In this document: positions 1 through 64,000 of the stretch, piece by piece
How positions within the stretch are numbered: the stretch's first letter is position 1
How the letters are laid out: the number at the start of each line of letters is the position of its first letter
NCBI RefSeq assembly: GCF_000787575.1
Contig: NW_012236503.1
Span: forward strand, 62,001-126,000
From: Acytostelium subglobosum LB1
Taxonomy: Eukaryota; Evosea; Eumycetozoa; Acytosteliales; Acytosteliaceae
DNA length: 64,000 bases
Direction: 5' to 3'
Position numbers and translations under genes: made by a program
The notes under the pieces: model-generated
The model's input: the letters and a program-made list of their open reading frames with translations, nothing else
Told to the model about the DNA's origin: nothing
The model's database searches: none

Positions 1-3000
1 CTTGTACCATCCGTCGAGCAGCACCTCGGCTGTCTCCATTATGAATCGAAGTATGGTGGCGGCTGACTTGCCCCATGCGCGAATGGACACTTGATTGGCA
101 TGCGCCTCGATCAGCGATGTGGCTTGCTCACGTTCAACCAACAGACCATGTTTCCAGAACTCCTTCACTGTGGTGAAGTGCATGATACGGATCATCAACT
201 TGGAGAACATACCCACGGGGAAGAACTCGAACTGGTACACACGCTCCAGCACTGTGGACTCGCGTTTCAACTCATCCATTGTGCGCTCTAGTGCGCTTGG
301 ACGCTCCTCGCTAAGTAGGACGGGGACCAGATGTTTGGCGCCAACCTTGGCAATGAGTGTCGTCTGATGTGATGGCGAGGATGCGGGCAGGCCAATGGCG
401 CCACCGGTGGAGGACGAAGGAATGCCCTTGAACGATGATGTTGGTGACCTGTTGAATGAACTGAGGCTGGCCTTTGACCCGGATGGCGAGGGGCTAGGCG
501 TGACTGGCGCCGAGGCCGACACTGGAGATGGACTGGAGAAAGTTGAGCGCAACTTTGAAATGCCGCCAGTGGACGCACCAGTGGTGATTGGTCCGCCAAC
601 ACGCTGCGCAGAGCTCTTGCTCGGGATGGGCGTGGTGTTGATGAACTTGGGATCGGGCAGCGGATGCACGATCTCAAAGCGCTGGAGTATGGCCAAGAGC
701 ACATGATGGAGATGGTGTGGGAAGTCTGGTGCCTTCCAGATCTGATGCAAGTTGGATTGCTCCAGCACACCGGCCTGGACAAAGTTTGGCTTGCTTGTGA
801 TCAGCGTGGCCAGGAGACGCGTGAGCCAGGGCGGGTCGATAAAAACGAACGCGTCCAGGCCCGACTTGTCGTCATCAAAGTACACGATGATGCCCAGCTC
901 CTTGAGGAAGTGCGAGGCTTTGGGTACCTGGTCGGCCGTGATACCACATTGCTCGGCCATCGCCAGGAACTCGTGCTTGGTGATGATGGGAGGGTTGTTC
1001 ATCTCGCGTTCATTGACAATGAGTGACTCGAGCTGTGTGAATGACTGTGGATGACTCTGTCCGAGCTTCTTCTCTGCGCGTCCGACCTTGACCAGCAGCG
1101 CCTGGAGCTTGTTGATGTTCTTGGACGTCTTGCAGCTGACGGCCAGGAAGCCCTTGATCGAGGGGAAGGCCGCACAGAACTTTGAGTCGATCTCAGCCTG
1201 GATGCGCTCCTCCTGGCCCGAGGTCAACTCGTCGAGATGCGTGCCCACGAGGACAACCTGCGCGTCGCCGCCCCAGGCCTCGATACATTGCAGCCAGTAT
1301 GATACACGTGCGTCGTCCTGCTGTTGGAGGAAGGTAACCATGTTGAAAACGACAACAAAGAGGGAGCGCGACGAGATGAAGAATTGATGCGTGGAGTAAT
1401 AAACCTCCTGGCCGGCAAAGTCCCACAAGTTGAATGTAACGGGTGGCGATGAGGCGTCGTCCTGGGACGAGGCGCTGGGACGCCATACCTCCATGTCAAT
1501 GCCATCAGTGGACAAGTTCATCGTCGTGTTGAGTGGATTGATTCCAAACTGTGAGTCGGCATCTGATGATGCTTGCTTCTTCTTGGAGCTGAGGCCCAGG
1601 CCCAGACCCTTGCGAAGGATCTGGGTGACGGCCACGGGCGCCACATCCTTCTTGAGACACTTGGCGATCGATGTCTTGCCCACATTCTCCTGGCCCACGA
1701 GCATAAGCTTCATGCGCATGCAGGGTGTGTCGCGAATGATCTGACCGCGCAGACGACTGAACAGCGCGATCAACTGGTCCTCCACGAGAACATCGTCGTA
1801 CTTGGCCTCGGTGGCAAAGGGGTTGCCCGCCACACACATCGACTTGAGACGCAGACGCGACATCTGCCACGGGAGCTCTGTGAGCTGGTTGTACGAGATG
1901 TCCAGCACGGACAGGCTAGCCAGACGACTGATCTGGGGCGGGAGGCTCTTGATCCTGTTCTGGCTGATGTTGAGATCAGTCAGCGACGCGATGTTGCCAA
2001 TCTCGAGTGGAAGACATGAGATGTTGGAGTCGGACAGGTCGAGACGCACGACACGCGTGGCCCACGCTTCGATGATCTTTTGCTTTACCGGGTGGAAGCA
2101 TGGCGCGCCATTGATCGAGAATGAGCCTGCCTGGAGCGACTTGAGGCTGGCAAACATGGCTGAGGGCAGGCGACTAAAGAAGTTTCGTTGCATCATCAAT
2201 GTTCGCAGACCTGTGAGAAGCGTGAATGTGTCGTCGGGGATGGACTCGATCACATTGAAACTGATGTCCAGATGCTCGAGTTTGGCCAACTGCTGGATGC
2301 CCGTGGGCAGCACTGATAGGTCATTGTGCGCAACGTTCAGACGACGAAGCTCGCGCAGTTCGCCAATCTCATTGGGTAGCGCAGTCAGCTGGTTGGACGA
2401 CAGATCCAGCACATGGAGGCGCCCCAGCTCCTTGAACAACGTGGTGGGCACGGTCGTGATGCAGTTGGAGTCCAGGTACAACTCGGTGATGTCACTCAAT
2501 CTCTTGTTGTCAAGGTGCGCGTTCAACACCTTGTTGATGTAGGACAGTGTGATCTCGGGCACGTTCAAATGTCCGAGGTCCAGCAGTGTCTTGGGGTGGG
2601 CTGCCGGAGCGGCCTTTTGTATCAACTCGCGACGTTTTCTTGAGTCCTGTCGGGCGGTGATCTGTGCAGCCTTGACCTTGGCGCGCTCTTCATAGTCGCC
2701 TGGCATCGCGGCAAAGATCAGACATGAGAGCTGGGTCGTGTGGCTGGCCAGCCAGACGTCCAGCAACTCGGTCACTGCGGCCATGGACAAGGCCTTGTCC
2801 TCGAGACTGAGAGTCTGCAGTGTGTGTGAGTGGCGCACCAGACGTGCCAAATGTGTGACCGATGTGATCGCATTGCCATTCAAACTGACGATGGACAGTG
2901 ATGGATGTGAGATGATGCCGTCCACGAGGCTGGCCACGCCGGCGTTGTTGATCTGGCACTCATTGAGATCGAGTTGCGACAATGATTGATTGAAGCGCAA

Positions 3001-5597
3001 CGCATCACCAATGGCCACGGTCATTGACGGGGTGAGCGAGTTTTGAGACAGGTCCAGATTGGTGATCGATCGACTGGCCACGAGGAAGCCCACCAACAGA
3101 TTGATCAACTTCTCGCTCATGGTGTTGGGCGCGAAACTGAGATGTGTGATGAAGCTTGTCGAGGACAACTGAGCAAACACTTGTGCTTTGTCGCCGGTCT
3201 TTAGCAATGACTTGCTAAGTTCGAACTTTGATCGCTGCCCACTCAAGATGGACCTCATTATCGTTTGAATGTCCTTTGCGCCATCATCCTCATCGCTGTC
3301 CTCCTGCTGCTGTTGTTGCTGGCCCTGAGTCAAAGCCGAAGTAGCCTCCTTCTTTGTAGCCTGTGTGAACTTTTGCATCCACTCTCCCTTGTCCTTCTCT
3401 GACGCTGCCATATATAGCATGGAGACCTCCCTATTCTTGATTTGGAATCCCTTGCGATACTCTTTGTTGTTGGGGGGGAGGAAGGGTCAGTGAGTGAGTG
3501 GAATTATTCCAGATGATCGTCCATCAATGAATGATACATACCAAAGCCAAGCTCGGAATCATCGACCTGGATGTTGGACACCTTCTCCATCTTTTTGAGG
3601 AGGTGTAGACAGCCTTCGTAGGCTATTAGATTTATATTGGAATGAGGTGGGACGTCATCCACCTTCTCAGTGAATAGTATAATGTCGGAGAATAAGAATG
3701 TATGATAGGTAGTTCGTTGATTATTGTACTGTTCAGTGAGGCTACCCTCCTTCAAGAACCTACGACCCTTTACAAAGTCCGCGCTCTATGATGTTGAGTG
3801 TGTTGTGTGAGTTTGAGTTTGCTCTTTGAGTTTGAGATTGAGTTTGATTGATTAACATACATTAAACAAACCTATTGTAGTTGACTTAATAGAGTTGGAT
3901 ATCGATATGACCTTGTTGATGTTGTTCGAGTCTAGTACTACCTCTTTGATGATGGTGCCAAACTGATCGTAGAGCTTCATGTATGATCGTGCGAGTTCTG
4001 GTGATGTTGTCGATGCCTTGCCCTGCTGGGATGATGATGACAATGTATCAGCCAATTGTTTGATACTGCCATTGAATCGTGCCATCCAGTGCACTGGTAA
4101 CACCAACAGTGATGGCAGGCTGTAGTAGGCATAGTCGGTGGTGTGGCGCGAGGGGTTGGACGCATTGAGTCCGGTGCGGCGCAGGTTGGACAGGCCGGCC
4201 TTGAGCGTCGTAGCAACTTCGTAGTTGACACCAAATATCTCGGACAACAATACAGGCTTCATCACACCAGAGTTTGGCAAGTCCACTATTGGAGCCAGTT
4301 TGAATCCATGCTCCGACTGCATCTTCTGCTCAGCATTCTTTACAAAATGATCGAAGCGAGTGTTATTGAACGACAATGAACAAAGTGCAGCGATACTATA
4401 ATTGTACAACAATGCATATTGTTTGTATTTCTTCATGTGTACCATCTAAACATTGTTTGACTGATTGTTAGTGTTTGTGTGTTGGGGGTGAGGGTTGGGG
4501 CGAGGCCGAGGCTGGAATGATTCCTCCCCCACACCCCACTCGATCAATCAATGATTTCGATTACTTACATATTGAGTTAGGATAGATAGTAGATTGGAAT
4601 GAAGGGATGATGATGAGTGGAGACACTTTTGGAGGTCGTCCACGAGTGAGCTGGCGATGCTGTGGATGGAGTCCACCTCGAGGAAGACTCTGCGCAACTC
4701 GTCATGTGTAATCACCTGCTCATTCTTCTTGAGAGGCTGGTAAAAGATATCAAGCATCGCCTTGATGCTGTCGGCATAGGCTGTAGTATATTGTACCAGT
4801 TGCTGGACGACCTTCTTAGAGTCATCAGATGTTGGGATTGATGCCGCCGCGGCTGATGTGGCTTGGGCTGAAGCAGAGGTGGAAGATGAAGTTGAGGATG
4901 GAGTAGATGAGATATTGGATGATGTTGTTGATGTGTTGTTGTCGTCCTTGGCATGCTGTTTGCTGTTGTTGTTTGAATGGGATGGAGGCGAGGAGTTGGA
5001 TGGACTGGGCGTGGCATGCTTGACCGGCGACACTGAAGTCGTGGCCGAATGGCCATTCGTGGCAAATGATGCACCAGCATGGCCACTTGGCGATGATGAG
5101 TGGCCAACTGATGATGTTGACGAGTTGTTTCCAACAACGCCCTGTGACACTGATATTGTCGATGATGATACTGTTGTTGGGGTGGCCGATGTGGGGGCAG
5201 GCGTGGCAACATTCTGTTGCCAAAAGTCCAACACCTTCTTATGATTCTCAACATTATTGCCAGGTGGCTTGTCGGATGCGGTCGTGGTCGTCGAAGAAGA
5301 TGTCAAAGGAGTTGAGATACTCGATATTGTTTGGACCATCTTACTGCCCATCTTTGAGAATATACTTGAGCCACTATCCTTATCACCCTTATCATGCTTG
5401 TCACTCTTATCATGCTTCTCTTGTAACTTCTCCTCCTTCCTCTCCAACTTTTCACGTTCCTTCTCTCTATCACGCTCCTTATCACGCTCCTTGTCAATCT
5501 CTTTTCTTATCTCCTTTGCCTTCTTATCTCTCTCCTTCTTGCTCTTGCCATCCTTGAACTTGTCCTTATCCTTTATCTTGTCCTTCTTGTCCATCAT
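1..5597 (-). CDS. roco5: Roco5-like protein: RhoGEF, PH, LRR, Roc GTPase and COR (C-terminus beyond window)
   Basis: A large signalling protein of the Roco family. I join four exons: 5597-4569, 4445-3861, 3785-3542 and 3461 to the left edge (about 1,770 codons). All three joins have GT/AG ends and matching phase. The N-terminus is Lys/Glu/Asp-rich, then Ser/Thr-rich. A DH (RhoGEF) domain follows, with the typical LPSLLVLPVHWMARFNGSI stretch, then a PH domain ending near EWMQKFTQ. Leucine-rich repeats lie at about 3100-1800. The Roc GTPase shows P-loop GQENVGKT (about 1695-1672), switch DFAGQEVYYSTHQFF (about 1420) and GTHLD in place of NKxD. COR runs to position 1. P-loop, switch and PH are in one frame, so exon 4 is open throughout. 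D. discoideum Roco5 has this DH-PH-LRR-Roc-COR order followed by a kinase; the kinase would lie outside the window. Family certain; orthology inferred from domain order. Confidence 0.88.
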
Positions 5598-7328
5598 TGA
5601 TGATTAAATGTAAATGTAAATGTAAATGATTATTGATTGATTGATTGAATGAATGATGTTGGATGGCTGATTGATGTTGGATGTTGGCTGGATATGTGTC
5701 GATCGATCGATTGGTTGATTAGTCCTCCTCACGCCAAACCTTACAACGGTATCCTTTTATGGGTGAGTGTGTGTGTTGTGTTGAGTGTGTGAGAATAAGT
5801 CGTTCGTCTTTCGTCTTGTGTGTTGATGGTGTGGTATGTGGTGTGGGGGTGTTATTTATCTGTTGGTAATGTTACAAAGCAACAAGACACAATGAATGAA
5901 TGACAAGTATTGTTCTGTCTGAATATATATATCTCTAATGTAGACTGGGTAAATTACTATTATTGTTATTATTATTATTATTACTTTGATATGATATTAC
6001 ATGTAACTGGTGAACTGGGCTGTGTTTGTCAGAGGTCTGACTTGTCTTTGATTGTGATTGATTGTGATAGTTTGGTGTCTTAGTGGTCTTGGTATTGGTT
6101 GTTGTTGTTGGAAGGTTGTTCTGTTTTGTGTCGTGAGTGTGTGTTTGATGAGTGGATGGATGGACCTGTTTGAAAAGGACCAACCTCGAGTTTTCTGATC
6201 ACCTCCTATGTTGATGATGATGATGTATGGTAGTAGTAATAGTATTAAGATAACCCACGCACATGTACACACACAATAGTCAATGCAGTATTAAATGAAT
6301 AGGATGTTGATGATGTCGAAGTGTGGAAGTAAATCACTCAATCATAGAACAAACAAACATGGTGCAGGACCCTAAAAGTAAACAAATCACAAAATATCCG
6401 AGAGCTATCGCGTCCGGTATTAAACACACCAAAGTGAGAGAATATGACTTGCTGATGGATTGGATTGTTCGCGGATGAAAGAATGATGACTTTCAGGAGG
6501 GCACTATGTGGGTGAAACACATGCATCACCCATCCGGGTTACAAAGACCACACACTGAGTGCCTTTGCTCCATCCATCTAGCGAAAGTTCGTCATCACGT
6601 GTTGGGCTTTCCCACACTACGGTGATCGCCTCGGATAGGCCCATCAAACAAATCGCCAAAACATTCAAAAGTTGTTTGATGGTGCCATGTAGTGACTTGA
6701 TGCGGCTTGTGGACATCCAATCCCATTCAACGAACTGAACTGGTTGTTTGTTGTCTGTCGTTTGGGGTACCAGACAGATAATAATAATAATATTATTATT
6801 ATTGATGATGGATAATAAAGTTTGTGTATATTGCCGTTGATGATTAGACCCCTCTTTGGTCTTAATGGGGGACTGACTGGAGGACACTCAACCAACCACA
6901 GTGCGCACTGAGTAGTAGATATCTTTGGCAATCTATCTATCTTGGAGATGGATGGGATAATGTAACTCTTTGATTGGGGATTACTTAATTAATTTAGATC
7001 TTACTCTATCACCTTGGCATGTTGGGCGATATCGATCGAACCCAACGATGTTGTTGTTGTGTAATTGTTGATGAAGGTCATCAACACACAACCTAGTCTA
7101 GCCTCGTAGTCATCATTTTAAAGGAAAGCAAAGGAGGTGAATGTGATTTGCGAGCGAGTCCTTGCTCTCTGCCCTTGAAGTGAATGAGTCGTCACTTCGT
7201 CCTTGATGTGGATGCAGTGTTGTTGTTGTCCTCTGTGTCCTCAGTTGCATTGTACTTTTGTTGTTGAGTGTGTGTAGATGTCATTCATTCATTCATTGAT
7301 TGAGTTGATTAGCAAGCTCATACACATG
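5598..7328. other. Intergenic DNA upstream of the roco5-like gene
   Basis: About 1.7 kb without a gene I can support. The part next to the roco5-like start is rich in TGAT and TGTG repeats and probably holds its promoter. The exception is 6480-6700, richer in G+C and with several stems, listed separately. Short open frames here contain Asn/Ile runs from TTATTA repeats and are not convincing proteins. Confidence 0.5.
6480..6700. ncRNA. Candidate structured RNA or decayed repeat, strand unknown
   Basis: This stretch differs from the AT-rich DNA around it. It holds a near-perfect long stem, 6638-6651 against 6672-6686 (14 pairs with one bulged base; the inner 11, CCATCAAACAA with TTGTTTGATGG, are perfect; loop of 20). 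It also holds GGGTGA/TCACCC (6510-6515 with 6526-6531) and a bulged GTGTTGGG/CCCACAC hairpin near 6600. The segment 6523-6562 resembles another at 47760-47801. The minus strand is open for over 80 codons, so a decayed coding repeat is an alternative. I recognise no known RNA family. Confidence 0.25.
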
Positions 7329-7647
7329 TCAATGTTCGCGAACATCTTGACATACCTTCTTTATGACCCATTCCAAGTTGTTATATCCCTTGTTGATTAG
7401 ATAATCAATGTCTCTTGGATCAGTCTCATACTTGTGTCCTTCAAAGTGCTTCATGTAATGTGTGTGTTCAGGTGTATATGGTAAGAAATAGGGAACCATC
7501 CATCACCAACATCATCCATTATCATACCTCTCTAGTGAATGTCCAGTAATAGTTTTGAGACTGTTTTGGTAATCTTGTATTGATTGATCTTACAATAGTC
7601 CTGTACAATGACAATGACTTATAGTTTATCTGATTGCTTAAACACAT
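7329..7647 (-). CDS. LYR-motif small mitochondrial protein (two exons)
   Basis: A small gene of 79 codons, exons 7647-7528 and 7448-7329. The 79-nt intron starts GTATGA, ends ATGAAG and lies in phase 0. The LYR motif is at residues 14-16 (LSLYRTIVRSINTRLP), followed by an aromatic YYWTFTRE segment and a second half with DPRDIDYLINKGYNNLEWVIKK. Length, motif position and the Tyr/Arg-rich helix fit LYRM proteins, which act in mitochondria as assembly or adaptor factors for respiratory complexes and Fe-S transfer, bound to acyl carrier protein. The layout is closest to the LYRM9 type, but the partner cannot be told from sequence. A donor-like GTATGT follows codon K67; I chose read-through because a stop comes eight codons later at a sensible length. 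Confidence 0.72.
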
Positions 7648-8547
7648 GTCTTTATCTTTATCTTATCTTTAAAAAGTTATTATGTGTATGTGTATTTCAA
7701 CAACAATCAAATAAAGAAGTTCAAGAGAAGTGTTCTCGTCCCAGGGGTCGAGTTCTGTTGTGTTGAGTGCTCACTCATTTGTTGTTCACTTTGCTCAAAC
7801 ACAAACAAATAATAATACTTCCAACGAGTTATCGCTCATACTCTCTTCAATGTCTTTGGTTGAATGAATGACCTAAGATAAAGAATGGACATTGAAGAGC
7901 GATGGGTGATAGAAAGAATCTAGAAATAATAATATACAAATTCAAATTAATTATTAAAAAGCACTATGAAAGAAGACTACTTTATACTGACAGATATCTA
8001 GATCGGAATTCGAAACAAACACTGCAATGCCCCATCTCTCACTCACAGTTGATCGAATCAAAATCATCAACACACGCAGCAATCCATCAATATCCAATCA
8101 AATTGCAGCTTCAACACTCATGAACCTGTTTGCGCGGACCGCCAATGTCAAATCCAAACCGTTGCACAAGCCTTAATCATTGTCCGCCCATCAAACGACT
8201 ATGGTGGCCCATCGATGATAATCATCAGAGCAAAGGCCGATGATCAGGGAACGTCCTTTAACTCAAACATCCACTTTGAATTTAAGTATCCTCGCGCTGT
8301 TGGTGGGGGGTTGCATAGGGTGATCATAGCCATAGTTGGTCCAACAACTACTTGAATATGGTCTATGAATGGGGGAAGGCCATCATCGATGGACAATATC
8401 TAATTAACAGTCTGTCTGTCAGTCCCCAAGTCTGTAACATCAATGATGTCTTGATCGGATTGTCACATGACACCACTTAATCTTCAAACCAATCCAACTA
8501 CCCATCATAGTTAGATATACATACTTAGACACATATATACAGATACA
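7648..8547. promoter_or_regulatory. Divergent intergenic region between the LYR and membrane-protein genes
   Basis: About 900 bp between two divergently transcribed genes, so it should carry both promoters. I see A/T-rich tracts near both starts and no further coding segment. A short open frame at 7902-8123 has no recognisable features and is not called. Confidence 0.4.
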
Positions 8548-10723
8548 ATGTTATCTACATCAGGAAATAGTATAAACTCTCAACAACAGCAGCAGAGCGG
8601 GAGAGCAGACTTGGATTCTTCATCTTCATCATCAGAGACAACGAGAAGCGAGAGGTTCTATGGAAGTAGCGATGAGGTCAAGTTCACAGTACCACTTCCA
8701 AATGCACTGCTACAATACCCAATGGTGTCCAAAGTGTGGAGCGCAATGATTCCCAAATTTCCAGACTCTATCAAAGATCGAATACATATATCAACACTGG
8801 TATTCAGGGCCAAGCAAGAGCCCATCCACTCGCCATTCATAGACGCCTCAATGGAGTCAATCAAGATGGCATCATCTGTACATAATAACACAAACAATAA
8901 CGTCCAAGTGATATCAGGTAAGTTATAATTATTATATTATCTGAAATCACGTGATTGGTATAGTGATCACGTGATTGATCACGTGACATATCTGATTCTC
9001 ATACAAATTTATTACCGTTATTTCCAGAGGGCGATTATGAAAGATATAACAACCTGATATCACAAAGAAGAATAAGGATTATTATATTGGTGGCTATACT
9101 GATGCAGGCATGCATGTCTGCATTGAATTATATCAAGTATGGCAACTATATGTTCCGAAGAGATGTTATAATGACTTCACAATTGGTCGTCACTGTGATC
9201 AGTGCCGCCATCCTATTCCGCTTCCCACTCACATCATCACGTGTGACAGTACTATACCTCCAATTCATTCTACTTTGTAATCCACTTCAACGTCTAGTAT
9301 GGGCGGATACTGTAAGTTCAACCAACCTTTTTTGATAAAGTGGTGGGGGTCTGGGCTTAGGCTGGAATGATTCCAGCCTTCACCCCAACCCCTTTTCAAT
9401 CATATTCAAACTCAAACTAACATGATATCCACTCGATCAATCAATAATTAGTTCCCTCCATATGAACCATCATATCAAATCATGCTTTGGATCAACTTCT
9501 CGGTGCCCACGGCCAAGTTTTGGAGGGCAAGTGTGACTGGATTGGTTGGCATCATGTCTGTGATCATCATACGTATACTTCAACAATATGACACAGTGTT
9601 TAGGATACTCTGGCTACAATTGGGAACATACTTGCTGTATCACATCGTCGTTGGATTTGGCTCACGTCTCTCTGAGGTGGTAAATCGGGCACTTTATGTC
9701 GAGTTGCTCTACCTCTCGCCACTCCAGCCAGCACACAAGACCTACGCCTGTGTCGAGAGATATTGTCGGGCGCGCAGTCATTGGCTCACACAACGATTCA
9801 AGGATGCAGAGATTGAGAAACGTTTCCTCGCATTCTACGGACAGGAGTCGTTTGTTGAGGTGGGTCTATTGCTGTCCACAGTCATCTCCTCAGCCTACTA
9901 CATCTTCCAAGACATGTATTACAGCAAGTCTGGTATGCTGGTAATGTTCCTGGTACTGCGATTCGTCCTTGTCATCCCCGGCTTTGTGATGCTGTTCTAC
10001 CTATCGATTATGCGCAAGACCAACCCGATCAAAGCTGACCTGCTGTCGCTCATTATCTTCACACTGATCATTCTGGCGCAGTATGCAATGTTTGATCAAG
10101 TAGTGTCGTGGGAGGGCAGTCTCTTCTACTTTGGCGCAATGATGCGTGTCCTCACACTGGCCTCCAATCAACTGTTCCTCGTGCACACACTTTACATCAT
10201 ACCAATCAGCTATGCCATCATCCCGCTGTCCGTCGTGCTCTACGGCTCGCAGAACAACAACTACATCTTCTTCTTTGTCGTACTCACTGTGGTCGTGATC
10301 GTCTTCACGCTGATACGAGAGAAGAACCAAAGACTACGCTTCCTTGTCCAACAATATGGTGCCGAGGCACTGGTCGACAAGGTGGCCATGGCGAACAAGA
10401 CCAGCATCCATGTTCAAATGGAAATGGATGGTGCAGACATACAACTTGTTGTCAGCAACTCAAATGACAATGGTGATGGTGATGCAGTGGGCATCGAATT
10501 ATCAAACATGGAACGTGACAGACCCAGGTCTCATCATCATCACTTGCACTCAATTGCCATTGATCATATTGTATCCAACAACAATGACCAGTCGACAGCA
10601 AATGATGAAGGATCAACAACTACCAACATCCAAGGTCTAGGAGTAGTGTCCCCAGCCAAGAGTCCAAGACGCAACCTTCTAGACTATTCACAAGATTCAT
10701 TCAATGTATCACAACAGCAATGA
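8548..10723 (+). CDS. Unrecognised multi-pass membrane protein (three exons)
   Basis: Exons 8548-8917, 9028-9311 and 9452-10723 join in phase to 641 residues; both introns are GTAAGT...AG. Residues 1-120 are polar with a poly-Gln/Ser stretch. From about residue 145 there are several hydrophobic helices (for example IILVAILMQACMSALNYI and VTVISAAILF), continuing to about residue 520, with a further run rich in Val/Ile/Phe before the cytosolic-looking tail. The last 120 residues are hydrophilic with a His run. I do not recognise the family; a receptor-like or channel-like role would be guesswork. Intron 1 carries the CACGTG palindrome cluster and intron 2 the GGCTGGAAT palindrome described under findings. 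Confidence 0.8.
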
Positions 10724-10806
10724 AACGTGCATATTCATTCATCCAATGAGTACATCAACTGATTGATTGATGGAATGAGTGGGGTAGGGCAAGGTCAGGT
10801 TCATTG

Positions 10807-12300
10807 TTAAACATGTCTGGTTTTATGATGACGACAGTTGATTGGAATGATGATGAAGCGATTGAAACTATTGAGAGCTAGGATGTGATCGTCGTCCAAT
10901 TGTCTACAATTGAGCTTGATGCTTGTGTTTTTGTTCACAGGATATGTTGCAATCTCTGACAAGTGTACCATGTTCTCCCAATGTTGAATCACATTGATTA
11001 CTTGATAAACTTGTTCCAATCTAATACATGTACCATGATCACCATCACCATAACCATCAAAGAGGATTGAGAAAGTGAATGACATCATCTTGAATGTCAA
11101 TGAGTTGAGCAAAGTATCATGGAGTGGAAGTAGTGAGGTTGGAAAGATTGATTTGAACTGCTTCAGCGGTACTTCGTCAAGGGGTAGGGTCAAATGGAGT
11201 AGACCAGATGGCAGGGCGCCATGTGGTATTGGTGATCTGAATGGCAAACCAAACTCTAACGAGGTCACTGATGATGGGATTGTTCCAATAACAAGTGGAT
11301 CACTGAATCGATCGCCTAGGATGAGTGTTGTTAGACCAGTGGGAAGTGTGCCAGGCGATATTGGACCATGAAAGCTACCACCAAGATCTAGATACTTTAT
11401 CCCGGCAGGCAAGTGTTCAAGCTGATGATCACTCATACCACCAAGTGTGAGTGATGTGAGACCTGAGGGTAGAGTATTCAGGCTACCCGAGAACGGAGAA
11501 CCAATCTTGAGTGAGGTGACACCAGAGGGAATGAATCCATCATATTGCCATATATATGTTTCAAACGACAGGGTCGTGAGGCTACTGGGCAGATCACCAG
11601 GATTAATTATCAGAGTGAAGTATTCACCAAAGATCATCGTTCTCAAGCCATCAGGATAGCACGTGGGCATAACTGCATAGATTGTGTTAGGCTTGACTGG
11701 TCGATTGCCTGCAAACTCAAGTGTTGTGAGGCTCGAGGGCAGGTCATCTGATTGTAACGGCTGTTTGAATGACGCGCCGAATGCCAGATAGGTGATTGAT
11801 GCTGGCAAACAATGTGGCTGCAATGGTTTGTCGAACTTTGAGAGCGGTACAAACTTGAGAGTTGTGATGCCCAGGGACAGCATACCCGGTATGATGGGCT
11901 GATTGAACTCCATGCCAAATATTAGAGAGGTAAGTCCAGGAGGGAGGACACCAGGTTCGATAGGTTGATTGAACACTCTTCCAAATGTGAGAGTAGTCAA
12001 CGATGCAGGCAGGCAACCAATTGGTATCGGTTGATTGTACAACATATCATATTTAAGTGATCGCAATTGTGATGAAAGGATACCAGGTGTTGAACCATCA
12101 TAGCCATCAATAACATATGGATAGTTGTTGTAAATGTTGATCATTCCAATTGATCGATTGATTGAATCAACTACATTGTTCACACTATTGAACAATGACT
12201 TTGATGTTAGTGATAGACATAACCTATCAACATCATCACATAATAACTCTTGTATAATCTTCCTAATCAATATTATTGGTAATGTTTCTAATGACATCAT
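10807..12300 (-). CDS. FNIP-repeat protein with F-box-like N-terminus
   Basis: A single-exon protein of 497 residues. The first 45 residues (LPIILIRKIIQELLCDDVDR) look like the F-box-like start common to dictyostelid FNIP proteins. From about residue 75 there are roughly a dozen repeats of about 22 residues with the pattern LPSSLTTLxFGxxFNQPIxPG. FNIP repeats are a dictyostelid-expanded leucine-rich-like family; an F-box suggests substrate recruitment to SCF ubiquitin ligases, which is inference. The gene ends 83 bp from the membrane-protein stop (tail to tail) and starts 156 bp from the Trm7 start (head to head). Confidence 0.93.
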   Translation of the reverse strand: MMSLETLPIILIRKIIQELLCDDVDRLCLSLTSKSLFNSVNNVVDSINRSIGMINIYNNYPYVIDGYDGSTPGILSSQLRSLKYDMLYNQPIPIGCLPASLTTLTFGRVFNQPIEPGVLPPGLTSLIFGMEFNQPIIPGMLSLGITTLKFVPLSKFDKPLQPHCLPASITYLAFGASFKQPLQSDDLPSSLTTLEFAGNRPVKPNTIYAVMPTCYPDGLRTMIFGEYFTLIINPGDLPSSLTTLSFETYIWQYDGFIPSGVTSLKIGSPFSGSLNTLPSGLTSLTLGGMSDHQLEHLPAGIKYLDLGGSFHGPISPGTLPTGLTTLILGDRFSDPLVIGTIPSSVTSLEFGLPFRSPIPHGALPSGLLHLTLPLDEVPLKQFKSIFPTSLLPLHDTLLNSLTFKMMSFTFSILFDGYGDGDHGTCIRLEQVYQVINVIQHWENMVHLSEIATYPVNKNTSIKLNCRQLDDDHILALNSFNRFIIIPINCRHHKTRHV

Positions 12301-12456
12301 TCATTCATTCATTCAATCTTTATCTCTATCTCTTCATCTTTGTACAGAATTTGAAGTAATATTGACAAATGCAATGTCAAGAGACTCTTTTTCAAAACAT
12401 GGTCCAAGACTCGAATTCTTCTCATTCTACTTCAAGACAAAGACAAAGAAATAGAA

Positions 12457-13343
12457 ATGGGTAAATCATCAAAGGATAAGAGAGATATATATTATAGAAA
12501 GGCAAAGGAAGAGGGATGGAGAGCAAGGTCTGCATTCAAACTTTTACAGATAGACGATGATTACTCGATATTCGAAGGCGTGAAGAAGGTCGTGGATCTC
12601 TGTGCTGCACCAGGCAGTTGGAGCCAGGTACTCAGTCGTCGCATATACAAAGAGGGCAACGACCCCGATGTCAAGATAGTTGCCGTCGACATCCAAGAGA
12701 TGGCACCTCTACGAGGTGTACTTCAAATCAAAGGTGATATCACCAAGCTCACGACGGTCCACCAGATCATCTCTCACTTTGATGGACACCTTGCTGACCT
12801 CGTGGTGTCTGATGGTGCCCCTGATGGTATGTACAACATGATCATGATCTGACATTCAATCTCAATCACACTGACACTGACAACAACAACAACATAGTTA
12901 CTGGACTACATGACATTGACTTTTATGGACAAGCTCAATTGATTGTGTCGGCATTCAATATAACGACACATGTACTGCGACCAGGTGGCACGTTTGTCGC
13001 AAAGATGTTCAAGGGCAATGATATGACATTGATGTACAATCAGATGAAGATATTCTTTGGTCGAGTCAGCTTTGTCAAACCAACGAGCAGCAGAGACTCA
13101 TCACTCGAGTCGTTCATTCTTTGTCAAGACTATCAGCCACCACAGCACTACGTACCGACAATGATCGATCCAATGCAAGACAATCATCGAACCACACAGC
13201 AACAACAAGAGCATCGCAGCGCCGATGAGCAAGAGCAAGTCAAGCTAAACGATTGTTACATCAGATTTGTTGCATGTGGAGACCTAAGTGGACTCCAAGA
13301 TCTTCGCTCCGTGGCAGCCACAGGCTCAACATCATCCTCATAG
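12457..13343 (+). CDS. tRNA ribose 2'-O-methyltransferase, Trm7/FTSJ1 family
   Basis: Exons 12457-12826 and 12898-13343 join in phase 1 to 271 residues. The start [20 protein letters not shown] and the motif [14 protein letters not shown] (SAM-binding motif I) are diagnostic, and the splice creates [20 protein letters not shown], the family's catalytic Asp region. The K-D-K-E set can be placed at [25 protein letters not shown] and SSLESFILC. Trm7 enzymes methylate the ribose at positions 32 and 34 in the anticodon loop of certain tRNAs in the cytosol, each with a separate partner protein. The last 55 residues include a Gln/His run. Its 156-bp upstream region is shared with the FNIP gene. Confidence 0.95.
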
Positions 13344-13349
13344 CGTGTA

Positions 13350-13367
13350 GACTAGCCATGGCTAGTC
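13350..13367. repeat. Perfect 18-bp palindrome just after the Trm7 stop
   Basis: GACTAGCCATGGCTAGTC is its own reverse complement and starts seven bases after the stop codon. It could form a hairpin in the 3' UTR, or be a cruciform or binding site. No other copy was noticed in the window. Confidence 0.7.
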
Positions 13368-13426
13368 CTCTTCTTTACTTTAGTAAGCTTGGCTGGTCAG
13401 TCTCTGTATGTTGACAGCAATCCTGG

Positions 13427-13549
13427 TCATGACCTAGGTCTGAACATTTTTGAAGGATTGACCTTCTCAGCTTGGGCACTATCATGCTGCTCCAAAAACA
13501 ATGTTAACTTGTCCAGAGTTATCTCAGGGCACTCAATCACGCAGCCATT
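13427..13549 (-). other. Possible orphan last exon of an unseen gene
   Basis: Behind an acceptor (ACATGACTAG) a 41-codon frame runs to TGA. It includes VIECPEITLDKLTLFLEQHD and a Lys/Arg-rich end. The residue mix is protein-like and unlike the surrounding TGAT repeats. I find no upstream exon on the minus strand before the next gene at 13910, so it may be a gene remnant. No family recognised. Confidence 0.28.
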
Positions 13550-13909
13550 CTAGTCATGTGATTAAATATGAAGGAATCGCGAACCATTCAATCATTCATT
13601 CAAAGATGTAGCTTGTATTTGTTATAACAATGAATCCTAATTAGGAAACACAATGTGTGAGGGAACTCAAAAGTACGAAACGACAAGCAAAAGACACCAA
13701 AAGTTGCAAAGAACTGATCGAGATGTGTGGCGTGGAAGGGTTTGAAGGATCGACTTGTGGGCCAAGGTTGGGGTTGGTGGTAGTCAGGGAACTGAAGGGA
13801 TGGGTGCCAACAACAACATTACAGTGAATGTGTATTCATTCAATCAATCATTGATTCATTCATTATACATAGAGATAATACTACTCTTATTATTAATAAT
13901 ATTATTATT

Positions 13910-16443
13910 ATGATGTTCAGTAGTAACAAACAAAGACAACAACAACAATCACCTGCTGTTATGATTGGAGAATGCTCAAGTCTTGAATCTATCTTGTTGG
14001 CATTGGAGGAGTTGTTATTAAATAATAATGAATTGGATGATGATGTTGATGGTGCATCTTCATTAGTATCAAGTTCAAGCAATAGTAAAGCTCAACGTAA
14101 ACGGCGTAATGAGAAGAGATTCATTGCCAACTTTAGTCATCTGATGCAACAGTTGATTGAATACAAGGCACATAGATCAATGGTTCAGATATTCCATCTT
14201 CGATTCATACACACTGGACATCAAATCAGTTGTAGACGCATGGCTCTCTTGATCTCGGTCATCAGCGAGTTTTTGAAAGCTGTGAATGGCAATGGAAATG
14301 GTAGCAGCTCCACCGAGCATGGTGCAGACTTCTTTCTCTCGATTGCAGACCCACAGACAGCTGCTGTATACGACTCCCAGCTAACAGTGCCAGAGATCCA
14401 GGTGGTGGCCACTGGTGGACCTGGTGGCCGATCAAGTGGCAGCAGTAGTAGTACCAGTAGCAGTAGCACATCGACTCCATCCCCGCGCTCTCCATCTCCC
14501 CTGCACCTCTCGACCAGCGCCAACAACTCCCATCAATCGTCACACTCTAATGGCCAACCACATTCACCTCGTGACCATGGTGGCGGCGCGGATATTTTAA
14601 TGGCGCGACAACTCCATGACTACTTGATCACACGCTACACTGATCCGGACAACTCGCTGGTTGGATGCCAGCTAAATCAAGCCTACAACGAATCGTTGAT
14701 CAACTTCCAACTGCAAAACACATATAGCAATCACTACTTGCTGGGCTTGATCAAGTCGTGGGCCGGGCTCAAGGACGATGCCATGGCGCGCCAAGTACGC
14801 TCAATGGCCACCACCATCGCCAACACCGAGTTCAAACGATCCGAGCTCGTACTAGTCGATGTATCATCACCGCTTGGAGGTGGTGGTATTGACATGTTGA
14901 AGCTTCAACAACACCGTAACATCAGTAACAACAATGCCAACAACAATAACTATGATGGAAGTACTATGTCCAATGGTGACACTTATAGATTCGCAAGGTT
15001 CGAGGAGGAAGGACCTGGCCGCATGTGTAGGATACATCTCTCGCCGACTGAGAGCTCATCGATGCTGGCCACAGCCAGTATGGACCAGGTGTACAAGGTG
15101 ACACCTGATATCATGGACCAGATTCGTCTTGACAACTGGATCGACCTGGTACACGACCCCTGGCATCCCTTCCACCTGGCGCTCAACACCAGACAGAATG
15201 AGATAATCGACAACCATCTCGTGGCGCGGGTAAGTCATCATACTACACTCCATTGCCCAATCAATCAATCACTCACCATCATCCAATCAACTAGGGTATC
15301 GATGCACTTGTGATCAAACGTTGCCACTCGAATGAGAATACTTTGATGGACAAGAGTGGCCTGCGGCAGTGCAGGGACGAGCTGGTGGCATTGCTGAAGG
15401 GTCTGGACACACAGTCACCAGTGACTCCAATGCTCGCAGAGATTGTTAGATATGTGAGGGAGGAGGCATCTACCTTGCTGGACACTGCCCGTCGCACATT
15501 CTGTTATCTTCCTTTGGCCAACTCGATGGAGGCATCCATCAAGGACGTCAATGTGGACCAGGCCATCAAACTGCGCTCCAAGATCAAGGAGATGTTGGAG
15601 TTGGTCGAGCGCAATCTAAAGAGGATGCAACAGGAGGAGGCCGACGTGCTGGATGGCACGGCCAAGGACAGGATCACTCAATGGTGGCTCAAGCTGATTC
15701 GCGATGCAGTTGAGACCTTCCTCACGCTTTATGGCTTTGACCTACATGCCGTGCCACAGGACTACTTGATCAAGCCTCCCCAGAACATGCAAGCCGTAAA
15801 GGCCAACCTTGACCTCTTGCACGTTCTTCTGGCCACACCGCAACAACAACAACAACAAGATCCAAGCGTGTCCCACCTGACCCGCGAGTTCCTCAAGGTC
15901 GTGGACCATCTAGTGGACATCGTCTATCCAGCCGTGGACAAGTTTGTTCACGACAGCAGGTCAGTGGTCCTGGATGTGTTTGGAGTAAGATTGGACGAGT
16001 CCTCGCAACCATCACAGCAACAGCAACAACAACATGGATGTAAAGAGATGGATAGAATAGTCAAGGATATTGAATATCTAATTGAGATGAAGAGGTTGGA
16101 GAAGATGTGTCCAGTGGATACAACGGCACTTCAATCATCGGTCAAGACCGTCAACTCGGACATTGTAACAATACGTGGATTGGCCATCAATCGACTACAC
16201 CGTCTAGAGAATGAGATGAGAACAGTAGTCGAACAATGGAGTCACCTTCTACTAAGAGTTGCTACACCGCCACCCTCTTCCTCCTCCTCTTCCTCCTCTT
16301 CCTCCTCCTCCTCATCATCATCAACAACCACAAACAATCAACAACAGACTCCAAGTAAGAACCAACATCATCAAGTATTACATCTTCAACTTCAACATCC
16401 AAAGCATTCCAATGTGATCAGTGGACAGAGATCACCTAAATAG
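13910..16443 (+). CDS. Unrecognised protein with alpha-helical core and low-complexity tracts
   Basis: Exons 13910-15229 and 15295-16443 join in phase 0 (GTAAGT...ACTAG, 65 nt) to 822 residues. An N-terminal helical section (SHLMQQLIEYKAHRSMVQIF) is followed by a Ser/Thr/Pro-rich linker at about 165-210. A well-kept helical region lies at about 220-270 and another at about 440-700 with regular Leu spacing (IKLRSKIKEMLELVERNLKR), then poly-Gln and poly-Ser tracts near the end. The even mix of charged and Leu residues and the evident splice make it a real gene. I recognise no catalytic motif and assign no function. Confidence 0.8.
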
Positions 16444-16739
16444 TATTTGTATATTTGTTGTTTCGTCATAAACACCTTTGGATTGTTGTCCTCTGCACAG
16501 TGCCAGTAACATGCTCTGTGGTAGAGGTCGCGACCTTCCATCTTACCCTTACCTTCCTTACCTACTTTGACTCTAGACTACAGTGTTGTGTCGCGAGGTA
16601 TGGTTCTAAGAATTTGAGTTTTGAGATATTTGACTCAATTTTGAAAAGATTGATAGTGAAGAAGCCTCAAAATGAAGCTTGTTTTGAGATTGATTGATTA
16701 ATCATCATCCTTTTAACGGTCTTTAAGATAGAGATACAG

Positions 16740-18781
16740 ATGGCTGAACAAAATAAGAAACAACAATCAACATTGGACAGCTTCTTAATCAATAAATCAT
16801 CACCAACTTCATCATCATCATCAACAGCACGTTCATCATCAACATCAACATTGAACAACAAACAAAGATAAAGATAATAATAATAAGAGGACAACACTAT
16901 CAGCAGATCTATTGTTATTTGATGATGATATAGATAATGAAGATAAACAGAAACAAAAGAAGATGAAACAATCAAACAACAATGATTCAGGTGATCATTA
17001 CTCAACAACAAACAACGGTAGTCACAAGAATGGTACATCGACAACAAGTACTACAGGATTGAAGGGTTCAGGTGGTCTATTCGATGATGTTGATATATTC
17101 GATACATTGGCAAACAACTCTCAGACACAGATATACGAGATGGACGATGAAGAGTACATCAAGGCAACACAAAAGTCATCGATATCACTGATACCAGAGA
17201 GAGACGATGAGAAATACAAGGACGTGTGGAACTCAGAGTACGTTAAGTTGCCATGCTCAAAGAACAATGTCTACCGATCGCTTGACTCCAACGACAGTCG
17301 GTATCTGAGCAAATGGTATTTGATCAATACGATTCTAATGGAGCCCATCAAGAACCCCGAGGAGCTCGAGGCTGCTATCAAGGCCATCAACCCACGCTGT
17401 GCCTGGGACTTCCAAGGCCTGTTGGACTTCTTTGAGACGGAGCTCACCGAGACAGAGGTCAGTGAGTTCTTCACAAAGACCCTGCCCCTCATTGTACATC
17501 GCGCTCTTCAGCTGCCTGAGCTGTGTCCTCGTCCCATCCCCCTGCTCGATCAATCAGTGGACAAGGAGATCATCCTGTCCCAGCGCCAGATCTCATCGCT
17601 CCTGGCCAACGCATTCCTCTGCACATTCCCACGTCAAGGCAGTGGAACTGGACGTTACAGCCGCTTCCCCTCTGCCAACTTCCACTCACTCTACTCTGCT
17701 CCCTGCACTCCATCACGTGCCGCCAAGCTCAAATGTATTCTAAACTATTTCAAACGAGTTGCATCAGATAGTATGTTCAATCAATCAATCATGCAATCAA
17801 TCAACATCGTGCTAACAATGACACACATACAACAGAGCTATCTGGTTGTGTATCCTTTCACAGACAGGTCATTGGAGAGAATGAGATACCAGATTGGGAG
17901 AAGAGTGAATGTCTCCTTCACGAACTTGTTATATTCAAGGAAGGAACAATCGAGGACAATGGTGCCGACTACCTTCAGGTGGACTTTGCCAACAAGATGA
18001 TTGGAGGTGGTGCTTTGGGTCATGTAAGTACACACACGTCTTGTCTATTGCCACCTCATCCAGATCAACTAACTAACTGGTCTATCGCTCTCTCCACCTA
18101 TAGGGATGTGTACAAGAGGAAATTAGATTTATGATCAATCCAGAACTGATCGTATCGAGATTGTTCACTGCACAGATGACAGACAATGAGGCTGTGCTCA
18201 TTGTAGGTACGGAGAGGTTCTCCAACTACACTGGCTATGGAGATACATTCACCTTCTCTGGCAATCACATCGACTCAACTCCCAAGGACAGCCAAAACAG
18301 AATCATGACGTCAGTAGTGGCAATCGACGCCATCAAGCTCATGGGTGATCCATTCCAACAGTACTCTCCAAACTATTTCGATCGGTATGTTACCAATCTC
18401 GTTTGATTGATTGCCAGACGCTAACATACTACTTTAGTGAGTTGATGAAGTCATACTGTGGATTCTTGGACAGGTACTCAAAGACGATCCCGTCTCCAGT
18501 GGGCACAGGTAACTGGGGATGCGGTGTGTTTGGTGGCGACAAGCATCTAAAGAGTCTGGTGCAATGGATGTCTACGTCACAATGTGGAAGAAGCATGGCC
18601 TACTTCTCATATGGCGATGAGACCTTTTTCAACGAACTCACCAACATTGTCGGCATCCTCCAACAGAGCAAGGCAACAGTTGGAGAGATATACAAGTCCC
18701 TGTGGCACTANTTACAAGTTGGTCAAGGAGACCAAGTCCCAAATGCCCCTGTTCAAGTATCTGGAAGCACACTTTGGCTAA
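16740..18781 (+). CDS. Poly(ADP-ribose) glycohydrolase (PARG)
   Basis: PARG removes poly(ADP-ribose) from proteins after DNA damage. The splice 18023/18104 creates the catalytic signature GGGALGHGCVQEEIRF, whose two adjacent Glu residues are essential in this family, and the upstream exon supplies DYLQVDFANKMIGG. Supported exons after about 16888 are 16888-17770, 17836-18023, 18104-18384 and 18438-18781, all in phase. The likely start is ATG 16740: its first residues, MAEQNKKQQSTLDSFL, resemble a PCNA-binding PIP box, but that frame closes at 16869-16871 and the rest continues one frame over through an AAAGATAATAAT repeat. An n at 18711 also marks a frame problem; past it the frame giving KYLEAHFG and TAA at 18779-18781 is the natural end. 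Confidence 0.88.
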
Positions 18782-19032
18782 AGATGGGTCACCATCATCG
18801 GCCATTCGCCAGTCAGCCAGCATGTGAACATCCATTCCTATCACCCGCCATATCCCCTTACCTTATCAACAGCCAGCCAACCAACATGTTGTAATAATAA
18901 CAATTGGATCACACTCATCATGGATGGATGGATGGGATGTGATCAATCAAATTGAACAATGGGTCCATCTACTTTGTTACATTGATATAGTTTAGTTTGT
19001 TGAGTTGAGGATAATAGGTGTGTACATTGAGT

Positions 19033-20554
19033 TTAGTCGTCGAATGGACTGTTGCTCTTCTTGATAAGCTTGGACTGCTCCACATCCTTCTTGACCATGT
19101 TTATCACTTTGACCGATTGGTAGAGGATGTGTCCAAAGTACATGGCCGTGCATGGCACGATCCAGAAGAGATAGGGTAGTCCGGCCACCATGATCAGTCC
19201 AGTGCTGAATATGAGCGAGGACAGCTCAACCTTGGCCACATAACTGTTGTATGATTGAGATGTCGAGATGAACTTGTCGTAGGACATGTTCCTATAGTAG
19301 TGCAGACTGGCCACCATTGCACAGGCCACTCCAGAGTTGCGCATTCCTATCTGACGGACCCATTGTGGCTGCTTTCGCAGCAGTGCAAACGCTGTGAATG
19401 CGCCACCAACAGCGAATACCAACAAGCCAACGAATCCAACAGGGCTCTCATACACCTCTTGGACACGGCCAAGTAGTTGACTCTTCTCAACGAGAAAGTC
19501 GTTGTCTATAGACGGTGGAAAGGTGTTAGTTGTGTAGGTGGCAAGGGTCAAGCCAAGGATCATTCTTTCATTCATACCAAAGGGTCTTTGTTGTCCTGGA
19601 TTGAGGATCTTCTTGAGTTGGAGTATCTTTTGTTTGGTCTCCTCTGACACCTTTTGGCCATTGAACACTGTGAGGTTGACCAATAGACTGAGCTCAAGTG
19701 CCAAGGTGGTGGAGGGCTGGTATCTCAGCACCATCTGATCGCTTTCAGAACCAGGCTCTGGTGCCTCAAAGTATGAATCGACACGCTCACATATGGTCTC
19801 GACCACGCCCCTTTGAGACAGTATCTGACGTCCTGCACGGAAGCCAGAGATCTGATACAACAACAGTATACCCTCATCAGTCAACTGGCCAGCCTTGAAG
19901 TCATTGATGATCTCGTCCAACTCGCCGTTGTTTATCCATAGTCCAATGGGTGGCGCCCACCAATCTTGATTGATGATTGATTGATGTATGTTAGCAAGAC
20001 TAAGTCATGATGCTGTTGTTGATGATACACTTACAGTAGCTTAACATCTTCCTAAAGTATCTGTATTTGGACTGCTTGTCAGTCCTGTTGCGGTCTTCAT
20101 CTGATTGTGATAGTACCAATGAACCAAGTGCGGCCAATGATATAGCCAAACCAATTGAGAAGAGGATGGCATTGGAGAATGTCCTGCCCTCACCAGTCAG
20201 CCTCCAATCAATCTTGTCCTGGGGAGGTGGTCGTTGTGGAGGTGGACCTTGTATAACGAATGTAGTATGTTGTTCTTCTGTCTTTGGTTGATCCTTTGAC
20301 GATGATGATGATGATGATGATGATTGTGATGAGTACTTGAGTACACCTAAATGTCGATTGTCAGAACTTAGTAGGAAGTTACTGTTGTTGTTGGCTACAG
20401 TGAACATTGAAGTTGGACTGATGTTCAGTCCCTTTGCCAGGGGAACAACATTGAATTGAGATACCAAGTGACGATGCTTGGGCATCAACTTCAACAGTTG
20501 TCTCTGCTTGTCACCATATCTAACAATACTACGATTCCATAATGTTGATAACAT
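19033..20554 (-). CDS. Probable mitochondrial inner-membrane protein, family not recognised
   Basis: Exons 20554-20035 and 19964-19033 join in phase 1 to 483 residues. The N-terminus is rich in Arg/Lys, Ser and Leu without acids (MLSTLWNRSIVRYGDKQRQL), as in mitochondrial targeting peptides. A Pro-rich linker (PPPQRPPPQ) is followed by one helix at about 130-150 (FSIGLAISLAALGSLVL). The spliced joint gives YYWWAPPIGLWINNGELDEI. Two or three further helices lie near the C-terminus (VGLLVFAVGGAFTAFALL; LIFSTGLIMVAGLPYLFWI). The order, one helix, a soluble helical middle and a C-terminal helical bundle, suggests an organelle membrane protein, but I cannot name it. Confidence 0.82.
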
Positions 20555-20755
20555 TGTTGTTATTTAATGTTATATGTATATCTGAAAGAGAATGATGAGG
20601 TGGTAAATGATGGGTTGATCAGTCAGTGCACTTCACCAAAATTGCAATTTGATCACATTCCAACCCAACAAACACATAAATGACTAGCAATTCCTCCACA
20701 ACAACCAACAACCAACAATACTTACAACAACTAACAATGCCAGCCTGTTTATTTC

Positions 20756-22057
20756 TTATATTAGCCTGGATGAACTGAGGTGGCCAAGGGATTGAAGGAA
20801 TTTGTAGCTTTTATCTGCGCTGTCGGATCCTGCTTGAAGCGAGAGGAAAACAAAGTGCTTGGTCCATTTGGTCAGCATTGTCCTGCAGCCACCACCAGGA
20901 GGACGGAGAGTGAAGCAGAACAGAGACTCGGAGAGCGCTCGGATAACAAGGCCATACATCGCCACGTTTGAAAGGTGGCGAGCCATGCGAATAAAAGTCA
21001 ATGCAGTATCCTGTGCTGACATGCGTTGGTTGCCTCTAAATGACTCGCTGATGGTGAGCTGCGTGACCAAATGTGGAGGGAATCGTGATCGTCTCAATGT
21101 GCGTAATATGTCTGGAATTTTGTAGCCCATATGTCCAATGATATTCAATGATTGTAGCGTTGGTGGAATCATCGCTTCCGCGAGAGGAGCGCTGAGGTAG
21201 CCGATGGTCAGCGTTTTGAGCAACGGAGGAAGACATCCTGGATGACTGCAATCGAGTTGCCCATGGGAGTAGAGCTCGACCATCTCAGACGAGGAGGCGT
21301 TGGCAATGACTGAGATATTGAACGAGCATATGGACAACGATGTCAGTGTTGGAGGGATAGAGCCCGGGTACATCCCTTCGCTCATTAAGTAAATAGTCAA
21401 CTTCTTAAGAGTGGGCGTGATTGTCCCAGGAGGGATATCTTCGCGATCACGACTGCTGACAATCGTGAGGTCGGTCAATGATGGCGGAAGAAGACCCGGT
21501 CGCAGTTTGAGCGACGCAATGGAGAGCGTGATTAATGACGGCGGGAGCGACCCAGGAACGAGGTTGTCTTCATGGATGTAGGTGTCGCTCAGGTTGAGCA
21601 AGGTCAACGATGATGGAAGTGCACCAGGTGGTAGCAGTTGGTTGAATGGCCCCCATATGTGGAGGGTCCTCAGAGCAGCGGGGAGGATAGATCCCCCATC
21701 GCCATCGTCCAAGCGTTGGTCGAAGGGAGCACCAATCTCCAAGTGCGTCAGAGATCGTGGCAAAGATCCCTTGAGGAATGGTTGGTTTGAATCCTCGAGC
21801 AGAATTGAGGTGACGGTGTCTGATATAGACAGTGGCAGTATCTGCCTGTCTTCGCATGACAGCCTTATGCCATTATGGCCATTGTTGGTCGGTGCTTTTT
21901 TGATCGTCAAACGTGTCGCTAAGGTGGATTAGAGGAGGGCATCGCGGTGACTGAAAAGACTCTTTGTCGAAAGCACAAAGCAAATAACATCTAGTGGATC
22001 ATCTGTAAGAAAAGAGATGATATGTTGGCACAACAGTATAGGTAATGGAGTATTCAT
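20756..22057 (-). pseudogene. FNIP-repeat gene interrupted by an in-frame stop
   Basis: From ATG 22057 the frame gives a typical FNIP-protein N-terminus (MNTPLPILLCQHIISFLTDD, then CFVLSTKSLFSH). It meets TAA at 21931-21929 and continues in the same frame for 384 more codons. The following repeats have the pattern LPPSLxxLxI and are more diverged than in the neighbouring FNIP genes. No ATG serves the downstream part at a sensible place; its first possible codon at 21910 is TTG. The gene is therefore either recently silenced, read through, or the TAA is a sequence error. No intron removes the stop. C-terminal 90 residues lack repeats. Confidence 0.75.
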
Positions 22058-22289
22058 TGTTGATTGTTATTGGTTGATTGTTATTTGTTGTTAAATCAAA
22101 ATTAGCGGGGGTGTCATCACTAAGACTAAAGAGAGTTTAGATCGGACTTGCGTGCATCCTCTGGCCTAACACGTTATCAGTGCCAAATGTGGAAACAGTA
22201 TGTATGTCGTAAGCATGAATGAATAACTTTGTCAATCAATTGATTGACTGGATTCTTTTATTGGTCACGCGCGTGGAGTCCCATACCAT

Positions 22290-24143
22290 TTAGTCAGAGT
22301 CGGACTCTTCTGAATCAGATTCGCTTTCCTCACTCTCTTCACTCTCCTCACTCTCATCATCATCTTTATCACTATCCGATGTAACTGCTACTGCTGCCAG
22401 TGACACGCCTACCTCATCATCGAAAGCCTCCTCTTCATCCTCCTCATCAAACTCAGCCTTGAAGTACTCGTTGAGCTGCTTGAATGATATCTCATCATCA
22501 GTTTGAAGAAACTTGGTGACATTGACATAAGAGTACATGTAAGATGGTGCACCAGCGGATGTCTCCAGAAGTCCAACACAAAGTGCCAATTGTCTTGTTG
22601 AACCATCGAGGAAGCGGAAGTCAAATGCATGTCCTTGGATGTTGATGCGGAAGTTGGTGAGGTGGACATTGGAGTTGATCAAAGATTGGAGGTAGGCCTT
22701 GGCACCTTGTGGTGACACACTGAAGCTGATCTTGACATCTTGGATGCTCTGAGGGATGACACGCTCACCATGCTTGGCAGCTTCATTCTTTGGAGACACA
22801 TCAACGCGGATCTTCAATGCCCTAATCGATGCACCAAGTGCAATGTACTGGTGTTGTGACCTGAGACTTGCGATAACAAGTCTGGTCAGACCTTGGGGCA
22901 GGACCACCTGGTCAACAGGCTGTTTGAAACCTTGGCCAATACTAATCATACGAAGTGACTCTGGCAAGACACCAGCCTCAAGTGGCTGATTGTAAGTCTC
23001 ACCCAACTTGAGAGAGACCAATGACGATGGCAACACACCAGGTTTGATGAGAGTATTGAAGTCCATTCCAAACTTGATAGAGGTGATTGACGATGGCAAC
23101 ACTGGAATATCCTGATTGAACTCATCACCAAACTCAAGGTATCTGAGAGTCGATGGAAGGACACCACCCTCAGCGAGGGACTGATTGAAACTCAAGGCCA
23201 GACTCAATCTTTGGAGACCCTCTGGTAGTGTTCCACTCTTGATTGGATGATTATAGTTGATGCCCATGTCTAAATGGGTGAGCGAAGTTGGGAGCACACC
23301 AACATCCAATGGCTTGCTGAACATCTGTCCAAAGGTGAGTGACTTGAGTGAAGTTGGCAACATTCCTGGGACGATTGATTGATTAAATTGATCACCCATA
23401 CGAAGAGTGGTCAAAGCTGGCAACTTGGACAGGATCAAATCACCCTCTGGTGAAGTATCTCCCTTCTTCCTCAAAGGTTGGTAGTTGCCAAGTTTGAGTG
23501 ATGTGATGCTCGATGGAAGATTGGTTGGTGGCTGCATGTAGAACTGTCCATAAGTGATATGCTGGAGGCCCTCTGGCAGATTACCAGCCTCAAATGCTTG
23601 GTTAAAGTTGTAACCAAGAGTTAACTCCTTGAGAGTCTCTGGCAAGACCTTGGATGAAAGTGGCTTGTCAAACTTCTCACCGAATGTGAGCTTGACCAAG
23701 TTGGAAGGCAACGAACCGACGGCCAAATGTTGGTTAAAGGCTGCGCCAAACTCCAAAGCGGTCACGGACTGTGGAAGCATTCCTGGCTGCAAGGGTCTGT
23801 TGAACATAAATCCATACTTTAACTCCTGCAAGGTTGAAGGGTAGCTGTCTGCCTTGACTGCCTCGTTGATGGCTTTGCCCATCTCCAATCTGGTGAGAGT
23901 GGCTGGAAGGACGACTGGTGCAACGGACATTGTTTGATCATCAAGCTTCCAGGTTGATAGTGGTGATGGTGATGTCTTGCCCTTGCTGGCATCCTCATGT
24001 CTTTCAACAATTGATAACCAACGTCTCCAATTGTACAACTGACCATAATGTTCCTTACATGTCAATGCGAATGACAACACATCAATAGCATCCGACAGAT
24101 GGTCGACAATAAGTATAACAGAGGATTGAGTTAATTTATCCAT
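22290..24143 (-). CDS. FNIP-repeat protein with acidic C-terminal tail
   Basis: A single exon of 617 residues. The F-box-like N-terminus (SSVILIVDHLSDAIDVLSFA) is followed by about 15 well-preserved repeats from about residue 80, such as LPSSITSIKFGMDFNTLIKP, and a non-repeat section of about 130 residues. The tail is almost all Asp, Glu and Ser (repeated EESEES). The repeats are closer to the FNIP consensus than those of the two other FNIP genes in the window. A role as an adaptor in ubiquitin ligation is possible from the N-terminus but not shown. Confidence 0.93.
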   Translation of the reverse strand: MDKLTQSSVILIVDHLSDAIDVLSFALTCKEHYGQLYNWRRWLSIVERHEDASKGKTSPSPLSTWKLDDQTMSVAPVVLPATLTRLEMGKAINEAVKADSYPSTLQELKYGFMFNRPLQPGMLPQSVTALEFGAAFNQHLAVGSLPSNLVKLTFGEKFDKPLSSKVLPETLKELTLGYNFNQAFEAGNLPEGLQHITYGQFYMQPPTNLPSSITSLKLGNYQPLRKKGDTSPEGDLILSKLPALTTLRMGDQFNQSIVPGMLPTSLKSLTFGQMFSKPLDVGVLPTSLTHLDMGINYNHPIKSGTLPEGLQRLSLALSFNQSLAEGGVLPSTLRYLEFGDEFNQDIPVLPSSITSIKFGMDFNTLIKPGVLPSSLVSLKLGETYNQPLEAGVLPESLRMISIGQGFKQPVDQVVLPQGLTRLVIASLRSQHQYIALGASIRALKIRVDVSPKNEAAKHGERVIPQSIQDVKISFSVSPQGAKAYLQSLINSNVHLTNFRINIQGHAFDFRFLDGSTRQLALCVGLLETSAGAPSYMYSYVNVTKFLQTDDEISFKQLNEYFKAEFDEEDEEEAFDDEVGVSLAAVAVTSDSDKDDDESEESEESEESESDSEESDSD

Positions 24144-24612
24144 TATTAATGTATATAAGTATGTAAGTGTATTACTATCACTATTTTGAAAATGATTTAG
24201 TGTTGGGATATTGATGGATACATCATGAAGAGGTCTGGACAGACCTCCACATCATTATCATCCAACTCCTTCGTGGACCTCATAATAAAGTTGATATTTT
24301 ATCACTTGGCTTGCCTGATAATGGGCAACGAATATGTAAACGGACGGGTAAGATGGTTCGATGTAACCCTTGAGTTGACCTTGGATGATGTGGTGGGATC
24401 GATCGAATCCCCTTGACATCTCACTCGCATCCTTATTTAGACCATGTTTGCAAAGTGCTGATCACATGATCTGATCGCGTGACATCCTTACCCCTGATCA
24501 GCTGACAGCAAGCCAATGTCACGTGATATACCCTTTTGTATGGGGAAGTGAAGAAGCCTGACCTGATGTAGGTATGAGGTAAAGTAAGAAGAAAAGTACA
24601 ATGTGAAAGGGT
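24144..24612. other. Intergenic DNA with degenerate CACGTGA sites
   Basis: The gap lies between the FNIP start and the 3' end of the thioredoxin-fold gene. It carries a loose cluster at about 24460-24535 (GATCACATGATC, GATCGCGTGACATC, GTCACGTGATATAC), related to the palindromes seen in three introns. An open frame at 24225-24416 has no recognisable features. Confidence 0.45.
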
Positions 24613-25076
24613 TTATTGGTACCACTTGTTGATCTGGGTGACGATGTTGTTGGTGTCAGAGCCAGTGATGAAAGCAACCTGCTTCTTGACGGTTGGGAAG
24701 TTCTTGAAGACCATGAAGGATGGGAACACACCGACACCGGCAAAGAATGGGTGGTTGGAGTACAGCTCACTTGGGATGATCACCTGGCAGAACACTCCAT
24801 TTGGATAGTTGTTTGGCAGACCATTCAACCAGACCTTGATGTTCTCACAACCAGCACATCCATCATAACCGAAGTAGAAAACGAGCTAAAGGATTGAGGG
24901 AGAAGTGTTAGGTTGGTTGATTGATTGATTGATCGATCAGGGAGAAAGGGAATGGGTGAGGGACATACGATTTGGTTGACGTCTGCGTTGGCGAGACCGT
25001 TGTTGACCTCCTCAGACGAACTGATCGTTTGCCAGTTGTTGAGGTAGATGGAAGAAACTGCGTTGGTCATAGTCAT
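24613..25076 (-). CDS. Thioredoxin-fold protein with a CAGC motif
   Basis: Exons 25076-24969 and 24885-24613 join in phase 0 to 126 residues. The core LVFYFGYDGCAGCENIK has the beta-strand-then-CxxC arrangement of thioredoxins with CAGC instead of CGPC. A Pro before the last strand, in GVFPSFMVFKNF, fits the cis-Pro position loosely. No signal peptide, so probably cytosolic. The acidic and Trp-less active-site loop suggests a specialised oxidoreductase or redox adaptor rather than a general thioredoxin. The strong codon regularity suggests good expression. Confidence 0.75.
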
Positions 25077-26803
25077 TTTTGATTATGTATGTATATGTTG
25101 TGTAATGTTAACAGTAGTATTACTAGATTGTGTATTATTATTTGTTGGTTATGTGATTGAATGATTGTAAAGTGCACAAATCCCCTTTTTAAGTTGATTG
25201 ATTGATGAGGTAGGTGCGAAAGTGATAATCACACACATACAAACTATACCAAGCATTCCATCATAAATCGCCAAAGACCAAAGAGGTGATTGGGCGCCCG
25301 ATCTTGTTCATTTACCATAACTGCCGGCAGCTTGGCGTGTCATTCATAGCTGCTGTGTCAACAACAACTACAATGAATGTATGATTTGTGAAGTGTACAT
25401 GCACATAAATGTGATGAAAGTTCTCCTCGCCCAACAAATATCAACAACTGACTGGCACCCACATGTAGCCCACCCCCCACTCTTGAAAATCGTCGTCGTT
25501 TTTGATCAGAACCGTGTGCACAGAAGTGGGGGCGGGCGATCACTTCAACCTCATGTGCCTGGAGAGTTACTAAACTTAGGCTGTGGACATGATCATGGAA
25601 GCACCTCCTTCCTCCAAGTGCAATGACGATCAAGATCCTTCGCAATCAGTGCCCGTACGTCAATTGGAGAAATGATAAATGTGCTCATCAGATTATAGAC
25701 ATGGGGAGCTGTCAGCTGATCAGTAGCCCATTGACAAGTGTTGAGGGATGGTTGATGTGTATGAATTGTGTTGTTGTGACCATACTTGAGAGGACACACT
25801 TGGTCTTGTGAGTTGTCTGACGCCCAGTCCCAGAGGACCAGTCCGTTTTGCCCCTTCCTCAAGTGTTCCAGTGACGATCTATTGGCCCTCATTGTCTCAA
25901 TCTACGTGTGTAGATTGATTGCCCATAAGGAGATTGAGTTTGGGAAGGCCTTGTAAGTTGCACCTCTCTATTTGGTTGGAGGCGAATGAACAAAGACGTT
26001 CGTACCTTCCTACCTGGTTCCAATCATTTGGTCCACACCAACACAAACGGTGCCCACGTGAGTGACACTTGCGCGGGTCTCGAGATGCTGGAGTTGCAAT
26101 GAATTAGACACTAACACCAGGGTAGGGATCAACCATTCGCTTCATTGATTGATTGATTGATTGATTAATTTGTAGCAGGTTGTGTGTGTGAATAATGAGG
26201 TGATGGCGATGATGGCGCTTGGACCGAGCAATCGAAGAAGGAGGGAGCGAGCGAGTGTTATGTTGTTGGGCTTGCTTGTTGGGATGTGGACATTGATTTT
26301 CTTGGGATAATTAAGAAAGAAGTATCTTTATTGGTATTGTTGAAGGAATAAGAAGAAGGAGGGAATGGGCCTTGTCGCGACTGCAAGGGTGAGTGAGTAA
26401 ATGTGATGCTTTGCGATGGATGATTGATTGATTTGGATTGGGCTTTGATTGGTTTTGTTTGATGTGTGTGGCGGGGAGTGAGTGTGATTGGGGTTTGATT
26501 GATTGATTGGATGATGGTTGATTTGAATGAATGAACACGCAGTTGTACTAGAGGAACATAGATGGATTTACATAATTTACATAAAGAATATGTGTGGATG
26601 GATGGAGATGTGAGGGAATAACTTGTGACATATGGCTGGCTAAAGGTTGACACTTGGCAATTGTTCCAAGGAGTAGCCTTTGGATGATGGTGATGGATGA
26701 GTGGATGATGGTAATGTTGTTGTTGCCGGTTGGTTGGTAATGGATTGGATGAATGAATGATTGATTGCGGGATAATGTCGGTATCTCTGGATAATGTCGT
26801 TGT
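25077..26803. other. Intergenic DNA, 1.7 kb
   Basis: It lies between the thioredoxin-fold start and the 3' end of the HMG gene. The interval 25430-25650 and 25790-25930 are richer in G+C and less repetitive than the rest, but I find no splice-supported coding frame and no known RNA motif. The remainder is TGATTGATT repeats. Confidence 0.4.
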
Positions 26804-27662
26804 TTAACGCGTTGTACTGGACTCTTGGAAACATGTTTGGACTGGACTAGAGGCAGTCCATGGAGTAGTGCGCGCATGCAAAGAGGCAGGCAGGACTAGG
26901 GCAATGTGCCAATTGTGAGTCATGATTGAATGGACTGCGGATGGATGGACTGCGGATGGTGCATGGTCTGTGGATGGTGCATGGACTGCGGGAGCATCTG
27001 GGGCAGCATGGGCGGCTGCTGTGGCTGCTGTTGATGGTGGCTGTGCAGATGATGCATGGCGTGTGGCAATTGCATGGCGTGCGGGTGGTGGCAGGCCGTG
27101 CGAGAGATGCATTGGCTGCGGCACGTAGTGCACTTGCTTGGGTGGTGGCGATAATGGCGATTGTTGTTGATGATGTGAATGATGTATTTGTTGTTGTTGA
27201 TGGTGATGATGTTGTTGTATTTGTTGTTGTTGATGTTGTTGATGCTGTTGTTGTTGTTGTTGCTGTTGTTGCTGTTGTTGTTGTTGTTGTAGTTGTTGGG
27301 CGGCGGCAGCGGCAGCCGAGGTGGACTCTCGGTAGTCCTTCATCTTTTGCTCGTATATCTTTTTCTCCTCGTCGGATCTCTTCTGGTAGACATCCTTCTG
27401 CTCCGGGGAGATTGTGTGCCAGCGCTTTCCAAGAAGTGAGCCAATCTCTGTGAATGACGCTTCGGGATTCTCCTGCTTAACAATAGGTCTAAACTCCTGG
27501 CAGAATATGATATATGGTGACAAGTACCTGCGTGGCTTCTAAGTATTCGCGAAGTAGTAGCATGGCACGGTAACAAGATAGTTAATATTTGTTGGTTGAC
27601 GATTGATCAATCAAAGGTCAATGCATGCTGCTTGACTAACCTACATTTTTGTCTTTGGCCAT
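26804..27662 (-). CDS. HMG-box DNA-binding protein with Gln/His-rich tail
   Basis: The short first exon 27662-27645 (MAKDKN) joins exon 27538-26804 in phase 0; the donor is GTAGGT. The HMG box covers about residues 7-75: KPRRYLSPYIIFCQEFRPIV, then KRWHTISPEQKDVYQKR, a single-box Nhp6-like design that bends DNA without sequence preference. A long Gln tract and a His/Gln section follow. Beyond about 27085 the reading frame gives an Ala/His/Pro string to 26804, while a +1 shift gives a Gln/Met/His/Pro-rich sequence closing at TGA near 26922 that resembles the preceding tail far better. The true C-terminus is therefore uncertain. Confidence 0.85.
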
Positions 27663-29597
27663 GTCTAACTGATTGTTGAGATTGGTTGATTTCTTGATTG
27701 ATTGATTGAATGAATGAGTGAGTGAAGATAGATTGCTGATTGCTTGGCTTAGTTTGTTGGCTGGACTGTGTGAGACTGATGATTGTTGGCTCTTTGGCTT
27801 GTGAGTATTGAGGACAAGGACAGAGCAGGGCAAGGGCAAGGGCTAGGTCAAGGTTCAAGTTCAAAGGCAGGGCAGAGCAGACAGGTCAAAGGACAACAAT
27901 GGTCAAAGGTCAAAGAGATTGCAAGAACAGCAAGACAGAACAGAATAGAACAGAGTGGACGGAGACAGAGGGCAAGCTGAGATGTTTGGTTGGTAGATTG
28001 AGTTGAGTGGAAGTGTCTGTTTGTTTAATGATGAGTGCGTGCGTGCGCAGAAAGACAAACTAACAACAGCAGGTGCGCGTGTCCGGCTGGGTAGCCAATG
28101 ATATGCTTGAGGGAGGGTGGGGTGCTGAGCTGCGGACAGCAGGCCTAACTGTTCATACTCATTGATGGATGCGTGCATGAGGGGAGTAGTGTCTCTTGCT
28201 TTTTAAATTAAAAAATATATTTAAATAAGGTAAAATCATTACCACATCACATAACCCCCACAAATTCTAATGATCGCCGCATGCGTGTTCCTTCCTTTAC
28301 CCCCCAATAACCCAAACAAGAAGTGTTGTGAGTGTTGACGTGAAGGCACGTACGCAACCCTCTTTGGGCAATCATAAACACACATCACAAAAGGTTTTGT
28401 TTGATTATTGTTGTTTGTGTTGTATGGGTGGTTCCCAATGACCGTTACTCAAGAATTTGAATATTTGAATTGCTGTTACACAACAAAGGGTTTTGTTTGA
28501 TTATTGGATTAAAGCGTGATTGTGTGTGTGTGAGAAAAGATAGAGATAGATAATCTTAACGTGAACAATGAAGAAAGAGTGTGTTGTCGTCTTTCCTAGA
28601 TAGTGGTTGTTTGTGTTTGTGTTGACAACTCCAACATATTATTATTATTGTTGAGTAATGATTATTATTTCTTTGTTGGGTTGTCGAATCAAAGGATTGC
28701 GGTCCATGGAGTGATTTGTGGTTAATAAAAGGATTTAGAAAAGTAGATGTCGACATCAAAAAAAAGGGAAAACAAATAAAATCAAATATATCATCGATGA
28801 ATGACGACTTTAGCTATCACTTGATTACTCTCACTCAATCATTCAATCGTCCAATCACCCAATCACTCATTCAGACCCACACTCACCACTAAGACTAGAC
28901 ATCAACAGATATTTTTAGTTGTTATACACATACACACACACAATTCTCTCTCTCTATCTATTATCTGTACCACACACTTACACACACACTACTACATCGA
29001 CAGTTGTGCAGTGAACCGAACTACCACCCACCAAATACCAACACCAACATCCATCGATCACTCATCCTCCCTCCCCTCCAATTGGATAAAGAAACACGCC
29101 ACACACTGCCAATCTTTCATTCAACCACCAATAGACAGAACAGAATTGCCCGCCAACAACAAACCAAGCTAAGCCAACACCAAGCCAAGCAAAGCGCACG
29201 AGCGCTATAATTACACATTCTCTACTCTCTTGATCATTTGATTGATTGAGTGAGAGTTCATCATCATCGATACAATCAATACATCAAACATATTAGTAGT
29301 AGTAATAGTAGTAGTAGTTCTTAGCCACACTCACTAACAACAGCAACAATATTATCCCCGCTGACAGTTGTCGGGTGATTATCGATCGAACAGCTGTACT
29401 TCTTGTAAATCATCATCAGCCATTTAAGACACACTATCTCTATCTATCTATCTATCTATCTCTTCAGCAGCCTGTCTTTCAATCAACTCCATTCAATCAT
29501 TCACGCACTCACTCATTCATTCATTCAACTCCAACATCAATCAAACAATCATTCAATCAAACATTAATAATAGTATAATACTACATAATAATCGAGG
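27663..29597. promoter_or_regulatory. Divergent 1.9-kb intergenic region (HMG and myotubularin)
   Basis: The longest gene-free stretch in the window, between two divergently read regulatory genes. It has TGATTGA, (TCTA)n and (CA)n microsatellites and A/T-rich blocks. No conserved coding segment seen. The last 600 bp before the myotubularin ATG are purine-poor on the sense strand, like a leader. Confidence 0.45.
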
Positions 29598-32500
29598 ATG
29601 AATTCATCAAGATTGCCACCTCCAACATTGATATCGACTAGTTCGTTGTCATCGTTGTTGCCACCAACGTCACCACCACCAAAGTTGCCAATGTCGACAT
29701 CGGCGGCTAATCATTTGCATCTGCATGGCTCAAAGGATTCATCAATGTCAACACCACTCAATATGTCCACTGGCTCACTGTCGTCGACGACGTCGGGCTC
29801 GACAGGCCACGAGGAGAAGCTGGAGAAGCTCAAGGACATCACCGTCAAGACCATCGACAACATCATTCTAAAGATCGCAGAGATGAAGCGCGAGAAGCAG
29901 TTCCTGCAGTCGTTCCAGGACGTCATGAGGATATCAGAGTCATTGGTGGAGATTGAGAAGATGTTGGATAGCGTCGACTTGGACAGCTCATCCACCTCTT
30001 CCTCCTCCTCATCCAGTCCTGGCACAAGCACGCCTCCACTTCCAGCTCAAGGTGGTGCCACACCCGAGCGAATCGACTCTGCCACCGAGCTCATCAAGAT
30101 CATCCACACGAGGACCAATCAAACCAAGCGCGGATCAAAGAGTATGTAGTATCCACGATCACCTCGCTTGCTCTGGCGTCCATTGTCTCACATTCACTCA
30201 CTCACTCAATCAATCAACAGTGCAGAGATCAGTTAGTAGCGTGGACTCTTTGCATGCTGTGTTGCAGCTGTGCTTGGATAACATTAAGATCAAGATGCTG
30301 TCGCTAAAGGTTCATATACCATTGGAGACATCAATCCAGGCGGCCATCAAGAATGGTGAGATCATAAGGAACATCAGGAATCAATTGAATGCCATCAGAA
30401 CTATCACGTTGCCAGACTCTGTCTCACTGATCGATGGTGAGAAGCTGTTGCTAAAGGTGGAGGCACGCTATCACTTCTATGACAATGTTCACGATCAACA
30501 AAAGGAACAACAACAACAGCAGTCTTCGTCTTCGTCGTCGTCACATCATCATCATCAGACGACTCATACACTGCCGCCATCACCATCCAAAGAGAAGGAT
30601 CTGTCATCATCAGCCACATCATCAATCTCAACCAACGAGGAAGAGTACGTCACTGGCACATGCTACATCACCAACTTCCAACTCATATTCAATGGACTAC
30701 ATCAAGGCGCACACTTTAGAGTAAGTCACCTGGGCCCAGAGGTGGGTGTGGAATGATTCCAGGCCACTCACTGACCCGATCAATCAATCAAACAGAAATC
30801 ATTTAGTATTCACTCAGTTGGCAAGATTGTAAAGACTGGAAAGAAGAAGTCAGCTGGCGAGTTCACTTATAGACTGAACTTCTTGTGCAAGGACTGCCAC
30901 ACATTCTCATTCTCCTTTGACAGGAACAACAATAACTTGAAGAACGTTAGACATTGTGTCAATAATATATTGAGCGAGCCATTGTTCTGCTTCACGCACA
31001 AGAACGAGTCGACGCTGCGACCCGACCAGCACAACCTCGGCTGGAATATCTACGATGTGCGCTCCGAGTACGCGCGCATGGGCGTGCCCTCACCCGACTG
31101 GAAGATAAGCCAGTTCAACAACGGCTACTTCCTGTGCGACACGTACCCCTCGCTACTGGTCGTGCCCGCCAGCGTCCCCGACGAGCAGCTCAAGGCCGCC
31201 GCGCAGTTCCGATCTAAGGGAAGGATACCCGCGCTCTCATACTGCCACTGGAGCAACAGGACGTCCATCACGCGATGCAGCCAGCCCCTAGTGGGCATCG
31301 GTAGCAACCGCAGCCGCGATGACGAGCAGCTGCTGAACGCCATCCGTCTTACGGCGTCCACGTACGGCGGTACGCCAAACGACAAGACGCTGTACATTAT
31401 CGATGCGCGACCCTACGCCAACGCCGTGGGCAACCGTGCCAAGGGCGCCGGCTGGGAGATCATGACCAACTATGCCAACTGCGAGATTGAGTTCATGGGC
31501 ATTGCCAACATCCATGCGATGCGCCACTCACTGCTTAAGCTGCGCGAGGGTGTCGAGTCCAGTGTCAACAAGGAGGACACATGGTACGCCACGCTCGAGT
31601 CGTCCGGCTGGTTCAACCACCTCAAGCTGATACTGGCTGGCGCGGTGCGCGTAGCCAAGCTCATCCACATCAACCATTCCAATGTGCTGGTGCATTGCTC
31701 GGACGGCTGGGACCGCACGAGCCAACTGGTGTCGCTTGCCGAGATCCTGCTCGACCCATACTTCCGCACGATTCGCGGCTTCCAAATGCTGATCGAGAAG
31801 GAGTGGCTATCCTTTGGTCACAAGTTTGCCCAGCGCTGTGGTCAGGTCCAGGGCAAGGATGAGGACGAGCGTTCGCCCGTCTTTATCCAGTTCCTCGAGG
31901 CCGTCTACCAGATCATCAATCAGTTCCCCAACAAGTTTGAGTTCAACGCACACTTCCTGCGCACGATTTACACGCACGCCTACAGTGGCCGCTACGGCAA
32001 CTTCCTCTACAACTGCGAGAAGGAGCGCATCCAGCACTACCCCTACGCCAAGACCCTGAGTCTCTGGTTCGAGATCGACCAACACATCAGCAGCTACATG
32101 AACCCGCTCTATCAGGCCGGCTCCATCGGCAGCGGCAGCAGCAGCGTCGACGAGAAGGACGTACTCTTCCCCGATTGTTCAATCAAGAAGATGAAGCTTT
32201 GGCGCCAGATCTACTTCCCACTGGCCGACACCGATATCTATGAGGTCGAGGAGCGATTCATACGCCAGGCATTCGAGAAGCAGTTGGAGGAGCGCGCTCA
32301 AGAGTTCGCCACCAAGTATCCCTTGTTGCCAATCCGTCTGCACACTGCGTCCGTTTCCAATCCACGTCGTCCAACTCTTACACTGTCTCAGCAGCAACTT
32401 AACTATCCAGTAGTGGCATCAGTTGTGTCTGGCACCACTTCAGCTGCAGCGGCAGCTGTCGACGAACAACCCATCACTGGTGAGAACCATGGCAAGTCAG

Positions 32501-32598
32501 CGAGTGGCGAGGACAAGGACAAGAAGAAGTTCTACACACTTGGACGCAACATCTTTAAGAGGAAGGATGGTAATGGTACCATCTCGCCAAAGAAATAA
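29598..32598 (+). CDS. Myotubularin-family phosphoinositide 3-phosphatase
   Basis: Exons 29598-30141, 30221-30720 and 30796-32598 join in phase to 948 residues. The N-terminal 120 residues are Ser/Pro-rich followed by a coiled-coil-like helix (LEKLKDITVKTIDNIILKIA). A PH-GRAM domain follows (GTCYITNFQLIFNGL; FSIHSVGKIVKTGKKKSAG). The phosphatase domain begins near NLGWNIYDVRSEYARMG and has the CSDGWDRT active-site signature with catalytic Cys and Arg, so it should be active, unlike many myotubularin relatives. Substrates in the family are PI3P and PI(3,5)P2 on endosomes. The C-terminus is low-complexity, with no FYVE domain. Intron 2 carries the TGGAATGATTCCA palindrome. Confidence 0.96.
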
Positions 32599-32628
32599 AT
32601 AATCAATATGTTGTAACCAGTAAGTTAC

Positions 32629-32664
32629 CGGTAAGGGTAGGGTAAGGGTAGGGTAGGGTAAAAG
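32629..32664. repeat. Telomere-like (TAGGG/TAAGGG) repeats between genes
   Basis: GGTAAGGGTAGGGTAAGGG and a further TAGGGTAGGG lie in a row between the myotubularin stop and the end of the oxysterol-binding gene. The unit resembles telomere repeats of the TTAGGG/TAAGGG kind. It is short and interstitial, so it could be a repair patch or a chance simple repeat. Confidence 0.6.
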
Positions 32665-32796
32665 GACGAGCCAACGATGAAGTTGCACACATGCGAGTGC
32701 GTGATGGTTGGTTGGACAATCATGGGTTTAGCTTTATTGGCCTTTGGTTTTTGGTTTGGCGTGTCGTGGCGTGGCGTGCGATGGCTCTGGCGTTGG

Positions 32797-34594
32797 CTAG
32801 TTGGCTGGGACAACCTCGACAACATCTGTGGTGGCGACGGGAGCAGAGTCGTTGGCAGCGAGTGTGACCAGGTTGGCAACGGAATCCTTGTCGGTGAAGG
32901 AACCCTCACGAGAGTGGTTGGTGGAGGCGTTGGTGACGGACGAGTTGGAGGACACCTCGTCGCTCAGGCTCATCGAACTAAAGTCGGTGTGAAGCCCATT
33001 GGACAAGGCCGTCTGCTTGGTCGCCGGCTCCTGCTGCTTGATGCGGTTGTCGCGCTCCAACCAGTACTCGCCGTTGAACTTCCACAAATAGCCAAACTTG
33101 GCGTCGTCCACCTTCTTGAAGTAGGACGGCGTCCACACCTTGCCCAGACGGACGCGCTCGCGTCTCTTCTCGCGCTCGCGCTCCTCGATGGCGCGCTTTT
33201 CCTTGCTGGACTTCTTGTTGTCGAGGTGCTGGAGGGCGCGTCGATCGCCACGGATTCGCGAGTCGGTCACGGGCAGGATCTTCTCGTACTCGGGCGTCAG
33301 GTCGTTGAGCGACTGGACAAACGCGCCCATCTTCCACTTGTTGTCCTTCTCCATGGGGTCGGCCTCGGCGCGCCAGATGGGGTACTCCTCGACCTTGGTC
33401 ACGCCGTCGTCTGCCAACTTGGCCACGTCGATGAACTCGCTCCATATGCCTGTGATGATGTAGCGCTTCTTGCCATTCTGGTCCAGTACCTCACCAGACA
33501 CCTTCTTGGTGACACTATCAAACCAACCAGCCTTCTGGAAATTCAACACTGCCTTCTCTCCAGTTGTATTATTAACAATAGTCATCTGACCATGATGTTC
33601 TACCCATATCTTTCCGAATATAATGTTGTGGCAGCATGATCTAAGATGTATTATTGGACATAGTTAGTCTTAGATCTTAGATCTTAGATATATCTTATAT
33701 CTGATCATCAAGATATGTATGTGAGTGGATACATACGATGGTACTTTCCATGAGAAATGATCATTGTATTGATGAAGATGAAGATGGTTGTTACCCAAGC
33801 TGAATATGTCTACTGAGTTGCCCCAGAACTTTGTGGTGATGTGTGACTCTTGTTGGAGAGTGAATCTGTCACTGGAGGTCTCAGCAATGCCAATAGGTGG
33901 ATGATGGCTGACTTGCTCGCACACCGTTCTATATTTGCCATCCTTTGGTACGTACTCATACGTCTCACCAAGCACAGGATTGAATGGTTTGGCTATAATG
34001 ATGGTCCAAAGAATTTATGTAAGTCAGCTGACTTTTGATTGATCACGTGACCACTGATCACGTGACACATTGATGATCACGTGACACACTTTAAAATGAC
34101 TACTTACCAGTTCTAACGTATGAGCTAAAGAGTGCAATATTGAAGGCAGCGACGTGGACCATGCGGTCCAATGAGTTCTCGAGTTCACAGGCCTTCTCGA
34201 TGAGGTTGATGAATCTGAGGGGCTCGCATTGGGATTGCAACACCGTCAGTGGCTCGAAAAAGTATACTGGAAGCGACACTAACGACATGGTATCCTTGCC
34301 GATCAATCCCTTCATCTTGCTCAACACGCTGGACGTGTCACCCTGCTCTTGCTCGTCCTCCTTGTCGAAATCCTCGTTGTCCAGGTTCACGTCCTCGTCG
34401 GGTGATGTGGTGGCGTCTATCTGAGTGTTTTCATTCTTTGTTGGTACAGTGTTGTTGGTAGTTGGTGTAGTTGGTGTAGTAGTGGTTGGTGCAGTAGTAG
34501 CAGTAGTAGCCATGGTAGTGGATGTGGCTATGGTTGGTTGATTGGCAACAGTGTCCTCTTTTTTGGTGTTGAATATATCCTTAATGAAAGACAT
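32797..34594 (-). CDS. Oxysterol-binding protein (ORP/OSBP family)
   Basis: Exons 34594-34108, 33992-33737 and 33640-32797 join in phase to 528 residues. The second exon has the family signature EQVSHHPP in the lipid-binding domain, preceded by AKPFNPVLGETYEY. The joint exon 2/3 gives KVPSSCCHNIIFGKIWVEHHG. These proteins move sterols or PI4P between membranes. There is no PH domain; the first 60 residues are Thr-rich, followed by an acidic section. A C-terminal 70-residue Ser/Thr tail ends the protein. Intron 1 contains three CACGTGATC palindromes. Confidence 0.95.
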
Positions 34595-35718
34595 CTTTAA
34601 GTTTAAGATTTATCATTAGTAAGTACTCTTAATCTTGGATTGATTATAGTTTATATTGTGTTGTTATTGATTGATTGAAGTGATTGAAGTGATGTTTTTG
34701 AATGAAGTGGAGAATTGCCAACTGTTGGGAATTTAAATGTTGGATTGTGATTGAATGTTCAACATAAATACAATGCATGAATGAATGAATGTAAGAGTGT
34801 GTGTGTGTGTTTGAATATGATTGATTGGAGTGTGAAAGATAGATAGATCAACAAAGAACAGTGTGTGTCGTGTGTGTTTGATTGTTCACACTTATTGATT
34901 GATTGGTGTGAACATGTGTGTGTGTGTGACCACGCAGACATCAATCAATTAACTACAATTGCACACACTAACAGAAATAATAATTATTATATATATATAT
35001 ATATATATTACAACAAAAGATAATAAATATTTATATAAAAATAAATAAATAAAGAAGTAGAACTATACTTACTTTTATAAGATTGGTCTTCGAAAGGGTA
35101 ATATCACTTAATGAACAAAAATAGAATTACTATATGTTGTGATGATGTATGATTGGTATGTAGGTTGTACAAAGTAGAATGAAGTTTCCTTGATGGACGC
35201 GAGTTGAATGAAAGATGGTGACTGGTCTGGATTGTTGGATTGTTGGTTGGATGGATGGATGATGGAGGGCCGGAGTCGAAAGGTGGTTGTGAACTCGTGG
35301 CACTTGATCTATTTCTCTCTCTATGTCTGTGTTATTAATAAGTTAGTTAGTTATCTGTTGTGTTGGTTTGTTGTTGGTAGGTAGCGATTGTGATTTGTTT
35401 TGGTGTGTTGTATTGTGAACTTTTGTTGGGCTCTCTTGAATGGCTGATTGTCACGATCAATGTGGCTTGGCGGGGAGTTGACACTATCTCATACACACAC
35501 AATTCATGTCCGGACAGGACCCAGAAGAACGTTCATGCTCACTCACTCATTCACACACATATCCAAACACCCGGTGTAAAGATATTTAAACTAATTTTAT
35601 ATTTATAACGAGTACTTTTGATCACACTTTTGACTACTTAGAACCTCAGTGTGAATGATCACTGTTAGGGTTGTGTTGTTCAAAAAAAAAACAAAAAGTG
35701 CACTAATCAGATTTCTTT
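34595..35718. promoter_or_regulatory. Intergenic DNA with (TA)n tract
   Basis: Upstream of the oxysterol-binding gene. It has a (TA)n run at about 34990-35009, several A+T blocks and a T-free poly(A) run near 35680. No coding segment supported. Confidence 0.4.
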
Positions 35719-36022
35719 TTATCGCCCCATCATGCCCAAAAAAGGATCCTGAAATCTCAGGCTGCACTTGATGAGCCCACAACCAGTCTTGTGGTCTTCG
35801 TTTGTTTGTTCAATGAACACAACTCTCGCACCTGACTCCACAGGTGATGCGATGAGTTTGGTTACCAGTGTGTGTGTGTGTGTGTCTGGAAGGATGGATG
35901 GGCGAATGGGATGGGACCATCAGCATAGCTATCCATCGATCGATCAAGGCCCACATACGGGTTAAGCCTTGCCACAACTCAACCATCCTTCCAACCCTGA
36001 TGGCAACATCCAACATCCACAA
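35719..36022 (-). CDS. Possible small two-exon gene, function unknown
   Basis: Exon 36022-35959 and exon 35885-35719 join in phase 1 across a 73-nt GTATGT...TTCCAG intron to 76 residues. The second exon starts with a (CA)n tract giving His/Thr, then has a protein-like sequence including ESGARVVFIEQTNEDHKTG and ends GMMGR. The matching phase, standard splice ends and open second exon support it; the His/Thr start and lack of a known family speak against. The gene would end 309 bp from the IF-3-like start-distal end at 36101, head to tail. Confidence 0.38.
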
Positions 36023-36100
36023 TCTACCGAATGTAATCGAGTCACGTGACCTGGCTTGTGTGTTTGAATATTGTAGTTATATATTTAGACTGAGGCCAAG

Positions 36101-39100
36101 TTATCGCTGTCCTTTCATCTTCTTTGACTTCTTCTTCTTGAAGCTGCCATCGTCCTCCTCGTCAAAGGCTACCTCATCGTTGAGCTCTTGTTCCTTTAGC
36201 TGTTGTTGTAGTTTCTCCTCCTTCAGTCTCTTCTTCTCTTGTTTGGCGGCCTCTGCACGCAGCAGATCCTCGACCATTCGCATGTCCTTGGCGGATCTCA
36301 ATCCCAACTCCTTCATAACCAGCTTCTTTCTCTTTTCTTGTTCTGATTCGGCTGTTGTTGTAGCAGTCGTCGTGGTCGTTGACTTTGTCTTCTTTGATGA
36401 TCCTGTTGCACTGTTGTTGATGGGCAGTGTACTTGATGGTGCATTGGACTCGCCATTCAACATGAGGTCGTTCTCGTCTTGATCCTGTGCATCATCTTCA
36501 TCCTCTCCATCCTCATCTTCGTCCTCGTCCTGGTCTTCATCCTCGTCTTCTTGGTCGTCGTCGTCCTCATCCTCGTCCTGTTCCTCCTCATTCTCTTCGG
36601 CAGCATTGTCGTCTTCGTCATTGTTCTCCATGTCCTCTTCGTCGATATCCATATTATCATCATCAAGACCCAGCTCAGACTTGAGTTTCGCCTTCTCCTC
36701 TTTGGACAATGGAACCATCTTGACAGTGATCGATCTGGCTTCAGTGACCTCGCTGATGATCTTTCCAGCGCGCACCGTCATCTTCTTCATCAACAACTGG
36801 CCCACCTCCTTATCAAACATATCCGAAGGGAACACCAAGGACACCTGCACCCTGAGGCCATGTTTCAAGAACTCGCTCAGTCTCTTCCTCTTCATCTTGA
36901 GGTCTGCAGGTTGGATCGTTGGGGATATCTAAATGTGGAAAGGGACATGGTTAGTTGTTATAAGGGGACGAGGGAGTGAGCTGTTGACGGGAGTCCACAT
37001 ACATATATGATCTTCTCCTTGCTCTTCTCCTTGCTCTTGATCTTGACCTTGTCCTCAAAGGTTCGGATGTACTTGGACAGATCCAGGATCTTGACGATGC
37101 CTTGTTGGTTGTCCTTGGGCGCGCTGACCAGGAGGAGGTCCAGACTTTGGTTCTGGGCCAAGCGCAGTGCGTTCATACCAGACATGTTGGTCTCGATCAA
37201 CTTGTTCTCCGCGCCAATCACCTTGAGATTGTTCATGTGTGTCAGGTCGTTGTTGTACCTCAGCGTCTTCATGTTGAGCTGGCGACACGCCCGCACCACA
37301 CGGATCTTGAGCTCTCTCTCGGGATTGCGATACTTTCCAAACACCTTGAGCTTGGGGCCCGTGTCCTTGGCCGCCTCGGCCGCCGCCTCCTCAGCCTGCG
37401 CCTCCTCCTCGGCCATTTCCAACTCTGCCTCATAGGTGGTCAGGTCCAGCTCCAAGTCCTCATCCAAGTCCTCCTTGTCCAGATCCAGATGATCGTCGAT
37501 GTGTGCCAGGTCGGGGTCGAGTTCCAGGTCCTCGTCCAGACCACCAACGGTCTTTCGCTTGACGGCTACCTCTGGCTCGTCGTCCTCGCCCTCGCGTCTC
37601 TTCTCCTTCATGATGGCCTTGTATCCACCGCTCTCCCTCTTAGGACGCTTGGCTCTCATCCTCTCCTTCTTGCTGCCACGCTCCTTCCACTCGTCGTCGC
37701 CGGCATCTTCCTCGACCTCCTCGCGCTCCTCCTCCTCCTTCTTCTTGGCGGCCTTCTTGGCGGCGTTGCTGCTCGTCTGGCGTCTCATATACTCCTTCCT
37801 GAGCTCCTCGACATCCTTTGTCGGAATCTTGTCGCCCGACGCGTCCTCGACGTCGGGGTCGATCACCGCATCATCATCCTCGGCCTCGTCCGGATCATCA
37901 ATGATCACCTCGTCCTGGCCCCTATTCTTCGTCTGATATTTGTTTCCAGTCTGCTGCTGATGGTGGTGCTGGTGCTGGGGTTGTCTTCCTTGATGCTGGT
38001 GTTGTTGTTGTTGCTTGCCAGGTTGATATTGATTGTTGTTGAATGATATGTTGCCGCCGCCACCTTGGTTCCTCTGTGTATGTGTTTGAATGATATTCTG
38101 TATCTTTGGACCAGTGTTGATGTTGTTGTTGTTGTTGTAGTTGTTGCCGCCGTTGTTATTGTTGTTGTTCTTTAGAGTGTCGTGCAACATATTCTGGCTG
38201 TTGACAAAGTTATTGGCTTCAACATTCAACCTCCTCAAATGCTTGAGGAATGTCTGTTCAGGCTGTTTGCCAATGGGTATGCTTGAATGTGTCTGTGCCA
38301 TATGTGTCGTCTGTGTAGTCTGTGTTGTAGTCTGCTGCGGGCCAGCAGTGCCAGTACCAGTACCACTGCCAGGGACGGGTGGCGTCTTGTTCTGCAGTGG
38401 CGATGGGAACTGCTTGGGATTGAAAGGGAATGTGGACTTGTTGTTGTTTGTGTTTATAAAGTTGATGTTCTTGAATAGGTTGCCCGCCTGTGACTGGCCA
38501 TGTGGCGGGGGTGGCGGCCTGAAGAACGGGCTATTAGTTGGCGATGTATTGACGCCCTGGGGAGGTGAGCCTGGTCCTGTGCCTGAGCCTGGTCCTGGTT
38601 TGTTCATGTTACTAATGACACCTGCGAAGCTAGATGACGATGATGGTGGTGGAGATGATGGTGATGGTGATGTTGTTGATGGTCCATTGTTGTTGCCTCT
38701 GTTGATAAAGATGTTGCTGTTGTTGTTGTTGTTGTTTGATGTTGAGATCTTTGAGAATGGAGTTGCTTTGGGATCTTGTAAGAATGATATTCTTGGCTTG
38801 GGTGGGACATTGCTGGCACCTCCAACTCCTCCACCAACACCAACTCCAGCTCCACTAGTAGCAGCAGGATTTGGATTGTTTCCAAACAATGGAGGCTTTG
38901 GTATTGTCTGCTGAAGTTGTTGCTTTATATTATTATTATTGTTATTGAAGATCTTTGGAGCATTATTGTTTAAGAACTGTGGCCTGTTATTATTGTTGTT
39001 GTTATTGTTGTTGTTGTTGCCGCCACTATTATTATTGTTGTTGTTGTTGTTGTTTGATGTTGTATATGATGCTGCTGATGTTGATGTTACATTATGTTGG

Positions 39101-39216
39101 CTATTATGACTATGAGGAGTGATCGCATAGCCATTGTTCAAATGCAATGATGCACTTGATGATAGATGTGCATATCTTGTTATATGATTATTACTACTTC
39201 TGCAACAATGTAACAT
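36101..39216 (-). CDS. IF-3-type translation initiation factor, probably mitochondrial, with long extensions
   Basis: Exons 39216-37003 and 36928-36101 join in phase 0 to 1,013 residues. The IF-3 core is only about 170 residues (about 640-810). It has the N-domain pattern IGAENKLI...SGMNALRLAQNQSLDLLLVS and a C-domain LKMKRKRLSEFLKHGLRVQV, then RAGKIISEV. Bacterial-type IF-3 dissociates ribosomes and checks the start codon, so a mitochondrial role is likely. The N-terminus (MLHCCRSSNNHITRYAHLSS) fits a targeting peptide. Before the core are about 600 residues of Asn/Gly/Pro/Gln tracts and charged stretches; after it a very acidic run and a Lys-rich end. Typical mitochondrial IF-3 is about 250-300 residues, so this is unusually large. 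Confidence 0.85.
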
Positions 39217-39552
39217 TGTTTTATCTGTTAGTATCTAATATATATATATCATGTAGTATTATATTTATATATATATGTGTATGTATAACAATGTCAATGA
39301 TTGTTGTTGTCTTGTTCATCATCACGTGGATCAAAGGAAGCTGACTCGCTTTCGTTCGTTTTACAAAGTGAAATTGTTTGTTTGTCGGGCTTGTTTTGAA
39401 GGTTTTGATACAGAATTAAAGTTTTTCGACTTTCAACCATTCTTCAATCAACTTCACATTTTCATTCATTCATTCATTTACTCATTCACTCAATCATTGT
39501 ATATATATATAAACAAACAAATAGATAATAGATAAGATAGATAAGATAGATA

Positions 39553-41359
39553 ATGTATAATGGTATTGGATTGAGAACACCTCGTGGATCAGGTACAAAT
39601 GGATATGTACAGAGGAATTTATCATTCAAGAATGTTAAGCCAAAGATAAATGATTCATTCAAACCAATGAATGATGATGATCTAATGCAAAAGCCAATAA
39701 GGAGAGCTAATGTCGATATTATACAACATAATGAGAAGCGTCAGATACAATTGGCTGTGGAGGAATGGGCCGTCTCCAATGAGTTGTACGACAAGGGCTA
39801 CACAGAGGACGAGATCGAGCATCTAAAATCAAAGAAGAAGAAGGAGATTGAGGAGCAGCGTGCTGCCAATCAATTGGCCGACCCATATCAGCAACAACAA
39901 CAGCTATCAGTGGAGGACATGCGCAGTCGTTTCGATCTCAAGGAGACCCATCAAGCACAGCATGTCAAGGATGCAGAGAACACACGTTTCCAGAATGCAT
40001 TGCGTCTGCCCGCTGGATACGTGCCGGGCGGATCGATGAACCCAAAGGTGCAGGCTGCCGTCGAACAGGGCAAGCGCGAGCGTAGGGAAGCCTGGGAGCG
40101 CAAGCAGAAGGAGCGTGACATGGAGATGCAGAGGGAGAAAGAGATCAAGAAGTTTCATCAAGAGTACAACAAGAAGAAAAGACGTGGTAGTGACAAGAGG
40201 AGGCATCACTCAGACTCCTCATCCTCGAGTGATAGCGACAGCAGTGACAGCAGCGACAGCAGTGATAGTGACAGCAGCAGTGAGGACGATCGCAAGTCAA
40301 AGAATAAGAACAAGCATAAGGATAAGAAGAGGAGAGCGTCGAAGGAGGCACCCGAGCCGTCAATCAAAAAGGAGGTGGTGAGGGATAGCAAGCCAGCACC
40401 TCCTACTCCTCCACAGGCATCAGACTCTCGACCAACTTCAATGGACGAAGCATCACCGCCAAGATCGCGTGCTGCTCACAGAGATGAGGATGACGATGCA
40501 TCAACGCCAAGGTCACGTGTCGCCAACAGAGATGACGATGAATCACCTCCAAGGTCGCGTGCCACCAACAGAGATGATGACGACACACCACCAAGAGGTG
40601 GAAGAAGAAGTAGTAGATCACCATCACCACCGCCTAAACAACAACCACAAGTAAAAGGTGGAGAATACCAGCACGAGCAAGGACACAGACATGAGCAAGG
40701 ACAATGGAGACAACAACAACAACTCAAAAGTTACAAAGATGTCAAGATCACCATCAAGATCAAGATCAAGATCAAGATCACCTCCACGACGAAATGATAG
40801 AGACAGGCGGTCATACTCAAGATCACCTCCAAGAAGATATAGACGCGATAGTCACAGTCGATCACCACCACGCAATCGCTCACCACCACGAAACCGATCG
40901 CCGCCACGCAATCGCTCACCGCCGCGCAACAGATCACCACCACGCAATCGCTCTCCACCAAGAGGCCGGTCGCCTCCACCTCGCAACAGATCCCCGCCAC
41001 GCAACAGATCACCTCCACGCAATCGCTCTCCACCAAGAGGACGGTCGCCACCGCCTCGCAACAGATCCCCGCCAAGGGGTCGTTCGCCTCCTCCTCGCAA
41101 CAGATCACCTCCACGCAACCGCTCTCCACCAAGAGGCCGGTCGCCACCCAGGGGTCGATCGCCACCACCTGGCAACAGAGCATTGCCAAGAGGACGCACA
41201 CCATCGCCTCCGCCTCGCAACAGATCACCTCCCCCTCGCAGCCCGAGCCGGTCGCCTCCACGCAACCGCTCACCTCAGCCCCGTTCCAGACGTCCAGTGT
41301 CCTCTTCGCGCTCTCCCTCTCGCTCTCGTTCCAGGACGCCACCAGGATACAGAAGATAA
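39553..41359 (+). CDS. Cwc21/SRRM2-type splicing factor with RS domain
   Basis: Exons 39553-40650 and 40739-41359 join in phase 0 to 572 residues. The N-terminus MYNGIGLRTPRGSGTNGYVQ is the hallmark of Cwc21/SRm300 proteins, followed by the cwf21 helix pair (about residues 60-100), which docks on Prp8 in the catalytic spliceosome. A basic-acidic middle with Asp/Ser runs comes next. The second exon encodes about 25 repeats of the RSPPRN type, an RS domain. The intron has a weak donor (GTAAAA) and the acceptor ACAAAG; without it the frame loses the RS domain after about 50 codons. The gene ends 41 bp from the DEAD-box gene, tail to tail. Confidence 0.9.
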
Positions 41360-41400
41360 TAAAGGTATATCTTTATTCAATCAATCAATCAATCAATCGA

Positions 41401-43273
41401 TCAATACACCTCTTCCTCTTCTTGGAAGGGATGATTCAGCATTCGCATCGAGTTCTCGTACTTTCTTGAGAGAAGGACATTGTAGATTGAGACGACGTGG
41501 CCCTTCTTTCCGAGGCGACCACAACGTCCAGCCATGTGAAGGTATGATGCTGGTGTCAGGGTGATGTTGAGGATGAAGACATGGTCCACGTCACTGATGT
41601 CCACGCCTCTGATTGAATTCTCTTTGCCTATATACATCACTGACTCTTTGTCCATCTCGCTGATCTTGTCTATTACTGGCACGCCTTCGTCGCCGTCCAC
41701 GCCAGCTGCATGATCACCCTTGTTGTTCCTTTGATTGGGATGCTGTTGTGGCTTGCTTTGTAGCTTGTCTCGTCGCTCACGTTGCACGCTCTTCACTTTC
41801 TTGTTGGCATACTGTTGGGTCTCGCGGCGCATTGCGTCGGCCATGAGCTCGTCGTCGATGGCGCCAATGTTAAACTCGTTAAAGTCCATGAAGTCTGTCA
41901 TCGCCTTGGCGTTGATGCCTCGCTCGCGCAGCTCATCAATCACCTTTGCAATTGCTGCCATCGTTGGGCATCACAGCAATTGCACGACGCGGTTGCAACG
42001 TGCGCCACTTGCTCACAATGGCATTCATCATGCCTTGTTCAGACTGCACGGGCACGAATGAGTGAGTGAGATGTGCTGGCACGCGCGGATCATTCATCTT
42101 GCGACTGATGATCGTGATGTACTCGCGGTCCTCATTGACCCAGTCGTTGCCATCGATGTACAGCCTGTTCCGCAGTGTCAGTGTGGCCGACGAGAAGATT
42201 GATTGGAAAGGGCGACGCTTGTGCTTATACTGGCTGGCCGGCTTTGACTTGTTTTGGATCAGGTCCAGCACGTGTTTGTCGGTCAGCACGCCAGCCTCGC
42301 CATCGCCACCCACGGGTGTCTGCACATCCTGCTTCTTGCCCGCAGCCGTTAACTCGATTCCTTGTTGCGAGAGCTCATAGATGAGCGATACACCAATGGG
42401 ACGATGCGCCTTGCGATTGAGCTTCTCCTTGTATGTTGCATTTCGTGACAATGCCTGTAGTAGCGCGTCGGCCTCGTCGTAGACGAGCATGCGCAGCGCG
42501 TCAATCGCCAGACGTTGCTCCATGATCATTTCATAGATGAGGTTAGGCGTGCCAACAATGATGTCTGGCTGTATCTCGCTCATTTGCTGCTCCAGCAGCA
42601 TCTTTGACGGGCCAGACACGGCGATGACCACGCTGGGCTTGTGTGTGACGTGTGCGGACAGTCGTCGGAACCATTCTCCAAACTGCCAGACCAACTCGCG
42701 GTTGGGTGTGACGACGAGGTATCGCGGGTAACTCGTGCGTTCGGAGCCCGCCATTTGTTTGGGACGGGCCACCAGACGACCCTTTGTGATGTAGTCATTG
42801 ACTATTCCACACATCAACATGAAGCTCTTTCCTGTGCCAGTGTCATCCACTATAAACATATCCTTGCCAGCGATAAGATGTGGCAGTGTCTTACTCTGTA
42901 TCTCTGTCGGTTGATCAATACCCATTGATTTGAGTGCTCTTTCAATCTCTGGATGTAATACTCCAAATGATGATGTTGATGACGATGATGATGTAGAAGT
43001 TGTAGTTGTTGATGTTGTAGTTGATGTTGATGTGTAGGTCATTCGGCTGTTGTTGTCCCAATGTGTCCATAATCTTGGTATATTGATTGAGTTGTTGTTG
43101 TTGATTATCCATGATTGAGATGATGTTGGACGTGATGACAATGTGTCATTCATAACACATTTGTCAATGTTGTTGCTGTTGTTTGTTCTTGAGATAATTG
43201 ATGATGAAGGCAATGACAATGAAGTAGTACCTCGTCCAACTCTACTACATTGACTTCGAAGTAGATGTAACAT
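41401..43273 (-). CDS. DEAD-box RNA helicase, probably mitochondrial, with a frame jump
   Basis: Two overlapping frames, 43273 to about 41960 and from there to 41401, together hold a complete helicase. Motif I is DDTGTGKSFM (a Thr/Gly variant of AxTGxGKT), motif II YDEADALLQ, motif III SSATLTL, then RGVDI and HMAGRCGRLG near the end (motifs V and VI). The N-terminus is Ser/Asn/Arg-rich and fits mitochondrial targeting. The frames meet at GATGGCAGCAATTG (about 41945-41962), where one base less would join them without loss; no intron fits. A sequencing error is the simplest reading, because the downstream motifs are intact. Substrate unknown. Confidence 0.85.
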
Positions 43274-43753
43274 TTCTCTATATCTCTCTTTATCTCTTCA
43301 TTCAATGAAACCCTGGAAAACGAATGAAAGTTGTCTCGTTCGTCTTTGTTTTGTTGAAACACAATTTAAACGATTTACAACATCCCAATCAATAAAACAA
43401 TCTCAATCAATTATACTATCACTATGACTATTACCATTACTTAACAGGTAAGTTGTAATAGTAACTAACAACAATCAATTGATGTCAGTATTGAAGTGGA
43501 GGGGTTGGATGAGAGCAGTCAGTCTAACATGGGCATGACCAAGAATTCAAACACAACTTGGCACACACAAGGTTGCATTGACCACATCTTCACTTTGATC
43601 TAAAATCTTTGAAAATTCCTTCAGTTGAGAAGGTGTCTATTATTAGTTGTTGGAATCATGGAGATAAATGAATGGAATGAATGAATGGATGGATGATTAT
43701 ACATCATTATTCAATCATTAATAACTTATACATATACTACTACTAAATACAAT

Positions 43754-45056
43754 ATGGGAAATACACCTGCCAAGACATCAAATAATACACCTCGTTTAAC
43801 ACCTGAACAACAACAACAATATGATTGGGATGTACAGAGATATAATGCCAAAAGGTTATGGGTATCAACTCTGCCAAGGAACTATGCCGTAGACCAATGC
43901 AAGACCAATGATCCAACTGAAGTCTTCTCTCCAAAGAGACCAAACACACATACATTCTCCAATGTCCAAGTCCCATCCAGTATGTATTCATTCAATGAAT
44001 GACCTCAATCACAGACTAACTAATTGATGTCAATCATAGTGTTCTCAAAGGGATTCACTAAACAAGAGGATATGACAGAGTATTATGATAATCTGGAGTT
44101 GATACAGAATAAGGTCAAGATAGTGGCGGCTCAGTTACTTAATTCAAAGTATTGTGTTGTATACTCTGGAGCAGGGATATCAACAAGTGCCGATTTACCA
44201 GACTTTAGAGGACCAGAGGGATGCTGGACCAAGCAAGATAAAGGTATCCGTGATGATGGAAAGAAGACTCCATCACTAACAGAGATTGTACCAACCTTTG
44301 CTCATATGGCCATCGCCAAGTTATGTGAGTTGGACATGATCAAGTGCGTGATCACGACCAATATGGACAATCTACATCTTAGATCGGGTGTTCCACATAG
44401 TAAGATAGTGGAGATGCATGGTAATTCATTCAAGGAGAGATGTACAGTGTGCCAGAGATTCGAATACAAGACCACTGAAGTGTATAATACCCAAATGACA
44501 AAGTGTTCAGCTGTTGGATGTACTGGACTTATGGTGGACTCTATCATTGACTTTGCCATGCCCATCAACGACGAAGATTGGCAACAATCCAAAGAGCATT
44601 CCGAACGTGTAAGTAATTTCCAAGTCGATCACGTGATCGACACAAGTCACGTGATCACCTGGCACGTGATCGACTGTCACGTGATCATATATATTGACCA
44701 AACTCAACTCAATCAAACCATCACAGAGCGACTTGTCCATCGTATTGGGAACATCAATGAGAGTACTGCCGAGCTGTTTGTTGCCAGAGTTGGGTCCACT
44801 AAAGAATGGTGGCAATTTGGTCATTTGTAACTTACAGATCACACCTTATGATGACAATGCAACTAGATTGTTCTGTACGACTGACGAGTTCATGTACTTC
44901 TTGATGAAGGAGTTGAACATCGAAGTGCCAATGGCCACTCCCAAGGGTGAGCCCATCAGACAACGCGATTATCCCGTCCAACCCAAGCCGTACTGGAAGA
45001 CCAGTGATCAACTCGACCCTGCAAGCTATGATATCCCATTCCGATTCCTCTTCTAA
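43754..45056 (+). CDS. Sirtuin (NAD-dependent protein deacylase), SIRT6/7-like
   Basis: Exons 43754-43979, 44040-44608 and 44727-45056 join in phase to 374 residues. The NAD-binding stretch GAGISTSADLPDFRGPEG and TTNMDNLHLRSGVP with the catalytic His in EMHGN are present. Zn-binding Cys pairs lie at CTVCQ and CSAVGC. GTSMRVLPSCLLPEL and NGGNLVICNLQITPYD fit the SIRT6/7 class, which act mostly on chromatin. A short, polar N-terminus begins with MGNTP, a possible N-myristoylation context, which would be unusual for a nuclear sirtuin. Intron 2 carries four CACGTGATC palindromes. The gene is tail to tail with the cupin gene. Confidence 0.92.
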
Positions 45057-45106
45057 GTACAGTGTACATTGTACAGTTACAATACAATACATCATATTTA
45101 TAATCT

Positions 45107-45442
45107 TTATTTCGAATGAACTGCCAGCCATACGGTCGGTGACTCGGTGTGAACTACTCTGTGGCGACGACCTTTTGCGATCATGAGGTTGTCGCCGACT
45201 GATAGATGGACTGCATGTGCGGGGTCCTCATCGTCGTCCAATGCTAATATCGCACTGCCGCTTACAACCATCACCCATTCATCCCAATCTTGATCGTACC
45301 AGAAGCCAGGCGGGCTGCATTGTCCATAAGACACTATACGTTCTACTCTTGCTCCTGTTGGGAAGTTGAACATCGGCTCAAAGTGTTCGACACTCTTGTC
45401 CTCTGGCAAGTCTGCCGCTATATTATTCTTTGTCGACGTCAT
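45107..45442 (-). CDS. Small cupin-fold protein
   Basis: A single exon of 111 residues. GQCSPPGFWYDQDWDEWVMV followed by VSGSAIL and VGDNLMIAKGRRHRVVHT matches the two conserved cupin motifs, including a Glu and a His in the expected metal-binding places. The first motif lacks the usual HxH pair, so metal binding is uncertain. Short bacterial-like cupins of this design are often annotated as unknown-function or as enzymes of small-molecule metabolism. No signal peptide. Shares an upstream region with CACGTG repeats. Confidence 0.85.
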   Translation of the reverse strand: MTSTKNNIAADLPEDKSVEHFEPMFNFPTGARVERIVSYGQCSPPGFWYDQDWDEWVMVVSGSAILALDDDEDPAHAVHLSVGDNLMIAKGRRHRVVHTESPTVWLAVHSK

Positions 45443-45481
45443 CTCCTTATCTAATTCTATCTCTCTTGAATTATTTCAATG

Positions 45482-45540
45482 TCACATGACAAACTGATCA
45501 CCTGACTTGTGATCACGTGATCAATGTCAGTCACGTGATT
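45482..45540. repeat. CACGTG palindrome cluster between cupin and transporter genes
   Basis: The 60-bp stretch contains GTCACATGAC, GATCACCTGAC, GATCACGTGATC and GTCACGTGATT. It belongs to the same family as the clusters in three introns. It lies upstream of the cupin gene and just downstream of the transporter gene, so it could be a regulatory site of the former. Confidence 0.65.
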
Positions 45541-45586
45541 GTTTGGAATTAATTTCACTCCATTGTCCATGGACCAGATTTCCTTC

Positions 45587-47495
45587 CTAGTGCAATATGG
45601 CATCGTTTATTGATGATTCATGGTTGTGTCTCGAGTCGAGTAACTCTTCGTCATCAAGGTTGGGCTCATTCTCATTCTCCTCTTTGGTAGCAGGTTCGTC
45701 CACAAGTTGCTCGGCTGGATTATCCATGCCAGCCGTAGAGTATGGCGAATCCAATGACTTGCTAAGAGGCTCTTGCATATCCATATACTTGAGAATGATC
45801 AATAACACAAAGGAGAGCACTGCGCAGAGTACTAGGAACCACAAAGGAAGAGTATAACTGTTGGTTCGACGCTTGATCAATCCAAGCAGGGGTGGGAACA
45901 GGAAGATGTTCAGGTTGTAGCTGGTACAGATGATACCGTAGGCTGTGCCCACGATTGAGATGTCCACTAACAGTGGCACACACGACATAAGAGTGGTGTT
46001 GAGCAGGGCGAAGCCCAGTCCAATGATGATGATCCATGGCAATGGGAACACATCGGTGACATTAAGTAGCGTGATTCCAATGCCCAGCAGAGTGCAGGCA
46101 AACATCATCACCTGGATCTTCCTGCCGCGCACGCGCTGGATGAAGTAGCCCGTGAGCATCGGAACGAATCCATTGATGATGGCCTCGGCGGACATGATTC
46201 GGGCGGCCGTAGTCTCGTCAAAGCCAAATTTGAACTCGAGCAGGTCCGTTCCAATGATGGCCAAACCAAACATGCAGTAGTATGATATGAAACAGATGAC
46301 ACTTAGCAACCAGAATCTCTTGTTTAACTTTGTTGCCATGTCCTTGACCTCCATCAACTTTGTCAAGAACTCGCCCACCTTTGATGTTGGCTCTGGTGTA
46401 TGTCCAGTCATCTCTTCAGCACTGATCACTGATATTGCCGGTGATCCCTCATCCACATCCTTCTCCTCAGTATTCATAGAGTTGACACTATTAATCTTTG
46501 TCAATGCTACCATACTAGATGTCCTATCTATTTGATCTGTGTTTGATTGTGTCAGTGCGTGGGTGTGGGGTTGGGGCTGGAACTATTCCAGCCTCAATCA
46601 ATCAAATGTTTATACATACCTGTCCATCTTAACTTCTCTCTATACTTTACTAATAATAAGTTCAAACCGAACTCAACAATGAATACAATGGCCACGAACC
46701 AGATGGCTATCTTGAATCCAAAGCTGGACTCGATCACTGGCAATAACAACAATGCAGCTAAATGTTGTAGACGTGAGATGTATGAGTGATCAGTGATCCA
46801 AGTTCTCAATAACATAAACATACTTAAATTGCCCCAATAGAACCAACATGCTAAGAATCCAACACATATTGGCACCTCGCTAGGTGCGTAGAATAATGGC
46901 TAATGTTTGATTGAGTGAGTATGATTGATTGATTGACAAGTGATGTTGTTTGGTACACTTACAATCATTGTAGAGGCACATGCCAATAGGGTCTCGCCAC
47001 CCATTCCAAGAAGGAAACGTCCTGCCAATATACCGCCATAGTTTGGCAATACCAGTGCAGTGAGCACTGATGACAACATGGAAACTCCACAAAATATAAC
47101 GCTTACGAATCCTGTACCCATAATATCAATGAGTACTCCTCCAAGTATAATCATAAACAGATTAGGTAGTGAATATATCGAGAACAGATATCCATACTGA
47201 ACATCGCTAATATGTAATATATCGTCTGTGATTGGTGTGTGTGTGTGTGAGTGTGAGTGTGAGTGTGTGTGGTTGAGTTTGAATGATTGATTGATTGGTC
47301 ATCATTCCAGTTTTCTTTGATTGATTGATTGATTGGATGATTGAACATACAATATGACCTGGAGAGTGCAACAGGTGTTGAGTAGGCAAGTTGTAAACCA
47401 TAGCCTAGATTGGCAATCAAGAACATCACCAAACATTTCTTTAGTGTGTTCTTTGATATCTTTGGTAAAGATGGCATCTTGATCAATGTACCCAT
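45587..47495 (-). CDS. Major facilitator transporter, MFSD1-like
   Basis: Exons 47495-47351, 47225-46963, 46899-46824, 46757-46620 and 46527-45587 join in phase to 520 residues. YGYLFSIYSLPNLFMIILGG and GRFLLGMGGETLLACASTMI are typical of MFSD1, the lysosomal dipeptide exporter family, and about 12 hydrophobic helices are visible. A Glu/Ser-rich cytosolic loop separates the halves and the tail has a LDDEELL acidic-dileucine-like motif, fitting endolysosomal sorting. The 66-nt piece 46823-46758 has GTATGT...TTTAG ends but is also open; reading it through gives 542 residues. Lysosomal place and substrate are inferred from the family. Confidence 0.87.
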
Positions 47496-48369
47496 ATTTG
47501 GTATCTATATATTCTATATATTCTATTATTATTATATTATTATCTATTTATCTATATATTATTATTGCTACTATGTCTACAAGGTCATGATTTCTTTTCT
47601 GATTGATTGATTGTGTGATTGATTGATTATGTGTATGTATGTATTACTAGTGATTGATTGATGAGTGGGAGACAGTGTCGTCTTTTCATTACCATCTTTG
47701 AGGTACTACCGTAAGAATTACATTTGCACTTGCACATCAACTGGGTGGGAATGGGGAGGGCATACCGGCCCATTACTCGGTGCGAACCGATCACTGAGTG
47801 CAAGCCCTGGGTAAAAGTCTCCCCAAAGCCACACACCTCATGAATAAAGGTCGTCAAGTAGGTCTTCAGGTCGAAAACGATGAAGTGTGTGCGTGTTTTA
47901 GTTTTTTGTTTGTCATCACTGTCCTGATTTGGAATCTGTGGTCTTTGATCAGTTCATGTCCATCCATGTATTGTTCTACATCCAGCCTATGTTGAGGACA
48001 TGTTGGCGTTGCTTGGTAACATATACTACCATAAGAATAGAAGGTTATTTGTACAAGTACATGTACATAATGTTATTATTATTTGTATATATTATATGTT
48101 CTTGTTTTTGTTGGATTTATTAATATTAACATTATATGATAAATGCTGATTGAATGAATCCAACAAAAGTATTGTCGATGGTGATGATGGATGTGATGTG
48201 AAGTGTTGGGCCTATCAGTACATGAAGTGAACTATCTCGATACTGGCTGCTGCCTTTGCAACAACAAAGGGGTATTTGATATTATGATTTGATTATTATG
48301 ATGTTATTGTTATTGTTGCTGTTGTTGTTGCTGCTTGCTGCTGCTGTATTATCATGACATGAAATGAAT
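47496..48369. other. Intergenic DNA with a segment resembling 6523-6562
   Basis: Upstream of the transporter gene. At 47700-47860 it is richer in G+C and contains CGGT-GCGA-ACCG, a hairpin with a GNRA-type loop, and CACTCAGTG on the minus strand. The 42-bp part 47760-47801 matches the segment at 6523-6562. The remainder is AT-rich with TGT/ATT repeats. Confidence 0.4.
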
Positions 48370-48955
48370 TTACTCAGTCTTGTTGAAGAGATGAGCCAAG
48401 GTCTTGGTTCTCTTGGTCTTCATGTATGGGTAGATGACATCCTGATGATCGTGATGTGGCTCCAATGCGCACTTCAATCCGTAGAAAGTGGCAAACATAG
48501 CAGCGTAGTTAATGAACTTTGAGGTTGGGTCGTTGGTGAATGGGTTGAAGAACTCTGTTTTGTTGATCAATATGTTCGATCGAATATTGATTGATTGATT
48601 GTTGATTGAGTGATGTTAGTTACATTATCATCATCATCAAACTTGAATGTCTCATCATTGTTGTTGTTCTTCAATATATCCTCGCTCGACTTGTGTGTTG
48701 AACAATGTCAAGGTTGATGATCATTCTGTTTCCTCATTGATGTGAATGAATGAATCACCTGTATATCTGTTGCTGTTGCTGCTGTTGTTGTTTCTACGCT
48801 GCTGATGATTGATGTGATGCGAATGAATGAATGAATGATTGAGACATACCGATGACTCTTGAGGCGTTTGATGGGATTGTGCGGGCTCCCTGCATGACGG
48901 GTGGGACCTCAGAGACAAAGATCTGCTTGAAAGCAATGACGAATCTAGCACTCAT
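48370..48955 (-). CDS. Small mitochondrial membrane protein, possibly respiratory-chain subunit
   Basis: Exons 48955-48850 and 48554-48370 join in phase 1 to 96 residues. The N-terminus MSARFVIAFKQIFVSEVPPV is Arg/Ser with hydrophobics, as in mitochondrial precursors. The second exon has one hydrophobic helix (FINYAAMFATFYGLKCAL) and an ending HHDHQDVIYPYMKTKRTK. The size, single helix and YPYMKTKR end recall cytochrome c oxidase subunit VIa (YPYLRIRTK), but this is a weak resemblance. The intron (295 nt) is longer than most here and contains an Asp/Asn-rich coding-like piece at 48635-48700 that fits neither phase. Confidence 0.6.
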
Positions 48956-49469
48956 TCTATATTATTATATTTGATAGTCTACGAATCAATCAGTTAGTAT
49001 CAATCTTGATCACATGTTGTGTGTTTGTTGATAATCATCAATAACATCATCATCATCATCGTCGTCATCAACAATTATCAATCGCAACATCTGTATATAT
49101 CTTCATATGTATGTTATATATGAATATGTGATATTTACACTTTAAGTTATATAAGTATGGTTAAGGTTATGAATGAAGACGTGACTTTGTTGCCAATTAA
49201 TGAGTGAGAGATAGTAGGAGTTGATGAAAAACCCAAAAATCACACACTAATTCAGAAAGCATCATGGTGAACTCTGCTCATTATCGTGTTTCGCAAACAA
49301 CCACACACACGCAATAATTACAAATTGCCCGGGCTTTTATTTTCAACTGTGAAATAGTATGTAATTGGAATAGTTCCAAAGATAAAATTTATATGTATTT
49401 ATATATATATGAAATTGAATAATCACTTGATTGAGTGATTGAGTCATTGATTGAATTTTCTCGACAAAT
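48956..49469. other. Intergenic DNA with GCCCGGGC palindrome
   Basis: Mainly TGAT/ATCATC repeats. TTGCCCGGGCTTTTATTTTC at about 49326 has a counterpart (AGCCCGGGCTTATATTC) at about 52137. Each lies about 130-140 bp beyond the 3' end of a copy of the same membrane-protein gene, so this is duplicated 3' flank. Confidence 0.5.
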
Positions 49470-50371
49470 CTAGACATCTGGTCCTCCAAAGTCATTTGTG
49501 TATCTAGAATCAATGATGATGTTGTTATCCAATTTTTGATGATAGTAATGGATGGGCTTGACCTCTATCTCCTCGGTCATGTTGTGGTATTCCTGATCCA
49601 CTTTAGTTGTTAAACAGATATTATCTTGTTTTTGATAGAGTGATTCTTGGGTTTCCAAATCATTGTTTGAGGGTTGGCAGAATACAATCCAAGGTAGAAA
49701 GAGAAGAGTGCACACCATATTGATCCACCAACCCAAAGCCAATATAAGACGGAAGGATTGAATTTTTGATCGGCGGGATCATTGTCTGTCCAAAAGTAGC
49801 AATATTGACTCCTTTCATAACTTGATTGACAGTTTATAGCTTCCAAATGAGCAAAGTGTTTGATTGAGGGGAAATAGACAGTGGGAAACAACGTCAACAA
49901 AGTACCAAATGTCCACCAAACCTTTAACGGTCTATCAAAGCTATGGGCCAACTCTGATTCTCCAAATTTCACAACTATCAACGCTATAAGTAATAGGAAC
50001 CAGTTGACCATACAGAGTGACATGGCCACCAGTGTTGGTGTAAATGTATATTTAAGTTCATTATAAGGTATGAATTCCTCCTTTGATAATTAATTAATAA
50101 ATACATATGTATTGATTAAATCAAGTTAAGAAATAGGTGGGAGTAGTATAAGTATTATGAAAAGTATCAAAAGATTGTGGTATTTAATTCATTGAGAACC
50201 TACATTGTCATTATTTGTTATATATACTCCATACCATCCATAATAACCAGTATAGTATGTTGGACTCCATGGAGTTTCATACCAAGGAAGGAAAAATGTT
50301 ACAATTAAGAAAGCAAAATTATTAATTATAGTGACCAAAAGAAAATTATAATTGGGTTTCTTCACTTCTAT
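49470..50371 (-). pseudogene. Decayed copy 1 of the four- to five-pass membrane-protein gene
   Basis: Homologous over its length to the gene at 60537-61341. The first exon (about 50371-50204) gives NFLLVTIINNFAFLIVTFF and YYTGYYGWYGVYI; the second starts at 50077 with EFIPYNELKYTFTPTL. It has lost an initiating ATG next to the first exon and shows one frame jump near 49700, after which NDLETQESL and the tail continue. The shared CQSSYERSQYCYFWTDNDP is also in copy 2 (CQSSYEKSQYCFFWTDNDP). It may still be partly expressed, but I regard it as a pseudogene. Confidence 0.7.
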
Positions 50372-50723
50372 TAGTATTATTTTTATTATTATTATAATTA
50401 TTATTAAGTATGATTATAATTATTAGTATAAATATATATATATATTGATTAATTATTTAATTTGCAAGTGAATGGTTGTTGATAGACGATCTAGTAGTTA
50501 TCTACAAGGATACTAATGTGTTGGATTGTATTATTTATTGATTGAGTTTTTTACAAGTTTGGATTAATAGAGAAAGTCAATCAGTGATAGATATCTGTCC
50601 TCTCTTTTTTTGTCCAAGTAAAACTAGTTAGTCTATAGATTATCAATGATGAAGTTGTTCATCATATTTTGATGGTGAAGGAGATGACTGGTCTCTAGCT
50701 TTCTAATCATTTTAGGGTCATCT

Positions 50724-51960
50724 TCATATTCTCCAGGATTTAAGATGAAGGATCATTCTCAATGGTCGCGTTGAATGTGTTGGTGCCATCAGTGGGGAGG
50801 TTGGCCACAAGGTTGGAGTAGGTGAACGTCGTGTATCTCGGGCGACATCTACGACCTGTCCTTCGATCCGGCCACACCGGCACTCCTCGAGGCCATCGTG
50901 TTGTTTGAGGATTATCCACGTTGCGATGATTGACGGTGTGCTCATGGGCCCGGGGTCGTCACGGCTTCAGGCTCGCCCATCACCAGGACTCAGCGTCAAG
51001 GTCGGCTTGCTTGCTGACAACTTTTATTCTTGATTAATCACGCCAAATTTAGTGCCATGCTCGTAGACCACTTTGACTGATTAGGGCCTGCTGGATGCCT
51101 CCCAACGTTGTGCCGAATGGAGTTGTTGACTGGGCCCTACCAGTGAACGGACCATCCACATTGATTGGGCAATCTGTCTGCGCTTGAGCCCTGAGACCAA
51201 GATGTTTGTATCTCGCTTGGGTTGAGGTTCTGCAACATTGTGATCGACTCCTCTACGATTGATGCAGCAAGCTCGCGGTCCTTCATTGTTGTTGAGGTAT
51301 GGGTCGGTGGAGTTGGGGTAGGGAGTGGCGACCAGGCCGATCGCGTACTTAAGGTCGAGGATGCGAGTGACCGACTCGTCGATACGCGACTCGGGAACGA
51401 CTCCTTCCTGCACGAGCTGCAGGAGGATGGTCAGGAACGAAAAGTCGTCGGGCACCATCGACATGTCAAAGCCGGCGTTGAGCGCATCTCAATGTCCTGC
51501 CACGTAAAAGGCCAACTGGCCAGCCACACTGGGGGTAGCAAGCGGACCGCACGCCCTCCTGGACCAACAGCTCATGATCCACCGCAACTTCCCTGCCATC
51601 GTTTGCTGCTGCCGTCGACACCGGTGAGTCCTTCGCCAAGATCAACACGGGCGAGGTGTGCCCATGCATATGGTCCCAAATCTGTAACTGAAGCAGCACC
51701 ATTATCGAGGCGACGTAGGGGTCTCACTAACAACTAACCCATTCACAATCAATGATTGATTGAGTGATTGGATGAAGTGATGGACAGAGTGATCATGTGA
51801 TGGAGAGATTGAATGAGTGAACATACATGAGGGAGCATGGTACCCATGTAGATGTAGTTGGCACCGTGAACAAAGTCCATTCCTTAGATCATTGGGACGA
51901 TGTTTGACTGATCTTGAGGGCATGGTCAGAGCTTCTATCCAGTTGGTAGCATTCATTTAG
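50724..51960 (-). pseudogene. Remnant of a GH3 beta-glucosidase gene
   Basis: Pieces match the gene at 61564-64000 in order: a part near GH3 residues 600-430 (50720-51000), then LQLVQEGVVPESRIDESVTR (about 51330-51420), MSMVPDDFSF, and the first-exon part with EALTMPS and the NWIEA segment at about 51850-51950. Several pieces are missing and many frames are broken, including the active-site region. Nucleotide identity is still high in the kept blocks, so the decay is recent relative to the duplication. Confidence 0.8.
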
Positions 51961-52274
51961 AGGATCACATTGTTGATCACAACATTGGCCGTTGGTGTGT
52001 TGAGATAAAATTGATTGATATATATAACTGATTGATTGATTGATTAATTGATCAAATGAATTGATACAACTAACAACTCAAACTTTTATCACGAAACTTC
52101 ACTCAATCAATCAACTTCACACTTAATTAATAAAAGCCCGGGCTTATATTCTAGTCAACTAGGTAGTTTTGGAATAGATCCAATCATTACTATTTATTAA
52201 TTAATTGGTGTCTGAAATCATTATATCATATTTGGGAATGGAGTAACAGAGTGATTGAGTAAATAACTACATCT

Positions 52275-52650
52275 CTAGACATCCTCAATTGGGTGTACTG
52301 CATTATCATTGATGTTGGTATCCAATTGTAGATTACTGTGAAGGAGAGGACTCATCTCAATCTCCTCAGTCAAGTTGTGGTACTCCTCATCGACTCCTGT
52401 AGTTAAACAGATCGGATCTTCATTTTGATTGAGTGATTCTTGGGTTGGATCCATATTATTGTTAGAGTGCTGGGGATGGCGTTTGAGATAAAACCATCGT
52501 AGAACAGTTCTGAGTGCACCAATTACCGAACCAGCCACCCATAGCCAATATAATTCGGTAGGAGCGAATGGATGATTGGCAGGATCATTGTCTGTCCAAA
52601 AGAAGCAATATTGACTCTTTTCATAGCTTGATTGACAGTTTGTGTGTGGA
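52275..52650 (-). pseudogene. Truncated copy 2 of the membrane-protein gene
   Basis: Open from about 52640 to 52275. It matches only the C-terminal half of the family, starting at CQSSYEKSQYCFFWTDNDP, through LYWLWVAGSVIGALR and GVDEEYHNLTEEIEMSPLL. Upstream of 52640 the homology stops abruptly; the frame there (MKYEMKQRQLRNVAKPAAMS) is unrelated. The 5' half was lost by rearrangement or insertion. It is closer to copy 1 than to the intact gene in its kept part. Confidence 0.75.
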
Positions 52651-52757
52651 TAACTCATCGCCGCTGGCTTTGCAACATTCCGCAGCTGGCGCTGCTTCAT
52701 TTCATACTTCAAGATTCTTCTCTTTATAGTTTTATATACTTCAAAGTAATTAAAAAA

Positions 52758-52877
52758 GGTATCTGTATCAACAATTGTAGTAGAAATAAAGTTTTAAAGT
52801 TCAAAATAATAATAATAATTAATCCTAAATTGAGGAGGTAATTTTCCTAATTCTACTACAATTCTACTTTCAGTACC
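52758..52877. mobile_element. MITE-like element, first of two tandem copies
   Basis: About 120 bp with inverted ends: GGTATCTGTATCAACAATTG at the left against GGTACTGAAAGTAGAATTG (reverse complement of the right end). No coding capacity. The copy at 52912-53039 is clearly related along its whole length. Confidence 0.6.
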
Positions 52878-52911
52878 TGTCACCGCCATAGCAGTGAGCA
52901 CGATGGAAAAA

Positions 52912-53039
52912 GAGTATCTGTCTAATCAATGTAGAATTATAGTAGAATAGAGTTTAGAAGTTCAAAATAATAGAATTAAATTAATCCTAATTAAAGAAGG
53001 TCATTTTTGTAATTCTACTATTATTCTACTTTCGATACC
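52912..53039. mobile_element. MITE-like element, second copy
   Basis: About 128 bp with inverted ends built around GTAGAATTATAGTAGAAT at the left and ATTCTACTATTATTCTAC at the right. The core AAGTTCAAAATAATA and TTAATCCTAA is shared with the first copy 35 bp away. Confidence 0.6.
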
Positions 53040-53187
53040 TGTTAGCGCTGTAACAGTTTGCACGCACAAGAGAGTTACCAGGAGAGTACTCAGCACGTTG
53101 GTCAGCACGTACTTCCGATAGTTCACACACTGATCACCAAAAGTGATGGGTTGGGGAAGTGTTTGCCTTGGTTGGGGAATATATTTA

Positions 53188-54365
53188 TTATCCACCCCTT
53201 CCTCTTCCTCTTCCTCTCCCTCTTCCTCTTCCTCTCCCTCTTCCTCTTCCTCTCCCTCTTCCTCTTCCTCTCCCTCTTCCTCCTCCAGCGGGAGCTTGTG
53301 CAGGACCTTGAGCTTGAGCTTGAACTTGAGCTTGAGCTTGAGCAGGAGCTTGAGCTTGAGCTTGAGCTTGCAATGGATGGGGTGGTGCATTGGGATGGCG
53401 AGCCCTAATGTGTCTGCAGCGAGCACATTTGTCTGCAACACTCATTCCTGTTCCTACACCAGGTTCGACCCAGCCAATGCAGAAGCAACCAGTGCATGCA
53501 GGAGCTGGAGCAAAAAGTTGGGCTGCTTGAACCAATGGCGCGAGTGGATTTAACCATTGGCCGAGGTGGTTTCCTTGATGTTGTTGTTGCTCATGCTGTT
53601 GCTCATGTTGATGCTCATGTTGTTGCTCATGTTGATGCTCATGTTGTTGCTCATGTTGATGCTCATGTTGTTGAGCCTGTTGTTGAGCCTGTTGGTGCTC
53701 ATGTTGTTGAGCCTGTTGTTGCTCATGTTGTTGCTCATGTTGATGCTCATGTTGGTGCTCATGTTGTTGCTCCTGGTGTTGAGCCTGTTGGTGCTCATGT
53801 TGTTGCTCATGTTGTTGAGCCTGTTCTCTACTTCTCAACCAGGCCAGTACAGTTCTTATAGCTGGTCCGCTGAGCTCACTTGGTATCCTCACGTAGGGCT
53901 CATTGTTGTTGTTGTTGTTGTTGTTGTCATCCAATCTCTGACGCTTATCATTTGATTTGGAGCCCACCAAGGTGTTCGCAGAGCCATAGAAAACTCTGGG
54001 AGGCACCCGAATGGTCACCTCCCTGAGTCTGAAGGAATTGGTCATAGACATCGGGATGAAGTCGCTTTAGGTAGTTCATGATCTCTTGGAGATGTTTCGT
54101 GTTAGTATTCTTTACACTATAGCATCCCTCTGAAGAATTGAATGAAGACATTGCGCCGATGTTGTTTGTACTTACGATCTTGAGTTGGGGCGGTGAGTAC
54201 CTCTTGAAGAACCTCATCAAATGGAAGACCATTTGATGCAAGTAGGTTGAGTTCGGCCAATCGTGATGACCTCATGACGAGAGACACGAGAGCTGCGCGC
54301 TGAGCAAGAGTGCCATTCTGATAGGCAGGTAATGCTCGAAGAGCACCGAAGACGAGTTCGTTCAT
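53188..54365 (-). CDS. Unrecognised protein with Gln/His, Gln/Ala and Arg-Gly repeats
   Basis: The start exon 54365-54176 (MNELVFGALRALPAYQNGTL) joins 54129 onward in phase 1 through a GTAAGT...TTCAG intron. From there two overlapping frames are both protein-like: one closes at 53948; the other (FRLREVTIRVPPRVFYGSAN) runs to 53188. The latter has Asn runs, long QHEH-type repeats, a Cys-rich patch CTGCFCIGWVEPG with CARCRH, Gln/Ala repeats, and a final RGRGRG run. The Cys pairs could bind zinc and the Arg-Gly end RNA. I cannot decide how the frames connect, and cannot exclude that this belongs to the neighbouring element. Confidence 0.5.
53200..53830. repeat. Three tandem-repeat arrays within the coding region
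   Basis: (CCTCTTCCTCTTCCTCTCCC)n at about 53202-53285, (GAGCTT)n at about 53297-53372 and a 24-bp (TGTTGCTCATGTTGATGCTC-type) array at about 53577-53820. They keep one frame open on each strand, so long open frames here are partly a repeat effect. Confidence 0.85.
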
Positions 54366-54569
54366 GTATGTAAAGAGAATTATGTACAAATGGTTGGAAT
54401 AGAGTAGAGTGAGGATATAATAATGTGAGGGATAGTGGTTGTAGTGATGTTTAAGTGAGAATTATGAAAGGTCTGAGCATTGTGAGTGTGGTGAAGATTA
54501 TCAGCGCGCCAAAATTGGTAAATAAATTAATTATATCTAATTAAACAATTTATCTCTAACAGATATAAC

Positions 54570-54740
54570 ATGTCATTATTCAAAGAGTACTATTGGGACG
54601 AGAACACGGAGTTCAGAGAGCGTCACAAAGCATACATCAAACAAAAGGTAAGATGTGAATGCGGCTTCGAAGTCGGTCGCACCAATCTCAATCGACACAA
54701 GCAAGGCTACATCCACAAGCAGTTGATGGCAAACAAATAG
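54570..54740 (+). CDS. Small zinc-finger protein of the PolB element
   Basis: A frame of 56 codons with one CxC...H...H zinc-finger-like segment (CECGFEVGRTNLNRHKQGYI). Such short, single-finger proteins are common companions of polymerases in large DNA viruses and Polinton-like elements. Role unknown. Confidence 0.5.
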   Translation: MSLFKEYYWDENTEFRERHKAYIKQKVRCECGFEVGRTNLNRHKQGYIHKQLMANK

Positions 54741-54783
54741 GTTCAAAGTGATATAAATTAACATCTCAGTGTTAATATATAGA

Positions 54784-56741
54784 ATGAGTAGATCAACAAG
54801 AGACATTGGCGGCAGACTGAAGAAGACGGGCGTGACTGAGATCAAGCTCACTGGCAACTACACCAAAGCAGACATCGAACGAATCGCGCAGCGAGACAGC
54901 AACACGCTCCAACGATACGGCGCCAACGCAAGGATAGAGGTCGTGCTCGACTACGGCAACCATCAGTATCGATCGGGCAAGTTCACCAAGGTAGGCGAGC
55001 CGATCATCATGTTTGATCCTCACGAGTATGATGGTGCGCCGATCGCCGAGCCTGACACATTCAAATCGTTCTACATCTACGTACATCAAGCAAAGGGCAA
55101 GGCAGGCGGCTGCGACGGTAAATGGAATAACTGCCTTTACCATTGCCTCCACGATGCCTACCCAGACCAGGTGACAGAGCACTACGGCAAGCCATCACAG
55201 CTCAAGAAGGACCTAAAACTCAATGTCGATCAGAAGGTCTCGATCAAGCGGATCCCAGAACTCGAGGACAGACTCAACATCAGAATCAACGTCAAAGGTG
55301 ATCATTGCTATGCCTCTGCCTCGAGAGCAACCAGAGAGGTCAACCTGATACTAACAAATGGTCATTACAAACTAGACAAGGAAGGCACCTATGCAGGCAA
55401 GGGCATCAGATACACGCGATACAACGAGAGGGACGTCTACATCAAGCCAATCGTATTCAAGTATCTCAAGGGCGATCGGGTCCAGCTCTACGATGACGAC
55501 GAGTACAGCACCATCACATTGCAACAGTTTATCGACAAGAAAAGGCGCAAGTACCAAGACAAGTGCGAGTACATCCGTATCCTCTCGGGCATGACCCTGG
55601 AGGAGACATTGGACTCGTTCAAGGCCGACGCTGACATGCTCAAGGAACACACTAACGGCGTCATCGACATGTACACAACTGGACAGAACATCAACAAAGC
55701 AGCGATCAAACTGTTCCTCTCGTACAACAAGACTGTCAAACCAGAGCCTATCGGTCAGATGGAGAGTGGATAAAGAAGTCAGCCTATGGCCCATTGATGA
55801 TGGCAATTCAACATATAGGAGCTCTCTACAAGTATGACGTCGCTAGGATGTATGCCTCCATCTTGAGGAGCAGTGGCTTCATGATCCCAATCAAGTGCGG
55901 CGAGTTCCAGCATCTGACCGACGAGGAGCTCAGCGCAATGAGAACCATTCCATTCGGTATCTATCGCGCAACGATCAATGGTACTCATGGCGCCTTCAAG
56001 CACAACAAGAACGATTACTACACTCACTATGACCTCATCTTTGCCAAGGAGCTAGGACTGACATTCAATCTCAAGACTGGCAGCAAGGCCAATGCGCTCA
56101 TATACGACAGCAGCTGCAGGAAGTTTGGCTCCGATCTATTTGGCAAGTACATCGATCAGGTTCTCGGCTGGATAGATGCTTGTGAACCCAAATCTAGACT
56201 AGAGGAGTTATGCAAGTGTCTCTATCAACGTCTCTGGGGCGCTCTCTCCAAGCGCAACAAGACCAAGCAATGCGCCAACATGGAGTGCGACGCAGAGGTG
56301 ATAGAGACCAGCGATGGACAGAGAACGATCAAGCACATTGATATCAACCTGGACGAGGACTACTCAATCGATCGCATCACTCCAACAGCCAATGGAAGCG
56401 CGATGATCAAATCAGCATGCAACACCGACATGTTCGACACGCCATTCGCTCGCATCATGCCATTCATCATCTCTCGTGGTCGCAAGATGATTGGAACGAT
56501 AATAAAGGACGACATTGACTGCATCAAGCGCGTGCACACCGATGGATTCGTCTCGACCAAGCCATGGACTGGCAAGCGGCTCAAGCGATCATTGGAATAC
56601 CCCAAGTTGGGCAAGGAGTGTGGCGACCTGCGATATGAGGGCTATTGTCCCGATGTCATTGTCAAGAACATGACCAAGCCAGTAGGAGAGTTTGAAATAT
56701 GGGCTAATATATATAATGGCAGCAACGACGAAACCGACTGA
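54784..56741 (+). pseudogene. PolB region with OTU-like N-terminal part (fossil)
   Basis: The first part contains GGCDGKWNNCLYHCLHD, which resembles the Cys-box of OTU-type domains found in front of such polymerases. The second part has a motif-A-like KYDVARMYASI, a KTGSKANALIY segment and a motif-C-like HTDGF, as in protein-primed family-B polymerases. The region is broken. Other identifications (a plasmid polymerase or an unrelated PolB transposon) remain possible. Confidence 0.6.
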
Positions 56742-57039
56742 AGAACTTCTCGACGATGTAATATCATTGGAGTCTGACAATGAGTCGTTCGATGATCCTG
56801 ACGACATAGACTCTGATGACGAGGACAAGGGTCCTTATGTCTTTCGGTACCTGAACAAGAAGGACCCAGCAAAAGCATTGAGACAGTTGAAGCGATTGTA
56901 TAACTGTGTATTGGTTGATCATCGAGAAGAACTGGCGACATTGCAGAAGGAGAGGAACCAATACAAGGATAAACTTAACAATATTATTGTCGAGCTGTTT
57001 GCCATCTACAAGAAATATGGCTTGTCACCAACATTATAA
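56716..57039 (+). CDS. Small acidic coiled-coil-like protein of the PolB element
   Basis: A 107-codon frame starting MAATTKPTEELLDD, overlapping the end of the polymerase region. The first half is rich in Asp/Glu/Ser; the second is a basic-acidic helix with heptad-like Leu spacing (LATLQKERNQYKDKLNNIIV). No family recognised. Confidence 0.5.
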   Translation: MAATTKPTEELLDDVISLESDNESFDDPDDIDSDDEDKGPYVFRYLNKKDPAKALRQLKRLYNCVLVDHREELATLQKERNQYKDKLNNIIVELFAIYKKYGLSPTL

Positions 57040-57056
57040 TCTCTACATCCATCATT

Positions 57057-57661
57057 ATGGACGTACAGACAATAGACAGTAGGGGCAACAACAACAACAA
57101 CAACAACAAGAAGACATACATGCAACAATACTACGAGGAGTACAAAGTAAAGTAAGGACGACATTGACTGCATCAAGCGTGTGCAAACCGATGGATTCGT
57201 CTCGACCAAGCCATGGACAGAGAAGACAGGCAAGAAATCACTTGATTACCCAAGTTGGGCAAGGAGTGTGGCGACCTCAGATACGAGGGCTACTGTCCCA
57301 ATGCCATCGTCAACAACATGCTCAAGCCAGTTGGGGAGTTTAAAATATAGATTACTGGATATGGAAGAGCTGATCAGACGATATGGGAGGGACCCAATGG
57401 CAATCGGACACTATCCCGGATATCAAACATATTCTGAAAGGAGTGAAGGATCCAGGCTACAATGCAACCGTGGTTGAGAGGAACAGACAGAAGCACCTCA
57501 TTGACAAATTCCGTATTACTCAGAGGGCAATTGATTATATGAACGCTCTGGACAGACAATTCGATTATCTCAAACAAACAATAGCCAAGATTAATAATCG
57601 GTTGGAAGATATATCACCATTCCATCTGAATACGAAACTATTGTCTATCACCGGTGATTGA
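57057..57661 (+). repeat. Duplicated piece of the element with leftover frames
   Basis: It starts with an Asn-rich frame nearly identical to the start at 57757 and contains, at about 57150-57350, a second copy of the end of the polymerase region. A further frame to 57661 (IDYMNALDRQFDYLKQTIAK) is helical and unrecognised. This is an internal duplication of the element. Confidence 0.6.
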
Positions 57662-57756
57662 ACCAATAAATAGGTTAATGTCCGAGCTAACTGACAAAGA
57701 TTTCTTAGAATGTGATCTAAGCCGACCATAGTAATATAATCTGTACTTCCATTATT

Positions 57757-57948
57757 ATGGACGTACAGACTATCGACAACAACAACAACAACAATAACAA
57801 CCACAAGTCATACATGCAACGTTACTACGAGGTGTTCAAAGAGGAGATCAAGGCCTACAACACCGAGAGGATACCATACGCTGTCTGCGGCAAGTTGATC
57901 TCGCGGCACTTGATGAGGAAGCACGAGAGGAGGGTGCACAGTGATTGA
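57757..57948 (+). CDS. Small Asn-rich protein with zinc-finger-like end
   Basis: A 63-codon frame starting MDVQTIDNNNN. Its end CGKLISRHLMRKHERRVH resembles a degenerate zinc finger. It ends seven bases from the last exon of the transposase-like gene on the other strand. Confidence 0.45.
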   Translation: MDVQTIDNNNNNNNNHKSYMQRYYEVFKEEIKAYNTERIPYAVCGKLISRHLMRKHERRVHSD

Positions 57949-57954
57949 TCTTTA

Positions 57955-60332
57955 TTATAGTTTGAAATCGTCGGCAGCAGGATAGCTCTTGTTGGCATAC
58001 TTGCCATCCATCACCTTGGCCGTCAGTCTTTGCTTCCCACCGACAGTATTCAAGTGTAGCGTCGATCGATAGTAGTGTTTGACTTTAGGTACGTGGAATA
58101 GACAGACAAGACCATCTCTTACTTGGCTACTATTGATTGATTGACACTCTTGAATGATGTGCTCTATGATGTTCGCCTCGGAAATGCCTTTATCAATAAC
58201 ATAGTCATTTCCTGTCTGAAATAGATATGTCCTCCTTTGACCTTTGACACTGTGATCATTGATTGGAGTGTATGTGTTAGTGTATGTTGTCTCTCTCTCT
58301 ACATGATGTCGGACTATAATACAAACCAGAATCGAATGTCATAGGTCACATTCTCAGGGTCATAGCCAACAACCTCACCAGGCCACCAGCTCTTATAATC
58401 GTCGCCTTCTTCGTTGGTCATTGCCGTTACCATCTGATTCAACTTGAAGGCAGTTGGGCGTGGTGGATGAGACAAGTCGTCAGGCTCCAGGCCAAATGTA
58501 GATCGGAAGGCAACGTCGGCCATGTAGTTGTTGATATGGCCCTTGATGTGTTTGTTGTAGTTGTCCTCATAGAACTTCCTCGAGTGGCTCACATAGCTGG
58601 CAAGTGCTACTCCATCCTTTCGATAGATCTCAATGAGCTTGGTCATGATCATATCCCTGGTCACCTGTTGCTTGCATATCTGTCCAGGTCGTCTCTGTTT
58701 GTTGGATGCCTTAATGGCTGTGTTGTTGGAACCATGCTTGGCTGTAAGGTTTGGGTTAACAATTAGTCCACAATGGTCGCAGAGCATTGAATGAATAGTG
58801 ATAGTACTAACACATGGCTTACCTTCAGATGCAATGTTACACAACATCATTAAGCAGCCGTACAGCTCCATATATTCGCCAGAATGATGTATGAAGATGT
58901 GAAGATAAGAGGTAGGTTCAATGTTGTAAATATTGATTAGCAATCTGCCAAACCTCTCACACAACACTCTCCATTGATAGGACTTGATGACAATGGTGTG
59001 ATCGAGTAGCAAGATAACCAACTTGTATATCATCTCCCAGAGTCTAACTACATTGGCCTTTTTGTTGTTGTTGTTGATGATAGTATTAGTTAATGCACTC
59101 AATCAATCACTCACTTGGAGCCTGACGATTGTCTTACTCTCTCAGTTTCATCTTCAATGAGATCTGTGAGTCCATCTTCCCTCCTGACCATGACTGCAAG
59201 CAATTGGAGACATTGATGAAAGGTAGGCTTGGCTTGACTGAATCGATACTGTGCAGGCATTGGTACTGATTTGCCACGTCTCGTCCAAACAGTACCCTCT
59301 GGCTTCATCTTTAGGTTGCATCGCTTGAGCAAGACGCTCTCGATTGTCCTCATTGAGTTGGACAGGACATTGTCGACCTCGACCAAGGCGCCAGAGTGAT
59401 TGCCCACATCCAAGGCGGTGCGCATGCTGTCGATCGACAGGGAGTGTCTCTCTATCTCATCATCGTCGACCTCATTGTCCTGGATATCTTCCTCATCACT
59501 GCTGGTCATGGAAAAATTGTCATCATCATTGTTCTCGTTGTCCTGGTCAACATAATCGTCGTCATCTTCGTACTCGTCAACATAATCATCGTCCTCATCA
59601 TCGTGTTCCTCGTCCAGATCCTGATGGTCAACATTGTCTAATGCCATGGACCTACTGTCCACAAGATACTTGATGAAGAGCTTGAATAACTTCTTGATCG
59701 AGCCTGGTATCATGAGGTCTGGTATGTACTGATCAAGCTCAAAGGCAACACCATAGATTGGACGATGTGCGAATCCTTGGCGCTGTACTGCCTTCTTCTC
59801 TTGACTGCTAACTTGGCCCTCAGTCAAATCTAGATACTTTGTCTTTGACCATATCTCTCTTGTAGAAGTCTATGCCAGAACCAACATATCCAACAGTCCT
59901 CCTAGTGCACATGCACCTGTAGCACTTTATGATGCTGTTGCCACTGAATATGTCATACATCCCGAGCAACTTTACACAACAACTAAGATCGTTGGTTGTG
60001 ACGAAACGGATGTTGTATTTGTATTGCCTTCCGTCTCTTTCAGATCTGAACCAAACCTATGACATGAATGTGTAAGTGTCAGTATGATTGATTGATTGAT
60101 TGATTGATTGTACACTGGATATACAACAACTAACGGAACTTACAAGGTATGGCTTTGGCAGAGTGCTGAGCAATGTAGTCACTGGTGCAAGGTCGTGGAT
60201 AAGGTCATTCAGTGATATGGACAGTATGGCCTCGCCAAACGGACGCTTGGCCTCGGCAGCAGTTTTACCTGAGATGGCTGATAATGTTGTCAGTTCTTGA
60301 AACTTCCTGCCACAGTCTTTCTTGGTCATCAT
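57955..60332 (-). mobile_element. Transposase-like gene with Tnp2/Plavaka features, in several exons
   Basis: Splice-supported pieces: 60332-60144 joined to 60056 (phase 0) giving RFVTTNDLSCCVKLLGMYD and KCYRCMCTRRTVG; 59827-59111 with GVAFELDQYIPDLMIPGSIK and an acidic stretch; then to 58823, 58741-58323 (phase 1) and 58215-57955 (phase 0), ending in KSYPAADDFKL. The Cys-rich patch after a D-L-x-C segment and SYLHIFIHHSGEYMELYGCL resemble the CxxC and H-x-x-x-H...YG regions of Tnp2/Plavaka (CACTA-type) transposases. Between 59836 and 59827 and at about 59105 the frames do not join cleanly, so the copy is broken or has unseen introns. Terminal repeats were not found. Confidence 0.4.
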
Positions 60333-60459
60333 ACTCCCCTCCCCATTTCACCTTCCCTCACAATCACCACAATCACTTTCCTTCACCATCTCCAACTTTC
60401 ACTCACCCCCAAATCAGAACTTTCACACCACTTTCCAAGTTGACCAAACATGAATCTCG

Positions 60460-60473
60460 CTTGCAAAAGCAAG
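60460..60473. repeat. CTTGCAAAAGCAAG hairpin downstream of the membrane-protein gene
   Basis: Stem CTTGC/GCAAG with AAAA loop, 63 bp beyond the stop of the minus-strand gene at 60537. The same 14 bases occur at 61504-61517. Confidence 0.7.
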
Positions 60474-60536
60474 TGAACGATAGATGCTTATTCTATTGAT
60501 AGATTTAATGAAAAGGAGGTCCAAACTGTTGGTCTC

Positions 60537-61341
60537 TCAAGCCATAATTTGAGGGTAAAGGAGTGGACTGGTCTCTGTCTTTTGCAACAATTTAATGTCT
60601 TGGTCATATTCATCACAAGGAGTTATGTTGATACTGCTGTCTTGATTTGAATCTAGAGTTGATTTGGTTTCAACATCAAGGTTTGATGGTGGACGATTGA
60701 CACCATACCAAGGTACAAAGCTAAAGATCACTGTTAATATAGCACCAGACATCCACACCCAATAGCCAGCAGATGGTCTGAAACGATGAAGTGAAGGATC
60801 ACTCTCTATCCAGAAGTAGCAATATGTATTCTTGACCATACTTGATTCACAATGTAAAGCCTCTTGATGTCCAAAATATCGGAATGTGGCTGCGAAATAC
60901 AGTGTCGGGAACACAGTGACCAATGTACCAAGTATCCAAAATACTTTCAAAGTCCTATCAAACTTGTCAACATTCTCTGGATGTCTGTTTTCAATCAGAG
61001 CCAATACATTAAATAATGTAAACCAGATTATAACAGATATTGACATTGCCAATAATGTTGGTAGGAAGGTATTCCTTAGTGCTCCATATGGTATGAGTTC
61101 ATTCTTCATTCATTGATTCAATCAAATAAAGTGTTGGAAGTGATTAGATACTTTTGAAAATGATTGATTGACAATTGATACATACATTATAATCTAGATA
61201 AACACCTTGCCACCCATAATAAGATGGATTCTTATATGAGTTATGATACCATGATAGATAGAATGGTGCAGCCAAGCAAACTAGATAACCGAAGATCACT
61301 TTACAATGAAAGCCATATAACCATTTACTAGTCTTCTCCAT
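60537..61341 (-). CDS. Intact four- to five-pass membrane protein, family head of copies 1 and 2
   Basis: Exons 61341-61186 and 61103-60537 join in phase 0 to 240 residues. Helices: VIFGYLVCLAAPFYLSW, SISVIIWFTLFNVLALI, TLKVFWILGTLVTVFPTLYF, YWVWMSGAILTVIFSFVPW. Loops carry a conserved SSMVKNTYCYFW segment and, in the first extracellular-like loop, YYGWQGVYLDYN. The arrangement recalls tetraspan-like proteins without being clearly one. The C-terminus is polar and Thr/Asp-rich, ending SPLLYPQ. It sits 223 bp from the end of the GH3 gene on the same strand, and that pairing is repeated in the decayed copy. Confidence 0.8.
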
Positions 61342-61503
61342 CTGTTATTATTATTATATATATATATACATTAAACTATATCAATCACATTTGATTAAGA
61401 TACAAGTCTCTCTTACATGAACAAAAACTTGTTCTCAACTTCAACTTCTCCATCAAACATTCGCATTACAAAGTGACACATCTCAAAATGGATTGATCAA
61501 ATT

Positions 61504-61517
61504 CTTGCAAAAGCAAG
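61504..61517. repeat. CTTGCAAAAGCAAG hairpin downstream of the GH3 gene
   Basis: Same hairpin as at 60460-60473, 47 bp beyond the stop of the GH3 gene (61564). AGGTCCAAAC follows nearby in both places, suggesting related 3' ends. Confidence 0.7.
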
Positions 61518-61563
61518 AGGTCCAAACCATTCATTCACTCCTTCAATAATGTATTTTATTTAG

Positions 61564-64000
61564 TTAGATAAGGTTGATGTCAATTGAGAGTTGTCCGATG
61601 GCAATGGTGAATTGACCGGGTTCAATGGTGGGTCGGTTGTCTTGTCCAATGAATGAGAAGTCCAGTGGAGCGAGGATGAATTGGACATTGATGGAATCGC
61701 CTGGGTTGAGATCAACCTTGTCGACACCGCGCAACATTCGGATCTCTGGTGTGACCGATGCGTACAGATCACTCAAGAACAACAGCACAGTGTCCTTGCC
61801 ACTCATCTTGCCAGTGTTGGTAACGGTGACATTGATCGCCACGTACTGGCCAATGGTCGCGTTGAATGTGTTGGTGCCATCAGTGGTGAGGTTGGCCACC
61901 AGGTTGGAGTAAGTGAATGATGTGTAGCTCAGTCCAGTGCCAAAGTCAAACAGTGGATCGTGGAAGCCGTACAATGAGTACTTGTAGTAGTAGGGCGAGA
62001 TGTCGCCCGTGGTGGCTGGGTACGTGATGGGCAGACGACCCGAGGGGTTGACATCACCAAAGATGATGTCGGCGATGGGCTTGCCAGCCTGTGGACCGGG
62101 CAAGTATCCCATGAGTACTCCGTCAATCTTGGCAACGAGTGAAGGTGGCAGCACACGTGGACGAGCCTCAAACAACACGAGAATGACTGGCACGTTGACG
62201 TTGGACACGATGGCCTCGAGCAGGGCCAGGGAGGCCGGGTCGATGGACAGGTCGTAGATGTCGCCCGGGGTCTCGGCTTCAGGCTGCTCGCCCATGACCA
62301 CGACCACGGCGTCGGCTTGCTTGGCAGCGGCGACGGCAGCGTCGATCATTCCTTGATTTATCACTCCAAACTGAGTGCCTTGCTCGTAGACCACTTTGGC
62401 CGATGTTTGATTGAGGGCTTGCTGGATGCCTCCCAACACAGTGGTACCGTATGGCACCTCTGCGTTGTTGACTGGACCCTGCCAGTGAACTGACCATCCA
62501 CCGCATTGATTGGGCAAGCTGTCTGCGCTTGGGCCAGTGACCAAGATGTTTTGGATCTCGCTTGGGTTGAGTGGCAGCGCCTCATTGAGGTTCTGCAGCA
62601 ATGTGATCGACTCCTCGACGATTGATGCAGCGAGCTCGCGGTCCTCAAGCTGGCCAATTGTGTTGAGGTATGGGTTGGAGGGGTCGGGGTAGGGCTCGTC
62701 GAACAGACCGATCGCGTACTTGAGGTTGAGGATGCGAGTGACCGACTCGTCGATTCGCGACTCGGGAACGACACCGTCCTGCACGAGCTGGAAGAGGATG
62801 GTTGGGAACGAGAAGTCGTCCGGCACCATTGACATGTCGATACCGGCGTTGAGGGCGTAGATGATGGCTTCGGCCATGCTCGAGGTCAAATGGTGGAACT
62901 CGACCAGCTTCTCAATGTCCTGCCAGTCGGTGACGATCAGGCCGTCAAAGGCCAGCTCGCCACGCAACACACCGTTGACGTACTTCTCGCTGGCGTGCAT
63001 AGGCACACCGTTGACCTCGCCCGAGTTGATCATGGCGGATGATGCGCCAGCGTCGACGGCAGCGGCAAACGAAGGCAGGAAGTAGCGACGGAGCATGCGC
63101 TCTGGGATCCAGGCGGGTGTGCGGTCCTTGCCGTTGACAGGGTCAGAGTAGCCCAGATAGTGCTTCATGCATGAGGCGACGTATGGTGTGAGAACTCTGC
63201 CAGTGAATGGGTTCTGGCCGCCTTGGAAACCGGTGACTGACGCAGCGCCCATTATCGAGGCGACATAAGGGTCTTCGCCAAAAGTCTCATAGGTCCTGCT
63301 CCACAATGGCTGAACTCCAACACCAAGCACAGGTGCAAAGATCCAGTGGAATCCAACAGCAGACGAGTCCTTTGCTGAGACAGCATTGGCCTTGCTCGCC
63401 AATGATGGGNTTGAAAGTTGCTGCCAATCCAGTGTTCTAAAAGTGATAGATTGATTGATTATGTGTCAGTTAGTGAGTGATGGAATCATTCCAACATGTA
63501 TGATTGAGCGATCGAGTGAGTGATTGTTGCAAGATGGAATGATTGATTGAGTGATGGAATCGTTCCAACATGTATTGATGGGGTGATGTGATTGATTGAG
63601 TGTTTGGATGAAATTGACGGAGTGATCATGTGATGATGGAGTGATTGAATGAGTGAACTTACATGTGGGAACATGGTACCCATGTGGATGTAGTTGGCAC
63701 CGTGAACACTGTCCATTCCGTAGATCATTGGGACTTTGCTTGGACTGTTCTTGAGGGTGTAGTTCTGAATGATGGTCAGGGCCTCAATCCAGTTGGTGGC
63801 ATTCATATAGTGGATCTCATTGTTGATCACACCGTTGGCCGTTGGTGAGTTGAGGAATGAGCCAATCTTGTACTGATTGGTCACCTGGTCCAAGTAGGTC
63901 TGGTTGATCGTGGCCGTGTTGTGCTCCAACAATATGTTGATGTCGATCTGGGTCATCTGACCGATCTTCTCGAGCAACGACATTGAGTTCAGGATGCCGC
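61564..64000 (-). CDS. GH3 beta-glucosidase, lysosomal-type (N-terminus beyond window)
   Basis: The gene is open at the right edge; its first visible exon ends at 63663 and the second runs 63436-61564, joined in phase 0 (226-nt intron). It has the GH3 TIM-barrel features GMDSVHGANYIHMGTMFPH, TYETFGEDPYVASIMG and the nucleophile region GLIVTDWQD, then the alpha/beta sandwich (EESITLLQN; VTGPSADSLPNQCGGWSVH) and the fibronectin-like C-terminal domain (YGLSYTSF-like GFHDPLFDFGTGLSYTSF). It closely resembles D. discoideum lysosomal beta-glucosidase GluA. An n at 63410 sits where one extra base would shift the frame (TFNPSLASKAN expected), so it is probably a sequence flaw. Secretion signal not visible here. 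Confidence 0.92.

What the first reader, a model, noticed from the sequence alone, without database searches (positions are those of the whole stretch)
3462..63662. Introns of unrelated genes share a TGGAATNATTCCA palindrome
The same inverted repeat sits in introns of five genes: roco5-like intron 3 (3499-3511) and intron 1 (4510-4524), the membrane-protein gene intron 2 (9360-9378, perfect GGCTGGAATGATTCCAGCC), myotubularin intron 2 (30749-30761), the MFSD1-like gene (46575-46593) and GH3 intron 1 (63481-63493 and 63555-63567). Flanks match too: read in the sense direction, roco5 intron 3 and myotubularin intron 2 both continue with CACTCACTGACCC, and roco5 intron 1, membrane intron 2 and the MFSD1 intron continue with CCCCAACCC. 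I saw no copy in coding DNA. This could be an introner-like family that made or entered introns, or a shared RNA fold helping splicing.
Basis: seen in the sequence. Interest (0 to 1): 0.72.

Follow-up and report, generated by a model that had tools for sequence, protein, structure and literature searches.

The report
Intron-restricted near-palindromic 13-base motif
In a genome that looks like a social amoeba's, the same 13-letter sequence recurs hundreds of times and, where it could be checked, sits mostly inside introns, between the start of the intron and its branch point, which suggests an extra signal for handling introns whose reader is unknown.

Summary
TGGAATNATTCCA has 731 sites in this 30.7 Mb genome (reversed control 0), TGGAAYNRTTCCA 1416 (control 5). 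With my own ab initio gene models on 284 kb, exact-arm copies run at 69 per 100 kb in introns, 2.8 between genes and 2.7 in exons. Without gene models, GTAAGT lies 8-38 bases upstream of an exact copy 139 times, downstream 7 times. Spacing is fixed: 731 sites against 210 summed over 30 other gaps.

An introner family is not supported: with motif and low-complexity words masked, motif introns are no more alike than matched introns (6.37 v 6.37). A conserved paired stem is not supported either: flank pairing is marginal, a variant breaking the stem is common and one keeping a G-U pair is at background.

Best reading: a sequence-read intronic signal, probably acting on pre-mRNA splicing through an unknown factor. 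A DNA dimer site is not excluded. No RNA data or related genomes were available.

The parts
3499..3511 (-). motif, sense TGGAATAATTCCA, in roco-like gene intron (HMM 3462-3541)
   Evidence: junction falls inside a PH-domain match of the spliced, shortened protein (residue 433 in a match at 362-467, 29 bits, cut-off 27.7)
4513..4525 (-). motif with one mismatch, sense AGGAATCATTCCA, in roco-like gene intron (HMM 4446-4568)
   Evidence: junction at residue 157 inside a RhoGEF match at 77-201
9363..9375 (+). motif TGGAATGATTCCA (arms extend to GGC...GCC, 9360-9378) in membrane-protein gene intron (HMM 9312-9451)
30749..30761 (+). motif TGGAATGATTCCA in myotubularin-like gene intron (donor GTAAGT at 30721; HMM acceptor 30834 uncertain)
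   Evidence: the downstream exon encodes Myotub-related, 484 bits
46578..46590 (-). motif, sense TGGAATAGTTCCA (GGC...GCC around it, 46575-46593) in MFS-transporter gene intron (HMM 46528-46667; by eye the donor is more likely the GTATGT at about 46619)
   Evidence: MFS_1 match 27-403 spans the junction at residue 191
63481..63493 (-). motif, sense TGGAATGATTCCA, second copy in GH3 gene intron (HMM 63421-63662; by eye the acceptor may lie 16 bases off)
   Evidence: Glyco_hydro_3 match 8-345 spans the junction at residue 112
63555..63567 (-). motif, sense TGGAACGATTCCA, first copy in the same GH3 intron, 74 bases from the other
49366..49378 (.). exact-arm copy TGGAATAGTTCCA outside predicted genes
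1534..1546 (.). one-mismatch match TGGATTGATTCCA in coding exon; probably chance
   Evidence: gene model

Best explanation
The element is a short intronic cis-signal, in sense UGGAAYNAUYCCA with fixed internal spacing, found (at most one arm mismatch) in about one intron in eight of my sample. In 45 of 65 sampled copies it starts 15-60 bases after the 5' splice site, and 18 of 19 branch-point-like CTAAC words of motif introns lie downstream of it. Shown, on my gene models: strong enrichment in introns, position, fixed spacing, recurrence across unrelated genes, no element homology around it beyond low-complexity words, no clear pairing covariation. Inferred: a trans-acting factor, most likely an RNA-binding protein acting on pre-mRNA, recognises the sequence itself and helps define or regulate that intron. 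The hairpin that the sequence can form may assist but is not what selection mainly preserves.
For: Copy number 731 and 1416 against controls of 0 and 5. Exact arms with the C23 gene array left out: 13 in 23.7 kb intron, 2 in 67.8 kb intergenic, 2 in 162.5 kb exon (Fisher p 1.4e-6 and 1.9e-10). Donor upstream 139, downstream 7. GGAA-N3-TTCC ranks first among 4-mer pairs with gaps 0-8 seen in at least 6 introns, array left out (16 introns v 0.4 expected). CTAAC 18 times downstream and once upstream (39 introns). No first-intron bias: 12 of 81 rank-1, 7 of 56 rank-2, 3 of 34 rank-3, 13 of 72 later introns. In paralogous genes on C23 motif presence clusters by intron position (14 of 31 introns at 7 positions grouped by hand, 3 introns at unshared positions left out; permutation p 0.014). 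A sense-strand C three bases after the motif in 51 of 77 sites against 0.40 after other TCCA in introns (p 3e-6) or 0.47 after CA (p 5e-4).
Against: No transcript data, so splicing itself was not observed; introns are my HMM's, and 85 of 243 lack a GTAAG/GTATG donor. A near-palindrome with fixed spacing is what a DNA-binding homodimer would want. Intergenic DNA also holds a small excess (exact arms 2 v 0.3 expected, one mismatch 11 v 4.1), and GGAA-N3-TTCC is the top gap in exons too (8, next 6), in part from Gly-x-Ile-Pro codons. The sense-strand bias of tolerated changes (30 pyrimidine v 5 purine type) is significant against intron-wide composition (p 0.004) but not against that of motif introns (p 0.09). 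Incidence per available position varies threefold without trend with intron length (2.1-6.5 per 1000, 1 to 10 sites per class), so no length-compensating role is shown. Donors of motif introns are not weaker.
Confidence: 0.55

Rival explanations
1. DNA site: a homodimeric DNA-binding protein reads TGGAA half-sites three bases apart in gene bodies, for transcription or chromatin; introns are merely where such a site can sit inside a gene.
For: Palindrome with rigid spacing; variable centre with conserved half-sites; several copies in some introns; little coupling at pair 4/10 (186 single, 19 double, 11.8 expected by hand if independent); small intergenic excess (2 v 0.3, 11 v 4.1); strand bias explainable by local composition.
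Against: Exact-arm density is about 19 times lower between genes, where much regulatory DNA lies (odds ratio 18.6, counts); no first-intron bias; 18 of 19 CTAAC words downstream; C three bases downstream in sense without its mirror upstream (51 v 14 of 77); half-sites not independent: TGGAACNATCCCA 218 found, about 73 expected by hand (coding copies inflate this).
Confidence: 0.27
2. RNA hairpin: the intron folds into a 5-bp, 3-base-loop stem that brings splice sites together or presents a structured binding site.
For: Exact copies form the stem with median probability 0.84 at 22 C, 60% above 0.5, n 53; the loop is nearly always three bases; 5 of 77 sites extend the stem by three or more pairs (2.1 expected, p 0.048) and flank positions 2 and 6 pair at nominal p 0.04.
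Against: The other 6 of 8 flank positions do not pair significantly (position 1: 20 v 18.5). Other 5-bp stems with a 3-base gap are not enriched (28 v 30.3). The A.C mismatch form TGGAACNATCCCA is common (218) whereas the G-U form TGGAACNATTCTA is at background (10, reversed control 12). Double changes at pair 4/10 only slightly exceed independence (19 v 11.8).
Confidence: 0.12
3. Introner-like family: a mobile element created or entered these introns and the motif is its conserved core.
For: Same motif in many unrelated genes; motif introns share CACTCA/CAATCA words more than matched introns (within-group score 11.13 v 8.63, p 0.009); some paralogous introns carry it and others do not.
Against: Upstream flank with little information; first 20 bases after the donor no more alike than in other introns (0.271 v 0.268, a part of that call not touched by its masking fault); excess similarity gone when low-complexity words are masked; few intergenic copies.
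Confidence: 0.04
4. Chance or low-complexity artefact.
For: Introns here are rich in CAATCA/CACTCA simple repeats, and some exact genomic copies look like coding GxIP repeats.
Against: Order-3 Markov introns give 0.13 expected against 19 found; 731 v 0 for the reversed pattern.
Confidence: 0.02

Closest known systems
Intronic splicing enhancers/silencers read by RNA-binding proteins (for example UGCAUG; recalled)
   Same: Short intronic signal outside the splice sites and branch point, recurring in unrelated genes, sometimes in several copies
   Different: Longer and stricter (ten arm positions nearly fixed, plus Y and A in the spacer), near-palindromic with rigid spacing; factor and effect unknown
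C. elegans IMMAD intronic motifs and the CeRep25B minisatellite (PMC4039745; passages read)
   Same: Near-reverse-complementary intronic words linked to splicing; 75% of CeRep25B repeats lie in introns
   Different: CeRep25B is a tandem 24-base minisatellite essentially restricted to clusters on two chromosomes; here mostly single dispersed copies
Introners / introner-like elements (PMC9860276, PMC7789003; passages read)
   Same: Repeated sequence in introns of many genes; inverted repeats and predicted hairpins in Amoebophrya
   Different: In PMC9860276 similarity must reach near both splice boundaries; here about 13 bases are shared
Homodimeric transcription-factor sites with 3-base spacer (recalled)
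   Same: Inverted half-sites TGGAA/TTCCA, fixed spacer, variable centre
   Different: Found in introns far more than between genes, at all intron ranks

Membership tests
Introner (PMC9860276) | Intron-intron similarity beginning near both splice sites in unrelated genes | tested here: not met
   upstream flank with little information, first 20 bases after the donor 27% identical as in other introns, no excess similarity after masking motif and low-complexity words. The paper's own BLAST pipeline was not run
Introner (PMC9860276) | Intron presence/absence between relatives, or target-site duplications | not testable with these tools
   no related genome held (one search states no relatives)
Structured RNA element (hairpin) | Compensatory changes and tolerance of G-U pairs | tested here: not met
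   doubles 19 v 11.8 expected; G-U form at background, A.C form common. Two of five pairs tested; flank pairing marginal
Structured RNA element (hairpin) | Match to a known RNA family | tested here: not met
   no Rfam match in the window at gathering thresholds
Intronic splicing-regulatory element | Enriched in introns over exons and intergenic DNA, at set positions relative to splice signals | tested here: met
   on my own gene models
Intronic splicing-regulatory element | Changes splicing when mutated; bound by a splicing factor | not testable with these tools
   needs experiment
DNA-binding dimer site | Symmetric, independent half-sites at fixed spacing | tested here: inconclusive
   fixed spacing met; symmetry and independence strained but composition could explain the bias
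DNA-binding dimer site | Marked enrichment in promoters or intergenic regulatory DNA | tested here: not met
   2 exact-arm sites in 67.8 kb intergenic against 13 in 23.7 kb intron (array left out); a small excess over chance exists (2 v 0.3). Promoters were not examined apart

The most novel reading that the evidence does not exclude
This lineage has evolved a further core-like intron signal beside the 5' splice site, branch point and 3' splice site: a strict 13-base near-palindrome, recognised in pre-mRNA by a dedicated factor, that marks a tenth or so of all introns as one co-regulated set.
Probability: 0.3. Interest if true: 0.8.

Novelty: new variant of a known kind. Interest (0 to 1): 0.6.

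Why it matters
Outside the best-studied animals, plants and fungi little is known of intronic signals other than splice sites and branch points (recalled). A strict, abundant and largely intron-restricted motif gives a ready handle: it can be deleted from a reporter intron and used as bait for its binding factor. It would also show how a large set of introns can come to share a signal without visible copying of a mobile element.

Tried and rejected
Introner family: rejected on flank and end-to-end similarity. The first all-against-all run was faulty, because masked letters matched each other; one search repaired it and one search repeated it with canonical introns only.

Paired RNA stem: disfavoured. 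Other spacings: 210 sites over 30 gaps against 731 at this one; the 210 exceed their own reversed control (21), and some are pairs of neighbouring motif copies or GGAAT repeats. Generic inverted repeats with loops of 3 to 11 are 26-41 per gap against 26.4-30.3 expected once TGGAA is set aside; gaps 0 and 1, too short for a hairpin loop, are in excess (47 v 26.0 and 59 v 34.7, of the latter 16 from this motif). Length-compensation: motif introns are longer (median 114 v 81), but incidence per available position shows no trend. Weak-donor compensation: no.

U6 snRNA link: the genome's U6 (C44:571719-571825) contains UUGGAACGAU just before ACAGAGA, matching the left half of the motif, and lacks a GUUCCA 3' of it. 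The right half would mispair with it at the nearly invariant A of position 8, so I kept it as a curiosity only.

Strand bias of the centre base (C 65, G 23, A 8, T 4, counted by hand in the first 100 of 139 rows) looked like RNA-level reading, but the background AATCATT:AATGATT in introns is 49:21, so I do not count it.

Literature: ten searches, of which I saw listings of at most 15 titles and abstract beginnings each; some matched far more papers than were listed (69,754, 333). One search finds the motif strings in 8 papers, on other subjects by title. Passages read: PMC4334915, PMC7789003, PMC9860276, PMC4683709 (a Dictyostelium intron study in which 'motif' and 'Acytostelium' occur 0 times), PMC3946582, PMC4039745. 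I found no account of this motif there; most subscription papers are not in that library.
Full report
What was checked. The window is G000:C27:62001-126000 of a 30.73 Mb, 56-contig eukaryotic assembly without names or relatives. GC content near 0.45 and size fit Acytostelium subglobosum, whose genome is 31 Mb with 55.0% A+T (PMC4334915, passages read); the naming is my inference. In 100 shuffled windows 16 matches with up to two mismatches were never reached (mean 5.05, largest 12).

Genome scale. TGGAATNATTCCA has 731 sites, its reversed control 0; TGGAAYNRTTCCA has 1416, control 5. With the arms TGGAAT and ATTCCA separated by 2 to 31 bases instead of 1 there are 210 sites over 30 spacings, 7 per spacing (reversed control 21 in all), so this spacing is about a hundred times preferred. 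In the sampled introns GGAA-N3-TTCC was found 29 times and at most twice at any of 24 other gaps; the same gap leads, far less strongly, between genes (4, next 2) and in exons (8, next 6).

Gene models. No annotation was available, so I trained a simple gene-finding HMM with one shared model for intron and intergenic DNA on the window, C23:1-200000 and C40:50001-70000 (284 kb). It predicts 243 introns, 158 with a GTAAG or GTATG donor. Exact arms: 19 in 27.5 kb intron, 2 in 71.5 kb intergenic, 5 in 185 kb exon; order-3 Markov sequence gives 0.13 for introns and 0.3 for intergenic DNA. With one mismatch: 23 (1.8 expected), 11 (4.1 expected) and 19. Because a gene array at C23:70-100 kb is rich in the motif, I repeated the exact-arm count without it: 13, 2 and 2. 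35 of 243 introns carry a copy with at most one arm mismatch; without the array and with canonical donors only, 15 of 125. As a further check I took 33 more exact sites's list, outside C23: the HMM puts 29 in introns, 3 outside genes and 1 in an exon. By eye two of the 29 (L002; L043 at 1048) and two of the other four (L027; L038) look like repeat-protein coding DNA (Gly-Ile-Ile-Pro). Pfam matches that run across the spliced junction support real introns for MFS_1, Glyco_hydro_3, RhoGEF and PH domains.

A test without gene models. GTAAGT lies 8-38 bases upstream of an exact copy 139 times (75 + 64) and the same distance downstream 7 times (3 + 4).

Anatomy. In sense the motif is T-G-G-A-A-Y-N-A-T-Y-C-C-A. 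In 77 intronic sites with at most one arm mismatch (82 before removing near-copies; two coding-like loci left out) position 6 is T 51, C 24, G 2; the centre C 38, T 16, G 14, A 9; position 8 A 72, G 5; position 10 T 71, C 6. In introns with canonical donors, array and selected loci included, it begins a median of 31 bases after the donor and ends a median of 55 before the acceptor (n 65). CTAAC words occur 18 times in 2128 bases downstream and once in 1242 upstream (39 introns). The 3' side is G-poor (6.6%) and carries a C three bases after the motif in 51 of 77 sites, against 0.40 after other TCCA in introns (p 3e-6). Several introns hold two or three copies 24-91 bases apart.

No sign of a copied element. 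With the motif masked, motif introns are more alike than length-matched introns (11.13 v 8.63, p 0.009, n 39 each); this is due to CACTCA/CAATCA words, for with these masked the scores are equal (6.37 v 6.37, p 0.98). In five paralogous genes of C23, introns at one position may or may not carry the motif, at shifting distances from the donor, with presence clustered by position (14 of 31, p 0.014; positions grouped by hand, 3 unshared introns left out).

Not mainly a stem. Exact copies can form UGGAA-YNA-UUCCA (median probability 0.84 at 22 C, 53 sites; one-mismatch copies 0.28, 26 sites). Of eight flank positions two pair at nominal p 0.04 (2 and 6) and six do not; 5 of 77 sites extend the stem by three or more pairs (2.1 expected, p 0.048), 4 of the 52 exact ones (1.3 expected, p 0.023). 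So a minority may have a longer hairpin, as the GGC/GCC copies of the window do. Stems of other sequence with the same loop are not enriched (28 v 30.3). Genome-wide, changing one side of pair 4/10 gives 186 sites and both sides 19 (11.8 expected by hand if independent). On the C6 background, breaking that pair by T10>C gives 218 sites, A4>G 54, C12>T (which would keep a G-U pair) 10 and G2>A 9, the last two at the level of their reversed controls (12 and 10). GGAACNATCCCA also spells Gly-Thr-Ile-Pro, so some of the 218 are coding; of 5 in sequence I hold, 4 are in predicted introns and 1 in a long ORF (window 11275).

RNA or DNA. Intron enrichment, position 5' of nearly all branch-point-like words, lack of first-intron bias and the sense-only C downstream favour a signal read in the transcript. 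Against that, the palindromic form suits a DNA dimer, intergenic DNA has a small excess of copies, and the excess of T-to-C over A-to-G changes (30 v 5) is significant against intron-wide composition (p 0.004) but not against that of motif introns (p 0.09). I put 0.55 on a transcript-level signal and 0.27 on a DNA site.

Known or new. The motif strings turned up in 8 papers on other subjects by title, and none of the listings that I saw names such a motif; listings were capped and the library lacks most subscription journals. Nearest described things are intronic splicing motifs such as those of PMC4039745 (passages) and introners (PMC9860276, PMC7789003; passages); neither fits.

Limits. Gene models are mine and imperfect: by eye the HMM borders of the MFS-transporter, GH3 and myotubularin introns are probably off.

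Noticed in passing
C23:81714-81872 and 87201-87333 (L013), C23:98042-98165 (L014): Introns at one position of three paralogous genes share a different conserved block (GGCCA-TGGTTGGCAAC-like ... CTCGCCAGAC--TCAACC) although they lack the motif; nature unknown.
   Followed up: partly
C44:571719-571825, 564165-564266, 565247-565347 (L047-L049): One full U6 snRNA gene and two partial copies whose 5' parts differ. The full U6 keeps UUGGAACGAUACAGAGA, but its 3' end has no GUUCCA to pair with it.
   Followed up: partly
window 49366-49378 and 52170-52182: Two motif-like sites, each some 30-40 bases downstream of a CCCGGGCTT word, near repeats that are 82% alike (49706-49835 and 52512-52641).
   Followed up: no
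window 8967-8986, 44624-44641, region after 45478: Recurrent palindromic words around GATCACGTGATC.
   Followed up: no
C23:43-48 kb and 79-100 kb (L009, L012-L015): Long paralogous genes whose predicted proteins look, by eye, secreted or membrane-anchored; rich in motif introns.
   Followed up: partly
introns, as sampled: Introns are G-poor in sense and full of CAATCA/CACTCA simple repeats, more so in motif introns; CCCC runs are also commoner there (7.1 v 1.4 per kb).
   Followed up: partly
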